Source: a virus. Taken from it: a DNA stretch of 37,322 nucleotides. The notes below the pieces were generated by a model. It was not told the DNA's origin, ran no database searches, and saw nothing but the letters and a program-made list of their open reading frames with translations. The translations under genes were made by a program, and so were the position numbers. Below, one piece after another: positions 1 to 37,322 of this stretch. The stretch's first letter is position 1, and each line of letters begins with the position of its first letter. The stretch lies in IMG/VR virus record IMGVR_UViG_3300044960_000372, positions 1 to 37,322 of that record, one strand, 5' to 3'.

Positions 1-127
1 CGTCCGGGAGTACCCGCGATGATGAGAGAGAATCCGAGGGAGCGCCCGATCCTGTTCTCCGGCCCGATGGTGCACGCGCTCCTCGACGGACGGAAGACGG
101 TCACGCGGCGGATCGTGCGCGAGCGCG
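1..127. repeat. Terminal direct repeat, left copy (assembly overlap)
   Basis: Bases 1-127 are identical to 37196-37322. The repeat begins and ends at arbitrary points inside one gene and its leader. Its length equals a common maximum k-mer of short-read assemblers. It is therefore best read as the overlap left when a circular or circularly permuted genome is linearised, giving 37,195 unique bases. A true short terminal repeat cannot be excluded from sequence alone, but a packaging repeat would not be expected to sit inside a coding region. Confidence 0.9.
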
Positions 128-477
128 AGGGCTGTCGGATCGACGTCACGCGCGACGGCGTCCCGGTCTACGTGACGGGCGCGCCCGACGATGGCGGCGA
201 GCCGATCCCGTGTCCGTCCCGCATCACCCTCGAGCTCACCGACGTGCGCGCCGAGCGCCTTCACGACATCACGGAGGAGGACGCGCGCGCGGAGGGTGTG
301 ACGCCGTTCCGCAAGGACCCCGAGGGCGACTGCTGGAGCGACGGCACGCATCGCACGGCGTTCGAATTTCTATGGAACGAGATCCACGGCTGGAGCCCGA
401 ACGCGTGGGAGCAAAACCCATGGGTCTGGCGGCTGGCGTTTCGCCGCATCGAGAAGGAGATAAACCATGGCCGCTGA
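19..477 (+). CDS. ASCH-domain-like phage protein
   Basis: The 152-residue product opens with RPILFSGPMVHALLDGRKT followed by VTRRIV. This signature is common in phage ASCH-like proteins, a PUA-related fold thought to bind RNA or modified nucleotides; the exact role is unknown. The ATG at 19 has GGGAG at 6-10, eight bases upstream. On the closed circle the same frame is open back to an ATG at 37160 that overlaps the stop of the preceding gene (TGATG), so a 170-residue form is possible. The next gene starts at 467, ten bases before this stop, so the two are probably translationally coupled. Family assignment is from the motif only. Confidence 0.7.
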   Translation: MMRENPRERPILFSGPMVHALLDGRKTVTRRIVREREGCRIDVTRDGVPVYVTGAPDDGGEPIPCPSRITLELTDVRAERLHDITEEDARAEGVTPFRKDPEGDCWSDGTHRTAFEFLWNEIHGWSPNAWEQNPWVWRLAFRRIEKEINHGR

Positions 478-1276
478 CTCGACGCTCGACGTGCCCCGCG
501 GCACGATCAACTTCCACAACACGCACCACGTCCCCTCGGTCGCCGACGCTCGCGACGCGGTGATCGCCGCCGCGCGGGCGTGGGTCTTCGCCGGCCCGTC
601 CGGCGATCGGGATAACCCGACGGACGCCTTCAAGCTCGCGGCGGACCTGTCGCGAGCGGTGCGCACGCTCGTCGACGCCGAGGAGACGTGGGGCGCGGCC
701 GCCGACCTCGTACGCGGCGCGGAAGACCGAGCCGCCGAGAAGGAGCGGCTGGCTACGGAAGCGTGGGCCGAGGTTCGGCGCCTCAGGGCCGCTCTGCGTG
801 AGGCGCACGGCCAGCTGGTGATGGCTGAGACGACGAACGAGCGCGACGCCGCCATTGCTCGTGCCGAACAGGCCGAGCGCGAGCGCGACGAGCTGGAGGC
901 ACGCGTGCGGGAGCTGGAGGCGGCGCTCGGCGACTCGCCTGCCGTGAGCACGCCCCGCCTGCGCCGCGGCGATGTCGTTCGCGTCAAGGGCTCCGCGCTG
1001 GTCGAGCTGCGATACCGCCCCGTGCTCGCGCGCGCGGCCGGGGCCTCGGAGCGCCTGCCAGATTCGATGGCGCTGACGTGTCCGGGCCCCCTCGGAGCGG
1101 GCGCCGGGGCCCCTCGGGGCCTCGGAGCGGGCGCCGGGGCCCCTCGGGGCCTCGGAGCGGGCGCCGGGGCCCCTCGGAGCGGGCGCCGGGGCCCCTCGGA
1201 GCGGGCGCCGGGGCCCCTCGGGGCCTCCTCGTACGTCGAGGGGCTCGTCGAGAGGGACGCGAGGCAGGCGAAGTGA
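467..1276 (+). CDS. Coiled-coil protein with a broken copy of a small C-terminal domain
   Basis: The ATG at 467 follows AAGGAG by seven bases and overlaps the upstream gene by 11 bp. Residues ~75-155 are a heptad-rich, Arg/Glu/Ala coiled coil. Residues ~163-184 (LRRGDVVRVKGSALVELRYR) match the gene at 32703-33206 almost exactly, but homology stops right after the RYR tripeptide. There the other copy continues as a ~35-residue beta-rich tail, while this one runs into a GC-rich tandem repeat and ends in low-complexity Gly/Ala/Pro/Arg sequence. The intact module looks like a small beta-barrel (KOW/SH3-like) domain; function unknown. The true C-terminus may have been lost or distorted by the repeat. 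Confidence 0.6.
   Translation: MAADSTLDVPRGTINFHNTHHVPSVADARDAVIAAARAWVFAGPSGDRDNPTDAFKLAADLSRAVRTLVDAEETWGAAADLVRGAEDRAAEKERLATEAWAEVRRLRAALREAHGQLVMAETTNERDAAIARAEQAERERDELEARVRELEAALGDSPAVSTPRLRRGDVVRVKGSALVELRYRPVLARAAGASERLPDSMALTCPGPLGAGAGAPRGLGAGAGAPRGLGAGAGAPRSGRRGPSERAPGPLGASSYVEGLVERDARQAK
1036..1230 (+). repeat. GC-rich tandem repeat array inside a gene
   Basis: The core CTCGGAGCGGGCGCCGGGGC recurs at 1091, 1121, 1151, 1173 and 1195, so the first spacings are 30, 30 and then 22, 22 and 22 bp. Degenerate edges lie at 1036 and 1217. Each unit holds the palindromes GGCGCC and GGGGCCCC. The 22-bp units change reading frame from copy to copy, and two overlapping frames stay open across the array. 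The array falls exactly where a duplicated protein domain is cut off. Confidence 0.85.
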
Positions 1277-1346
1277 GCCGGGCAATCGAGTCGGCACCGA
1301 CTTGTGCATCCGGCGCTGAGGAGTCGCCGAGAAAGGAGTGACGGAC

Positions 1347-1757
1347 ATGAACGAGCTGAAGTGGAGCTACTCCGACGACCAGTGGTCGGAGGAGTGGTCA
1401 GGAACCTGCGCCTCTAGGCAGGAGGCGATCGAGCAAGGGACCGCCGAGTACGGCGGCAAGCCGTTCTATGTGGCTCCGTTCCGTAAGCCGTCGCCTCTGG
1501 AGATGTTTCCTCGAGTTGACGACTTCTTCGTCACCGCAGGGGCAAGGGCATACGAAGAAGCCGGCGTGGAGGACTGGCCCGCGCTCCCCGAGGAGGAGAG
1601 GGCGCGTTTCGCCAGGGAGTACGTGGCGCTGATCCTGCGGTACTTCCCGGACGTCCCGTTCTACGTGATGGCGGGCGGGGCCGAGCGCATCGACGAGGGG
1701 GGCGCGCTCACGGACGATGCAGCTACGCCGCGTCGTCAGGCCAGTTGCGGCGGATGA
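1347..1757 (+). CDS. Hypothetical early-arm protein
   Basis: This 136-residue product starts MNELKWSYSDDQWSEEW and is rich in Trp, Tyr and acidic residues. No family is recognised. The ATG at 1347 is preferred over the GTG at 1338 because AAAGGAG lies eight bases before it. It is the last plus-strand gene of the right arm. Its 3' end overlaps the 3' end of the convergent endolysin gene by 35 bp (1723-1757), so the two arms meet tail to tail with no room for a terminator. Confidence 0.6.
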   Translation: MNELKWSYSDDQWSEEWSGTCASRQEAIEQGTAEYGGKPFYVAPFRKPSPLEMFPRVDDFFVTAGARAYEEAGVEDWPALPEEERARFAREYVALILRYFPDVPFYVMAGGAERIDEGGALTDDAATPRRQASCGG

Positions 1758-2535
1758 CGTCGTCCACCGAGTCGCGCGGGTGCTCGACGGGTGGGTGTAC
1801 GATGCGGAAGTCCGCGACGGGCTGCACCGGCGCGTCGACGATGGTGGGCTCGTCGTCCTCGTCGTCGGTGCGGCTCTCCACGGCGTCGCCGACGACCCAG
1901 CTCGGGAGCCGACCGAGATGGTCGCACTGCACGCTGTTGGTGTCGACGAGCACGCCGGTGTTGCGCCAGATCATCCCGTTGGACTGGCCGTGCCAGTCCT
2001 GGCGCATGCACCACCCGCACCTCGGGTACGCGTCGCGTCCGCTTCGGTCGACGCACCGGCCGATGCCGAGCCAGTAGCGGACGACGCCGAGGGCGTAGAG
2101 CTCTTCGCCCGTGAGGGGTTGCGGAGAGCCCACGTAGAGCCCCGGCATCCACCCACCCCCCTTGATGTCGCGCGCCCACGTGTTGATCAACGTCGTGAGC
2201 TGCGCGAGGCCGCTCGGTGTCTGCCCCATGTTCCAGGGGTCGAGCCCCTCGAGGTCGAGCCACACCGTCGTGCCGGCGGGGATGCCGAGCGCTCGGAGCT
2301 GCGCGATCTCGTCTGCCGCGCCGTCCTTGTACTCGCCCGCGAACGTCACGGGCATGAAGGCGAGGCCAGCGTCGAGCACGTAGCGCAGGCGCGTCGCGGT
2401 CATCGCGCCGAGGTAGCCGACCAGACCGTCAACGCCCGTGGCTTTCAGCGCGCGCGCCTGAGCCTCCGTTCCGCTCTGCGAGAACGGCAGGCTGTCGACG
2501 ATGCGGGACCCGACGGGAACAACCTCGACTCTCAT
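1723..2535 (-). CDS. Endolysin, DUF1906-type glycoside-hydrolase-like
   Basis: The 270-residue product resembles the Rv2525c/DUF1906 glycosidase-like TIM-barrel family. The N-terminal stretch has GVDGLVGYLG, then FMPVTFAGEYKDG, the acidic WLDLEG strand expected at the active site (about residue 115), and a late VLVDTNSVQCDHLG segment. It would cleave peptidoglycan at the end of infection. The ATG at 2535 overlaps the stop of a 33-codon membrane ORF by the sequence ATGA. It ends the late operon, next to putative membrane lysis proteins. The last ~60 residues are acidic and Pro-rich and probably disordered. Confidence 0.7.
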   Translation of the reverse strand: MRVEVVPVGSRIVDSLPFSQSGTEAQARALKATGVDGLVGYLGAMTATRLRYVLDAGLAFMPVTFAGEYKDGAADEIAQLRALGIPAGTTVWLDLEGLDPWNMGQTPSGLAQLTTLINTWARDIKGGGWMPGLYVGSPQPLTGEELYALGVVRYWLGIGRCVDRSGRDAYPRCGWCMRQDWHGQSNGMIWRNTGVLVDTNSVQCDHLGRLPSWVVGDAVESRTDDEDDEPTIVDAPVQPVADFRIVHPPVEHPRDSVDDVIRRNWPDDAA

Positions 2536-2633
2536 GCGCAGCCTTTCACGAGAATGAGCGCCCAAACCGCGATGACGAGCAACATCGCGATGCCGAGGCC
2601 GGCCTCTTCGATCGGGCGCGGATCGAAGATCAT
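2532..2633 (-). CDS. 33-residue single-pass membrane protein (lysis cassette)
   Basis: The product MIFDPRPIEEAGLGIAMLLV continues into a hydrophobic stretch and ends LVKGCA. One transmembrane helix covers about residues 13-29, with an acidic N-terminal side. It is linked by ATGA overlaps both to the gene before it (stop 2630-2632) and to the endolysin after it. A holin, antiholin or pinholin-like role fits the location but is an inference. A purine-rich GGGAGGCGAGAG lies upstream of the ATG. Confidence 0.6.
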   Translation of the reverse strand: MIFDPRPIEEAGLGIAMLLVIAVWALILVKGCA

Positions 2634-2866
2634 ACTCTCTCTCTCGCCTCCCTTGTGAGCTGATCGAACGTCGCTCGAACGTCCGGGTGCACGTACCCTC
2701 TCGTCGCGCAGAGAGGGCAAGCGACGAGCGTAGGCTCGTCGTCTCGACGGTCTTCTTCGGCACGTGGCTCGTCGCGGAAGCGCGGGTAGCCACGGAACGG
2801 GCGGACCCTCATCGTCGGTTGCAGATCCGACGGAAGGTGGTACGGGTCGCGCCTATCGGCCGCCAC
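2630..2866 (-). CDS. Small CxxC protein in the lysis region
   Basis: The product has 78 residues from a GTG at 2866, or 60 from an ATG at 2812. The GTG is preferred because it overlaps the stop of the preceding small ORF (2853-2855) and has GGAG ten bases upstream. The C-terminal half carries VACPLCATRGYVHPDV, a single CxxC that could be half of a zinc site. No family is recognised. It is coupled by ATGA to the membrane ORF downstream. Confidence 0.5.
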   Translation of the reverse strand: MAADRRDPYHLPSDLQPTMRVRPFRGYPRFRDEPRAEEDRRDDEPTLVACPLCATRGYVHPDVRATFDQLTREARERV

Positions 2867-3017
2867 GGCGAATCCGCTCCGCCGCCTGCGCCGATGCAGA
2901 CCGCTCCGGAAGGATGTCCCTCACGCGTCGCTGCACGCTCGGTGCGAGCATATCGAGCAGCCACGGGACCCACTCGACAAGCGCGGCGAGCAGGCGGACC
3001 TTCGCATCATCGGCCAA
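2853..3017 (-). CDS. 54-residue helical protein, TTG start
   Basis: This ORF reads MADDAKVRLLAALVEWVPWL and continues as an amphipathic helix with a basic C-terminus ending IRRGGR. It fills the otherwise empty space between two coupled genes: its start overlaps the upstream stop by 11 bp and its stop overlaps the next GTG. A GGGGG run lies six bases before the TTG. The codon pattern (GC at third positions) looks like genuine coding. The hydrophobic Trp-rich segment suggests membrane contact; function unknown. Confidence 0.45.
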   Translation of the reverse strand: MADDAKVRLLAALVEWVPWLLDMLAPSVQRRVRDILPERSASAQAAERIRRGGR

Positions 3018-3621
3018 GGCATGCCCCCGCTAGCTGCGGCGCAAGCCTCAGCGCGTCCTCGACGGCCGGAGGAGGTTTGCCGCCTGCTCGACGCACTGTA
3101 TCGAGCACCCGACCTAGAGCGCTGGACGCATCACGCACGGCGCAGGCGATCCGACCGGTCTCGCCAGCCTGCCACGCGTCGATCATCTCCTCGGCCGTGA
3201 TAAGCTGCTCGCGGGCCTCCCTCACGAACGTGGCGCAGCTCTCAGCTAGCTCGAGATCGCTCTTCGCGATCGCAATCGAGGCGCACGCCTCGTCGCCGAC
3301 GCGAACGCCCTCGGCGACGGAGAGCACGACGGAACGGGCCGTCTCGCGCGGCGTCTCGGCGGGCCGGCAGCTCTGCCCGCCGATCGCCGTCGCGGCCGCG
3401 ACGAGGAGCACAGCGCCAGGGCCGGCCGCGCCGTCACCCCTGTCCGTGAAATACTTGATGGCGGCCGTCGCACCCGCCCCGAACGCTGCCGAGAGCGTCG
3501 CGATGAGCGTTGGATCGGGTCTCTGCTCCGGGTCGATTCCTGGGCGAGACAGGAACACGATGGCGACAAGCAGCCCGAGGAGGACCGCGGCGAGCGAAAT
3601 CGTCTTGGCGATCTGACCCAT
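3007..3621 (-). CDS. Membrane protein of the lysis cassette (holin/spanin candidate)
   Basis: The product has 204 residues. Residues 7-25 form a clear transmembrane helix. Two further hydrophobic segments follow at about 38-56 (containing FGAGATAAIKYF) and 67-82. The rest is a soluble helical domain with five cysteines and an AEEMIDAWQAGETG core. This is longer than a plain holin and could join a holin-like membrane part to a periplasmic spanin-like part. The sequence before Cys84 (AIGGQSC) is a poor lipobox. The ATG at 3621 has no Shine-Dalgarno sequence and lies 15 bases after repeat element 1. Confidence 0.5.
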   Translation of the reverse strand: MGQIAKTISLAAVLLGLLVAIVFLSRPGIDPEQRPDPTLIATLSAAFGAGATAAIKYFTDRGDGAAGPGAVLLVAAATAIGGQSCRPAETPRETARSVVLSVAEGVRVGDEACASIAIAKSDLELAESCATFVREAREQLITAEEMIDAWQAGETGRIACAVRDASSALGRVLDTVRRAGGKPPPAVEDALRLAPQLAGACLGR

Positions 3622-3636
3622 CGCCAGGGTCAGATC

Positions 3637-3653
3637 ACAAAAGAAGGCGTCAC
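3637..3653 (-). promoter_or_regulatory. Late-arm start-associated element, copy 1
   Basis: The minus strand reads GTGACGCCTTCTTTTGT. It lies one base after the TAG stop (3655-3657) of the tail-fibre gene and 15 bases before the ATG of the lysis-cassette membrane gene, which has no Shine-Dalgarno sequence. Four identical copies sit at other late-gene junctions. In this copy the TGA inside the element is not the stop codon of the upstream gene. Confidence 0.8.
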
Positions 3654-3654
3654 G

Positions 3655-5175
3655 CTACGACCACGCAAAGGTCTTCGTTATGCCGTTCGGGAGCCTCGCT
3701 TTGAGGAGCTCGCCCTCGAACCAGATGTAGATGCCGCCCGAGGGGTTGCCCGATGCGGAGCCCTGGGCCAGGTAGATCACGTTCGTAGATCCGCTCCCGA
3801 TCATCTCGGCGTTCTCGAACAGCGAGAGGCCGCGCGACGTGAGATAGAAGCCATTCGCCCCGCCCGCGGCGGCGTAGATCGCGTTGTTCATCACGTCGAT
3901 GCTCGACGACCCGTCCTGAATCTTGGTGCCGAACGAGCTGAGCTCGATCTTCAGCGCGCCGGCGCGCTGGAGCGTGATGGTGCTCGTCGCGTTGATCGTC
4001 AGCGTGCTGCTCAAGGTCATACTCCCGACAACACCGCGTGCGTGCCAGTCGGTGAGCGTCGAGCCAAATGTCCACGCGTCCCCGGAGCCCCACGTGATTG
4101 CCGCCGCGTCGCTACCGCCGGACGTTCGGCCAACGACAACGAGGGTGCTGACACCACCGTTGTATGGCACGCGCACGTAGCCGGACGATGCTGGCGTTCC
4201 GCCACCGAGCGAGATGAAGCTCCCGCTCCCGCCCATGAATCCGGTGCCGATCGTCCAGTTCGACGCCGCGCCGAGCGCGCCGCTGCTGTTGATCAGCGGG
4301 TTGCCCGTCGAGCCGGGGAGCGCCGTGACGCCGGTGCCGCCCTTGTTGATGGGCAGCGTCCCGGTCGTCATGCTGCTGTTGAGGCTGATCGCGTCCCACG
4401 TGATCGTCCCGCTGCCGTTCGTAGTGAGGACCGTGTTCGCGCTGCCGGCCGCGAGCTTGGTGACGGTGATGCCGGCGTTGTTCGCCACGTGCGCGTTCGT
4501 GATCTGCACGAACGAGTTGCTCGATCCGTTGCTCGTCAACACCGTGTTGGCCGAGCCGGGGGCAAGCTTCGTCACGGCGATCGCGGCGTTGCTCGCCACA
4601 TGCGCGTTCGTGATCTGCACGAACGTACCTCCGCTTCCGCTGCTGACGAGCACCGTGTTCGCGCTACCCCACGCGAGCGCGTTGGGGTCGAACGATCCGC
4701 CCGTGACGGTGGCGAGCCCAGAGCCGGAGACCGACGGGCCTCCGCCGCCGCCGCTCGCGGAGATCGTCACCTCGTTGGTGCCAGTGGAGATCGTGACGTT
4801 CGATCCAGCCTTGAGCGTGCGGAATGGGAGGTTCACGCCGCTCTTGGGGAGAGCGAGTTCCCCCTCGCCCGAGCCGACGTTGCTCGTCGTGTTTGCCTCG
4901 CCCGGAGGCGGCATCGGACCAAGGTTCTTGAGGCCGCCGGCGCCGTCGAGGCCGACGACGTCGTTTGCGTTGCCGGCGGGGATCTCCGGCCCGTCACCGC
5001 CTCCGCTCGCGGAGATCGTGACCTTCGTCGCCTCCGTTGCCGGATCATCCTCGACATCGATCTCGACGCCGTCGCCCTCGATGAGCTCGATGACTGGGCG
5101 CTGCGGGTAGTTGACGCCCAGCTTGCGCAAGATCCAGGGCCCGAGGATAGTGCCGAGCCAACCCCAACGCGCCAT
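3655..5175 (-). CDS. Tail fibre / receptor-binding protein with internal repeats
   Basis: The 506-residue product has a short N-terminal domain with a hydrophobic start, then VTISASGGG modules (about residues 52-62 and 136-146) and a tandem 37-residue repeat at 170-243 plus a partial third copy. A motif common in phage fibres, INKGGTGVTALPG, follows. The remainder is a beta-rich, Ser/Thr/Gly region ending GITKTFAWS. These are hallmarks of a trimeric fibre. There is no C-terminal chaperone signature. It starts three bases after the stop of the glycine-rich adhesin, so the two probably form the host-binding apparatus together. Confidence 0.7.
   Translation of the reverse strand: MARWGWLGTILGPWILRKLGVNYPQRPVIELIEGDGVEIDVEDDPATEATKVTISASGGGDGPEIPAGNANDVVGLDGAGGLKNLGPMPPPGEANTTSNVGSGEGELALPKSGVNLPFRTLKAGSNVTISTGTNEVTISASGGGGGPSVSGSGLATVTGGSFDPNALAWGSANTVLVSSGSGGTFVQITNAHVASNAAIAVTKLAPGSANTVLTSNGSSNSFVQITNAHVANNAGITVTKLAAGSANTVLTTNGSGTITWDAISLNSSMTTGTLPINKGGTGVTALPGSTGNPLINSSGALGAASNWTIGTGFMGGSGSFISLGGGTPASSGYVRVPYNGGVSTLVVVGRTSGGSDAAAITWGSGDAWTFGSTLTDWHARGVVGSMTLSSTLTINATSTITLQRAGALKIELSSFGTKIQDGSSSIDVMNNAIYAAAGGANGFYLTSRGLSLFENAEMIGSGSTNVIYLAQGSASGNPSGGIYIWFEGELLKARLPNGITKTFAWS
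4399..4668 (-). repeat. 111-bp tandem repeats in the tail-fibre gene
   Basis: Residues 170-206 and 207-243 of the fibre repeat the pattern GSANTVL, then FVQITNAHVA, then VTKLA. A third, partial copy starts at residue 244. At DNA level these are 4668-4558, 4557-4447 and 4446-4399. They are long enough to allow repeat-number change by recombination, which would alter fibre shaft length. Confidence 0.8.
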
Positions 5176-5178
5176 CGA

Positions 5179-6225
5179 TCAGCTCCCCGTCTTCCGGTAG
5201 AAGAAAATGCGGCAGCGGCCGCTACCGCCGTTGCCACCCGCGCCGCCGTTCACGCTCCCCGAAGACGACGCGCCTGCGGCGCCACCGCCGCCACCGCCCG
5301 CGCCGCTGCCGGCCACTGCGGACGCACCCGCGCTCCCCGACGTACCGGCGCCCGCGTTGTTCGCGTTGCCTCCGTTGCCTCCGTTGGCGCCGTGGCCGTA
5401 AGGGCCTGCCCCTCCGCCGCCGCCGCCGCCGCCGCCGAGGTACGAGCTCGCGTTGAGCCCCGTGTCACCGCAGACCCCTCCGATGAAGCCCTGCGGCGAA
5501 CCCCCTCCTCGTTCGTTGAGGAGGAATGCATGCAGACCGTTTCCGCTGCGCCCGCGCCCACCGACGTGCGGGGCGTTCGCAACGTGAGCGCAAGCGTCGG
5601 TTGAATGGCTGAACGCCACGAGCGCCCCGCGGACCGGCGGTCCGCCCATCGCGACCGCGTAGTAGTGCAGGCTGCCCCCATTGGCGTTGTCGATGTCGAG
5701 CAACGCCACCTCGTTGAGGTTCGAGCCAGCCGATCCGCCTCCTGCGCCACGAGCGAGCGCGAGCACCGTACCTCCACGCTTGATCACGGTGTCGCCGCCG
5801 TCGCCGCCATTGGCGGGCATGGGACCGCTCGCGGCGCCGACTCCGCCCGCTCCGATCTCGACGGTGAGCGTCTCGCCCGCGACTACCTCGATGATGCCCA
5901 CGGCGAGGACCGCCCCTCCGCCGCCGCCGCCGCCGCACGACAGGCGGTCGGAGCCTGCGGCCGGCCCGCCGCTTCCACCACCACCGCCGCCGCCGCACAT
6001 CTCGTAGAGGGCGTGCGTCGCGCCTGGAGGCACCGTCACCGTGTCGTTCGCCGTGAGCTCGATGGGAGCAGACAGCTTCGGGAGCTGGTCGTACAGGAAC
6101 GCCGTCCGATCGGCGAGCGTCTCGATGCTCGGATTGAACGAAGACGCTTGCGGAGGCGTCTCGTCCGAGACAAGCGGCACCGTCGCCGGCCACGAAGCGG
6201 GATTCCCAGGGACGTTTGCGCTCAT
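5179..6225 (-). CDS. Poly-glycine-rich tail adhesin
   Basis: The 348-residue protein has an N-terminal ~70-residue region (SFNPSIETLADRTAFLYDQL) that probably attaches to the baseplate or fibre. Several Gly runs of 6-9 residues alternate with short variable loops, and the protein ends SGRCRIFFYRKTGS. Alternating poly-Gly strands and loops are the design of T2/S16-type gp38 adhesins, in which packed poly-glycine helices display receptor-binding loops. That similarity is architectural; no sequence homology is claimed. The ATG at 6225 overlaps the preceding stop as ATGA. Confidence 0.6.
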   Translation of the reverse strand: MSANVPGNPASWPATVPLVSDETPPQASSFNPSIETLADRTAFLYDQLPKLSAPIELTANDTVTVPPGATHALYEMCGGGGGGGSGGPAAGSDRLSCGGGGGGGAVLAVGIIEVVAGETLTVEIGAGGVGAASGPMPANGGDGGDTVIKRGGTVLALARGAGGGSAGSNLNEVALLDIDNANGGSLHYYAVAMGGPPVRGALVAFSHSTDACAHVANAPHVGGRGRSGNGLHAFLLNERGGGSPQGFIGGVCGDTGLNASSYLGGGGGGGGGAGPYGHGANGGNGGNANNAGAGTSGSAGASAVAGSGAGGGGGGAAGASSSGSVNGGAGGNGGSGRCRIFFYRKTGS

Positions 6226-7007
6226 AGCTGATCGAACTCCCAATAACGAAAGTTCAGATTCCGACTCGGAATCCGATTCCCGGAGCCGTCGTCCTTGCTC
6301 CAGTAGCCCCACTGCCCATCAGGAAGTCCGACGTTGCTTTCTGGGTCGAGCTCCGAGGGGTCGTCCACCCAGATGACGCAGCGAACGAAGTTGTGCGCGT
6401 TCTTCCACTGCTTGAGCAGTGCAATCGCCTGATCGGACTCCGTCACCGGAACGTTGTGCCCGAGCCCGTATCCAGGATCGAGCGCGGTCCAGTCCGGCAC
6501 GTGTTGGTACGCGGCGCCGTAGACGATCACCCAGATGTCCGTCGGCCGCTCCGTCGCAGCGTTCGGATGCGAGACGCTGTCCCAGTCCCACGGCGCCGTG
6601 AACGTGCGGAGGTTCCCGACCGTGTCGATCTCCGTCCACTGACCGTGCCGATCGACAACACGGACCATCGGGCGCGAGAGCAGGTACTCGTGCAGCGCGC
6701 GAGCGATCGCCTCGTCGGACCCCATGCGCCGGTACCTGTCCAGCCATCCGCGCAGCCGAGCGGCATACTCCTCGTCCGTGTCGGAGAGGCCTCGGACGAT
6801 TCCGCGCGTGGCGCCGATCTCACGCAGCGCCGTCGGCGTTCCGCGCCCAGGCCATGCCGCCTGGATTCCCTCGAGCAGGGCATGAATCAGCGCGTCGCAC
6901 ATGAGCGCGCTCGTCCAGAGGTATTTGGCGGCGAGCTCGAACTTCGGCCGGTAGCTCAGCCACCAAGGCACAATCCGGTCGATGCCGTCGATCAGCCGCC
7001 CAGCCAT
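6222..7007 (-). CDS. Baseplate protein, Mu gp48 / P2 gpI-like
   Basis: This 261-residue protein follows the gp47/J-like gene directly (TGATG overlap), the usual place of the gp48/gpI family. The N-terminal helical half (about 20-110) has LSDTDEEYAARLRGWLDRYR. The C-terminal half is beta/Trp-rich and ends NFRYWEFDQL. It would complete the baseplate wedge and connect fibres. It is somewhat longer than typical members. Assignment rests mainly on gene order. Confidence 0.55.
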   Translation of the reverse strand: MAGRLIDGIDRIVPWWLSYRPKFELAAKYLWTSALMCDALIHALLEGIQAAWPGRGTPTALREIGATRGIVRGLSDTDEEYAARLRGWLDRYRRMGSDEAIARALHEYLLSRPMVRVVDRHGQWTEIDTVGNLRTFTAPWDWDSVSHPNAATERPTDIWVIVYGAAYQHVPDWTALDPGYGLGHNVPVTESDQAIALLKQWKNAHNFVRCVIWVDDPSELDPESNVGLPDGQWGYWSKDDGSGNRIPSRNLNFRYWEFDQL

Positions 7008-8149
7008 CACGCCGCCCGCACCTGAACGGAGCCCGCCCACGTGGCGACCGAGTCGGGCGCAAGGGGAAGATCCGACTCGTCGTCAAGATCGACGTCGAAC
7101 ACCGATGGGTGCACCCTGCACGCCGCCTTCACCCAGTCGGCGTAGAGCGCGCCGAGCGCGTGCGGCGGCTTCCGGATTCCGCCGATGGGATACGTCGAGA
7201 TCCCTTCGGCGATCGCCTGGAACGCCTGCGCTCGCACCCCATCGAGGTCGAGGCCGTTCGTGCGACGCACCCAGATCGTCACCGTGCGATCGAACGGGAC
7301 GACGTTGGCCGCAGCGACCTCGACCTTGATGCCGGACGGTCGCGCCATCGCCTCGATGGCCTCCTCTGCTGCGGCAATGTCGTTCGCGATCGGAGCTCCC
7401 GACGGACTCGCGAGTGTGACGCTCACGATCGCGTCCCACGAGCCCTCGGGGACGTGTACACGGTTGATCGCCGTCGGCGTGCCGTCGAGCCGCCGAGCCT
7501 GGCGAACGGCCCACTCGTACGCGCCACGAGGACCGAGATCGCTAATGCTGGCGAGCTTCGCTCGACACGCGAAGCGTAGCTCCTCGTCGGTCTCCTCGTT
7601 GAGCCCAACGACGGCCTCCTCGTTCGTGACCTCGACACCGAGAAGAGACGTCTCGATCGAGTCGATGTCACCGGCGGCTGCCCACGAGTCGCGCCCGACC
7701 TCGACCGCGACAACCTCGAGCTTCTTCGTCTGGAACGGAGCGAGGTCGAGCGGCTGCGAGTTGAAGTACCGCTTTCCAGTGCGGGACGCGTAGAAGCGCA
7801 CGCTGCCGGGCGGATAGTCGCCCGGCAGGAACGAGCCGCCTCCGGTGTTCGTGAGCGTCACGAATCCGCTCGCCGGCTGCGCGGCTCGCCTCTCGACACC
7901 GAAGACGTACCAAGCCAACAGCGTCAGCCACGGACCTTCGGCGTGGTCGAGGAAGCCGCAGCGGATCGCGTTGTACATGATCTCCGTCAGGCCGGAGAAC
8001 GTCATCGCCTGCGCGCGCTGCAGCACGCGCAGCACGCCGCCCTTGCGGAACTTCGTCACGTCGACGCCGAGCCGAGTCAGGACGGAGTCGAACTTCGCCA
8101 TGTACTCGTCCGGCGTGACGCGCTGAAGGAGAGCGTCGAGAGGGATCAT
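7007..8149 (-). CDS. Baseplate J-like protein (Mu gp47)
   Basis: The 380-residue product fits the baseplate J family. It has an N-terminal MTFSGLTEIMYNAIRCGFLD helix, then a beta-rich SGFVTLTNTGG segment, then a conserved ETDEELRFACRAKLA stretch followed by GPRGAYEWAVRQA, and a C-terminal SVTLASPSGAP domain. It forms the wedge ring that triggers sheath contraction. The start at 8149 shares ATGA with the upstream gp46-like gene, and the stop overlaps the next start. Confidence 0.85.
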   Translation of the reverse strand: MIPLDALLQRVTPDEYMAKFDSVLTRLGVDVTKFRKGGVLRVLQRAQAMTFSGLTEIMYNAIRCGFLDHAEGPWLTLLAWYVFGVERRAAQPASGFVTLTNTGGGSFLPGDYPPGSVRFYASRTGKRYFNSQPLDLAPFQTKKLEVVAVEVGRDSWAAAGDIDSIETSLLGVEVTNEEAVVGLNEETDEELRFACRAKLASISDLGPRGAYEWAVRQARRLDGTPTAINRVHVPEGSWDAIVSVTLASPSGAPIANDIAAAEEAIEAMARPSGIKVEVAAANVVPFDRTVTIWVRRTNGLDLDGVRAQAFQAIAEGISTYPIGGIRKPPHALGALYADWVKAACRVHPSVFDVDLDDESDLPLAPDSVATWAGSVQVRAA

Positions 8150-8529
8150 CGGACGATCCCTCCTTCGACCGTCCCATCCGCGCTTACGTCGTATCCGAGA
8201 TGCAGAAGACCGTCGGTGGTCGTGATCTCGATGTCGACGTGAGCGGTCACGCCTTCGTTTCCGACGCCTCTGCGCTCGACGCGAGCGACACACGTCAAGG
8301 CGCGCGGGTCCTTCAGGATGTCCGCCTCGATGAGGCGGCCGATCCTGATCGGATCGTCGCTACCGGAGAGCCTCGACAGGAGTCCCACGCCGCGGTCCTC
8401 GTCGTCCGGGTTGCTCCCGTAGTCCTCGAGGAGGCGGTGGTAGACGTCCTGCGCGAACAGATCGAGCTCGTCGTTCGTCTCGGACGCGAATTCGTCGAGG
8501 TCGTCCAGGCAGACGAGGTCCACGACCAT
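8146..8529 (-). CDS. Baseplate wedge protein, Mu gp46 / GPW-gp25-like
   Basis: The 127-residue protein has GVGLLSRLSGSDDPIRIGRL, then ILKDPRALTCVARVE, and ends with a beta hairpin DIEITTTDGLLHLGYDV. This is the pattern of the gp25/W-like lysozyme-fold wedge protein. A TTG twelve bases further upstream, inside the repeat element, also opens this frame, but the ATG at 8529 gives the normal family N-terminus. There is no Shine-Dalgarno sequence before the ATG; repeat element 2 ends eight bases upstream. Confidence 0.75.
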   Translation of the reverse strand: MVVDLVCLDDLDEFASETNDELDLFAQDVYHRLLEDYGSNPDDEDRGVGLLSRLSGSDDPIRIGRLIEADILKDPRALTCVARVERRGVGNEGVTAHVDIEITTTDGLLHLGYDVSADGTVEGGIVR

Positions 8530-8537
8530 CCGCCCGA

Positions 8538-8554
8538 ACAAAAGAAGGCGTCAC
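8538..8554 (-). promoter_or_regulatory. Late-arm start-associated element, copy 2
   Basis: The minus strand reads GTGACGCCTTCTTTTGT. Its internal TGA (8551-8553) is the stop codon of the hub/spike gene. The next ATG (8529) follows eight bases after the element and has no Shine-Dalgarno sequence. Confidence 0.85.
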
Positions 8555-9705
8555 GCTGAGCGCGTCTTCATCGCGGCGAGCTGGGCTTGGATCTGCGCCA
8601 CGTCGGCCTCGATCCCTGGATACGGCGCCGTCGCCGCACCATTGTGCGCCGCGTTCACCTTCCGGATGAGATCGAGCACGGCCCCGATCACGTCCGCGTT
8701 CGCGGTCGGCTTCGCCGCCTCGCCGCCGAGTTTGAGCACCGTGAAGTCCCACGTGGCCTCGAGCGGACTGGCGCCGTCGAAACCGAGGACGACAGGCGTC
8801 CGCCCGACGAAGCCGACGAGAACCTTCGCCCCTGGCTTCGCACGACACGTGAAGCCGGGCACACCGGGCCAGTGCAGAACCGGCGTCGCGTCAGGGACAG
8901 GACCTCGGACCTCGCTTTGCAGGAGGTACCCTCCGTCCGCCGTCTGACCCACGACCGTGTAGACGTGGAGGGTGAGCAGCTCCGGACGGATAGCGCTGAT
9001 CGCGAGCGCCTGGATGGCGTGCGCGAGACGCGGCCCCTGCGTCTCCGTTGCCGTCGTCTCGCCCATCCAGAGCGACGCCGATGCGCCCTCCTCGCTCCAC
9101 GTCTGCGTGACCTCGCGCACGCGCATCGCGCCGCCGGGAAGGCGAGGATCCGCAATGACGGTCCCCGGCATGATCGGAGCCGAGCTCGCCGCCCGCGCGA
9201 TGCGAGAGAGCGGATCCCACTCCGACAGGTGAAAGTCCGTCCCCGGGGCGCTCGGCGGACGCGGCCCCACCGTCGTGACTCCCTCCGGGCTCACCCACCA
9301 TCCCGCGCGTCCGAGCACCTGCGAAGCCGGGCCGGCAACGCGCGTGTAGTGCTCTCCGATCCGTTCCGGCGCGACGACGGTTGCCGCGATCCCGAGCTCC
9401 GCCGCCGTCGCCGAGATCACGACCGACGACGTCAGCCCCGCGGGGTTCGAGAAGTGCCTTTTCGGCAGCGACCTCGACCACTCGAGCGCGCCGACGACGC
9501 GGCACCGTGCGCGCGTCCCGAAGGCGCCCGACGACGACGAGTCCACCGTCCCGACGAACGGCACGCCGCCGACCACGCACGTGACCTTGCCCGTCGGCGG
9601 CGGCGCGCCCGTCGGAAGATCGTGGTCGACCTCGAGCACCCACGATCCGGACTCGGGAACGTGCAACGTGCACGACGTGATGAGATGCGGCCCGATCGTG
9701 TTCAT
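8551..9705 (-). CDS. Baseplate hub/spike protein
   Basis: This 384-residue product lies between the tail-tube initiator region and the gp46-like wedge gene, where Mu has gp44 (hub) and gp45 (spike). The first ~260 residues have the mixed alpha/beta make-up of a hub. The segment around 285-340 (PGVPGFTCRAKPGAKVLVGF, then VVLGFDG) reads as an OB-fold typical of spike proteins. The C-terminus is a helical AAHNGAATAPYP-type tail. It may be a hub-spike fusion; the domain boundary is an inference. The stop codon is part of repeat element 2. Confidence 0.6.
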   Translation of the reverse strand: MNTIGPHLITSCTLHVPESGSWVLEVDHDLPTGAPPPTGKVTCVVGGVPFVGTVDSSSSGAFGTRARCRVVGALEWSRSLPKRHFSNPAGLTSSVVISATAAELGIAATVVAPERIGEHYTRVAGPASQVLGRAGWWVSPEGVTTVGPRPPSAPGTDFHLSEWDPLSRIARAASSAPIMPGTVIADPRLPGGAMRVREVTQTWSEEGASASLWMGETTATETQGPRLAHAIQALAISAIRPELLTLHVYTVVGQTADGGYLLQSEVRGPVPDATPVLHWPGVPGFTCRAKPGAKVLVGFVGRTPVVLGFDGASPLEATWDFTVLKLGGEAAKPTANADVIGAVLDLIRKVNAAHNGAATAPYPGIEADVAQIQAQLAAMKTRSA

Positions 9706-10268
9706 GTTCCACCGCTCGCCACCGCCCTAAGACGGGCGGCCGCCTCCTGCAGCCGGATGTCCTGCTCCGTCATCGGACGCGCCGGCGGCTGCTTCTCGAC
9801 TGCAGGCACGACAGGCTCCGTCTTCTTCGGCACGAACGGAGCCGGTGCGCGGTACTGCAGGAACGAGAGACGCGTCTGCCACCGCCCCGGAGCGATGAGG
9901 CTCCAACCCTCGATCTCTGTAACCTGCACGTTTTGGATGCGGAACGGCGGTTTGATCAGCACGGGATGGTAGACGCCGAGCGCGGGCGGCTTCACCCCAA
10001 CTGGCGCCGTCAGGAACACGTTCGCGAACTGATCCCAGAGCGACTCCTTCGACTCGTCCCAGAACTCGAACGTGGCATCGAACGCCGCGAGCCCCTCGCC
10101 CGTGTACACGCAGAACGCGCCCTGTAGCCCGAAGCCAGGCTTGACGTCCCAATTCCGCTTGAGTTTCGGAGGTCCGAGCGTCGTCTTGTCGGCAGATACC
10201 GCCGCAATCGCGCTGATGGGGTTACCGATGCTGACGACGAGGTAATCGATCTCGACGGAGAACGGCAT
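9702..10268 (-). CDS. Tail/baseplate protein downstream of the tape measure
   Basis: The 188-residue protein starts MPFSVEIDYLVVSIGNPISA. Its middle is beta-rich and Trp-rich (FEFWDESKESLWDQF), and it has a Pro-rich linker (about 140-165) and a short C-terminal helix. It lies between tape measure and hub, the position of Mu gpN or of LysM-type baseplate adaptors, but no LysM motif is seen. The ATG at 10268 overlaps the tape-measure stop as TGATG; a GTG one codon upstream is also possible. Confidence 0.5.
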   Translation of the reverse strand: MPFSVEIDYLVVSIGNPISAIAAVSADKTTLGPPKLKRNWDVKPGFGLQGAFCVYTGEGLAAFDATFEFWDESKESLWDQFANVFLTAPVGVKPPALGVYHPVLIKPPFRIQNVQVTEIEGWSLIAPGRWQTRLSFLQYRAPAPFVPKKTEPVVPAVEKQPPARPMTEQDIRLQEAAARLRAVASGGT

Positions 10269-12136
10269 CACGTCACCCCGAGTTGAGCGCCGGTGATCTC
10301 GAGCGCGTGCAGGATCTTCTCTACGACGTCGTCGGCGACCTCGCGCGCGACCTCCTTCGGGTCCGACGCGTTGCTGTACACGTTGATCTCGCCGATCTGC
10401 ACCGATCGCGACGAGCTCACGTCACGAACCTGCGAACGCGGGATGATCACCTCTCCGATGCCCACGGACGCGAGCCCCTCGCCAGCCGCGGGAAGCGGCT
10501 TCGTCTCGGCGATCCCGTCCCTCCTGATGCCGGTGACCACGCCGCCGTCAGCGTGCGCCGGAAGCTGCGCGGTTGCCGGCGCCGAAGACGTCGCGGAGAG
10601 CCTCTTGATCGCGCCCGCGATGGCGCCGACCACACCAACGTATCCCTCTCCGACCCACTTCGCCCCCTGCACGGGATTTATGGCTAAGGTCGGCAGTCCG
10701 AAGATGATTTTCAGGCCCGATTTCACCGTTTCGAGGATCGAGTTGAACTTCTCCGCCGCGGTCCGACCGTCGTTGAAGGCCGCTTCGATCCGGTTCTTCA
10801 CGCGGATAATCTCGGTGGCGAGTTTGAGCGAGATGATGATCGCTTCCTTCAGGCCGTACTCGATCCAATCGCCGTTCTTGTCGAGCGAGTCCCCGAACGC
10901 CTTCGCGATGCTCTCGAATAGCGTCTTGAGTGCCTGGCCCGACACGCTCGATTCGTCGAGCGTCCTGTAAATCCGATCGAGGAAGCGAGAGATCGGCTCC
11001 AGGTTCACGTCCTTGGTGAGAGCGGCGAGTCGCTTGCTGAACTGTTCCGAGACGCGCGAGAGATCCGACAGCTTCCGCAGGTTCAGCTCGCCGAACCTGT
11101 CCTCGACGGCCTTCCGCATCGCCTTGGCGCCGTCGGCGAGCTTCACGCGACCGGTCGCGAGCGCGATGCGAGCCTTCTCGATCGAGACTCCCATCTGCTT
11201 CGCGAGAGCCCCGGCGACGTCGTCGAAGTCGAGCCCCGTGCCGTACATCTCCACCGGGTTGATCTGGAGAACCCCGAGGCGCTGGTAGCGCGTGAGGAAC
11301 TCCTGAATCTTCGCGCCGGCCTGGTCTCCGAGCGCCGCCGACGCTTGCCCGACCGCGTTCAGCGAATCGACCAGAGTCCCGCCGCGAAGCCCGCTCTGAC
11401 GGAGCTCGATCGCGAGCTTCTCGAGCTCGCGCGTCGCCGTTGGGACCTTCATCGCGAGCGCGTCGACCTGGTCGGCGAGGTTCCGCGCGTTCTCGCTCGT
11501 GCGGACCCAAGCCTGCATCTGCAGCATCGTCTGCTGCCGGCTGCTTGCCGTGAGGACGATCCATTTCGTGAGGCTCGCCGTCGCCGCTGCGGCCGCGCCA
11601 GCGAAGCCGATGCCGAGAGCTACGCTCGCCATCGTCGCCGCGGTGGACAGCGACACGGCGGCGCTCGCAGCGCCCGTCAGGCTCGCCTTCAGCAGTGCCG
11701 CTCGTCCCCCCTCCTGGCTCACGAGCTCGCGGTACTCGCGGAAGCGACCTCGAAGCGCTCCGAGCTTGCCGCCGAGCATCCCGTACGCCTTCGCCTCGAC
11801 AGCCGCGATCTTCTTCGCGAACTTCTCGCGCTCGGCAGCCTCCTTCTTCGCCTGCTTGATGATCGAGGTGATGCTGTGCCCGTACTTCGCCGCCGACTGC
11901 GTCAGCACGGACTGCCGAGCTTTGAGCTGCTCGATCTGCTTCTTCAGGCTCTTCGTGACCTCGGCGTTCCCCTTGCCGGTCGACTTCAGCGCCGAGTTGA
12001 GCTGATCGAGCGCCTTCTTGTTGCGCTCGTACTCCGACGCCATGGCCTTGAGGGCGTCGACGGTCTCGGAGCTAGCCTCCTGGACGTTGCCGTCGATCGT
12101 GACGACCCACTTCGTCTCACGGACGCCACTTGCCAT
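10268..12136 (-). CDS. Tail tape measure protein
   Basis: The 622-residue protein has an N-terminal charged coiled coil (about 20-115), a hydrophobic region at ~140-210 (AASAAVSLSTAATMASVALG) and long helices through the centre. Its C-terminal part has the fragment GGVVTGIRRDG and then GIGEVIIPRSQVRDV, a pattern often found at tape-measure C-termini. It sets tail length during assembly. At the usual ~0.15 nm per residue it predicts a tail near 90 nm, a short contractile tail. It follows the chaperone frameshift region, as expected. Confidence 0.85.
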   Translation of the reverse strand: MASGVRETKWVVTIDGNVQEASSETVDALKAMASEYERNKKALDQLNSALKSTGKGNAEVTKSLKKQIEQLKARQSVLTQSAAKYGHSITSIIKQAKKEAAEREKFAKKIAAVEAKAYGMLGGKLGALRGRFREYRELVSQEGGRAALLKASLTGAASAAVSLSTAATMASVALGIGFAGAAAAATASLTKWIVLTASSRQQTMLQMQAWVRTSENARNLADQVDALAMKVPTATRELEKLAIELRQSGLRGGTLVDSLNAVGQASAALGDQAGAKIQEFLTRYQRLGVLQINPVEMYGTGLDFDDVAGALAKQMGVSIEKARIALATGRVKLADGAKAMRKAVEDRFGELNLRKLSDLSRVSEQFSKRLAALTKDVNLEPISRFLDRIYRTLDESSVSGQALKTLFESIAKAFGDSLDKNGDWIEYGLKEAIIISLKLATEIIRVKNRIEAAFNDGRTAAEKFNSILETVKSGLKIIFGLPTLAINPVQGAKWVGEGYVGVVGAIAGAIKRLSATSSAPATAQLPAHADGGVVTGIRRDGIAETKPLPAAGEGLASVGIGEVIIPRSQVRDVSSSRSVQIGEINVYSNASDPKEVAREVADDVVEKILHALEITGAQLGVT

Positions 12137-12824
12137 CACGTCCTCTTCTTCAGGCAGACGGCCTCGAGGATGGCCTCGATGCGCTTGAGCGACTGCGCCG
12201 CCGACCGCAGCCACTCGAACTCGACGGCGCGCAGGAGCAATCCGACCTGCCTCGCCTCATCCTCCGCTTCCGGATCGCTCGGATCAGGATCCGGGAGGAG
12301 GAGCGCTCGGAAGGCCTCCAAGTCCCGCGAGGGTTTTTCTACAGCCGCCCTCGCTCGGCTCGCTATTTTTCCTGGCGGATCTTCGCGCGGGCGCCCCAGA
12401 GATCGTGGATGGCCGCCAGACACACGTCCACGACCGACGGCGTCTCAGCGACCATCGCGTCGAACGCCTCGACCGACGGGTGCTTCACGTACTCGCGAAC
12501 GATCGCAAGTACCTGCTCGGGCGTGACACTGTCCTCTTTCACGAGATGCGTCAGCGTCTTGTGATGCAGCTCCGCCTTCGGGCCTGTCACGAGCACGATG
12601 AAGCCCTTTCCGTGCGCGCTGACGTCGACGATCGCGAACTTCTGCCCCTGCTTGCCGAGCTTGCTGAACCGCTGGACGAGATCGAGGTACTCGAGATCCG
12701 CCTTCGCCTCCTCGATCTTCCGGGCCGTCTCCGGATCCGATCCGAGGACCTCCGCCTTCCTTGCCTCGACCTGCCTCTCGAGCTCCGCGAGGATGTCCGC
12801 CGGGCTCTTCTCGCTCTCCGCCAT
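12136..12824 (-). CDS. Tail assembly chaperone, -1 frameshift fusion product
   Basis: A -1 shift at 12366-12372 joins the upstream ORF (12363-12824) to the downstream frame ending at 12136. The downstream frame has no credible start of its own: its first ATG lies inside the upstream gene and reads antisense-like sequence. After the shift it encodes IASRARAAVEKPSRDLEAFR and a helical C-terminus ending LKKRT. Fusion length is about 228 residues. This matches lambda G/GT and P2 E/E', where the fusion recruits the tape measure and tube. The fusion stop overlaps the tape-measure ATG. Confidence 0.8.
12327..12372 (-). promoter_or_regulatory. Programmed -1 frameshift signal with H-type pseudoknot
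   Basis: On the minus strand, zero-frame codons GAA AAA are followed by TAG (run GGAAAAA at 12372-12366). After a five-base spacer, AGCCG (12360-12356) pairs with CGGCT (12347-12343). The loop bases GCGAGGG (12354-12348) are the perfect complement of CCCTCGC (12333-12327). Loop 1 is one base and loop 3 is GTAGAAAAA, an A-rich nine-base linker. Spacer, stem lengths and loops all fit the classical H-type frameshift pseudoknot. The slippery site is unusual (G GAA AAA) because the P-site codon re-pairs imperfectly. Confidence 0.8.
12363..12824 (-). CDS. Tail assembly chaperone, short (zero-frame) product
   Basis: The 153-residue zero-frame product starts MAESEKSPADILAELERQ. It has an N-terminal coiled coil and a central KFAIVDVSAHGKGFIVLVTG strand region, and ends GARAKIRQEK. 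The ATG at 12824 is preceded by GAGG overlapping the tube gene's TGA. It is placed between tube and tape measure, the standard site of the G-type chaperone. The final codons are the frameshift site, so most ribosomes should make this form and a minority the fusion. Confidence 0.75.
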   Translation of the reverse strand: MAESEKSPADILAELERQVEARKAEVLGSDPETARKIEEAKADLEYLDLVQRFSKLGKQGQKFAIVDVSAHGKGFIVLVTGPKAELHHKTLTHLVKEDSVTPEQVLAIVREYVKHPSVEAFDAMVAETPSVVDVCLAAIHDLWGARAKIRQEK

Positions 12825-12832
12825 GGCTCGCC

Positions 12833-13303
12833 TCAGAAGTTGTGGATCGACATGCCGTCGAGATCGCGATGGCGCATCGGCTGCAGGGTGACCTCGACTC
12901 GGTTGCCGTCGGGCCCTTGGCTGAACTCCTTCCCGACCTCCGAAACCTTGCACTCCCAGACGTCACCGACCGGCGGTGCGCCCGTGATCGGGTTCCCCGT
13001 CGCCATGACGGTGAACATGAACTTCGCGTGTCCGTAGCCACGTCCGAGCGACTTCGCGGTCAGGTAGGCCTTCACCCTCTGCCACTCGTACGCGTACATG
13101 GTCACGGTGATCGGGTCGTACTCGACATGCCCCGTAGCGAGGTCGATCGGCTCACGGCCCGTCCCATACTGCGGTGACTGCTCGATCTTCTCCTTCGTCC
13201 CGGTGACCTCGAGGACGCCCTCGACCACGATGGTGTCGAAGGAGAACTTGCACTCATACCAGTTGTAGACGTGGCCGCCGATGATCGGATTAGGAGGGAG
13301 CAT
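12833..13303 (-). CDS. Tail tube protein
   Basis: The 156-residue protein directly follows the sheath gene and precedes the chaperone, the place of the contractile-tail tube. It is predicted beta-rich (FSFDTIVVEGVLEVTG, then PITVTMYAYEWQRVKAYL, then NRVEVTLQPMRH), consistent with the tube fold. Hexameric rings of it would line the tail for DNA passage. The ATG at 13303 has GAGG six bases upstream. Identity rests on order, size and composition. Confidence 0.7.
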   Translation of the reverse strand: MLPPNPIIGGHVYNWYECKFSFDTIVVEGVLEVTGTKEKIEQSPQYGTGREPIDLATGHVEYDPITVTMYAYEWQRVKAYLTAKSLGRGYGHAKFMFTVMATGNPITGAPPVGDVWECKVSEVGKEFSQGPDGNRVEVTLQPMRHRDLDGMSIHNF

Positions 13304-13311
13304 CGATCACC

Positions 13312-14775
13312 TCAGATATTGAAGCTCCGGACGAAGCGGCTCGTCACGGCAATCCCCTTGATGTAGACGAGGCTCGAAATCTCGATGGTCGCCGTCACGA
13401 TGGCGCCGTCGTTGGAGCCGACGTCGTCGACGCGCGACAGAGTCAGCCGCACGTCGTCCACCTCGCCACGCAGCACGGACTTGAGGTCGAGCGTGCCGCG
13501 TTGCTCGATCTCGGCCACGTCGGCCTCGAGCAGATACACCTCTCCGTTCGGGCCGGGCTTCGGGTCCTTGCGCTTTCGCGAGCTCAACTCCTCAGTGAGG
13601 AAATCCCACGATCGCTCCTCGGCGACGCACATGCATCGCTCCTGTTGATCGAACACGTAGTCCGAACCGATTGGCGAGAACACGCGCGGGTTGCCGATGA
13701 AGGCGCCAGCACGGCGCGGGAACGTACGCAGCGTCACGTATCCGAGATCGTCGAGCCCCGGCGTCGCGTCCTCGTCCCAGCAGACGGGCGTTCCGTCGTC
13801 GTCGACGATCGCGAATCCGTCGACCGGCCCGTCTGCTACGTAAGCGGCGTCCGTGCCGATGCTGATCTTGGCGATGCGGCCAGCGAGCGCGAGCGACGTC
13901 GGCCGCCACATGCTGATCCCACGGATCGGCGAAGCGACGTACCCACCGTCCGCGCAGACGTCGACGCGCGTGCCCGTCCTCGCCGCGTTGCTGATGACCT
14001 CGAGCTCGTCGATGTAGTCCTGTGCCGACTCGTCGTCGGGCTGGTACGGACGCACGTTCAGGATCGCGCGCTTGCTGAGCCCGCGAGCCATGAATCCGTT
14101 CAGCGCGGTGCGGACGCCATTGATGATCGTCGCGTCCGCCTCGACGGACCCGATCAGGATGGCCTCGTACTGCAGCCCGGTGTTCTTGAGCGCCTCGAGG
14201 CACGGGAGCAGATCCGGCAGCGACGCCTTCGGACCCGTCGTCGTGAAGGCGACCGACTGACCGTCGGCGATGTCTCCTGCGCCGAGCTCGATCGTGATGC
14301 CCGTGTCCGGGATGACGATCTCGTCGTCCGTGCCGAGCGCCCGATCTGCGGAGAACGTCTTGCCGCCGTCGAGGCTCACGGCGTAGCGGATGCCGGCCGC
14401 ACCGACCGTTCCGCCCTTCGGGAATCGGATGACCACGCGGAATCGGTCGATCGGCTTCGTCGAGCCGGCGGTGATCGTCGCCGCGCCAGCCTGCGGCGCA
14501 CCGGTCACGTCGATCGTGCTGTACGCCCCGTCCGTCGATGCGTCGCACTTGACGAGCACGACGGGCTTGCGACCGACCTCGAGCATGTATGCTCCGAGCT
14601 CGGAGAGCTCGCCGTGACCAAACGAGGCGAGCGCCTGCGCCTTCGTCGTCGCGATCGTCGGCTTGGCCGGGACTCCGGCCGCCGATGCCGCGATGATCGC
14701 GAACGTTCCTATGGGCGAGGCCCGTCCAGCGCCCGTGTTGCCGTCGGCGCGCTGATACGTCAGGCGGGGCAGCAT
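13312..14775 (-). CDS. Contractile tail sheath protein (DUF2586-like)
   Basis: The 487-residue protein starts MLPRLTYQRADGNTGAGRAS, a start resembling DUF2586 sheath-like proteins. It has a central TKPIDRFRVVIRFPKGG domain, a YEAILIGSVEADATIINGVR core and a C-terminal domain rich in beta strands (RLTLSRVDD, then ATIEISSLVYIKGI), which in sheaths forms the interlocking handshake. It makes this phage a myovirus. The ATG at 14775 has no Shine-Dalgarno sequence, and repeat element 3 ends 14 bases upstream. Confidence 0.8.
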   Translation of the reverse strand: MLPRLTYQRADGNTGAGRASPIGTFAIIAASAAGVPAKPTIATTKAQALASFGHGELSELGAYMLEVGRKPVVLVKCDASTDGAYSTIDVTGAPQAGAATITAGSTKPIDRFRVVIRFPKGGTVGAAGIRYAVSLDGGKTFSADRALGTDDEIVIPDTGITIELGAGDIADGQSVAFTTTGPKASLPDLLPCLEALKNTGLQYEAILIGSVEADATIINGVRTALNGFMARGLSKRAILNVRPYQPDDESAQDYIDELEVISNAARTGTRVDVCADGGYVASPIRGISMWRPTSLALAGRIAKISIGTDAAYVADGPVDGFAIVDDDGTPVCWDEDATPGLDDLGYVTLRTFPRRAGAFIGNPRVFSPIGSDYVFDQQERCMCVAEERSWDFLTEELSSRKRKDPKPGPNGEVYLLEADVAEIEQRGTLDLKSVLRGEVDDVRLTLSRVDDVGSNDGAIVTATIEISSLVYIKGIAVTSRFVRSFNI

Positions 14776-14789
14776 GCCTATCTGGCGGC

Positions 14790-14806
14790 ACAAAAGAAGG
14801 CGTCAC
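14790..14806 (-). promoter_or_regulatory. Late-arm start-associated element, copy 3
   Basis: The minus strand reads GTGACGCCTTCTTTTGT. Its TGA (14803-14805) is the stop of the tail-terminator-like gene, and the sheath ATG follows 14 bases later without a Shine-Dalgarno sequence. Confidence 0.85.
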
Positions 14807-15336
14807 GGTTCGCGCACGATGTTCGGCGAGAGCGGGCCTGTGAGGTCCCACGGGACATCGATCACGTGCGTGCGCAGCGTGAACGTCAGTTTCAGCTCAC
14901 GGCCAAGCTGCGTGAGCGTCTCCGGACGCGTCCACGTCGTATCGCCGAACGTGTGATGCCCGTCGCTCGCGTTCGTGATCGCGCGCATCGCCCACTGCAT
15001 GAGCCGGAACGTCGCGCTGACTTGATCCTCCTCGGAGGTCTTGTCCGTCGCCCAGACGTAGCAGGCGAGATCGATCTCCCAACACGCCAACGGGCGCCAT
15101 GCTTGCGTCTCGGTGACGCGCACGCCTGGACCCTTCGGCGGAAGGATCCTTCCTCCGCGGCCACCCTCATCGGACGGCGCGACCACGATGCGGTTTCCGC
15201 CCGCTCGCGTGCCCTGCTTCGGGCGCTGCAGCCAGCCGGCGAGGAACTCGGCGTCGACCTGATGCGCCTCTAGGTAGGCGCGCATGCGGTCGACGAACAC
15301 CGAGAAACCAGACTCAAGAGTGATCTCCGACGGCAT
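14803..15336 (-). CDS. Tail terminator / completion-like protein
   Basis: The 177-residue protein starts MPSEITLESGFSVFVDRMRA. It has an N-terminal helix, mixed alpha/beta centre (WRPLACWEIDLACYVWATD) and a C-terminal strand LKLTFTLRTHVIDVPW. It lies between the gpG-like neck gene and the sheath, where tail terminators are found. The ATG at 15336 has GGAGG five bases upstream, and the stop codon is part of repeat element 3. Assignment is by position and general make-up only. Confidence 0.5.
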   Translation of the reverse strand: MPSEITLESGFSVFVDRMRAYLEAHQVDAEFLAGWLQRPKQGTRAGGNRIVVAPSDEGGRGGRILPPKGPGVRVTETQAWRPLACWEIDLACYVWATDKTSEEDQVSATFRLMQWAMRAITNASDGHHTFGDTTWTRPETLTQLGRELKLTFTLRTHVIDVPWDLTGPLSPNIVREP

Positions 15337-15337
15337 G

Positions 15338-15745
15338 TCACCCTCCGAGCTTGCGTTGGCGCACGCGCTCGATCGCGCGCTCGATCGCCTCGATCGCTTC
15401 CTTCGGCTCCGGGTCGCCCTGCACGAACGGGAGGATCTGCCGGCGCGGGCGGTTCTCACGATGGCCCATCATCCGATTCTGAAAGAACGCGCCGTTCGAC
15501 GGCGACGCGAGCTTGACGACGAAGCTCGCGCCCGACACGGTGACGGATAGCGCGCTCGAGACGTCTGCGTAGGGCGTGCCGTCCTTGCGCGGCGCGAAGG
15601 GCTTGCCCTCGATGTCGCGGCCGGCGGCGGTCTTCTCTCGCAGCGCTCTCAGCGCGTCGTTGGCCGCCTCCTTCGCGATCTCCTCGGGCGCCGTGCCGAG
15701 AGCCTCGATCTGCTCGATGAGCTCGCGCAGGTCCGCCACGATCAT
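15338..15745 (-). CDS. Virion morphogenesis / tail completion protein (Mu gpG-like)
   Basis: This 135-residue protein has an N-terminal helix (DLRELIEQIEALG), then DIEGKPFAPRKDGTPYAD, FFQNRMMGHRENRPRRQILP and a C-terminal helix AIEAIERAIERVRQRK. The RDGTP-like turn and the basic RPRRQILPF strand are typical of the gpG/HK97 gp10-like head-tail joining family. It starts in an ATGA overlap with the gp36-like gene. It is expected to act in neck assembly. Confidence 0.6.
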   Translation of the reverse strand: MIVADLRELIEQIEALGTAPEEIAKEAANDALRALREKTAAGRDIEGKPFAPRKDGTPYADVSSALSVTVSGASFVVKLASPSNGAFFQNRMMGHRENRPRRQILPFVQGDPEPKEAIEAIERAIERVRQRKLGG

Positions 15746-16203
15746 CGCCTCCCGCGCATCGTCCGGTGCCAGTCGATCGGCGAGCGGAACGAGAACGCGC
15801 GAGCCCTCCGCCTCGACACGCCGTCCTCGTCCTGCTTGCCAGGCTCCGGCTCGCGAAGAGGAAGCTCGACGAGTCCGTCCCGCGCGTTCGCTGCCTTCGA
15901 GAGCCACTCGATCGCCTCGTCCCGTGCCTTCACGATCTCGCCGTCTTGCTGGCTCGACGGATCGAAGCCGATGAAGATACGGATCTGGTACGAGAGGATC
16001 TGAGCGGCGTGGAACTTTACCGCCTCGGGCACCGGATCCTTGAAGGGCGTGGCGTACCGCTTGAACAGGTACGAGTCGATCAGGCGAGACACCGCCTCCG
16101 ACATCGCCTCGAAGCGCCCAGGGTGCTTGTCGACGAAGTCGTCGAGTTCCGCGTCTGGGATCGAGCCCATGACGCGAAAGTATGCGATGTCGACATACGC
16201 CAT
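15742..16203 (-). CDS. Neck protein, Mu gp36-like (DUF1320)
   Basis: The 153-residue protein begins MAYVDIAYFRVMGSIPDAEL and has an all-helical core with SRLIDSYLFKRYATPF and VKFHAAQILSYQIRIF. These match the DUF1320/gp36 head-completion pattern. The ATG at 16203 has GAGGG five bases upstream. It is the first gene after the capsid gene and its hairpin. It should bind the portal-side connector. Confidence 0.7.
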   Translation of the reverse strand: MAYVDIAYFRVMGSIPDAELDDFVDKHPGRFEAMSEAVSRLIDSYLFKRYATPFKDPVPEAVKFHAAQILSYQIRIFIGFDPSSQQDGEIVKARDEAIEWLSKAANARDGLVELPLREPEPGKQDEDGVSRRRARAFSFRSPIDWHRTMRGRR

Positions 16204-16221
16204 CTGCGCCCTCTAATGACA

Positions 16222-16255
16222 ACGGCCCGCGCCGGTCGGACCGAACGCGGGCCGT
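16222..16255 (-). terminator. Hairpin downstream of the major capsid gene
   Basis: A perfect 10-bp inverted repeat, ACGGCCCGCG and CGCGGGCCGT, encloses a 14-base loop that can itself pair. It starts 20 bases after the capsid stop in the direction of transcription. Only a weak T-rich tract (TTGTCATTAG) follows on the minus strand. It is better read as an attenuator or mRNA-stabilising hairpin that keeps capsid expression above that of neck genes than as a full terminator. Confidence 0.5.
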
Positions 16256-16274
16256 CGCGGTCAGATCGCGCCCG

Positions 16275-17213
16275 TCACTGGCAGATGCAGCGCTGCGCGA
16301 GGTACGGGTGACCGAGATACGCGGTGAGGTCGCCGGTCACGAGGTACTCGAGCTCCTGCATGCGAGCCAGCTCGGGCACCGTGAGCCCGTCGAAGTTCGT
16401 CATCGTCATCGGGATAAGCGTCGAGATCCCGAACGGACGCGCGAACGCGCCGCCTCCCTCGAGCTCGCCGACGACGATCCAGACGTCCTTGTTGCCCACC
16501 TGCTCGAGCCCCGGCACCTGCACCGGGGTGATGTCGTACGAGCGCCGGATGATGTTCTCGGTCGTGCCGTTCGAGGTCCCGAAGAAGGCCGCATTCGTCG
16601 CCACGTGCGCCTTGTACTTGAGGGACGGGGGATGAAGCAGCCACTTTGCGCGAAGCGCGCGAGGCGTGCCGTCGGGCATCCTTCGGTCTTCGATCTGCGA
16701 GGCCGCCCAAGCGAGATTCTCCGGCGTCAGATCACGGCCCGCCTCCGTATTGGAGTAGACGCCCTGCGTGTTGTCCCTGTAGTTGTTGAAATGCCCTGTG
16801 TGCCAGAACGGGAGTCCGTCGTACGCCTTCGCGCTCTGGTCGTTGATGAGCTGCAGCAGCAACTTCTGCGGCAGCAGCGCGGCGGAGGCACCGAGACCAG
16901 CCGCAGCATCGGTCTTGATCTGCAGCGCGTTCTGCGTTTTGAAGTCGCGGTCTCGCACGACGAAACCACCGCCGGCCTGCTCGTGCTTGATCGCCATCCC
17001 GTGGGTCTTGAGGTCCGAGTACTCGATGCCCGGACCGACCCGGATCCGGATGTCCTCAACCAGGAACTCCCGGAGGTCGGCGACTCCGGCCCCCTCCACC
17101 TCGTTGGCGACGATGCTCGCCCAGCGGTTCTTGAGGGCGTTGTCGTAGCTGGCCTGATAGACGCTCTGCAGCGTCTTGTTCAGGGCCATCACGTGTTGCA
17201 TCGGGGTGAACAT
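16275..17213 (-). CDS. Major capsid protein (Mu T-like, HK97 fold expected)
   Basis: The 312-residue protein resembles the Mu major head subunit T family. It has an N-terminal helix ALNKTLQSVYQASYDNAL, the RVGPGIEYSDLKTHGMAIKH loop region, the conserved GLPFWHTGHFNNY and PRALRAKWLLHPPSL stretches and a C-terminal LTAYLGHPYLAQRC segment. The ATG at 17213 has GGAG about nine bases upstream. It follows protease, scaffold-like and decoration-like genes as in Mu. The mature N-terminus may be unprocessed because the scaffold is encoded separately. Confidence 0.85.
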   Translation of the reverse strand: MFTPMQHVMALNKTLQSVYQASYDNALKNRWASIVANEVEGAGVADLREFLVEDIRIRVGPGIEYSDLKTHGMAIKHEQAGGGFVVRDRDFKTQNALQIKTDAAAGLGASAALLPQKLLLQLINDQSAKAYDGLPFWHTGHFNNYRDNTQGVYSNTEAGRDLTPENLAWAASQIEDRRMPDGTPRALRAKWLLHPPSLKYKAHVATNAAFFGTSNGTTENIIRRSYDITPVQVPGLEQVGNKDVWIVVGELEGGGAFARPFGISTLIPMTMTNFDGLTVPELARMQELEYLVTGDLTAYLGHPYLAQRCICQ

Positions 17214-17277
17214 CTTTCGTCTCTCCGTCTCCGTGGAGGGTGAGGTTCGGACTCCGACTCTTCGTCAGAGATCAGAG

Positions 17278-17673
17278 TCAGAGGGGGAGGATCACGCGGA
17301 CGCGACCGTCGGCCTCGACGCCCGAGATCGTTCCCGCAAGCACCGCGTCCTCGCTCGTGAGCGACACGGTCTTGGGGTCCGCGCCCACGTAGCAGGGCTT
17401 CGTGACGTCCCTCAGACCGATCCCGGAGCCGGCGAAGAGGTACTCCTTCTGCCCGCGCGAGAACTCGATCGTGACCCACACGTCGCCGTCGTTCCCGGCC
17501 GTGTTGTCGGCGTCCTCAATCGCGACGCCGAAGACCGTCCCCGAAACGCCGGGACCGGGCGCGGGGGCCGGCTCCGCGCAGCCGCTTGAGTTGATTACGA
17601 CCGTGTCACCGGCGGCGATCCTCTCGCCGCCGGCAACCGGAACGATGTCCTTGTCCGTTCGGATGAAGCCCAT
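17278..17673 (-). CDS. Head decoration / capsid stabilising protein candidate
   Basis: The 131-residue, nearly all-beta protein has GERIAAGDTVVINSSG and ends ADGRVRVILPL. Small beta-rich proteins encoded immediately before the capsid often cement the head. GGAG lies five bases before the ATG at 17673. A 64-bp gap separates it from the capsid gene; it holds a weak GACTCT/AGAGTC inverted repeat. The function is inferred from position and composition. Confidence 0.55.
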   Translation of the reverse strand: MGFIRTDKDIVPVAGGERIAAGDTVVINSSGCAEPAPAPGPGVSGTVFGVAIEDADNTAGNDGDVWVTIEFSRGQKEYLFAGSGIGLRDVTKPCYVGADPKTVSLTSEDAVLAGTISGVEADGRVRVILPL

Positions 17674-17683
17674 CGTGCTCCCC

Positions 17684-18139
17684 TCACTTGCTCAGGTTGC
17701 GGAGCGTGTTCCGAGCGGCCGCCTCGATCGCCATGATCGTGGCGTCCTTCGGAGCCGGCGGATCCACGCGCGGGATGACCGTCGGCCTCGACGCCCGCTT
17801 CGCGAGGCCGATCGACGAAGCCTTCTCGAGCTTCGCCACTCGCTCGGTGAGCGACTTGATCGTCGCGAGCGCGGACGCGAGCTCCTTCGACGGCTCCTTC
17901 TCCTCCTCGCTCCCGCCGGACTCCGACGACGTCGTCGGCTCGCCCTCCGACGTGTTCGCCTTCTCCTCGGACGACTCCGAGGACTCCGACGCCTGCGTCT
18001 CCTGCTCCTGCGCTTGCTGCGCGTCGAGCAGCGAATTGAAGTACGCGGACAGCTTGTCGAGCGCCGCCGCCTTCGCCTCGTCGGAGGCGGACGCGTCGAC
18101 GAGGGTCGCAAGCGCCGCGATCAGCTCCTTCGGATCCAT
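17684..18139 (-). CDS. Scaffold-like protein
   Basis: This 151-residue protein is strongly acidic. Ser/Glu-rich low complexity at about 48-85 (SESSESSEEK, GGSEEEKEPS) is followed by a coiled coil (ELASALATIKSLTERVAKLE) and a basic Pro-rich C-terminal arm ending NTLRNLSK. Acidic coiled-coil plus basic tail is the usual design of capsid scaffolds, and it lies between protease and capsid. In Mu the scaffold is translated from an internal start in the protease gene; here it is a separate gene. The ATG at 18139 follows repeat element 4 and has no clear Shine-Dalgarno sequence. Confidence 0.6.
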   Translation of the reverse strand: MDPKELIAALATLVDASASDEAKAAALDKLSAYFNSLLDAQQAQEQETQASESSESSEEKANTSEGEPTTSSESGGSEEEKEPSKELASALATIKSLTERVAKLEKASSIGLAKRASRPTVIPRVDPPAPKDATIMAIEAAARNTLRNLSK

Positions 18140-18154
18140 CACCTGGATCGGCGC

Positions 18155-18171
18155 ACAAAAGAAGGCGTCAC
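18155..18171 (-). promoter_or_regulatory. Late-arm start-associated element, copy 4
   Basis: The minus strand reads GTGACGCCTTCTTTTGT. Its TGA (18168-18170) is the stop of the protease gene, and the scaffold-like ATG follows 15 bases later with only a weak AGG upstream. Confidence 0.85.
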
Positions 18172-18743
18172 GATCTCGAGCGAAGCTGCAGCACGCGAAG
18201 CTTCGCCATCGAGAGAGAAAGCCGTCCGCCCAACGGCGACACGGACATCGCGGACGCAAGCGCGGGGATGCCGTGAGTCCTCGGGTTGTTCGTCAGCGCG
18301 CAGTTCACGTACGAGATGACTTCACGCGTTTTCTCCTCGACGTAGAAACACGGCGAGAAGTACCGCCACTCCGGCGGGTCCGCCTCGAGCCCGGCGCGCG
18401 CCTCGTCCGTCCACGTGCACGACACGGCCCAGAGCTCCGGCTTGCCGTTCTCGTCCTCGCGCACCTCGAGGACGTGCCAACCAGCAGCCTTCGACGCTTC
18501 GGGCGGCGCGTCCGGCATCATCGACCGGTGGTCGAAGTCGAAGCTGTAGATCCGACCGCGCTCGTTCTGCTCCTTGATGAGGAGCTCCGCCGACCGCTCC
18601 GAGAACACGAACGGTTCCCCACCGTCGCACGCGTTCGGCCCGTACGCCCAGATCCGGAACGCCGTCGGCGCCTTCCCCGGACCGGGGCGCTCGACAAGCG
18701 GTCGCGCGGCGGCGAGCTCGGAGATCGCAAGAATCGACCTCAA
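18168..18743 (-). CDS. Prohead protease (Mu I-like)
   Basis: The 191-residue protein matches the Mu-like I protein pattern: SFDFDHRSMMPD, then AAGWHVLEVRE, ELWAVSCTWTDEARA, EWRYFSPCFYVEE and the C-terminal CALTNNPRTHG. The His in DFDHRS and the Ser in YFSP are the likely catalytic pair of this serine protease. It would mature the head. The start is a TTG at 18743 whose TTGA overlaps the portal stop; GGAGG lies six bases before it. The stop codon is part of repeat element 4. Confidence 0.85.
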   Translation of the reverse strand: MRSILAISELAAARPLVERPGPGKAPTAFRIWAYGPNACDGGEPFVFSERSAELLIKEQNERGRIYSFDFDHRSMMPDAPPEASKAAGWHVLEVREDENGKPELWAVSCTWTDEARAGLEADPPEWRYFSPCFYVEEKTREVISYVNCALTNNPRTHGIPALASAMSVSPLGGRLSLSMAKLRVLQLRSRS

Positions 18744-20026
18744 GACACACCTCCGGTGATCGGCACACCGAACTTACGAGCCATCGCGGCGACGTCGACT
18801 CGCTCGGGGGCGCCGCTCGTCACGAGCGCGTCGAGCCACTTCTTCACCGCGTCGCCGCCGACGTTCACGGCGTTCGCCTCCGACGCGAGATCCTTCGGCG
18901 GCGTCGCGTCCCATCGCACGCGCGGTCGGTGGAACCAGCCATCGAACGAAAATCGTCGCTGCGCCCAGACAGGGATCACCTGCTCGTTCAGCGCGGACGC
19001 CATCGTCTCCGCGTCGCCACGGATGAGGTCGTGCTTGACCTTGGCGAAGACGCTATTGTTCGCGAAACCGGTGCCCGGCTCGGTGGTTCCACGCTGGCCG
19101 GAGATCGCGAATATGACGTCCTCCTTCGATGCCTCGAGCTGGTCCTTCATCGAGCTGGGCGTCGTCTGCGACGGGTGCTCGAGATCGAACTGCCATCCCT
19201 CGTTCAAGAGGATGGCCGGGAACGGGCCGAAATGGTTGATCGCGTCGAACGTCTCGCGGACCTCGTCCTCGTTCGCGCCGTTCGGGACCGTGAGCTTCTT
19301 GATCGGGAACGCGAGGGAGTTGTTCCAGGCGCCCAAGTTGAGGAACGCCTGCCTACGTGTGACGTAGGCGAACGCGAGAGCGCGCCAAAGGCCGTACCTC
19401 CACGGGTAATCCGACCCATGCGGGAACGCGAGCAGCCATCGGCCATCGCCCGGCGTCACCGGCTCCTGCTCGCCGTACGCCGTGCGGACGTACCACTGAT
19501 TTTCGCTGAATCGGTACGTGAGGAACTCGGGGTTCCTTCGAACGAGACGAAGCCGTCCGTCCTCGTCCTCGAGGATCTCCCCGAACATGATGTTCAGGAG
19601 CCCGCCGTCACGAGCGATCAGGCTAAGTTCCGACGCCGGGCATAGCGTGTCGAACTCGCGCGAGAGCGCGATCGCGTATTCCTCCGCCGGACGCATTGAC
19701 CCTCGGTACGGTCGACCGTCTGGCGCCTCTTCCACGCTCGCCTCGAAGTACCGAGGCAGGTGGAGCATGCCATCGAAGCGCGTCGACAGCTCTCCCGCGA
19801 TCAGGCCGTCGCCGATCAGCGTGTCGGCGATGCGGCCGATCATCTGCATGTTGCCCGTCTCGGCGACGGCCAGCGCGGCGTCGATGTCCGGGATGTCCCA
19901 GTCGACGTACGTGGGCATCCACGGCGTGAGGTTCAACGCGCGCTTGCCGCGTCCGCCCTTCTTGACCTCGCGCGGACCCTGCGAACCTCGCACGAAGTTC
20001 AGGAATCGACGGACGACATTGGGCAT
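18740..20026 (-). CDS. Portal protein (Mu gp29-like, DUF935)
   Basis: The 428-residue protein has the gp29 features: IADTLIGDGLIAGELSTRF near residue 70, then GRWLLAFPHGSDYPWRYGLW, ISGQRGTTEPGTGFANNSVF and a C-terminal wing/clip region. It forms the dodecameric DNA gate at the head vertex. The ATG at 20026 lies 22 bases after repeat element 5 without a Shine-Dalgarno sequence. A second ATG at 20036 is out of frame. No gpF (gp30) homologue follows, unlike in Mu. Confidence 0.85.
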   Translation of the reverse strand: MPNVVRRFLNFVRGSQGPREVKKGGRGKRALNLTPWMPTYVDWDIPDIDAALAVAETGNMQMIGRIADTLIGDGLIAGELSTRFDGMLHLPRYFEASVEEAPDGRPYRGSMRPAEEYAIALSREFDTLCPASELSLIARDGGLLNIMFGEILEDEDGRLRLVRRNPEFLTYRFSENQWYVRTAYGEQEPVTPGDGRWLLAFPHGSDYPWRYGLWRALAFAYVTRRQAFLNLGAWNNSLAFPIKKLTVPNGANEDEVRETFDAINHFGPFPAILLNEGWQFDLEHPSQTTPSSMKDQLEASKEDVIFAISGQRGTTEPGTGFANNSVFAKVKHDLIRGDAETMASALNEQVIPVWAQRRFSFDGWFHRPRVRWDATPPKDLASEANAVNVGGDAVKKWLDALVTSGAPERVDVAAMARKFGVPITGGVS

Positions 20027-20048
20027 GAGGCTTCATGCGTCCGGTGTT

Positions 20049-20065
20049 ACAAAAGAAGGCGTCAC
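20049..20065 (-). promoter_or_regulatory. Late-arm start-associated element, copy 5
   Basis: The minus strand reads GTGACGCCTTCTTTTGT. Its TGA (20062-20064) is the stop of the large terminase gene, and the portal ATG follows 22 bases later. Confidence 0.85.
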
Positions 20066-21798
20066 CGACGGCGCTGTGTGAGCCACTGCGAGAGCACGCG
20101 TCCAGGCGTCGGCCGGATGCGATCCGACGGCGGCGTCACGCGAGGACGAGGAGGCGGCGGCGCAGGGCGACCGGGAGGAGGCACGACACGGGCCCACGTC
20201 CGCTCGTGCAGGCCGTCCGGTTCCCAGACCGCTAGCCCGAGGCTGTCCGCACGGTCCGGCGACCGTTTGAGCCGCTTCCGGATCGAGTCCTTGCGCTCGA
20301 TCGTCCGCTTGTGCGCGTGCTTTGGGTTGTGCGGGCTCCCGTACGTCACCGTGTAGAGCTCCTCATGCAAGAGGGGATCGTTTGGTAGCTCCCCTCCGGC
20401 GCGGATCCACGCGCGCACCGTGAACCAAATCTCGTCCCGGATGAACAGGTACTCGTCGAACCGCACCGGCGGCGGATCGCCAGGCCGAACGGCGAAGACG
20501 ACGTCTTGCCGCGCCTTCGTTCGCAGGATCTCGCGGTACGTGTCGGCGCCGATGCCTGCTGCGTCGACCTTGATGCGGACGCTCTCTCCGGGCGCCCGGT
20601 ACCTGTCCGCGATCCGCACCACCTCGTCGGCGATGCCGAACTTGTCGAGCCCGTTGTGCACGGACTGCTCGATGCACACGAGCCCGCGCACGGCCGTGAT
20701 CACGATGTCGTCAGCGTCGGGACCTTCACCGGCGACGTCGACGCCTATCGCAAGCTGGCCTGCCTCGCGCGCGAACAGCTCCGGCGGTCGACCTTTCAAC
20801 AGCTCTCGTCGCTCGAGCCATCGAGCCACGGCATCGTCGACCATGCCCCTCGAGATGAGCTGCTTGTCGTCGACCCTCGGAAACTGCGCGAGAACGCGCA
20901 ACCGATACTCGGGATGATCCTCGTCGCCGCCACACTCGGCGAGCACCTCCTCGACCCACACGCGCGACGCGAACGCTGCAGACGCAGGGATGATGCCTGC
21001 CTCGACGTACGAGATTATCTCGAAGGCGTCGATCCGAAAGGTATGGTACAGGTGCTCGTGCCGATGAAACGCGTCGAAGAATACTCCCGACGCATAGTTC
21101 GCGTTGCCGAGCAGCAACAGGCGAGTTTGCTCTGCGGCGAGGGACGTCTTGAGCGCCGTCATGTGCTCGTCCCGGATGCCGGGCGCCTCGTCAACGATGA
21201 TGAGGATCCGGCCACTGAGCCCCTGTAGCGCGACCGGATTCGTCGCCGCGACTCCGAAAATCTGCCGCCCATCGGGCGCCGTTATGCCGTCGGTCGGCTT
21301 CGTCAACGGCTCCTCCTCGATGATCGCCGAATGCGGGCACGGTTTCGGAAGCTCCTCCTCCCGGATGTACTCGGGATTCGGGTGCGTCCGAGCGAAGGCC
21401 TCGCGGCAGTCGCCGCAGCAACCGGAGCGACGCACGAGCGCTCGGATCTCGTGGTACAGGTTCGAGTCGAGGTTGTCTTCCGTCGGCGCGAACAGGATCG
21501 CGCGCGCGCCGGGGAATGTGCAGTACCACCAGAGAGCCGTGACGCCGCCCGTCATGGTCTTTCCGGCCTTGTGGCAAGTCACGACGGCCGTGCGTCGGTT
21601 TTGGACGACAGAGAAAATGATCTGCACCTGCCCAGGATGCAGACGGATCCCGAAGATGTCCCACGCGAACGCCTCGGGGTCGTCTCGGTACTTCGGCGAC
21701 GGCCACTGAAGCCGAGATGCACGCTCCGCGGCGACGTGGATCGCGTCTCGGAAGGCGAGGTAGATCGGTGTCTCCGTGGTCGTCACTTCCGCCACCAT
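20062..21798 (-). CDS. Terminase large subunit
   Basis: The 578-residue packaging motor and nuclease shows a modified Walker A (TCHKAGKT, 74-81), Walker B ILIIVDEA (198-205), a coupling motif LLLGNAN (228-234) and nuclease-domain aspartates in IGVDVAGEGP (D354), KVDAAGIGAD (D412) and SPDRADSLGL (about D518). An insert between Walker A and B carries CCGDC and CPH (127-156), a possible zinc site. The ATG at 21798 overlaps the upstream gene by 16 bp. The open frame extends far upstream but without coding character. Confidence 0.9.
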   Translation of the reverse strand: MVAEVTTTETPIYLAFRDAIHVAAERASRLQWPSPKYRDDPEAFAWDIFGIRLHPGQVQIIFSVVQNRRTAVVTCHKAGKTMTGGVTALWWYCTFPGARAILFAPTEDNLDSNLYHEIRALVRRSGCCGDCREAFARTHPNPEYIREEELPKPCPHSAIIEEEPLTKPTDGITAPDGRQIFGVAATNPVALQGLSGRILIIVDEAPGIRDEHMTALKTSLAAEQTRLLLLGNANYASGVFFDAFHRHEHLYHTFRIDAFEIISYVEAGIIPASAAFASRVWVEEVLAECGGDEDHPEYRLRVLAQFPRVDDKQLISRGMVDDAVARWLERRELLKGRPPELFAREAGQLAIGVDVAGEGPDADDIVITAVRGLVCIEQSVHNGLDKFGIADEVVRIADRYRAPGESVRIKVDAAGIGADTYREILRTKARQDVVFAVRPGDPPPVRFDEYLFIRDEIWFTVRAWIRAGGELPNDPLLHEELYTVTYGSPHNPKHAHKRTIERKDSIRKRLKRSPDRADSLGLAVWEPDGLHERTWARVVPPPGRPAPPPPRPRVTPPSDRIRPTPGRVLSQWLTQRRR

Positions 21799-22469
21799 GA
21801 GCCTTTCCCCGCGTGGTGAGACAGGATGCCGAGGTGATCGACGAGGTGACGGAGCGCCGCTGCCTGCGCGGAGAGCTCCGGCGACCGGTCGACTCGTGCC
21901 AGCGCGCGGAAGAACTCGCGCTTGATCTTGTTCGCACGCGTCCTCGTCCACACGTGCCGTTGGTGAGGCGTCTTGTCCTCCGGACACGGCCAGCGTCGTC
22001 GCGCGACCTCCGAGAACGATGTCGTCTCGTAGACGTCGCGCACGACAGCCAGGCGCGTCGGCGAGAGGACACGCTCGAGCGCTCGCATGTCGACCTCCGG
22101 CCTCGTCGCAAGGTACATGATGCGCGCGCGAGCTCGCCGGACGAGATAGCTCACCACCTGCTGACTGCGCACGTCGAGCACGTCCGCGATCTCCGCCTGC
22201 GGCGTCTTCGGGTAACCGAGCAACCCGAGATGAAGAGCGAGCGCGAGCGCCTCGTGAGCCGGGATCCTTTCGAGGTACTTCTCGAGCCGTGCCTGCGCGA
22301 GCTCTCGGATCGCTGCGTAGTCTCTCTCTGCCATGTCGTCCTCGTCGCCTTCCTCGGCGGCGATCAGGAGATCTTCCGGCGTCACCGAGTTGCGGACCTC
22401 CGGCATCCACTCGACCTCGTGCAGCGGCAGGAACGGCCCGCCGTGCGCCCTCGTCGTCGCGACCGTCAT
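21783..22469 (-). CDS. HTH protein upstream of the large terminase (small-terminase or sigma-like candidate)
   Basis: The 228-residue protein has a helical domain with a helix-turn-helix at about 90-125 (KTPQAEIADVLDVRSQQVVS) and a second, similar helical repeat around 145-170 (TTSFSEVARRRWPCPEDKT). The C-terminus is basic. The two-HTH arrangement recalls sigma-70 region 4-type proteins as well as small terminases. It overlaps the large terminase by 16 bp and the upstream HTH gene by ATGA. DNA recognition for packaging or late-gene activation are both possible. Confidence 0.5.
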   Translation of the reverse strand: MTVATTRAHGGPFLPLHEVEWMPEVRNSVTPEDLLIAAEEGDEDDMAERDYAAIRELAQARLEKYLERIPAHEALALALHLGLLGYPKTPQAEIADVLDVRSQQVVSYLVRRARARIMYLATRPEVDMRALERVLSPTRLAVVRDVYETTSFSEVARRRWPCPEDKTPHQRHVWTRTRANKIKREFFRALARVDRSPELSAQAAALRHLVDHLGILSHHAGKGSWWRK

Positions 22470-23047
22470 GGGAACGCCTTTGCTACGGCCGCAAGGGCCT
22501 CGGGGAACTGCGCCAGCGCGTCGACGATGCGTTGCACGCATCGACGGAACTCGGGATGGGCGGCGATGCGCTGCATCGTCAGCGCGTTCTCGCCAGTGCT
22601 GCGGTCGAGCGCGATCTGCGCGTCCACGAGCTTCTTGATCGCTTCGGCCCTCTTGACGCCAGAGAGCTCGGTCGAGCGCTCTAGCTCGCGGATGCCCTCG
22701 CGGATGTACCGCCGGAGGCGATCCGTATTGCTCTCCACGTCTTCGTCCTCCGCGTCCTCGTCGTCTTCGTCGTCCGCCTCCGACGGAGGCGGTGGCGGTG
22801 GCGGCGGCGGCGCCTTCCGGCGTGGCTTCGCCGACCTCGCGGGCTCCGGAGGGGTCGGCGGCGCGTTGGTCCGCCCGTAGAGCTCCTCGAGACGCGCGAG
22901 CTGCGCCGCCGTCAGTCGCCTCGCCCCCGATCGCCACCGCGTCACGAGGGACTTATCGACGCCGACCTTGGCCGCGATCTCAGCGTGCGAGTCTGGGCAG
23001 TTCGCGATCAGCTCCCGCGCCCGTGCCGTCGTCGGGTCCTCTGTCAT
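22466..23047 (-). CDS. HTH / coiled-coil protein, terminase small subunit candidate
   Basis: This 193-residue protein begins with a Cro/XRE-type helix-turn-helix (SHAEIAAKVGVDKSLVTRWR, about 20-40). A poly-proline run of ten and an acidic Asp/Glu stretch (about 85-110) follow, then a helical oligomerisation domain ending ALAAVAKAF. N-terminal HTH plus C-terminal oligomerisation is the usual small-terminase plan. GGAGG lies about eight bases before the ATG at 23047. It is the first gene of the late operon; 55 bp separate it from the divergent lipoprotein gene. Confidence 0.55.
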   Translation of the reverse strand: MTEDPTTARARELIANCPDSHAEIAAKVGVDKSLVTRWRSGARRLTAAQLARLEELYGRTNAPPTPPEPARSAKPRRKAPPPPPPPPPSEADDEDDEDAEDEDVESNTDRLRRYIREGIRELERSTELSGVKRAEAIKKLVDAQIALDRSTGENALTMQRIAAHPEFRRCVQRIVDALAQFPEALAAVAKAFP

Positions 23048-23102
23048 GGCCTCGCCCTCCGACCGTTGACGGCCCGTCCTCCCATCGGCAACCCTGGTAG
23101 TC

Positions 23103-23579
23103 ATGCGTCCCATGCGTCCCGCCCTCGTGCTCCGGTCACTTGTCTCCGGTCTATGCGTGTACGTCGTTGCGGCCGCCTGCGCCGCCACCGAACACCACCT
23201 ATCCACCGCTGACGGCGGCGTCGTCGACCTCGGCGACGCCATCGCCGAGCTCCCCGATGTTGTCGCCGACGCCCTCAGCAACCCGGTCGGCGAAGCCGAG
23301 GCCGCGCCATCCCTCAGCGTCGACGTCGCTACCGAGCCGTGCTCGACAGTCCTAAGGTACGGGAGCGGCGAAGCGTACTTTGCCGTCCACGCGTACCCAG
23401 GTCGGAGCCGTGTCGAGCTCTCCGCGGTGCGGGCCATCGTGAGGTCCGAGCTCGTGCCCGACTACCCCGACAGCGTCGGCGCCGCCGTCTTCGTGCGAGA
23501 CGGGAGCGTAGCTGTCTTCTGCGGGCTCACCGGCAGCGGAGCTCCGCAGCACTCGGTGACCCTCGTCCTTCCGCGCTGA
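23103..23579 (+). CDS. Putative lipoprotein, moron-like, opposite to flanking genes
   Basis: The 158-residue protein has a basic N-terminus, a hydrophobic stretch (about 8-25) and VAAAC, a lipobox-like end with Cys26. The mature part is acidic, with two more cysteines (80 and 140) and beta strands. It is the only plus-strand gene between two minus-strand operons, which is how morons are placed. TTGAC at 23066-23070 could be a -35 element, but no good -10 is seen. Export to the envelope suggests lysogenic conversion or superinfection exclusion; the function is unknown. Confidence 0.55.
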   Translation: MRPMRPALVLRSLVSGLCVYVVAAACAATEHHLSTADGGVVDLGDAIAELPDVVADALSNPVGEAEAAPSLSVDVATEPCSTVLRYGSGEAYFAVHAYPGRSRVELSAVRAIVRSELVPDYPDSVGAAVFVRDGSVAVFCGLTGSGAPQHSVTLVLPR

Positions 23580-23720
23580 CGTCACCGCCCGAGCGGTTCG
23601 GTGACGGAGGGCGGTGTCACCGGTGACAGTTCGGGACCGCGCGCACAAAAAGTCGAGGCTCCCCGCCATCCGGCCCACCCCGGCCGGCACTGTTCAGGGG
23701 CGGGGGCCAACCGGGCCGAG
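23580..23720. terminator. Convergent intergenic region with inverted repeats
   Basis: The region lies between the ends of two convergent genes. It holds GTCACCG (23581-23587) paired with CGGTGAC (23599-23605), a perfect 12-bp palindrome GTCACCGGTGAC (23616-23627), and a CCGGCC/GGCCGG hairpin (23670-23687). A T-run on the minus strand (CTTTTTG, about 23646-23652) lies downstream of that hairpin. Bidirectional termination is the simplest reading. The repeated GTCACC half-sites could also be protein-binding sites. Confidence 0.4.
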
Positions 23721-23879
23721 TCAGTTCAGGCGGACGTCCGGCACCCACCGCTCGACGACGGCGAGCGTGCGGCCCTGCTCGTCGCGGAGCAGCGGCCGCT
23801 CGTCGGCGTGCGGGTCGCGCGTCTCGCGAGCGCGGAGCGTGTAGCCGTCGGGGATCTTCGTCTCGGTCTGCGGCGACAT
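23721..23879 (-). CDS. 52-residue hypothetical protein
   Basis: The product starts MSPQTETKIPDGYTLRARET and ends VVERWVPDVRLN. It is a compact charged beta-type sequence with no recognised family. The ATG at 23879 is preceded by GAGGAG with eight bases of spacing, a strong site. It is the last gene of the left early operon after RusA, across an 83-bp gap that shows a short AT-rich stretch (TGTTTTTATGCG, near 23933). Confidence 0.5.
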   Translation of the reverse strand: MSPQTETKIPDGYTLRARETRDPHADERPLLRDEQGRTLAVVERWVPDVRLN

Positions 23880-23962
23880 GAGGGCCACTCCTCTCGGCGT
23901 CCCGCGCATGTGTCGTAGCAATGTAGACGACGCTGTTTTTATGCGATTCTGCGCGCGTTTGG

Positions 23963-24430
23963 TCAAGCTGTCACCCTCCTCGCGATCCGGATCTCCACCG
24001 CCCACGAGCCGCGCTTGCTGCGCCGCTGCTCGTAGCTCCACGTCACCCGGTCGTCGGCGTCGTCGACGCCGAGCGCGTCGGCCACCCCGTCCCGGACCGC
24101 CTTCAGGCTGGAGACGAGGTTGTCCCCGTCCAGCCCCGAGGATGGCGCCAGACGGGCGATCGTGACCTGGACGGCCCGAGGTACCATCCGGACCCCGAAA
24201 CGCGTTCCTGGGGCATCCTCGCGCGAGCACGGGGCCGTCATGCCCTCGGCCGCCAGTGCTCCGGCGAGGACGAGCGCCACGGTCTGTCGCTGCTCGCGGC
24301 GCCGCCGGTGACGTCGCGCCCAGTGCTCGCGCTGGTTCGTTTCGCTCACGGTCCGGATCGGGAGCGTGACCACGACGTCGCGGTGTTCGCGCTCGCCGAG
24401 GTGCCACCGGGACTGGACGGCGACGGTCAC
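23963..24430 (-). CDS. rusA: RusA-like Holliday-junction resolvase
   Basis: The 155-residue protein carries the RusA signature near the C-terminus: SGLDGDNLVSSLKAVRDGVA followed by ALGVDDADDRV. Acidic residues D101, D103, D114 and D123/124 are the likely metal ligands, and K110 is the catalytic lysine candidate. It would cut Holliday junctions formed during phage replication or RecT recombination. The GTG start at 24430 overlaps the helicase-loader stop as GTGA. Confidence 0.85.
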   Translation of the reverse strand: MTVAVQSRWHLGEREHRDVVVTLPIRTVSETNQREHWARRHRRRREQRQTVALVLAGALAAEGMTAPCSREDAPGTRFGVRMVPRAVQVTIARLAPSSGLDGDNLVSSLKAVRDGVADALGVDDADDRVTWSYEQRRSKRGSWAVEIRIARRVTA

Positions 24431-25203
24431 GACTTGCCCCCGAGCGCCACGCGCTTGCTGGTCTCGATGATGCGCCGCGCGAAGCCGCCGTCGTACCGCC
24501 TCGCGATCGCCGCCGCGAACGCCTCGAGCGTCTGCTCCTCGGACGCGAGCCCGCTCGTGACCCACAGCGGCAGGTCGTTGTTTGTTCGCGTCCATACGAC
24601 GTCGGTGATGCACCCGTCCCGGTCCTCGCGCTCGCTCCCGAGGTCGTCGAGCACGAGCAGCGGGCAGGTCATGGCCGCCCGGACCAGCGGCGCCTCGTCG
24701 GCCCCGAGCCGGTGCCGTGCCCGAGCCCGAGAGAGCCAAGTAGCCTCGACGAACAGCGCCCCGGTCCGCTCGCCCGGCGCTGCGCGCACCCACGCGTCGA
24801 GCATCGCGACCGCGAGCGACGTCTTGCCGGACCCGGTCGGGCCGAGGAACAGCAGCCCCGAGCTCGGCGGGTTCTCGAGCCCGCGGCGTACGAGCTCGGG
24901 CGCCGCCTGCACACGCGCCTGGAGCTGCGCGAGCGGCACCTGGTAGGCCCACCGGAAGTGCGGCGGGATGCTCGTCCGTGTCGGCTCGAGCAGCGCCTCG
25001 TGGTGCGCGGCGAGGTCGCACGCGTCGCAGGACTTGCGGCCGTCCACGGCCGCGCCGCAACGCCGACAGAGGTACCGGCCGCAGCGCTCGCATGGCCGGT
25101 CCGTGCAGGTCCGCGCGTGCTCCTCGGCCGCCGCCTGCTCGCGCTGCACGCGCTCGAGGACCGCGCCGAGCGTCTCGCGGATCCAGTTCCCGTCCGTGGT
25201 CAT
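24427..25203 (-). CDS. DnaC-like helicase loader with N-terminal zinc finger
   Basis: The 258-residue AAA+ ATPase has an N-terminal cluster of seven cysteines (residues 33-62, e.g. CERCGRYLCRRC), Walker A GPTGSGKT (121-128), Walker B LLVLDD (182-187), a sensor strand LPLWVTSGL (211-219) and a C-terminal RRIIE arginine pair (244-245). It should load a replicative helicase (host DnaB, since no helicase is encoded here) at the phage origin. It overlaps its neighbours by ATGA and GTGA. Confidence 0.85.
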   Translation of the reverse strand: MTTDGNWIRETLGAVLERVQREQAAAEEHARTCTDRPCERCGRYLCRRCGAAVDGRKSCDACDLAAHHEALLEPTRTSIPPHFRWAYQVPLAQLQARVQAAPELVRRGLENPPSSGLLFLGPTGSGKTSLAVAMLDAWVRAAPGERTGALFVEATWLSRARARHRLGADEAPLVRAAMTCPLLVLDDLGSEREDRDGCITDVVWTRTNNDLPLWVTSGLASEEQTLEAFAAAIARRYDGGFARRIIETSKRVALGGKS

Positions 25204-25979
25204 AGGTCGTTCTCCGTGCCGGTCTTGAGCCAGTGGTTTGTGTTCCCGAGGGGCTGACGGTCACCCTTCGGTCCGCCGGAGCTCCGTGCGGCGGCGGCCC
25301 TAGCGCGCTCGCTACGGACGACGTCGCAGAGCCAACCCACGGCGTCCTCGTGGTTCTGCGCCCATCCCTTCCGGGCCCGGCTGGCGCGGTACGACGCCCA
25401 GCGCGCCGGCAGGTCCCCGACCTCGCCGCCCACGGCCATTGCCGCGGAGCCAGCCGCCTCGACGAACCACTCCGGGGGGGTAGGCGACCTGTCAGGTGGA
25501 TCTGATCTGCCTACAACGAGATCAGATCCAGAGATAGAGATAGAGCTAGAGCTAGAGATAGGAACATCAGGGGATGTTCTCGGAACCTCACCACCGAGTT
25601 CGGGTGGTGTTCTCTGTTTGTTCGCGCGAACAGCCTGCATGCGTTCACGCGCCCGCCTCCTCGCGGCGGCGATGTCGGCGGGCGTGTCGTTGTGCTCGTC
25701 GTACTTGGTGATGACGAGGCGATCCTCTCGGCGCTCGATCAGACCGACGGCCACGAGGGCCTCGATCTGCTTGGCCCTGTACCGCTCTCCCCCGCCCCAC
25801 GACGCGAGCGCGACCACCTCGGCGACGTCGCCCGCCGTCTCCTCGCCTCGAGCGTCGAGGAGCAGGAACAGGTACATGCCCATCGCGCCGGGACACGCCC
25901 GCTCAGCCCGCAGAGCTCGCTCATGCGTCCGGAGCTGGACCGCGACGCGCGCGTAGATCTCCCGCTTCTTCGTCGCCAT
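25200..25979 (-). CDS. Replication initiator-like winged-helix protein
   Basis: The 259-residue protein has an N-terminal winged-helix-type region (YLFLLLDARGEETAG through AKQIEALVAVGLIERREDRL), then TKYDEHNDTPADI. A Ser/Ile low-complexity linker is encoded by a hexanucleotide repeat, and a C-terminal Trp-rich helical region (ARWASYRASRARKGWAQNHED) follows. Its place before a DnaC-like loader matches phage initiators of the DnaD/O type. An origin would be expected inside or close to this gene; the linker repeat is a candidate. A G-rich GGGGGTGA serves as ribosome site. Confidence 0.6.
   Translation of the reverse strand: MATKKREIYARVAVQLRTHERALRAERACPGAMGMYLFLLLDARGEETAGDVAEVVALASWGGGERYRAKQIEALVAVGLIERREDRLVITKYDEHNDTPADIAAARRRARERMQAVRANKQRTPPELGGEVPRTSPDVPISSSSSISISGSDLVVGRSDPPDRSPTPPEWFVEAAGSAAMAVGGEVGDLPARWASYRASRARKGWAQNHEDAVGWLCDVVRSERARAAAARSSGGPKGDRQPLGNTNHWLKTGTENDL
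25530..25559. repeat. Hexanucleotide tandem repeat in the initiator gene
   Basis: Five 6-bp units read AGAGAT, AGAGAT, AGAGCT, AGAGCT, AGAGAT on the plus strand. They are AT-richer than the surroundings and encode a Ser/Ile linker. Iterated short repeats inside a phage initiator gene are where lambda-type origins keep initiator-binding iterons, so an origin role is possible. Confidence 0.6.
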
Positions 25980-25981
25980 CA

Positions 25982-25999
25982 GTCACCCCCGGAGGTGAC
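25982..25999. promoter_or_regulatory. GTCACC-N6-GGTGAC inverted repeat at the initiator start
   Basis: GTCACC (25982-25987) and GGTGAC (25994-25999) flank six bases, two bases upstream of the initiator ATG. The same half-sites form a palindrome at 23616-23627. It could be an operator; GC-rich palindromes of this size also occur by chance. Confidence 0.35.
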
Positions 26000-26036
26000 G
26001 ACGGGAAGCCAAGGTCCTACGATGCGGTTGCGCCCC

Positions 26037-26066
26037 GATGCTGTGTCGGGGTACACCGGAGGCACA
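26037..26066 (+). repeat. attP arm-type repeat, left copy
   Basis: This 30-bp sequence contains GCTGTGTCGGGGTACACCGG and has an internal GTGT/ACAC dyad. It matches 26245-26274 at 29 of 30 positions in the same orientation. It is probably a binding site for the integrase N-terminal domain. Confidence 0.75.
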
Positions 26067-26122
26067 ATCGAGGATCGAAGGCGGCTACCTGGTACGAGTT
26101 TTTCCAGCAGCCACGCAAGTTT

Positions 26123-26163
26123 GGGCCGATAGCTCAGTTGGTAGAGCAGCGGACTTTTAATCC
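26123..26163 (+). other. 5' half of tRNA-Lys(UUU): integration core
   Basis: GGGCCGA (acceptor 5' strand), TA, a complete D arm (GCTC and GAGC), the anticodon-stem 5' strand GCGGA and loop CTTTTAA with anticodon TTT are all present. The match ends after TCC. No T arm or 3' acceptor strand follows. It is therefore not a functional tRNA but the stretch shared with a host tRNA-Lys gene. Most tRNA-targeting phages carry the 3' half; carrying the 5' half is less usual. Confidence 0.8.
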
Positions 26164-26244
26164 TCGTTACCAGCCTACGAAGCGTCGCGTACATCGATAT
26201 TCACCGTGTTTTGGGGGTCCGCATGGGCCGCATTGTCCGGTTGG

Positions 26245-26274
26245 GATGCTGTGTCGGGGTACACCGGGGGCACA
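26245..26274 (+). repeat. attP arm-type repeat, right copy
   Basis: Same 30-bp direct repeat as at 26037-26066 with a single A-to-G difference. It lies on the integrase-gene side of the core. Confidence 0.75.
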
Positions 26275-26349
26275 GTCCGGCGGATGTGATCGGGAACGGC
26301 GAGCCAGGCCCGGTCTGGCATCGGGTGACCGGGCGAGGTTGGCCGTGGC

Positions 26350-27339
26350 TCACGACAGCCTCTCATCGATGAGCCGCCCCGCGTCCGGGGGCGGGAGCTG
26401 TCCGTAGACCTTCTGGAGCATGAGCGTGGAGCCGTGCCCCAAGAACTTCGCGGCGACCTCGTACGGCACGCCCGCGCGCACCATCCACGTCGCCGCCGAC
26501 CGGCGGAGCGTCCGCGCGGTGAACTCCGGCACGCCCGCGCGGCGGCACGCCCGGCGGATGTCCCGCCCCATCTTGCCCCAGGGGCGGAAGAGGTACTTGG
26601 CCGGCTCGGGCTCCGCGTACGCCAGCGCGTGACGAAGGAACGGCTCCATCACCCTGATGCGCGGGACCTCGCGTGTGCGCGTCGACGTCTTCGACCCGCG
26701 GACGAGGATGGTCTTCTCCCGCACGTCGCCTCGCTGGGCGGTGAAGATCGACGAGAAGTCGGACGCCGTCGCGATGCACCAGGCGACGGCGGCGCCGCGG
26801 TGGTTTGGCAGGTGCGCGATCGCGGCCCAGATAGTCTCTGGCGTGACCCAGTCCTTCAGCGGCTCGTACCCGGCGCGGTAGCGCGGGAGCACCATCTTCG
26901 GATCGCGGCCAAACTCACGTGCCCGCTGCGCGCTCTTGAGTGTGAGCCGCAGCGCCGTCAGCTCGCGGTGGATCGAGTGCGAGTGCGCGCCCTCGGCCTC
27001 GCGCTTCTCGACGTACGCCAGCACCTTGTCATGCGTGAGCTTCGCGAGCTTCACGCCGCCGAGCACGCGCACGACGTGGCCGATCTTCGTCCGGTAGAAG
27101 CGCACGGTCTCGGGGTTCATCGCGACGGTGATCTCCCTCAGCCATCGTTCCGCGGCGGACTCGACCGTGGCTTTGTGCGCACGATAGGTCTCGGGATCAG
27201 AGAGCTCGCGCTCCCATCGCGCGGCGATGAGCTGCGCCTTGCGCTTGTTCGTCTCGCGCGTCGACCGCCGGAACTTGACGCCGTGCTCAGATCCTCGGGC
27301 CCACCAGACACGTCCGCGGAGGTAGAGATGGAGGCGCAT
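26350..27339 (-). CDS. int: Tyrosine integrase
   Basis: The 329-residue integrase has a short N-terminal arm-binding region, a SAM-like core-binding domain (about 55-140) and a catalytic domain. Visible catalytic-type residues are K217 (GSKTSTRTREVP), the TLRRS arginines (279/280), H302 (FLGHGST) and nucleophile Y312 (KVYGQL). The place of the first catalytic Arg reads TASDF instead of the usual G-x-R, and the HxxR His is replaced. It is followed by attP. The ATG at 27339 lies inside the excisionase-like ORF. Confidence 0.85.
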   Translation of the reverse strand: MRLHLYLRGRVWWARGSEHGVKFRRSTRETNKRKAQLIAARWERELSDPETYRAHKATVESAAERWLREITVAMNPETVRFYRTKIGHVVRVLGGVKLAKLTHDKVLAYVEKREAEGAHSHSIHRELTALRLTLKSAQRAREFGRDPKMVLPRYRAGYEPLKDWVTPETIWAAIAHLPNHRGAAVAWCIATASDFSSIFTAQRGDVREKTILVRGSKTSTRTREVPRIRVMEPFLRHALAYAEPEPAKYLFRPWGKMGRDIRRACRRAGVPEFTARTLRRSAATWMVRAGVPYEVAAKFLGHGSTLMLQKVYGQLPPPDAGRLIDERLS

Positions 27340-27527
27340 GCTTCGGTCTGCTCTCTCAGGTAGGCATCGAGCGCGCTCCTGCGGACGCGCACGCATTTCG
27401 TCGCGAGCCGGACCATCCCGACGCGCGCCATGATCTCGTAGGCGAACGAGCGCGAGACCCCGAGCAGGTCCATCACGTCGTGGACCGACAGGGCAGGGTC
27501 GTCCGGGCCCAAGTAGCGCTCGGTCAC
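27138..27527 (-). CDS. Excisionase-like MerR/HTH_17 protein
   Basis: The first ~65 residues form a HTH_17-type domain (LSVHDVMDLLGVSRSFAYEI, then KCVRVRRSALDAYL), typical of excisionases and encoded directly before the integrase. The GTG start at 27527 overlaps the previous stop as GTGA. The frame stays open to 27138, overlapping the integrase by 202 bp. That tail is Arg/Ser/Pro-rich, as expected for an off-frame read of the integrase, so the real functional part is probably just the N-terminal domain. Confidence 0.65.
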   Translation of the reverse strand: MTERYLGPDDPALSVHDVMDLLGVSRSFAYEIMARVGMVRLATKCVRVRRSALDAYLREQTEACASISTSADVSGGPEDLSTASSSGGRRARRTSARRSSSPRDGSASSLIPRPIVRTKPRSSPPRNDG

Positions 27528-27634
27528 GGCGAGCACCCCCACGCGGTGAGCGCGCCGAGGACGGCGCCGGCGGTCACGCACGCGAGCGCGAGCAGCACGA
27601 GCGCGGCGCGCGGGAGGAGAATCAGCGCGCCCAC
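27524..27634 (-). CDS. 36-residue membrane peptide
   Basis: The product is a single transmembrane helix of about 25 residues (ALILLPRAALVLLALACVTA and onward) ending WGCSP. The GTG at 27634 overlaps the upstream gene by 13 bp, and the stop overlaps the excisionase-like start as GTGA. Coupled placement on both sides supports a real gene. Function unknown; small membrane peptides of early operons can act in exclusion or host control. Confidence 0.45.
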   Translation of the reverse strand: MGALILLPRAALVLLALACVTAGAVLGALTAWGCSP

Positions 27635-27849
27635 TGGTAGACCCCGACGAAGCCGTTGTACGGGTCGTGCGCCGCCCGCAGCACGCGCAGCGGGTCCGCG
27701 CCCGCGAGCATCACCGGCACCGGCGCGCGCTCGCGCTCCGCGGCGGTCGGCTCGATGCGCACCGGTACCGGGTCCGGCGGCGCCGCGATGCCGCCGCTCA
27801 TCAGCGCCCACTCGCGGCGCGTGCGCTCGGGATCGTTCTTCACGGGCAT
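27622..27849 (-). CDS. 75-residue hypothetical protein
   Basis: The product starts MPVKNDPERTRREWALMSGG and ends NGFVGVYQWAR. It has a basic N-terminus and Pro-rich centre, and no family is recognised. The ATG at 27849 is preceded by GAGGAG with about seven bases of spacing. It is the second gene of the left early operon and overlaps the membrane peptide downstream. Confidence 0.5.
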   Translation of the reverse strand: MPVKNDPERTRREWALMSGGIAAPPDPVPVRIEPTAAERERAPVPVMLAGADPLRVLRAAHDPYNGFVGVYQWAR

Positions 27850-27973
27850 GTTCAGGCTCCTCTTCGTTCAGGTGCGAGCGAAATTCGTGGATCTCGTCTC
27901 GCGGGTTTCTTGGGCGATCGGGCCCGTGTTCAGTGATCGGCTCGTCGAGCCATCAGACCTGTGCCACCTGTGC

Positions 27974-28000
27974 CGTGCAGTACTGATCCAGCACTGCACG
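27974..28000. promoter_or_regulatory. 8-bp inverted repeat between Cro-like gene and left operon
   Basis: CGTGCAGT (27974-27981) and ACTGCACG (27993-28000) enclose 11 bases, in the 183-bp gap (27850-28032) between the Cro-like gene and the 75-residue gene. There is no T-run, so an operator or antitermination/processing site is as likely as a terminator. Nothing else is seen in this gap. Confidence 0.45.
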
Positions 28001-28032
28001 CGCGGCGACCTCGCGCGCCGCGCGCTCGCGCT

Positions 28033-28302
28033 TCATCCTGCTTGGCGATGCAGCGACGTGTCCTCGAGGTGGTTGGTGCTCGACGTTGGCGCCCTCGCCG
28101 GCAGGTTCGCTGGCACATCACCCCTCGACCAGCGTTGGATTTTTTGGCGTAGGGCTTCGCGGGGTCGCGCCCCGCGGCAGTAGTAGCTCACCTGTGACGG
28201 CGACACGCGGATGCGCGCGCGCCGCATCGCGAGATGCGCGTCACTCTGCGAGAGCCCGAGCTTGCGGAGGTAGGCCGTGAAGGCTTCTGACCAGGTCGCC
28301 AT
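28033..28302 (-). CDS. Cro-like HTH regulator
   Basis: This 89-residue protein has a helix-turn-helix at about 16-45 (LGLSQSDAHLAMRRARIRVS, then PSQVSYYCRG) and a basic continuation. It is the first gene of the left operon and is divergent from the repressor, as Cro is from CI. The inferred transcription start coincides with the A of its ATG (28302), so the mRNA would be leaderless, as lambda cI is from PRM. Its operator lies in its own promoter, which suggests autoregulation. Confidence 0.65.
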   Translation of the reverse strand: MATWSEAFTAYLRKLGLSQSDAHLAMRRARIRVSPSQVSYYCRGARPREALRQKIQRWSRGDVPANLPARAPTSSTNHLEDTSLHRQAG

Positions 28303-28308
28303 GCCGGA

Positions 28309-28337
28309 ACAGTATGCTGATTCTGATTCCGACGCAA
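28309..28337 (-). promoter_or_regulatory. Left early promoter (PL-like) with operator
   Basis: On the minus strand TTGCGT (28337-28332), a 17-bp spacer and TACTGT (28314-28309) form a sigma-70-type promoter. The spacer contains GAATCAGAATC (28329-28319), an operator-like sequence. Bases 28308-28330 are the exact reverse complement of 29543-29565. The predicted start is at 28302, the first base of the Cro-like ATG. Confidence 0.65.
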
Positions 28338-28354
28338 GGCCCGCGGTGCGGGAG

Positions 28355-28367
28355 CAATTCAGAATTG
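28355..28367. promoter_or_regulatory. Operator-like palindrome CAATTCAGAATTG
   Basis: A perfect 13-bp odd palindrome, AT-rich in a GC-rich genome, lies 18 bp before the repressor ATG. It shares the core ATTCAGAAT with 29512-29520 and resembles the operators in both early promoters. Confidence 0.6.
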
Positions 28368-28384
28368 TATCCCAGGACTGCGCT

Positions 28385-28990
28385 ATGGTTCAGGAAATGG
28401 CGACCTCGGCAGCAGCGAAAGAGCCCGAGCCGGTCTCGGAATTCATCCGGATGCTGATAGAGCGCTGGGTGTCCGAGGGCCGGCGACTGAAAGACCTGGC
28501 GGCGGCGGCGGGACTGGCGAAGTCGATGCCTTCGCAGATCAAGGCGCGCACGAGCGACGCGACGCTCTACAGCGCGCGAAAGCTCGCCAAGCCGCTCGGT
28601 TACGCGGACCTTCCTGATCTCGTGAACGCGGCGTGGACATGGTGGCACTCGCGGGACCGGAGCGTGGTGCCGAGCTCGGCGGCGGAGGCGCCCCAGGCGG
28701 TCGCGCTGCGCATCGCGGAACAGTACGGCGTGACAGAGGACCAGATCGAGCGCGTGATGCAGCGGTACCCGCTCGAGGAGTACTGGCAGATGGACGCGCT
28801 CTGGTGGTTGGCGAAGTTCCACGAGGCGCGGACCGAGGACGCCGAGCTCGCGGCGGCGCAGCGGGCGATCGAGAGCGCGGAGGCCGCCGCCGCGCGGGTC
28901 CGGACGCGACGTCAGTCGGAGATCCGACGTGCCGTAAAGGAGCGCGCGTCGGTACAGCATCGTTCGGCCCCCAAGCGCCACGCTAGCTAG
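28385..28990 (+). CDS. Lysogeny repressor candidate (CI-like position)
   Basis: The 201-residue protein has a helix-turn-helix at about 33-56 (RRLKDLAAAAGLAKSMPSQI), a helical middle with WTWWHSR and YPLEEYWQMDALWWLAKF, and an Arg/Ala-rich C-terminal coiled coil. No LexA-like Ser/Lys protease motif is seen. The ATG at 28385 follows AGGA by seven bases; earlier in-frame starts (28277, 28301) fall inside the operator or the Cro-like gene and are less likely. It lies between two inverted early promoters it could repress. Confidence 0.6.
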   Translation: MVQEMATSAAAKEPEPVSEFIRMLIERWVSEGRRLKDLAAAAGLAKSMPSQIKARTSDATLYSARKLAKPLGYADLPDLVNAAWTWWHSRDRSVVPSSAAEAPQAVALRIAEQYGVTEDQIERVMQRYPLEEYWQMDALWWLAKFHEARTEDAELAAAQRAIESAEAAAARVRTRRQSEIRRAVKERASVQHRSAPKRHAS

Positions 28991-29472
28991 CGGCGCACCC
29001 CGACTGCGCGCGACGTGAATGTGCAGCCCTTCGGGGCTGTCTTGGCGGGGGGCAGAGCGCCGGAGTTGAGGCCCTCAAACCCGGTGGCGCTGAAGGTCCA
29101 CGAGAACTGAAGCGTGCCCGTTGCGTTGTTCGGATCGAGCGCGTCGGTCACGTTCAGGTCGCACTTTGTTTGCACCGTGCAAGCATCGACGATGTCGCCC
29201 GCGCATGCGCCGGAGGCGCCTTGGATCTCGATGGCGAAGTCCGGACCGCGGAGGCCGGGTGGCTTCGCCGTGATCGTCACGACCTGCTGGGCACCGGCGT
29301 TCGGGTTCGTTGCGGGGTCGAAGAGGTCTTCGCAGCCCGCGCTCTGCGTCTCCAGCGTCGCCTCAAGCGTGTAGGTCCCCTCGATCTTGCATCCCCCACC
29401 CGCGCCGGACGCCCCCGGCTCCGATGCGCACGCGCTCGCGAAGAGCAGCGCCACCCCCATCGCCATCCGCAT
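28987..29472 (-). CDS. Cysteine-rich lipoprotein, moron-like
   Basis: The 161-residue protein has a short signal sequence (MRMAMGVALLFASAC) with lipobox ASAC and Cys15. The mature part has six cysteines (28, 47, 90, 98, 104, 150), enough for three disulfides, and a beta-rich pattern starting CKIEGTYTLEATLETQS. It runs against the right early arm and meets the repressor stop with a 4-bp convergent overlap. Expression next to the repressor suggests activity in lysogens (surface conversion or superinfection exclusion). Function unknown. Confidence 0.6.
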   Translation of the reverse strand: MRMAMGVALLFASACASEPGASGAGGGCKIEGTYTLEATLETQSAGCEDLFDPATNPNAGAQQVVTITAKPPGLRGPDFAIEIQGASGACAGDIVDACTVQTKCDLNVTDALDPNNATGTLQFSWTFSATGFEGLNSGALPPAKTAPKGCTFTSRAVGVRR

Positions 29473-29510
29473 GGTCGTTAGACTCGCACAAAACGCGGAA
29501 GTCGCACGCG

Positions 29511-29565
29511 AATTCAGAATGCTGATTCAGACGCCTTGACTAGGAATCAGAATCAGCATACTGTT
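29511..29565. promoter_or_regulatory. Right operator region
   Basis: Operator-like sequences are AATTCAGAAT (29511-29520), GATTCAGAC (29524-29532) and GAATCAGAATC (29544-29554). The first two lie upstream of the right promoter, towards the divergent lipoprotein gene, and the third is between its -35 and -10. They share the ATTC-W-GAWT core with 28319-28329 and 28355-28367. Confidence 0.6.
29536..29564 (+). promoter_or_regulatory. Right early promoter (PR-like)
   Basis: TTGACT (29536-29541), a 17-bp spacer and TACTGT (29559-29564) are seen. The operator GAATCAGAATC occupies the spacer. Expected start is near 29571, giving a ~48-base leader before the ATG at 29619. It is the inverted twin of the left promoter. 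Confidence 0.65.
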
Positions 29566-29592
29566 GGGGCTGTGACGCGCACCGCATCGGCG
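29565..29592 (+). repeat. 28-bp leader repeat, first copy
   Basis: The sequence is TGGGGCTGTGACGCGCACCG followed by CATCGGCG. It matches 33404-33431 at 27 of 28 positions. Both copies are followed within about 45 bases by GAGAAAGGC and an ATG. Here it forms the untranslated leader of the right early operon; in the other copy it lies in an open frame. Confidence 0.7.
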
Positions 29593-29618
29593 TTGGTATG
29601 GGGAGAAAGGCATTGGTC

Positions 29619-29849
29619 ATGGGAAAGCCGGTAACGCAGACGACGGAGCGAGTGGCTCGCGCGACGATCGACAGCGTCTCGAAGAACGCTCTGGCGGACC
29701 TTGTGATCGATCTGCTGCGGCAGCACGCCGGAAACGAGAACCTCGACGGAGAGGAACTGGCGCAGGCGTTCGTGGAGGCGTTCGCGCCGATCGCAATCGC
29801 CCGCGGCGACCGGCCGGCGAAGGTCTGGAAGCCCAAGGGAGAGCGATGA
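29619..29849 (+). CDS. First gene of the right early operon, hypothetical
   Basis: The 76-residue product starts MGKPVTQTTERVARATIDSV and has a helical core (SKNALADLVIDLLRQHAGNE). The ATG at 29619 has GAGAAAGG eight bases upstream; the ATG at 29598 has no ribosome site. A predicted helical bundle, no family recognised. Being first after the early promoter, it may act on host or phage gene expression. Confidence 0.55.
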   Translation: MGKPVTQTTERVARATIDSVSKNALADLVIDLLRQHAGNENLDGEELAQAFVEAFAPIAIARGDRPAKVWKPKGER

Positions 29850-29891
29850 CCAACGCATCGAACAGGTCGAACCCACGCAGACCGCCCGAGC

Positions 29892-30053
29892 ATGAAGGCA
29901 CCGCGACGTTTGTACCTGGTCCTCTGCGACGGCTACGACCTCGTCGACGCGTTCGGCGACGTCACCGAGATCAAGGCCCCGAACCTCAGCGCCGCGGAGG
30001 CGATGGCGGCGGACATGGGGTGCAGGGTCATCGGCCGGACGGTGGCCCCGTGA
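29892..30053 (+). CDS. 53-residue hypothetical protein
   Basis: It reads MKAPRRLYLVLCDGYDLVDA, then FGDVTEIKAPNLSAAEAMAA, ending IGRTVAP. The compact alpha/beta pattern and clean codon use support a real gene. A longer frame over the same DNA gives Arg-rich sequence and is rejected. Its TGA overlaps the next GTG as GTGA. Confidence 0.55.
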   Translation: MKAPRRLYLVLCDGYDLVDAFGDVTEIKAPNLSAAEAMAADMGCRVIGRTVAP

Positions 30054-30589
30054 GCGCCGTCGACGCGACCGCGAGCACCTTGCCCGCGCCGCCCGAGAGC
30101 GGCGAGGTGGCGACCGCCGCGACGGCGCTGGAGTGGGCGCTCGTCGACGCGGCGCTGCGCGAGGGCAACGCCCTGTACTTCGCTCGCGAGGTGCACGCCG
30201 AGAATCGGCTGCTCGTCGCGGCGCTAGAGCGGATCCGGGACAGCAAGCACCTCGGGCCGGCGGAGCTGCGCTACATCGCGGCCGCGGCGCTGCTGGGGGG
30301 CCGGGAGATGATCCCCGCGAACCCGACGGACGACATGCCGAGCGTCGAGGAGTCGTGCGACATCGGCGGGTGCCGCGAGCCGTGGGCGTGGGAGGTGGAC
30401 CGTGCGCACGGCCCGCGCAAGCTGCGGCTCTGCGAGGGGCACGCGGATCGGTGGCTGCGGGCAGAGCGCGACCTTGCCGCCGAGCGCGAGGAGCTCGCGG
30501 GGCGCGTGTTGGAGTTCTCGGCCCTCTTTGGTTTGGCGAACGCGATGGATGCGAGGACGTGGCGCAGCAGGGCCAGGAAAGCGGGGTGA
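30050..30589 (+). CDS. Zinc-binding hypothetical protein
   Basis: The product has 179 residues from the GTG at 30050. After a helical N-terminal region (about 20-85, FAREVHAENRLLVAALERIR) it has CDIGGC and, 18 residues later, CEGHADRWLRAE. This CxxxxC...CxxH set is likely to bind one zinc ion. It ends in a coiled coil. It lies in the recombination operon before RecT; function unknown. Confidence 0.55.
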   Translation: MSAVDATASTLPAPPESGEVATAATALEWALVDAALREGNALYFAREVHAENRLLVAALERIRDSKHLGPAELRYIAAAALLGGREMIPANPTDDMPSVEESCDIGGCREPWAWEVDRAHGPRKLRLCEGHADRWLRAERDLAAEREELAGRVLEFSALFGLANAMDARTWRSRARKAG

Positions 30590-30665
30590 GCGATGGCGAT
30601 GCAAAGCGCAGCTCGAGGCGGCGACGGAGTTGGACGGGCTGGAGAGAGAGGAGCAGACGGTATGA
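30549..30665 (+). CDS. Possible 38-residue ORF upstream of RecT
   Basis: The C-terminal part KAQLEAATELDGLEREEQTV reads like a genuine coiled coil, and the TGA overlaps the RecT start as ATGA. The only ATG (30549) lies inside the previous gene, without a ribosome site. It may be a real overlapping microprotein or a coincidental frame. Confidence 0.3.
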   Translation: MRGRGAAGPGKRGERWRCKAQLEAATELDGLEREEQTV

Positions 30666-31585
30666 GCACGGCGACGAACGGACAGATGGTGGTGCATGCG
30701 GGGGAGCGCCCGGTGCTGGCGAAGGCGAGCGACCCGACGCGGGCATTCGAGCCGCGGGACATCGACGAGGGGTACGAGCTGGCGAAGCTCCTCGTGGCCT
30801 CTGGGTTGATGCCGCGTGGCGTGCAGCGGCCCGAAGCGGCGTTCGCGATCATCGCCGCGGGGCGCGAGCTCGGGCTGACCGCGATGCAGTCGCTCCGGTC
30901 GATCCACATCGTCGAGGGCAATCCGACGCTCTCAGCGGACCTCGTCGCCGCGCTCTGCAAGAGCCGCTCGGACGTCTGCCTGTACTTCCGACTCGTCGAG
31001 AGTACCGACAAGATCGCCACGTACGAGACGCACCGGCGCGGCGAGCCAGCGCCCACGTCGATGTCCTTCACGTGGGAGGACGCGCAGCGCGCGGGCGTGA
31101 CCGGGAAGGACAACTGGAAGAAGTATCCGGCGGCGATGCTGCGGGCGCGGTGCATCACGGCGCTCGCGCGCGCGGTGTACCCGGACCTCGCCATGGGCGT
31201 CTACGACCCGGACGAGGTGGCGCCCGAGCCGGTCTACGCCGGGCAGGCGGAGATCGAGAGGCCCGCGGCGCCGCCGCCGGCACCGAGGAGCGAGCCGCGC
31301 GTGGACAGCGGGACCTTCGACAAGCTTTGCGCACGCCTCGACGCGGCAGAGACGACGCAGGCGATCAACGCGATCGCGAGCGCGACGGCGAAGGCCCACA
31401 AGGCCGGGCAGATCACGGACGAGCAGCTCGAGACGCTGAAGGGCGCCGTCACGAAGAAGCGCGCCCTCGTCGGCGGAGCGAAGCCCACGCCGCCGCCGTC
31501 CGCGCCTGCGCAGGACGACGGGTCGGCGTACGACGACGCGGCAGAGGCGGAGGCTGAGGCGATGGCGTCTCAGTACGACCAGTGA
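30662..31585 (+). CDS. recT: RecT-family single-strand annealing protein
   Basis: The 307-residue protein has the RecT core: YELAKLLVASGLMPRGVQRP, then AFAIIAAGRELGLTAMQSLR, SIHIVEGNPTLSADLVAALC and the tail of the domain at MLRARCITALARAVYPD. The C-terminal ~100 residues are Pro/Ala-rich, then helical and acidic. It anneals strands during phage recombination together with the exonuclease encoded next. GGAG lies eight bases before the ATG at 30662; the frame is also open from 30593. Confidence 0.8.
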   Translation: MSTATNGQMVVHAGERPVLAKASDPTRAFEPRDIDEGYELAKLLVASGLMPRGVQRPEAAFAIIAAGRELGLTAMQSLRSIHIVEGNPTLSADLVAALCKSRSDVCLYFRLVESTDKIATYETHRRGEPAPTSMSFTWEDAQRAGVTGKDNWKKYPAAMLRARCITALARAVYPDLAMGVYDPDEVAPEPVYAGQAEIERPAAPPPAPRSEPRVDSGTFDKLCARLDAAETTQAINAIASATAKAHKAGQITDEQLETLKGAVTKKRALVGGAKPTPPPSAPAQDDGSAYDDAAEAEAEAMASQYDQ

Positions 31586-32658
31586 GGGTCACCGCGAGCA
31601 AGGTCGGCCTCCTCGCTCACTGCCAGTGGTGGGCGCGACCCGAGGCGAAGTGGGAGTACACGACGTCGGCGGCGGCGGACCGCGGAACTCGCTTCCACGA
31701 CGCGATCGCTCGCTACACCGAATCGCGCGAGCGCGAGGAGGTGGCCGAGGACATCCGGGAGGAGTACGAGCACGCGTGCGCGTGGGTCGACTCGCTCGGC
31801 GTGGCGCCCGACCCGTCTCGGCTGCGGGTCGAGACGGCGTTTGCGTGGGACGCGGCGCACGACGCGGCGGAGATCATCGGCGGCGATCGCGACTACTCGA
31901 GGGCCAACGGCCGCCTCTGCGGGACCGCCGACCTCACCCTCGTCACGACCGCCTACGGCAAGCCGATCGCGGTCACGGTCTGGGACTGGAAGACGGGCGA
32001 CGGCTCCGGTGCGGGCCCGCAGCTCCGGGCGCTCGGCCTCATGGCGGCGCGCGCGTACGGCGTAGAGCAGGCGACCGTCGCGGCGCTGGAGGTCCGCAAG
32101 AGCGGCGTGACGGAGGTGGCGCGCGAAGACCTCGACGCGTTCGCGCTCGCGGGCGTCGCCGGGGAGCTCGCCGAGCAGCTCGCGGCCATCGAGGACGCGG
32201 AGCCCCAGCCGGGGAGCCACTGCGGTGAGCTGTACTGCCCGGCGCGGCTGCACTGCCCGCTCGGGACGACAGCCATCGCTCAGGTCGTGGACGTCATCCC
32301 GGCAGAGGCGATCGTGCGCCGGCCCGAGTGGCGCATCACCGACCCGATCACGACGGCGGAGCAGGCGATCCTGACGGTCGACGTGCTGCGCCTGATGGGC
32401 GCCTGGATCGACGCGAAGAAGGACGAGATCAAGGCGCTGGTCCCGCCCGATGGGTGGGCGACAGAGGACGGCCGTGTGCTGCGCGAGACAAAGGCGACGG
32501 TGCAGGCGTTTGACAAGCACAAGGTGATCGCGCTCTGCAAGCAGTTGGGCGCGACCGACGAGCAGATCGCGAGCCTTTACTACACCTTTGAGAAGAGCAA
32601 CGGCCTGCGTGTGAGCGGCGGCTCGACGAGGCCGCGCACGCGGAAGAAGGCGGCTTAG
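31582..32658 (+). CDS. PD-(D/E)XK exonuclease with Fe-S cysteines (Cas4/AddB-like)
   Basis: The 358-residue nuclease has an N-terminal Cys14 (SKVGLLAHCQWW), RGTRFHDAI with His39, E84, D117 (GTADLTLV) and the D-x-K motif VWDWKTG (D135, K137). Three cysteines (214, 219, 225; HCGELYCPARLHC) with Cys14 probably hold a 4Fe-4S cluster. It would resect DNA ends for RecT. The GTG start overlaps the RecT stop as GTGA. The C-terminus is a basic tail. Confidence 0.8.
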   Translation: MRVTASKVGLLAHCQWWARPEAKWEYTTSAAADRGTRFHDAIARYTESREREEVAEDIREEYEHACAWVDSLGVAPDPSRLRVETAFAWDAAHDAAEIIGGDRDYSRANGRLCGTADLTLVTTAYGKPIAVTVWDWKTGDGSGAGPQLRALGLMAARAYGVEQATVAALEVRKSGVTEVAREDLDAFALAGVAGELAEQLAAIEDAEPQPGSHCGELYCPARLHCPLGTTAIAQVVDVIPAEAIVRRPEWRITDPITTAEQAILTVDVLRLMGAWIDAKKDEIKALVPPDGWATEDGRVLRETKATVQAFDKHKVIALCKQLGATDEQIASLYYTFEKSNGLRVSGGSTRPRTRKKAA

Positions 32659-32660
32659 GA

Positions 32661-32698
32661 GCCCCGGGTTCGAGTCCCGGGAGAGCGCCTAGGAGGTT
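32661..32698 (+). other. tRNA T-arm-like hairpin
   Basis: CCCGGG (32663-32668), the loop TTCGAGT (32669-32675) and CCCGGG (32676-32681) reproduce a tRNA T arm, including the consensus GGTTCGANTCC. The following bases could be an acceptor 3' strand, but no matching 5' half lies upstream. It sits between two genes, just before AGGAGG at 32691-32696. Confidence 0.5.
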
Positions 32699-32702
32699 TG
32701 AG

Positions 32703-33206
32703 ATGACGAACCATGGCGTCGAGTGCTCGTGCCCTGCCTGCAATGCCCAGACGCGTGCCCTTGAAGCCCTTGAAGCGCAGCAGCGCACGAACGAGGTAGA
32801 GAGTCCGAGCCACGAGCTCGCGACCCTTCGCCCAGAGCCGGCGACGCCAGATGAAGGGCGCGAGAGGCTCAGGGCGAAGCTTCAGCAGCCAATTAGGCCG
32901 GGGCTCGCCGCACCGGTGCCGCCGCCGCGCTACGATGAGGTGTTTGCCGATGGCGTTGCTTGGCTCCGCGAGGCCGAGAGCGCGATCCACGAGAAGATCG
33001 AGAAGCGGGAGCCTGCCGTGGGCGCGCCCCGCCTTCGTCGCGGCGACGTCGTTCGCGTCAAGGGCTCCGCGCTAGTCGAGATCCGATACCGCCTTGGCGA
33101 GGTGCTCGACGTCGACGTCAACGGTGGAGAGGTCCTCGTCAACGTCGCGACGGCGCAAGGGCCACAGCGGTATTGGCTGTTCGTCGAGCAGGTCGAGAAG
33201 ACATGA
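32703..33206 (+). CDS. Small-domain protein, intact paralogue of the gene at 467
   Basis: The 167-residue protein starts with a zinc-type CSCPAC motif (residues 8-13), has a helical/Pro-rich centre and ends with the ~65-residue module LRRGDVVRVKGSALVEIRYR, followed by LGEVLDVDVNGGEVLVNV and YWLFVEQVEK. The module is beta-rich and probably a small barrel. The same module is truncated in the gene at 467. AGGAGG precedes the ATG by six bases. No function is assigned. Confidence 0.55.
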   Translation: MTNHGVECSCPACNAQTRALEALEAQQRTNEVESPSHELATLRPEPATPDEGRERLRAKLQQPIRPGLAAPVPPPRYDEVFADGVAWLREAESAIHEKIEKREPAVGAPRLRRGDVVRVKGSALVEIRYRLGEVLDVDVNGGEVLVNVATAQGPQRYWLFVEQVEKT

Positions 33207-34117
33207 GCGTTGAGCGGTACGGTGGGCGCATGAGCGGTCACGTCTTCACCGCAGTCGCCCAGCCGGCGACGCAGTACCTCGACCGCAACATTGAGCCGCC
33301 GAGGAAGTGCACGAACGACCCGCGGAGACAATTCCGCTGCTACACGCTCCCGCGGTCGTGCGGGTGTGGAGGCGTGGATGACGGCGCGGCGTGCTGCGGG
33401 AGATGGGGCTGTGACGTGCACCGCATCGGCGAGGACACGCGCGGGCATCGCGCGAGAAAGGCGAGGAACATGACCTGGCCCCCCGACTTCTCAGGCGATG
33501 GTCTCGTCACGCTCGGCGACGCGCGCTCTTGGGCCGTCTTCTCGCCCGACGACAAGTACCGCTACCTGCTCGGCCGCACGTGGGGCGTCGAGAACCAGAC
33601 GCTCACGCCGGACGAGCCCGAGCAACTGGGCATCAGCGGCACGCTCTGCATCTGGATCATGCTCAACCCGTCGACGGCCGACCACACCGTCGACGACCCG
33701 ACTATCCGCAAGTGCATCAAGTACGCGCGCACGTGGCGGATGGCCGGCATCATCGTCGCGAACCTCTTCGCGTACCGCGCGACCGATCCGCGCGAGCTCG
33801 ACAAGGTCGAGGACCCGATCGGGCCGGCGAACGACTCGATCCTCTACCGTGTCACGCGGACCCCGCTGCCCGCGATCGTCGTGGGCGGATGGGGAAACAA
33901 GCTCCCGCGGCGCTTCCGCCGGCGCGGCGCGCAGCTGCACCTCGGGCGCCGCGTGCATTGCGTCGCCGTCAACAACGACGGAAGCCCGAGGCACCCGCTC
34001 TACGTCCGCGACGACGCGCCGCTCGTCGAGCTCGGCGAGGCGATCAAGGCGAAGAAGCAGGCCGAGTGGGACGCCGAGCTCGCCCGCCGCGCGGCCACGC
34101 GAGGAGCAGCGACATGA
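33203..34117 (+). CDS. DUF1643 protein with Cys-rich N-terminal extension
   Basis: The frame from the ATG at 33203 (ATGA overlap with the previous stop) encodes 304 residues. The first ~88 hold a cysteine cluster (CYTLPRSCGCGG, then CCGRWGCDVH). The rest is DUF1643: MLNPSTADHTVDDPTIRKC, then IIVANLFAYRATDPREL, AIVVGGWGNKLP and HCVAVNNDGSPRHPLYV. An internal ATG at 33470 with AAAGG eight bases upstream gives the usual DUF1643 length (215 residues), so two products or a shorter gene are possible. DUF1643 function is unknown. Confidence 0.7.
   Translation: MSVERYGGRMSGHVFTAVAQPATQYLDRNIEPPRKCTNDPRRQFRCYTLPRSCGCGGVDDGAACCGRWGCDVHRIGEDTRGHRARKARNMTWPPDFSGDGLVTLGDARSWAVFSPDDKYRYLLGRTWGVENQTLTPDEPEQLGISGTLCIWIMLNPSTADHTVDDPTIRKCIKYARTWRMAGIIVANLFAYRATDPRELDKVEDPIGPANDSILYRVTRTPLPAIVVGGWGNKLPRRFRRRGAQLHLGRRVHCVAVNNDGSPRHPLYVRDDAPLVELGEAIKAKKQAEWDAELARRAATRGAAT
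33404..33431 (+). repeat. 28-bp leader repeat, second copy
   Basis: It matches 29565-29592 with one difference. Here it encodes WGCDVHRIG in the Cys-rich part of the DUF1643 reading frame; in the first copy the same frame would read WGCDAHRIG directly after a TAG. Confidence 0.7.
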
Positions 34118-34176
34118 GCAACGCACTACGAGACTGGGCCCGCTCACCTTCGGCGAACCACATGAGGGCCACATGA
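34114..34176 (+). CDS. 20-residue micro-ORF between coupled genes
   Basis: It encodes [20 protein letters not shown]. It starts in an ATGA overlap with the DUF1643 stop and ends in an ATGA overlap with the pentapeptide-protein start. It may be a peptide, or it may only carry ribosomes from one gene to the next. Confidence 0.35.
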   Translation: MSNALRDWARSPSANHMRAT

Positions 34177-34760
34177 TCACCGTCACCATCCACCGCGAGA
34201 CGCTGGAGCATCACCGAGCGTGCGCCGAGGGCCTCGCGCTCTACGACCAGATCGCGGCGCTCCAGCCCGAGAGCGACACGCGCCGTGACCGACGCATCAA
34301 GATCGCCAACTGGACGCGGCTTCATTCGATCTGGCCGTACGTGGCGGGTTACAGCGGGTTTGCGCGATGGCTGGAGGCGCAGGGGATCATTCCCCGCGCC
34401 GATTTCTCCGGCGCCGATCTCTCCCACGTCAACCTCCACGGCGCCGATCTCTCCGGCGCCAACCTCTCCTACGCCAACCTCTCCCGCGCCAACCTCCACG
34501 GCGCCTACCTCTTCGGCGCCTACCTCTCCGGCGCCTACCTCTCCCGCGCCGATCTCTCCGGCGCCAACCTCTCCTGCGCCGATCTCTCCGGCGCCGGTCT
34601 CTCCGGCGCCGATCTCTCCGGCGCCGATCTCTCCGGCGCCAACCTCTTCCGCGCCGATCTCTCCGGCGCCTACCGAGGCGCGTCGCCCGCCATCCCCGGC
34701 TGGCGCACGCTCGCGACCGGCTATCTCGAGCGAGAGGAGGTGGGGCGTGCGGCGGAGTGA
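34173..34760 (+). CDS. Pentapeptide-repeat protein
   Basis: The 195-residue protein has an N-terminal helical region of ~75 residues ([20 protein letters not shown] through [10 protein letters not shown]) followed by about twenty tandem five-residue repeats of the A(D/N/Y)LS(G/R) type and a short C-terminus. Repeats stack into a right-handed quadrilateral beta helix. Some family members mimic DNA and protect or inhibit gyrase, but many have no known role. The repeats are encoded by nearly identical 15-bp units (GGCGCCGATCTCTCC). Confidence 0.85.
34390..34680 (+). repeat. 15-bp coding tandem repeats
   Basis: Units of the form GGCGCCgatCTCTCC, with variants taC and aaC at the third codon, repeat with little third-position drift. 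The low synonymous divergence means recent expansion or strong homogenisation. Confidence 0.8.
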
Positions 34761-34855
34761 CGAGCAACGCATGGGGGCAGGGGCAGGCGGCCCCGCTGGA
34801 GACCGTCAAGCGCTACATCGAGCAACAGCGCGGAGGGGCTTCCTCCCCGCCATGA
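34757..34855 (+). CDS. 32-residue small ORF
   Basis: A GTG start overlapping the pentapeptide stop (GTGA) leads into a product containing [20 protein letters not shown] and ending GGASSPP. The central helix looks coding. The 3' end lies inside the hairpin region at 34834-34873. Function unknown. Confidence 0.4.
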
Positions 34856-34873
34856 AGGACGGGGTTTCCGCCC
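34834..34873. repeat. IS200/IS605-end-like hairpin
   Basis: CTTCCTCCCCGCCATGAAGG followed by ACGGGGTTTCCGCCC holds a CCCCG/CGGGG stem. Its reverse complement resembles the right-end hairpin common at IS200/IS605 (TnpB) elements (pattern CCCCGTCCTTCA-GGCGGGG). The resemblance is from memory. No transposase or TnpB gene is nearby, so at most this is a remnant end or a mobile palindrome. Confidence 0.35.
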
Positions 34874-34883
34874 TGGAATCACG

Positions 34884-35459
34884 ATGACGCACGCCGAGCT
34901 CGTGACCTTCGCCGCGGGCTGGCTGCGCCGCACGCGCCGCCACCCGATCGTGCTCTCCGACGTCACCGTGTTCGTCACGCACGAGCAGCCGGACGTGATC
35001 GGCTGGTCGAACAACGGCTCCTCGACGCTCATCGAGTGCAAGGCCTCGCGTAGCGACTTCCTCCGCGACGCGCGCAAGTGGTTCCGGCGCGCCTCGCACA
35101 TCGGCATGGGGCAGCATCGCTGGTTCTGCGCGCCCGCCGGGCTCATCGCCGCCGACGAACTCCCGCCGCGATGGGGGCTCATCGAGCCGGTCGGCCGGCG
35201 CGTCCGCGTCGTCCGGACGGCCGAGAGCTTCTATGAGTGGAACGAGCGCGCCGAGCTGGCGCTGCTCGTCAACGCGCTCCGCCGCGCGACGGAGGGGTGG
35301 GGACGCCGGATGTTCGGCGAGATCGCGCCGCCGGCGGCCGACGGCGACCCGCACCCGACCGCGTCGAAGATCATCCGCGACCTGCGCGCGGAGAACGTTC
35401 GGCTCCGCGATCGCCTGCGGGCGCTCGAGACGGAGGCCGCGCTCGCGAGGACGACATGA
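34884..35459 (+). CDS. PD-(D/E)XK nuclease-like protein (MmcB-like)
   Basis: The 191-residue protein has the nuclease core D37[20 protein letters not shown]: an acidic residue, then E-x-K (ECK) on the next strand, followed by [14 protein letters not shown] and [13 protein letters not shown]. This is the pattern of MmcB-like phage nucleases. The C-terminal ~45 residues form a coiled coil. It may process DNA in repair or attack host DNA. Its stop overlaps the next start as ATGA. Confidence 0.65.
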
Positions 35460-35584
35460 GCCCAGCGAACGACGAGATCCTCTACCGCGTCACGCGACGG
35501 CCGTTGCTCGCGATCGTCGTCGGCGGCTGGGGGAACAAGCTCCCGCGGCCCCTCGTGCTCGAGCTCCTCGGAGGCGCGGTATGA
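35456..35584 (+). pseudogene. 42-codon DUF1643 fragment kept as an open frame
   Basis: The peptide contains ANDEILYRVTRRPLLAIVVG then GWGNKLPR, nearly the same as the DUF1643 gene (ANDSILYRVTRTPLPAIVVG then GWGNKLPR, encoded near 33827-33915). Only this ~28-residue piece is present, yet it has a start and stop joined by ATGA overlaps to both neighbours. It is either a decayed duplicate at a recombination joint or a retained mini-gene. Confidence 0.7.
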
Positions 35585-36733
35585 CGGAGCCCTTCGTCCT
35601 CGAGGTCTGCTGCTGCTCGGGCGGCATGGCCGAGGGATTCCGCCGCGCCGGCCTGCCGGTGACGATGGCGATCGACTACGACCCCGACGCGTGCGCCTCG
35701 TACGAGGCGAACATGGGGCACGCGCCGATCCGAATGGACGCGCGCGATCTGCTGCGCATGGCTCGCGCGGGATGGCGCACTGAGCGCCCGATCGATCTGC
35801 TCATCGCCGATCCGCCGTGCACGCCCTGGTCGCGCGCGGGCAAGCGGCTCGGGCTGCGCGACGAGCGAGACATGCTGCGCGTCACGGTCGAGCTCGTCGA
35901 GGTTCTCCGTCCGCGCGCGTACCTCATCGCGAACATCCCAGGCCTCGACGACGAACCGAACTGGCCCGTCGTGCAGGAGACGATCGGAGGCCTGTCGCGG
36001 CACGGCTACTGCTCTGCCGACTTCGCTCGGCTCGATGCGGCGGACTTCGGCGTCCCGCAGCACCGCGTGCGGCCGTTCTGGTACGGTCACCTCGACGGCC
36101 CGTGCGTCGTCTGGCCGTCGCGCACGCACGGCAGCCCGGAAGAGTGCGGGCCCACGCTCCCAGGGATCGAGCCGCTCCGCCCGTGGGTGACGTGCCGCGA
36201 AGCGCTCGGCCACCTCCCACCGAACGAGCTCGGCAAGCCGATCAAGCTCCGGCGGCGCGCGTGCAACGGCAGGCAGCACGGGAGCGTGCTCGAGCGCCCG
36301 GCGCGCACGGTGGGGACGTCGAACCGTCTCCGACGGCAACGTGCTCCTCTCCGCGAGCCCGCGGTATGTCTCGCGCATCGACGAGCCGGCGCGGGTCGTG
36401 ACCTGCCGCGACAACCGCCAGGAGACGACCTCGACGACGACGGCGGACAAGATCATCGCGTGGCCGTGGGATGCGCCAGCGACGACGATCTCGACTGACG
36501 ATCGCATCCCGCCGCGCGGGCACCATCCGGAGGATGGCTCGATCCTCTCGCAGCCGGTGGCGATCAAGCTCTCCGAGAAGGCGGCAGCGATCCTCCAGGG
36601 CTTCCCGGAGGGTTGGACATTCTGCGGGAAGACGAAGGAGTCGCGCTGGTCGCAGATCGGCATGGCGATGCCGCCCGGGCTCGCCGAGCCGGTCGCTCGC
36701 GCGATCCGGCGTGCGATGGGAGGTGCGCGGTGA
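35581..36733 (+). pseudogene. Cytosine-5 DNA methyltransferase with a frameshift
   Basis: The first frame (from 35581) carries motif I (EVCCCSGGMAEGF), the catalytic PPC motif (DLLIADPPCTPWS, Cys80) and motif VIII (GVPQHRVRPFW). After codon ~248 (36322-36330) homology continues in the +1 frame to 36733, with motif X (AILQGFPEGWTF, then SRWSQIGMAMPPGLA). The first frame alone runs out to 36498 in unrelated sequence. Motif VI, normally ENV, reads ANI (117-119), losing the usual catalytic Glu. A sequencing error, a real mutation or a split protein are all possible. Confidence 0.75.
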
Positions 36734-36807
36734 CTCGCGCCCGCGAGGCGCTGCTTCCGGAGGTGAGCGCGCGCGGCGCCAAGGCGGCGAGACGGAGGTG
36801 TGCATGA
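36730..36807 (+). CDS. 25-residue micro-ORF
   Basis: It reads VTRAREALLPEVSARGAKAA and ends RRRCA. The GTG overlaps the methyltransferase stop (GTGA), and the TGA overlaps the next ATG (ATGA). It is the third such coupled micro-ORF in this arm. Confidence 0.35.
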   Translation: MTRAREALLPEVSARGAKAARRRCA

Positions 36808-37160
36808 CCAGCAAGCAGCAGGAGATTCCCCGCGTGACCGTTATCCAGGACGAGGCCAACTACCGCAGGCTGTCGGAGCCGTTCTCTAGCTTCGACGAAG
36901 TGGACGATGCGCTCCTGGGCTTCACGAAGGAGCTGAGGGAGATCCGAAACAAGTACAGGCTCCGCGACGTCTACGTCGTCATCTCAGGCAGCGCGATCGG
37001 CGAGGACGGCGTCGAGCGCGAGTGGATCGTCTCGCAGATGCACGGCGACGGTCTGCGCGCGGAGACCATGGCGGCGTGGGCGTACGGCCAGGAGTCGGCG
37101 CGGCACGCCGAGGCGATCGCCGAGCTCGTCGGCGCTGGCGGGAGCGCGCGGAGGAAGTGA
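36804..37160 (+). CDS. Hypothetical protein at the circular junction
   Basis: This 118-residue protein starts MTSKQQEIPRVTVIQDEANY. Its alpha/beta pattern has VDDALLGFTKELREIRNKYR, DVYVVISGSAIGEDGVE and a C-terminal helix. GGAGG lies six bases before the ATG. No family is recognised. The stop shares TGATG with an ATG at 37160 that opens the ASCH-like frame across the circle junction. Confidence 0.55.
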   Translation: MTSKQQEIPRVTVIQDEANYRRLSEPFSSFDEVDDALLGFTKELREIRNKYRLRDVYVVISGSAIGEDGVEREWIVSQMHGDGLRAETMAAWAYGQESARHAEAIAELVGAGGSARRK

Positions 37161-37322
37161 TGCGGACGACGACGCCGAGGGCCGGAGGCGCTCCGCGTCC
37201 GGGAGTACCCGCGATGATGAGAGAGAATCCGAGGGAGCGCCCGATCCTGTTCTCCGGCCCGATGGTGCACGCGCTCCTCGACGGACGGAAGACGGTCACG
37301 CGGCGGATCGTGCGCGAGCGCG
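37160..37322 (+). CDS. 5' part of the ASCH-like gene (second copy, cut by window end)
   Basis: From the ATG at 37160 the frame reads MRTTTPRAGGAPRPGVPA and then joins the ASCH-like start (copy of 19). The DNA from 37196 onward duplicates bases 1-127. On the closed circle it continues at base 128 and ends at 477, for 170 residues. The internal ATG at 37214 with GGGAG is the other possible start. Confidence 0.65.
   Translation, partial: MRTTTPRAGGAPRPGVPAMMRENPRERPILFSGPMVHALLDGRKTVTRRIVRER
37196..37322. repeat. Terminal direct repeat, right copy (assembly overlap)
   Basis: Exact copy of bases 1-127. Joining the two gives one continuous gene and a 37,195-bp circle. Confidence 0.9.

Follow-up and report, generated by a model that had tools for sequence, protein, structure and literature searches.

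The window, the whole stretch of 37,322 nucleotides that was analyzed, is a complete genome of a Mu-like myovirus related to prophages of Polyangiales (myxobacteria), and it bears the marks of a temperate phage, namely, an integrase (PF00589) and a tRNA-like attP. Family matches identified the portal (PF06074), a Mu-I protease (PF10123) followed by a scaffold-like gene, the sheath (DUF2586; PF10758), and baseplate J (PF04865), and a gp46-like wedge gene was named by synteny alone. The holin-like gene at 3007-3621 had no family match and resembles a membrane protein. Among the genes tested, none was recognized as encoding a phage RNA polymerase or sigma factor. All start codons given here are predictions of a home-made gene caller.

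A pyrimidine-rich 17-mer, GTGACGCCTTCTTTTGT, occurs in the window in five exact copies, all of them on the minus (late) strand and all at late-gene junctions, at the coordinates given in the original prediction. These copies, together with one tentative relative, are as follows.

20049 to 20065, minus strand: 17-mer between TerL and portal; its TGA is the TerL stop, and the portal ATG (20026) follows 22 nt on
18155 to 18171, minus strand: 17-mer between protease I and the scaffold-like gene; its TGA is the protease stop, and the ATG (18139) follows 15 nt on
14790 to 14806, minus strand: 17-mer between tail terminator and sheath; its TGA is the upstream stop, and the ATG (14775) follows 14 nt on
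8538 to 8554, minus strand: 17-mer between the gpV-like and gp46-like genes; its TGA is the upstream stop, followed by ATG 8529 (8 nt) or GTG 8523 (14 nt)
3637 to 3653, minus strand: 17-mer between tail fibre and the holin-like gene; the fibre TAG ends one base upstream, and the ATG (3621) follows 15 nt on
29488 to 29507, minus strand: tentative sixth element in diverged form, GTGCGACTTCCGCGTTTTGT, with ATG 29472 following 15 nt on; the gene stands alone and lacks a Shine-Dalgarno (SD) site

In four of the five copies (TerL, protease I, tail terminator, and gpV-like) the upstream stop is the TGA at motif positions 2 to 4, and in the fifth a TAG lies just before the motif, exactly as had been claimed; the predicted 8 to 22 nt to the next start was likewise borne out, with the portal spacing as the outlier. 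Stop-to-start distances at these junctions are 21 to 35 nt, and other junctions of this phage couple by ATGA overlaps. The genes that follow are largely those that had been proposed: the portal and sheath belong to their families, the scaffold-like gene follows the protease, and the wedge gene is placed by synteny, but the "lysis" gene lacks a family match, and the description of the elements as marking the starts of assembly modules is true only roughly.

Chance is a poor explanation for the repeat, as 0.08 matches are expected in a shuffled window and none of 100 shuffles reached five. There are no further copies with one to three mismatches in the window, and the next-best ungapped matches have four or five mismatches and lie away from gene starts. 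Sequence identity among the copies stops sharply at the borders of the 17-mer, with unrelated flanks. The early region holds no near copy, apart from one gapped match, the sixth element before the lone gene 28987-29472 (minus strand), for which p is about 0.01 before correction for about 40 starts.

The tagged starts are also set apart by their SD pairing. Four of them pair at -3.2 to +0.6 kcal/mol, whereas the remaining late starts pair at -5.1 to -12.7 kcal/mol (Mann-Whitney U test, p = 0.002), in keeping with the claim that neighbouring late genes use SD sites. The claimed absence of an SD site thus stands at four starts; at the gp46-like gene it stands for the ATG (-2.2 kcal/mol) but not for the GTG (-5.8 kcal/mol, owed to a GGGCGG run), which is the codon that aligns with the start of the homologue in the closest relative. 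The 17-mer itself contains no AGGAG or GGAG core, and SD pairing is near zero at most tagged starts.

That closest relative is a prophage, L129, which an IMG/VR contig matches at 100% identity. Six SD-poor late starts of L129 are preceded by a degenerate pyrimidine element that ends exactly 13 to 14 nt before the ATG, and element and SD site are mutually alternative in both phages (p = 0.002 in the window and 0.004 in L129). The six-element motif has a log-likelihood ratio (LLR) of 98, compared with a mean of 76 and a largest value of 86.6 in 60 shuffles, in a test that, like the hairpin tests below, was designed after inspection; an automated search of SD-less starts agrees, since among 218 loci, 15 of them testable, the window and L129 were the only two in which it detected a significant shared motif. 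When about 420 kb of the G121 assembly was scanned with the L129 motif to see if it also serves host genes, the top five sites, and six of the seven best, fell in the phage late region. As in the window, the upstream stop lies inside the element at the L129 portal and protease junctions, but at three L129 junctions the element's stop trinucleotide is not in frame; stop-to-start distances are 23 to 39 nt (over 100 nt at gp36), and one element lies about 80 nt past the upstream stop.

The exact 17-mer was found in none of the relatives examined, and no comparable exact repeat was found in Mx4, in Meiothermus and Thermus phages, in about 90 sheath relatives, or in 39 protease/J relatives; single-protein scans with portal and TerL revealed no close kin. 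IMG/VR yielded five single exact matches, near the estimated chance count (in L007, the one inspected, the 17-mer is antisense within a coding region), and 184 Polyangiales genomes yielded one, at the end of a contig and within a host gene that is DnaK-like. Kin that keep these junctions without the element would count against it, and such kin exist: in about 30 more distant kin the sheath orthologues have ordinary SD sites instead, whereas L129, the nearest, has a related element. Because L129 tolerates so much variation in its element, the perfect identity of the five window copies probably reflects recent homogenization or spread.

The start codons behind the elements tend to lie in local inverted repeats, listed here for the window.

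20023 to 20038, minus strand: inverted repeat across the portal start, GCATGA-AGCC-TCATGC; its fold beats spacer shuffles (p = 0.034)
18133 to 18149, minus strand: hairpin at the scaffold start, GATCC-AGGTGAT-GGATC, -4.7 to -6.8 kcal/mol depending on the loop
14768 to 14778, minus strand: weak inverted repeat at the sheath start, GGCA-TGC-TGCC, nonsignificant alone
8517 to 8527, minus strand: weak inverted repeat with the gp46-like GTG start as its loop, GGTC-GTG-GACC, nonsignificant alone
3608 to 3638, minus strand: hairpin at the holin-like start, GTGATCTGACCC-TGGCGAT-GGGTCAGATCGC, -21.3 kcal/mol

The mean local fold from -13 to +13 is -9.6 kcal/mol at the 11 element starts of the two phages versus -4.6 kcal/mol at 2,859 controls (p = 3.9e-6), and 7 of the 11 beat their own spacer shuffles (p <= 0.044), the L129 portal and fibre hairpins being nonsignificant singly. 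The stem arms are gene specific, in that each 5' arm is complementary to the first codons of its own gene; such stems are expected of an RNA structure rather than of a protein's DNA site. Starts that work without an SD site usually have less structure rather than more (PMC3121790), and hairpins at the tagged starts would therefore need an opening mechanism.

Judged from these sequence features, the 17-mer is probably an unusual signal for starting protein synthesis, and the idea that it stands in for SD sites is supported and strengthened by the near-fixed start spacing and by the homologous, drifted element in L129. We give an even chance to its being an RNA-level, SD-independent translation-start element, akin in kind to the start-associated sequences (SAS) of mycobacteriophages but without an SD site. 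In such a mechanism the 17-mer would be the constant part of a start element carried in the late mRNA, placed about 14 to 15 nt before an SD-less start codon that is itself closed in a local hairpin; the tag would probably recruit the initiating ribosome, via S1 or an RNA-binding factor, to an otherwise closed start, such that one shared signal could initiate a set of virion and lysis genes. Here we infer that the transcribed RNA is what is recognized, that initiation is raised or gated, and what the binder might be; no early gene recognizably common to the window and L129 offers itself as a shared binding factor. We advance only tentatively the fuller version, in which a conserved pyrimidine-rich mRNA tag, at a fixed distance from a gene-specific start hairpin and read by the host ribosome or a dedicated factor, would constitute an undescribed SD-independent start signal of one myxobacterial phage lineage, setting these late genes apart from the SD-driven rest. 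Of the three roles originally proposed, a translational one fits best, although simple S1 recruitment to an unstructured start is weakened because the tagged starts are more structured than average.

The single orientation of the element before gene blocks, its near-fixed start distance, and the absence of SD sites would also suit a phage-specific late promoter, used by host polymerase with another sigma factor or an activator, whose very short leaders would open with a stem-loop and could do without an SD site. An unbroken 17-mer that is conserved at every position resembles a promoter, the same anatomy would result if the transcript began just past the motif and had a hairpin at its 5' end, and tentative further copies precede genes without a co-directional upstream neighbour (window 29472; L192 6452). 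However, the 17-mer has no -10/-35-like companions, no sigma-70-like promoter (-35/-10 hexamers spaced 16 to 18 nt) was found in 3000-22900, and neither the polymerase or sigma factor nor the shared early gene that such a promoter might call for was recognized. In addition, the spacer is paired in the hairpin and so must be transcribed, which argues against a transcription start at the ATG; in the window gp36 carries an SD site but no motif, even though its position past the capsid hairpin is where an additional promoter would help most; and the degenerate yet tightly spaced L129 copies suit ribosome geometry better. We regard a promoter as unlikely, though worth keeping as a rival.

The position of the stops invites another reading, in which a ribosome stops at the motif TGA, is retained by the pyrimidine tract, opens the hairpin, and initiates again at the next start codon. 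The upstream stop lies within four of the five copies and one base ahead of the fifth, the L129 portal and protease elements likewise contain it, and ribosome unfolding of start hairpins is a recognized model of coupling (PMC12548453). Yet a stop-start distance of about 20 nt nearly abolishes reinitiation in Escherichia coli and Haloferax volcanii (PMC10666635), and all five junctions exceed this threshold rather than showing an overlap or a very short distance, as do those of L129. Structure after stop codons insulates (PMC7518266), the ATGA overlaps already serve coupling elsewhere, and the out-of-frame L129 stops, the L129 element about 80 nt past its stop, and the two candidates without a co-directional neighbour also speak against simple stop-restart, which we consider rather improbable.

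A regulator site silencing late genes in the lysogen, be it a stoperator-like repressor site or a translational operator, is a little less probable still. An asymmetric, repeated, one-orientation site in short intergenic regions of a temperate phage does recall stoperators (PMC5712189), but no stoperator is known to take the place of an SD site or to hold a constant distance from starts; moreover, apart from one doubtful copy, the sites here occur only at late genes, none was recognized at an early promoter, and no repressor is common with L129. Least probable, and indeed very improbable, is a linker for recombination, or a short mobile repeat, that was copied from one module border to another and plays no part in expression. 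It would account for five perfect copies with unrelated flanks, and repeats do give rise to deletions in phages of Clusters O and A (PMC4351075, PMC5712189). Against it, the elements of L129 differ in sequence yet are of the same kind and hold a fixed spacing, SD sites and elements are alternatives, and no other kin examined has such a repeat.

Several known signals were also set aside. The U-rich motif precedes the hairpin, unlike in an intrinsic terminator, where a U-run comes after a GC-rich hairpin, and none of 15 terminator-like matches lies at a motif; a search with the Rfam 15 covariance models found no known structured RNA in the window; and 16S rRNA pairing away from the anti-SD, and a NusB-type boxA, both judged by eye against known sequences, were dismissed, as the L129 variants lose the needed bases.

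How bacteria choose SD-less starts is an open question, and a genome-wide search of many prokaryotes found no conserved sequence motif for them (PMC3121790). A compact tag replacing the SD site at particular genes, for which sister phages offer SD-bearing orthologues as a natural control, would make this choice testable with few reporters and, if true, would give a function to the start-associated repeats of several phage groups. Of these, the SAS and ESAS of Cluster K mycobacteriophages and Cluster EF Microbacterium phages, suspected of a role in translation and absent from other phages and the host (PMC3203893, PMC7302621), are likewise short asymmetric repeats in one orientation close before starts, sometimes holding the upstream stop. 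However, GTGACGCCTTCTTTTGT does not match GGGATAGGAGCCC; SAS have an AGGAG SD core 3 to 7 nt from the start and are restricted to nonstructural genes, whereas the window element is pyrimidine-rich, lacks an SD site, lies about 14 to 15 nt off before a start-codon hairpin, and serves virion assembly and lysis genes. The motifs of Microbacterium Clusters EC, EG, and EI are also conserved repeats in short intergenic regions 14 to 30 nt before starts, with five copies in EI, but those of EG are inverted repeats, that of EI is 30 bp, no SD replacement was reported, and EI phages encode a sigma factor (PMC7302621), of which none was recognized here. Cluster A stoperators share asymmetry, orientation with transcription, and a mostly intergenic position with the 17-mer but are about 24 repressor DNA sites whose positions are not fixed relative to starts or SD sites (PMC5712189), and the Cluster O repeats, although 17 bp, near-invariant, and in some copies intergenic, are palindromic, unoriented, present in more than 30 copies, one-third of them inside genes, and not tied to starts (PMC4351075). 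The stable structure after the stop resembles ribosome termination structures (PMC7518266), and the SD-less starts resemble known SD-independent initiation (PMC3121790), from which the window differs in its conserved tag and in starts more structured than average.

Exact copies of GTGACGCCTTCTTTTGT occur at five late-gene junctions of the window, on the minus strand every time, and each lies where the original prediction had placed it:

20065-20049 (-), copy before the portal gene
18171-18155 (-), copy before the scaffold gene
14806-14790 (-), copy before the sheath gene
8554-8538 (-), copy before the gp46-like gene
3653-3637 (-), copy before the holin-like gene

Copies with one to three mismatches are absent from the window (0.08 expected from shuffles), and the flanks of the five copies are unrelated; therefore, identity is confined to the 17-mer. 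The further claims, that the upstream gene stops within or beside each copy and that the next start follows at short distance without a Shine-Dalgarno (SD) site, hold with one refinement: gene starts are throughout predictions of a simple caller, and that of the window's gp46-like gene is probably GTG 8523, 14 nt from the motif and aligned with its homologue's start.

The window record (GC, 68%) has identical 127-nt ends (1-127 and 37196-37322) and is a complete virus genome, circular or terminally redundant. Its minus strand carries the late genes, arranged as in a Mu-like myovirus: TerL, portal (PF06074), Mu-I protease (PF10123), scaffold, decoration, Mu gpT capsid (PF10124), neck genes, sheath (DUF2586), tube, tape measure, gpV-like, gp46-like, baseplate J (PF04865), fibre, and holin-like gene. 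The presence of an integrase gene (26350-27396) indicates a temperate phage; this gene adjoins an exact tRNA-Lys(UUU)-like 5' half (26123-26163 (+), GGGCCGATAGCTCAGTTGGTAGAGCAGCGGACTTTTAATCC), where attP probably lies within a tRNA gene. Elsewhere, two otherwise different early genes share 90% identical segments (937-1019 and 33011-33093; GDVVRVKGSALVE..RYR), which may reflect a recent duplication or a shared domain, and gene 467-1276 contains GC-rich tandem units (GGGGCCCCTCGGAGCGGGCGCC, 1082-1249). A gene for a pentapeptide-repeat protein (34173-34760 (+)), built as a near-perfect tandem array of 15-nt units, adjoins a DUF1643 gene (33203-34117).

The named phages among the window's relatives are distant (Myxococcus phage Mx4, Meiothermus MMP7, and Thermus Riverbug; portal, ~26-30%). 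Closer kin are many IMG/VR contigs and prophages in genomes from the same order as a Polyangiaceae assembly, among which L129, a prophage locus in genome G121 with a 100% identical IMG/VR contig, gives the closest match to nearly all structural genes (protease I, 55%; J, 52%; sheath, 45%; portal, 39%). The exact 17-mer is absent from all of these relatives. It has one match among 184 genomes, inside a host gene, and five single matches in all of IMG/VR; the one of these five that was inspected is a chance antisense match.

Six L129 late junctions, all with poor SD sites, share a 14-nt motif (CTGACCCTCTTGTG, TTAGGACCCTTATG, TTAGTTTTCTTGTG, CTAGTCCTTTATTC, ATAACCCTCCATTG, and ATAGCCCTTCAGTG), which precedes the portal, protease I, gp36, sheath, gp46-like, and fibre-region genes and ends 13 or 14 nt before ATG in all six. 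Their joint score is 98 (60 shuffles: mean, 76; maximum, 86.6). As this motif was first spotted by eye, the search was repeated automatically over 218 loci; of the 15 that qualified (at least four SD-less intergenic starts), only two had a significant motif shared among their own starts: z was 19.6 for the window and 6.5 for L129 (next locus, 1.6). The element is described from two phages, the window's and one relative carrying an element, with three junctions in common (portal, sheath, and gp46-like). A scan of the G121 assembly covering ~420 kb placed all five of the best matches to the L129 motif in the phage late region; therefore, the motif is no general host start signal there. In L192, which belongs to the G121 prophage, TAGACCTTTTATTG (6421-6465 (+)), 17 nt before the ATG of the gene at 6452, is a possible further copy; that gene is the first to run rightward past a divergent gap.

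The L129 portal element, with the TerL stop inside it, gives the best by-eye alignment to the 17-mer (TGAC-CC-TCTTGTG; p = 0.034, uncorrected). The window copies might derive from this one, which would explain the stop codon inside the motif. That they are identical, despite variation in L129, could be due to recent homogenisation or to the window phage being stricter in what it requires.

SD sites and elements are alternatives at late starts. Anti-SD pairing is -3.2 to +0.6 kcal/mol at the window motif starts, except for the gp46-like GTG (-5.8), versus -5.1 to -12.7 kcal/mol at fourteen other late starts (p = 0.002), and L129 shows the same contrast (p = 0.004). Sheath orthologues in ~30 other kin have ordinary SD sites, the comparison across kin being made at sheath starts since portal starts are too often mis-called.

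The spacer bases between element and start are complementary to each gene's own first codons, most clearly in six cases:

window holin-like start, GATCTGACCC-TGGCGAT-GGGTCAGATC
window scaffold start, GATCC-AGGTGAT-GGATC
L129 sheath start, TTCGGGATC-GAT-GATCCCGAA
L129 gp46-like start, GGTCC-GTTGAT-GGACC
L129 protease start, CGGGG-TATG-CCCCG
L129 portal start, CGCC-GGTAT-GGCG

The window sheath and gp46 hairpins are weak. In a test designed after inspection of the sequences, a stem of -4 kcal/mol or lower with the start codon at the loop's 3' edge was found at 7 of the 11 element starts (five in the window, six in L129) versus 6% of 3,116 controls. Mean folding at -13 to +13 was -9.6 versus -4.6 kcal/mol in 2,859 controls (p = 3.9e-6), stronger folding was also seen with two other segment lengths, and 7/11 starts beat shuffles of their own spacers. 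As the stems differ while pairing is kept, what is preserved seems to be the structure and not a DNA sequence. This points to RNA, and the spacer must then be transcribed.

Hairpins also occur elsewhere. One of 10 bp (8125-8170 (-), GGAGGGATCGTCCGATGATCCCTCT, -14.4 kcal/mol) contains both the start of baseplate J and the strong SD site of that gene, at its ATGA overlap with the gp46-like gene, and looks like a classical translational-coupling hairpin. Between the capsid and gp36 genes (16204-16274 (-)), a GC-rich hairpin followed by TTGTCATTAG, also present in L129 and other kin, is probably a site of attenuation or processing that follows the major capsid gene. A very strong L129 hairpin (~19778 (-), ACCCGCTTTGGCAGCTCCCATGCCAAAGCGGGT, -24 kcal/mol) surrounds the start predicted for the gene that precedes TerL.

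The near-fixed start distance, the SD absence, and the transcribed hairpin fit an element acting as RNA at translation initiation. Ribosomal S1 binds pyrimidine-rich RNA, and a tag read by S1 in this way would be a reasonable guess, although starts that do not depend on SD sites normally lack structure (PMC3121790). Termination-reinitiation by itself is probably not enough at stop-start distances of 21-35 nt (PMC10666635), and structure that follows a stop tends to have an insulating effect (PMC7518266), although coupling with the ribosome unfolding start hairpins is an accepted model (PMC12548453). Tentative copies ahead of genes that have no upstream neighbour in the same direction (window 29507-29488; L192 6421, gene at 6452) would also oppose coupling but would fit the strongest rival as well, a promoter whose short transcript is headed by the hairpin, perhaps with an unrecognised activator. 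However, no sigma-70 site is present in the late region, no polymerase or sigma factor was recognised among the genes tested, and no genes common to the window and L129 were found outside the virion genes, which counts against a promoter.

No Rfam family matches the window. Stoperators (PMC5712189) are related to starts in another way than the window element, and so are Cluster O repeats (PMC4351075). Closest in kind are the Start-Associated Sequences of Cluster K mycobacteriophages, with their Microbacterium phage counterparts (PMC3203893, PMC7302621). The window element is like these in position and orientation but lacks one of their defining features, the SD core that they carry at 3-7 nt from the start.
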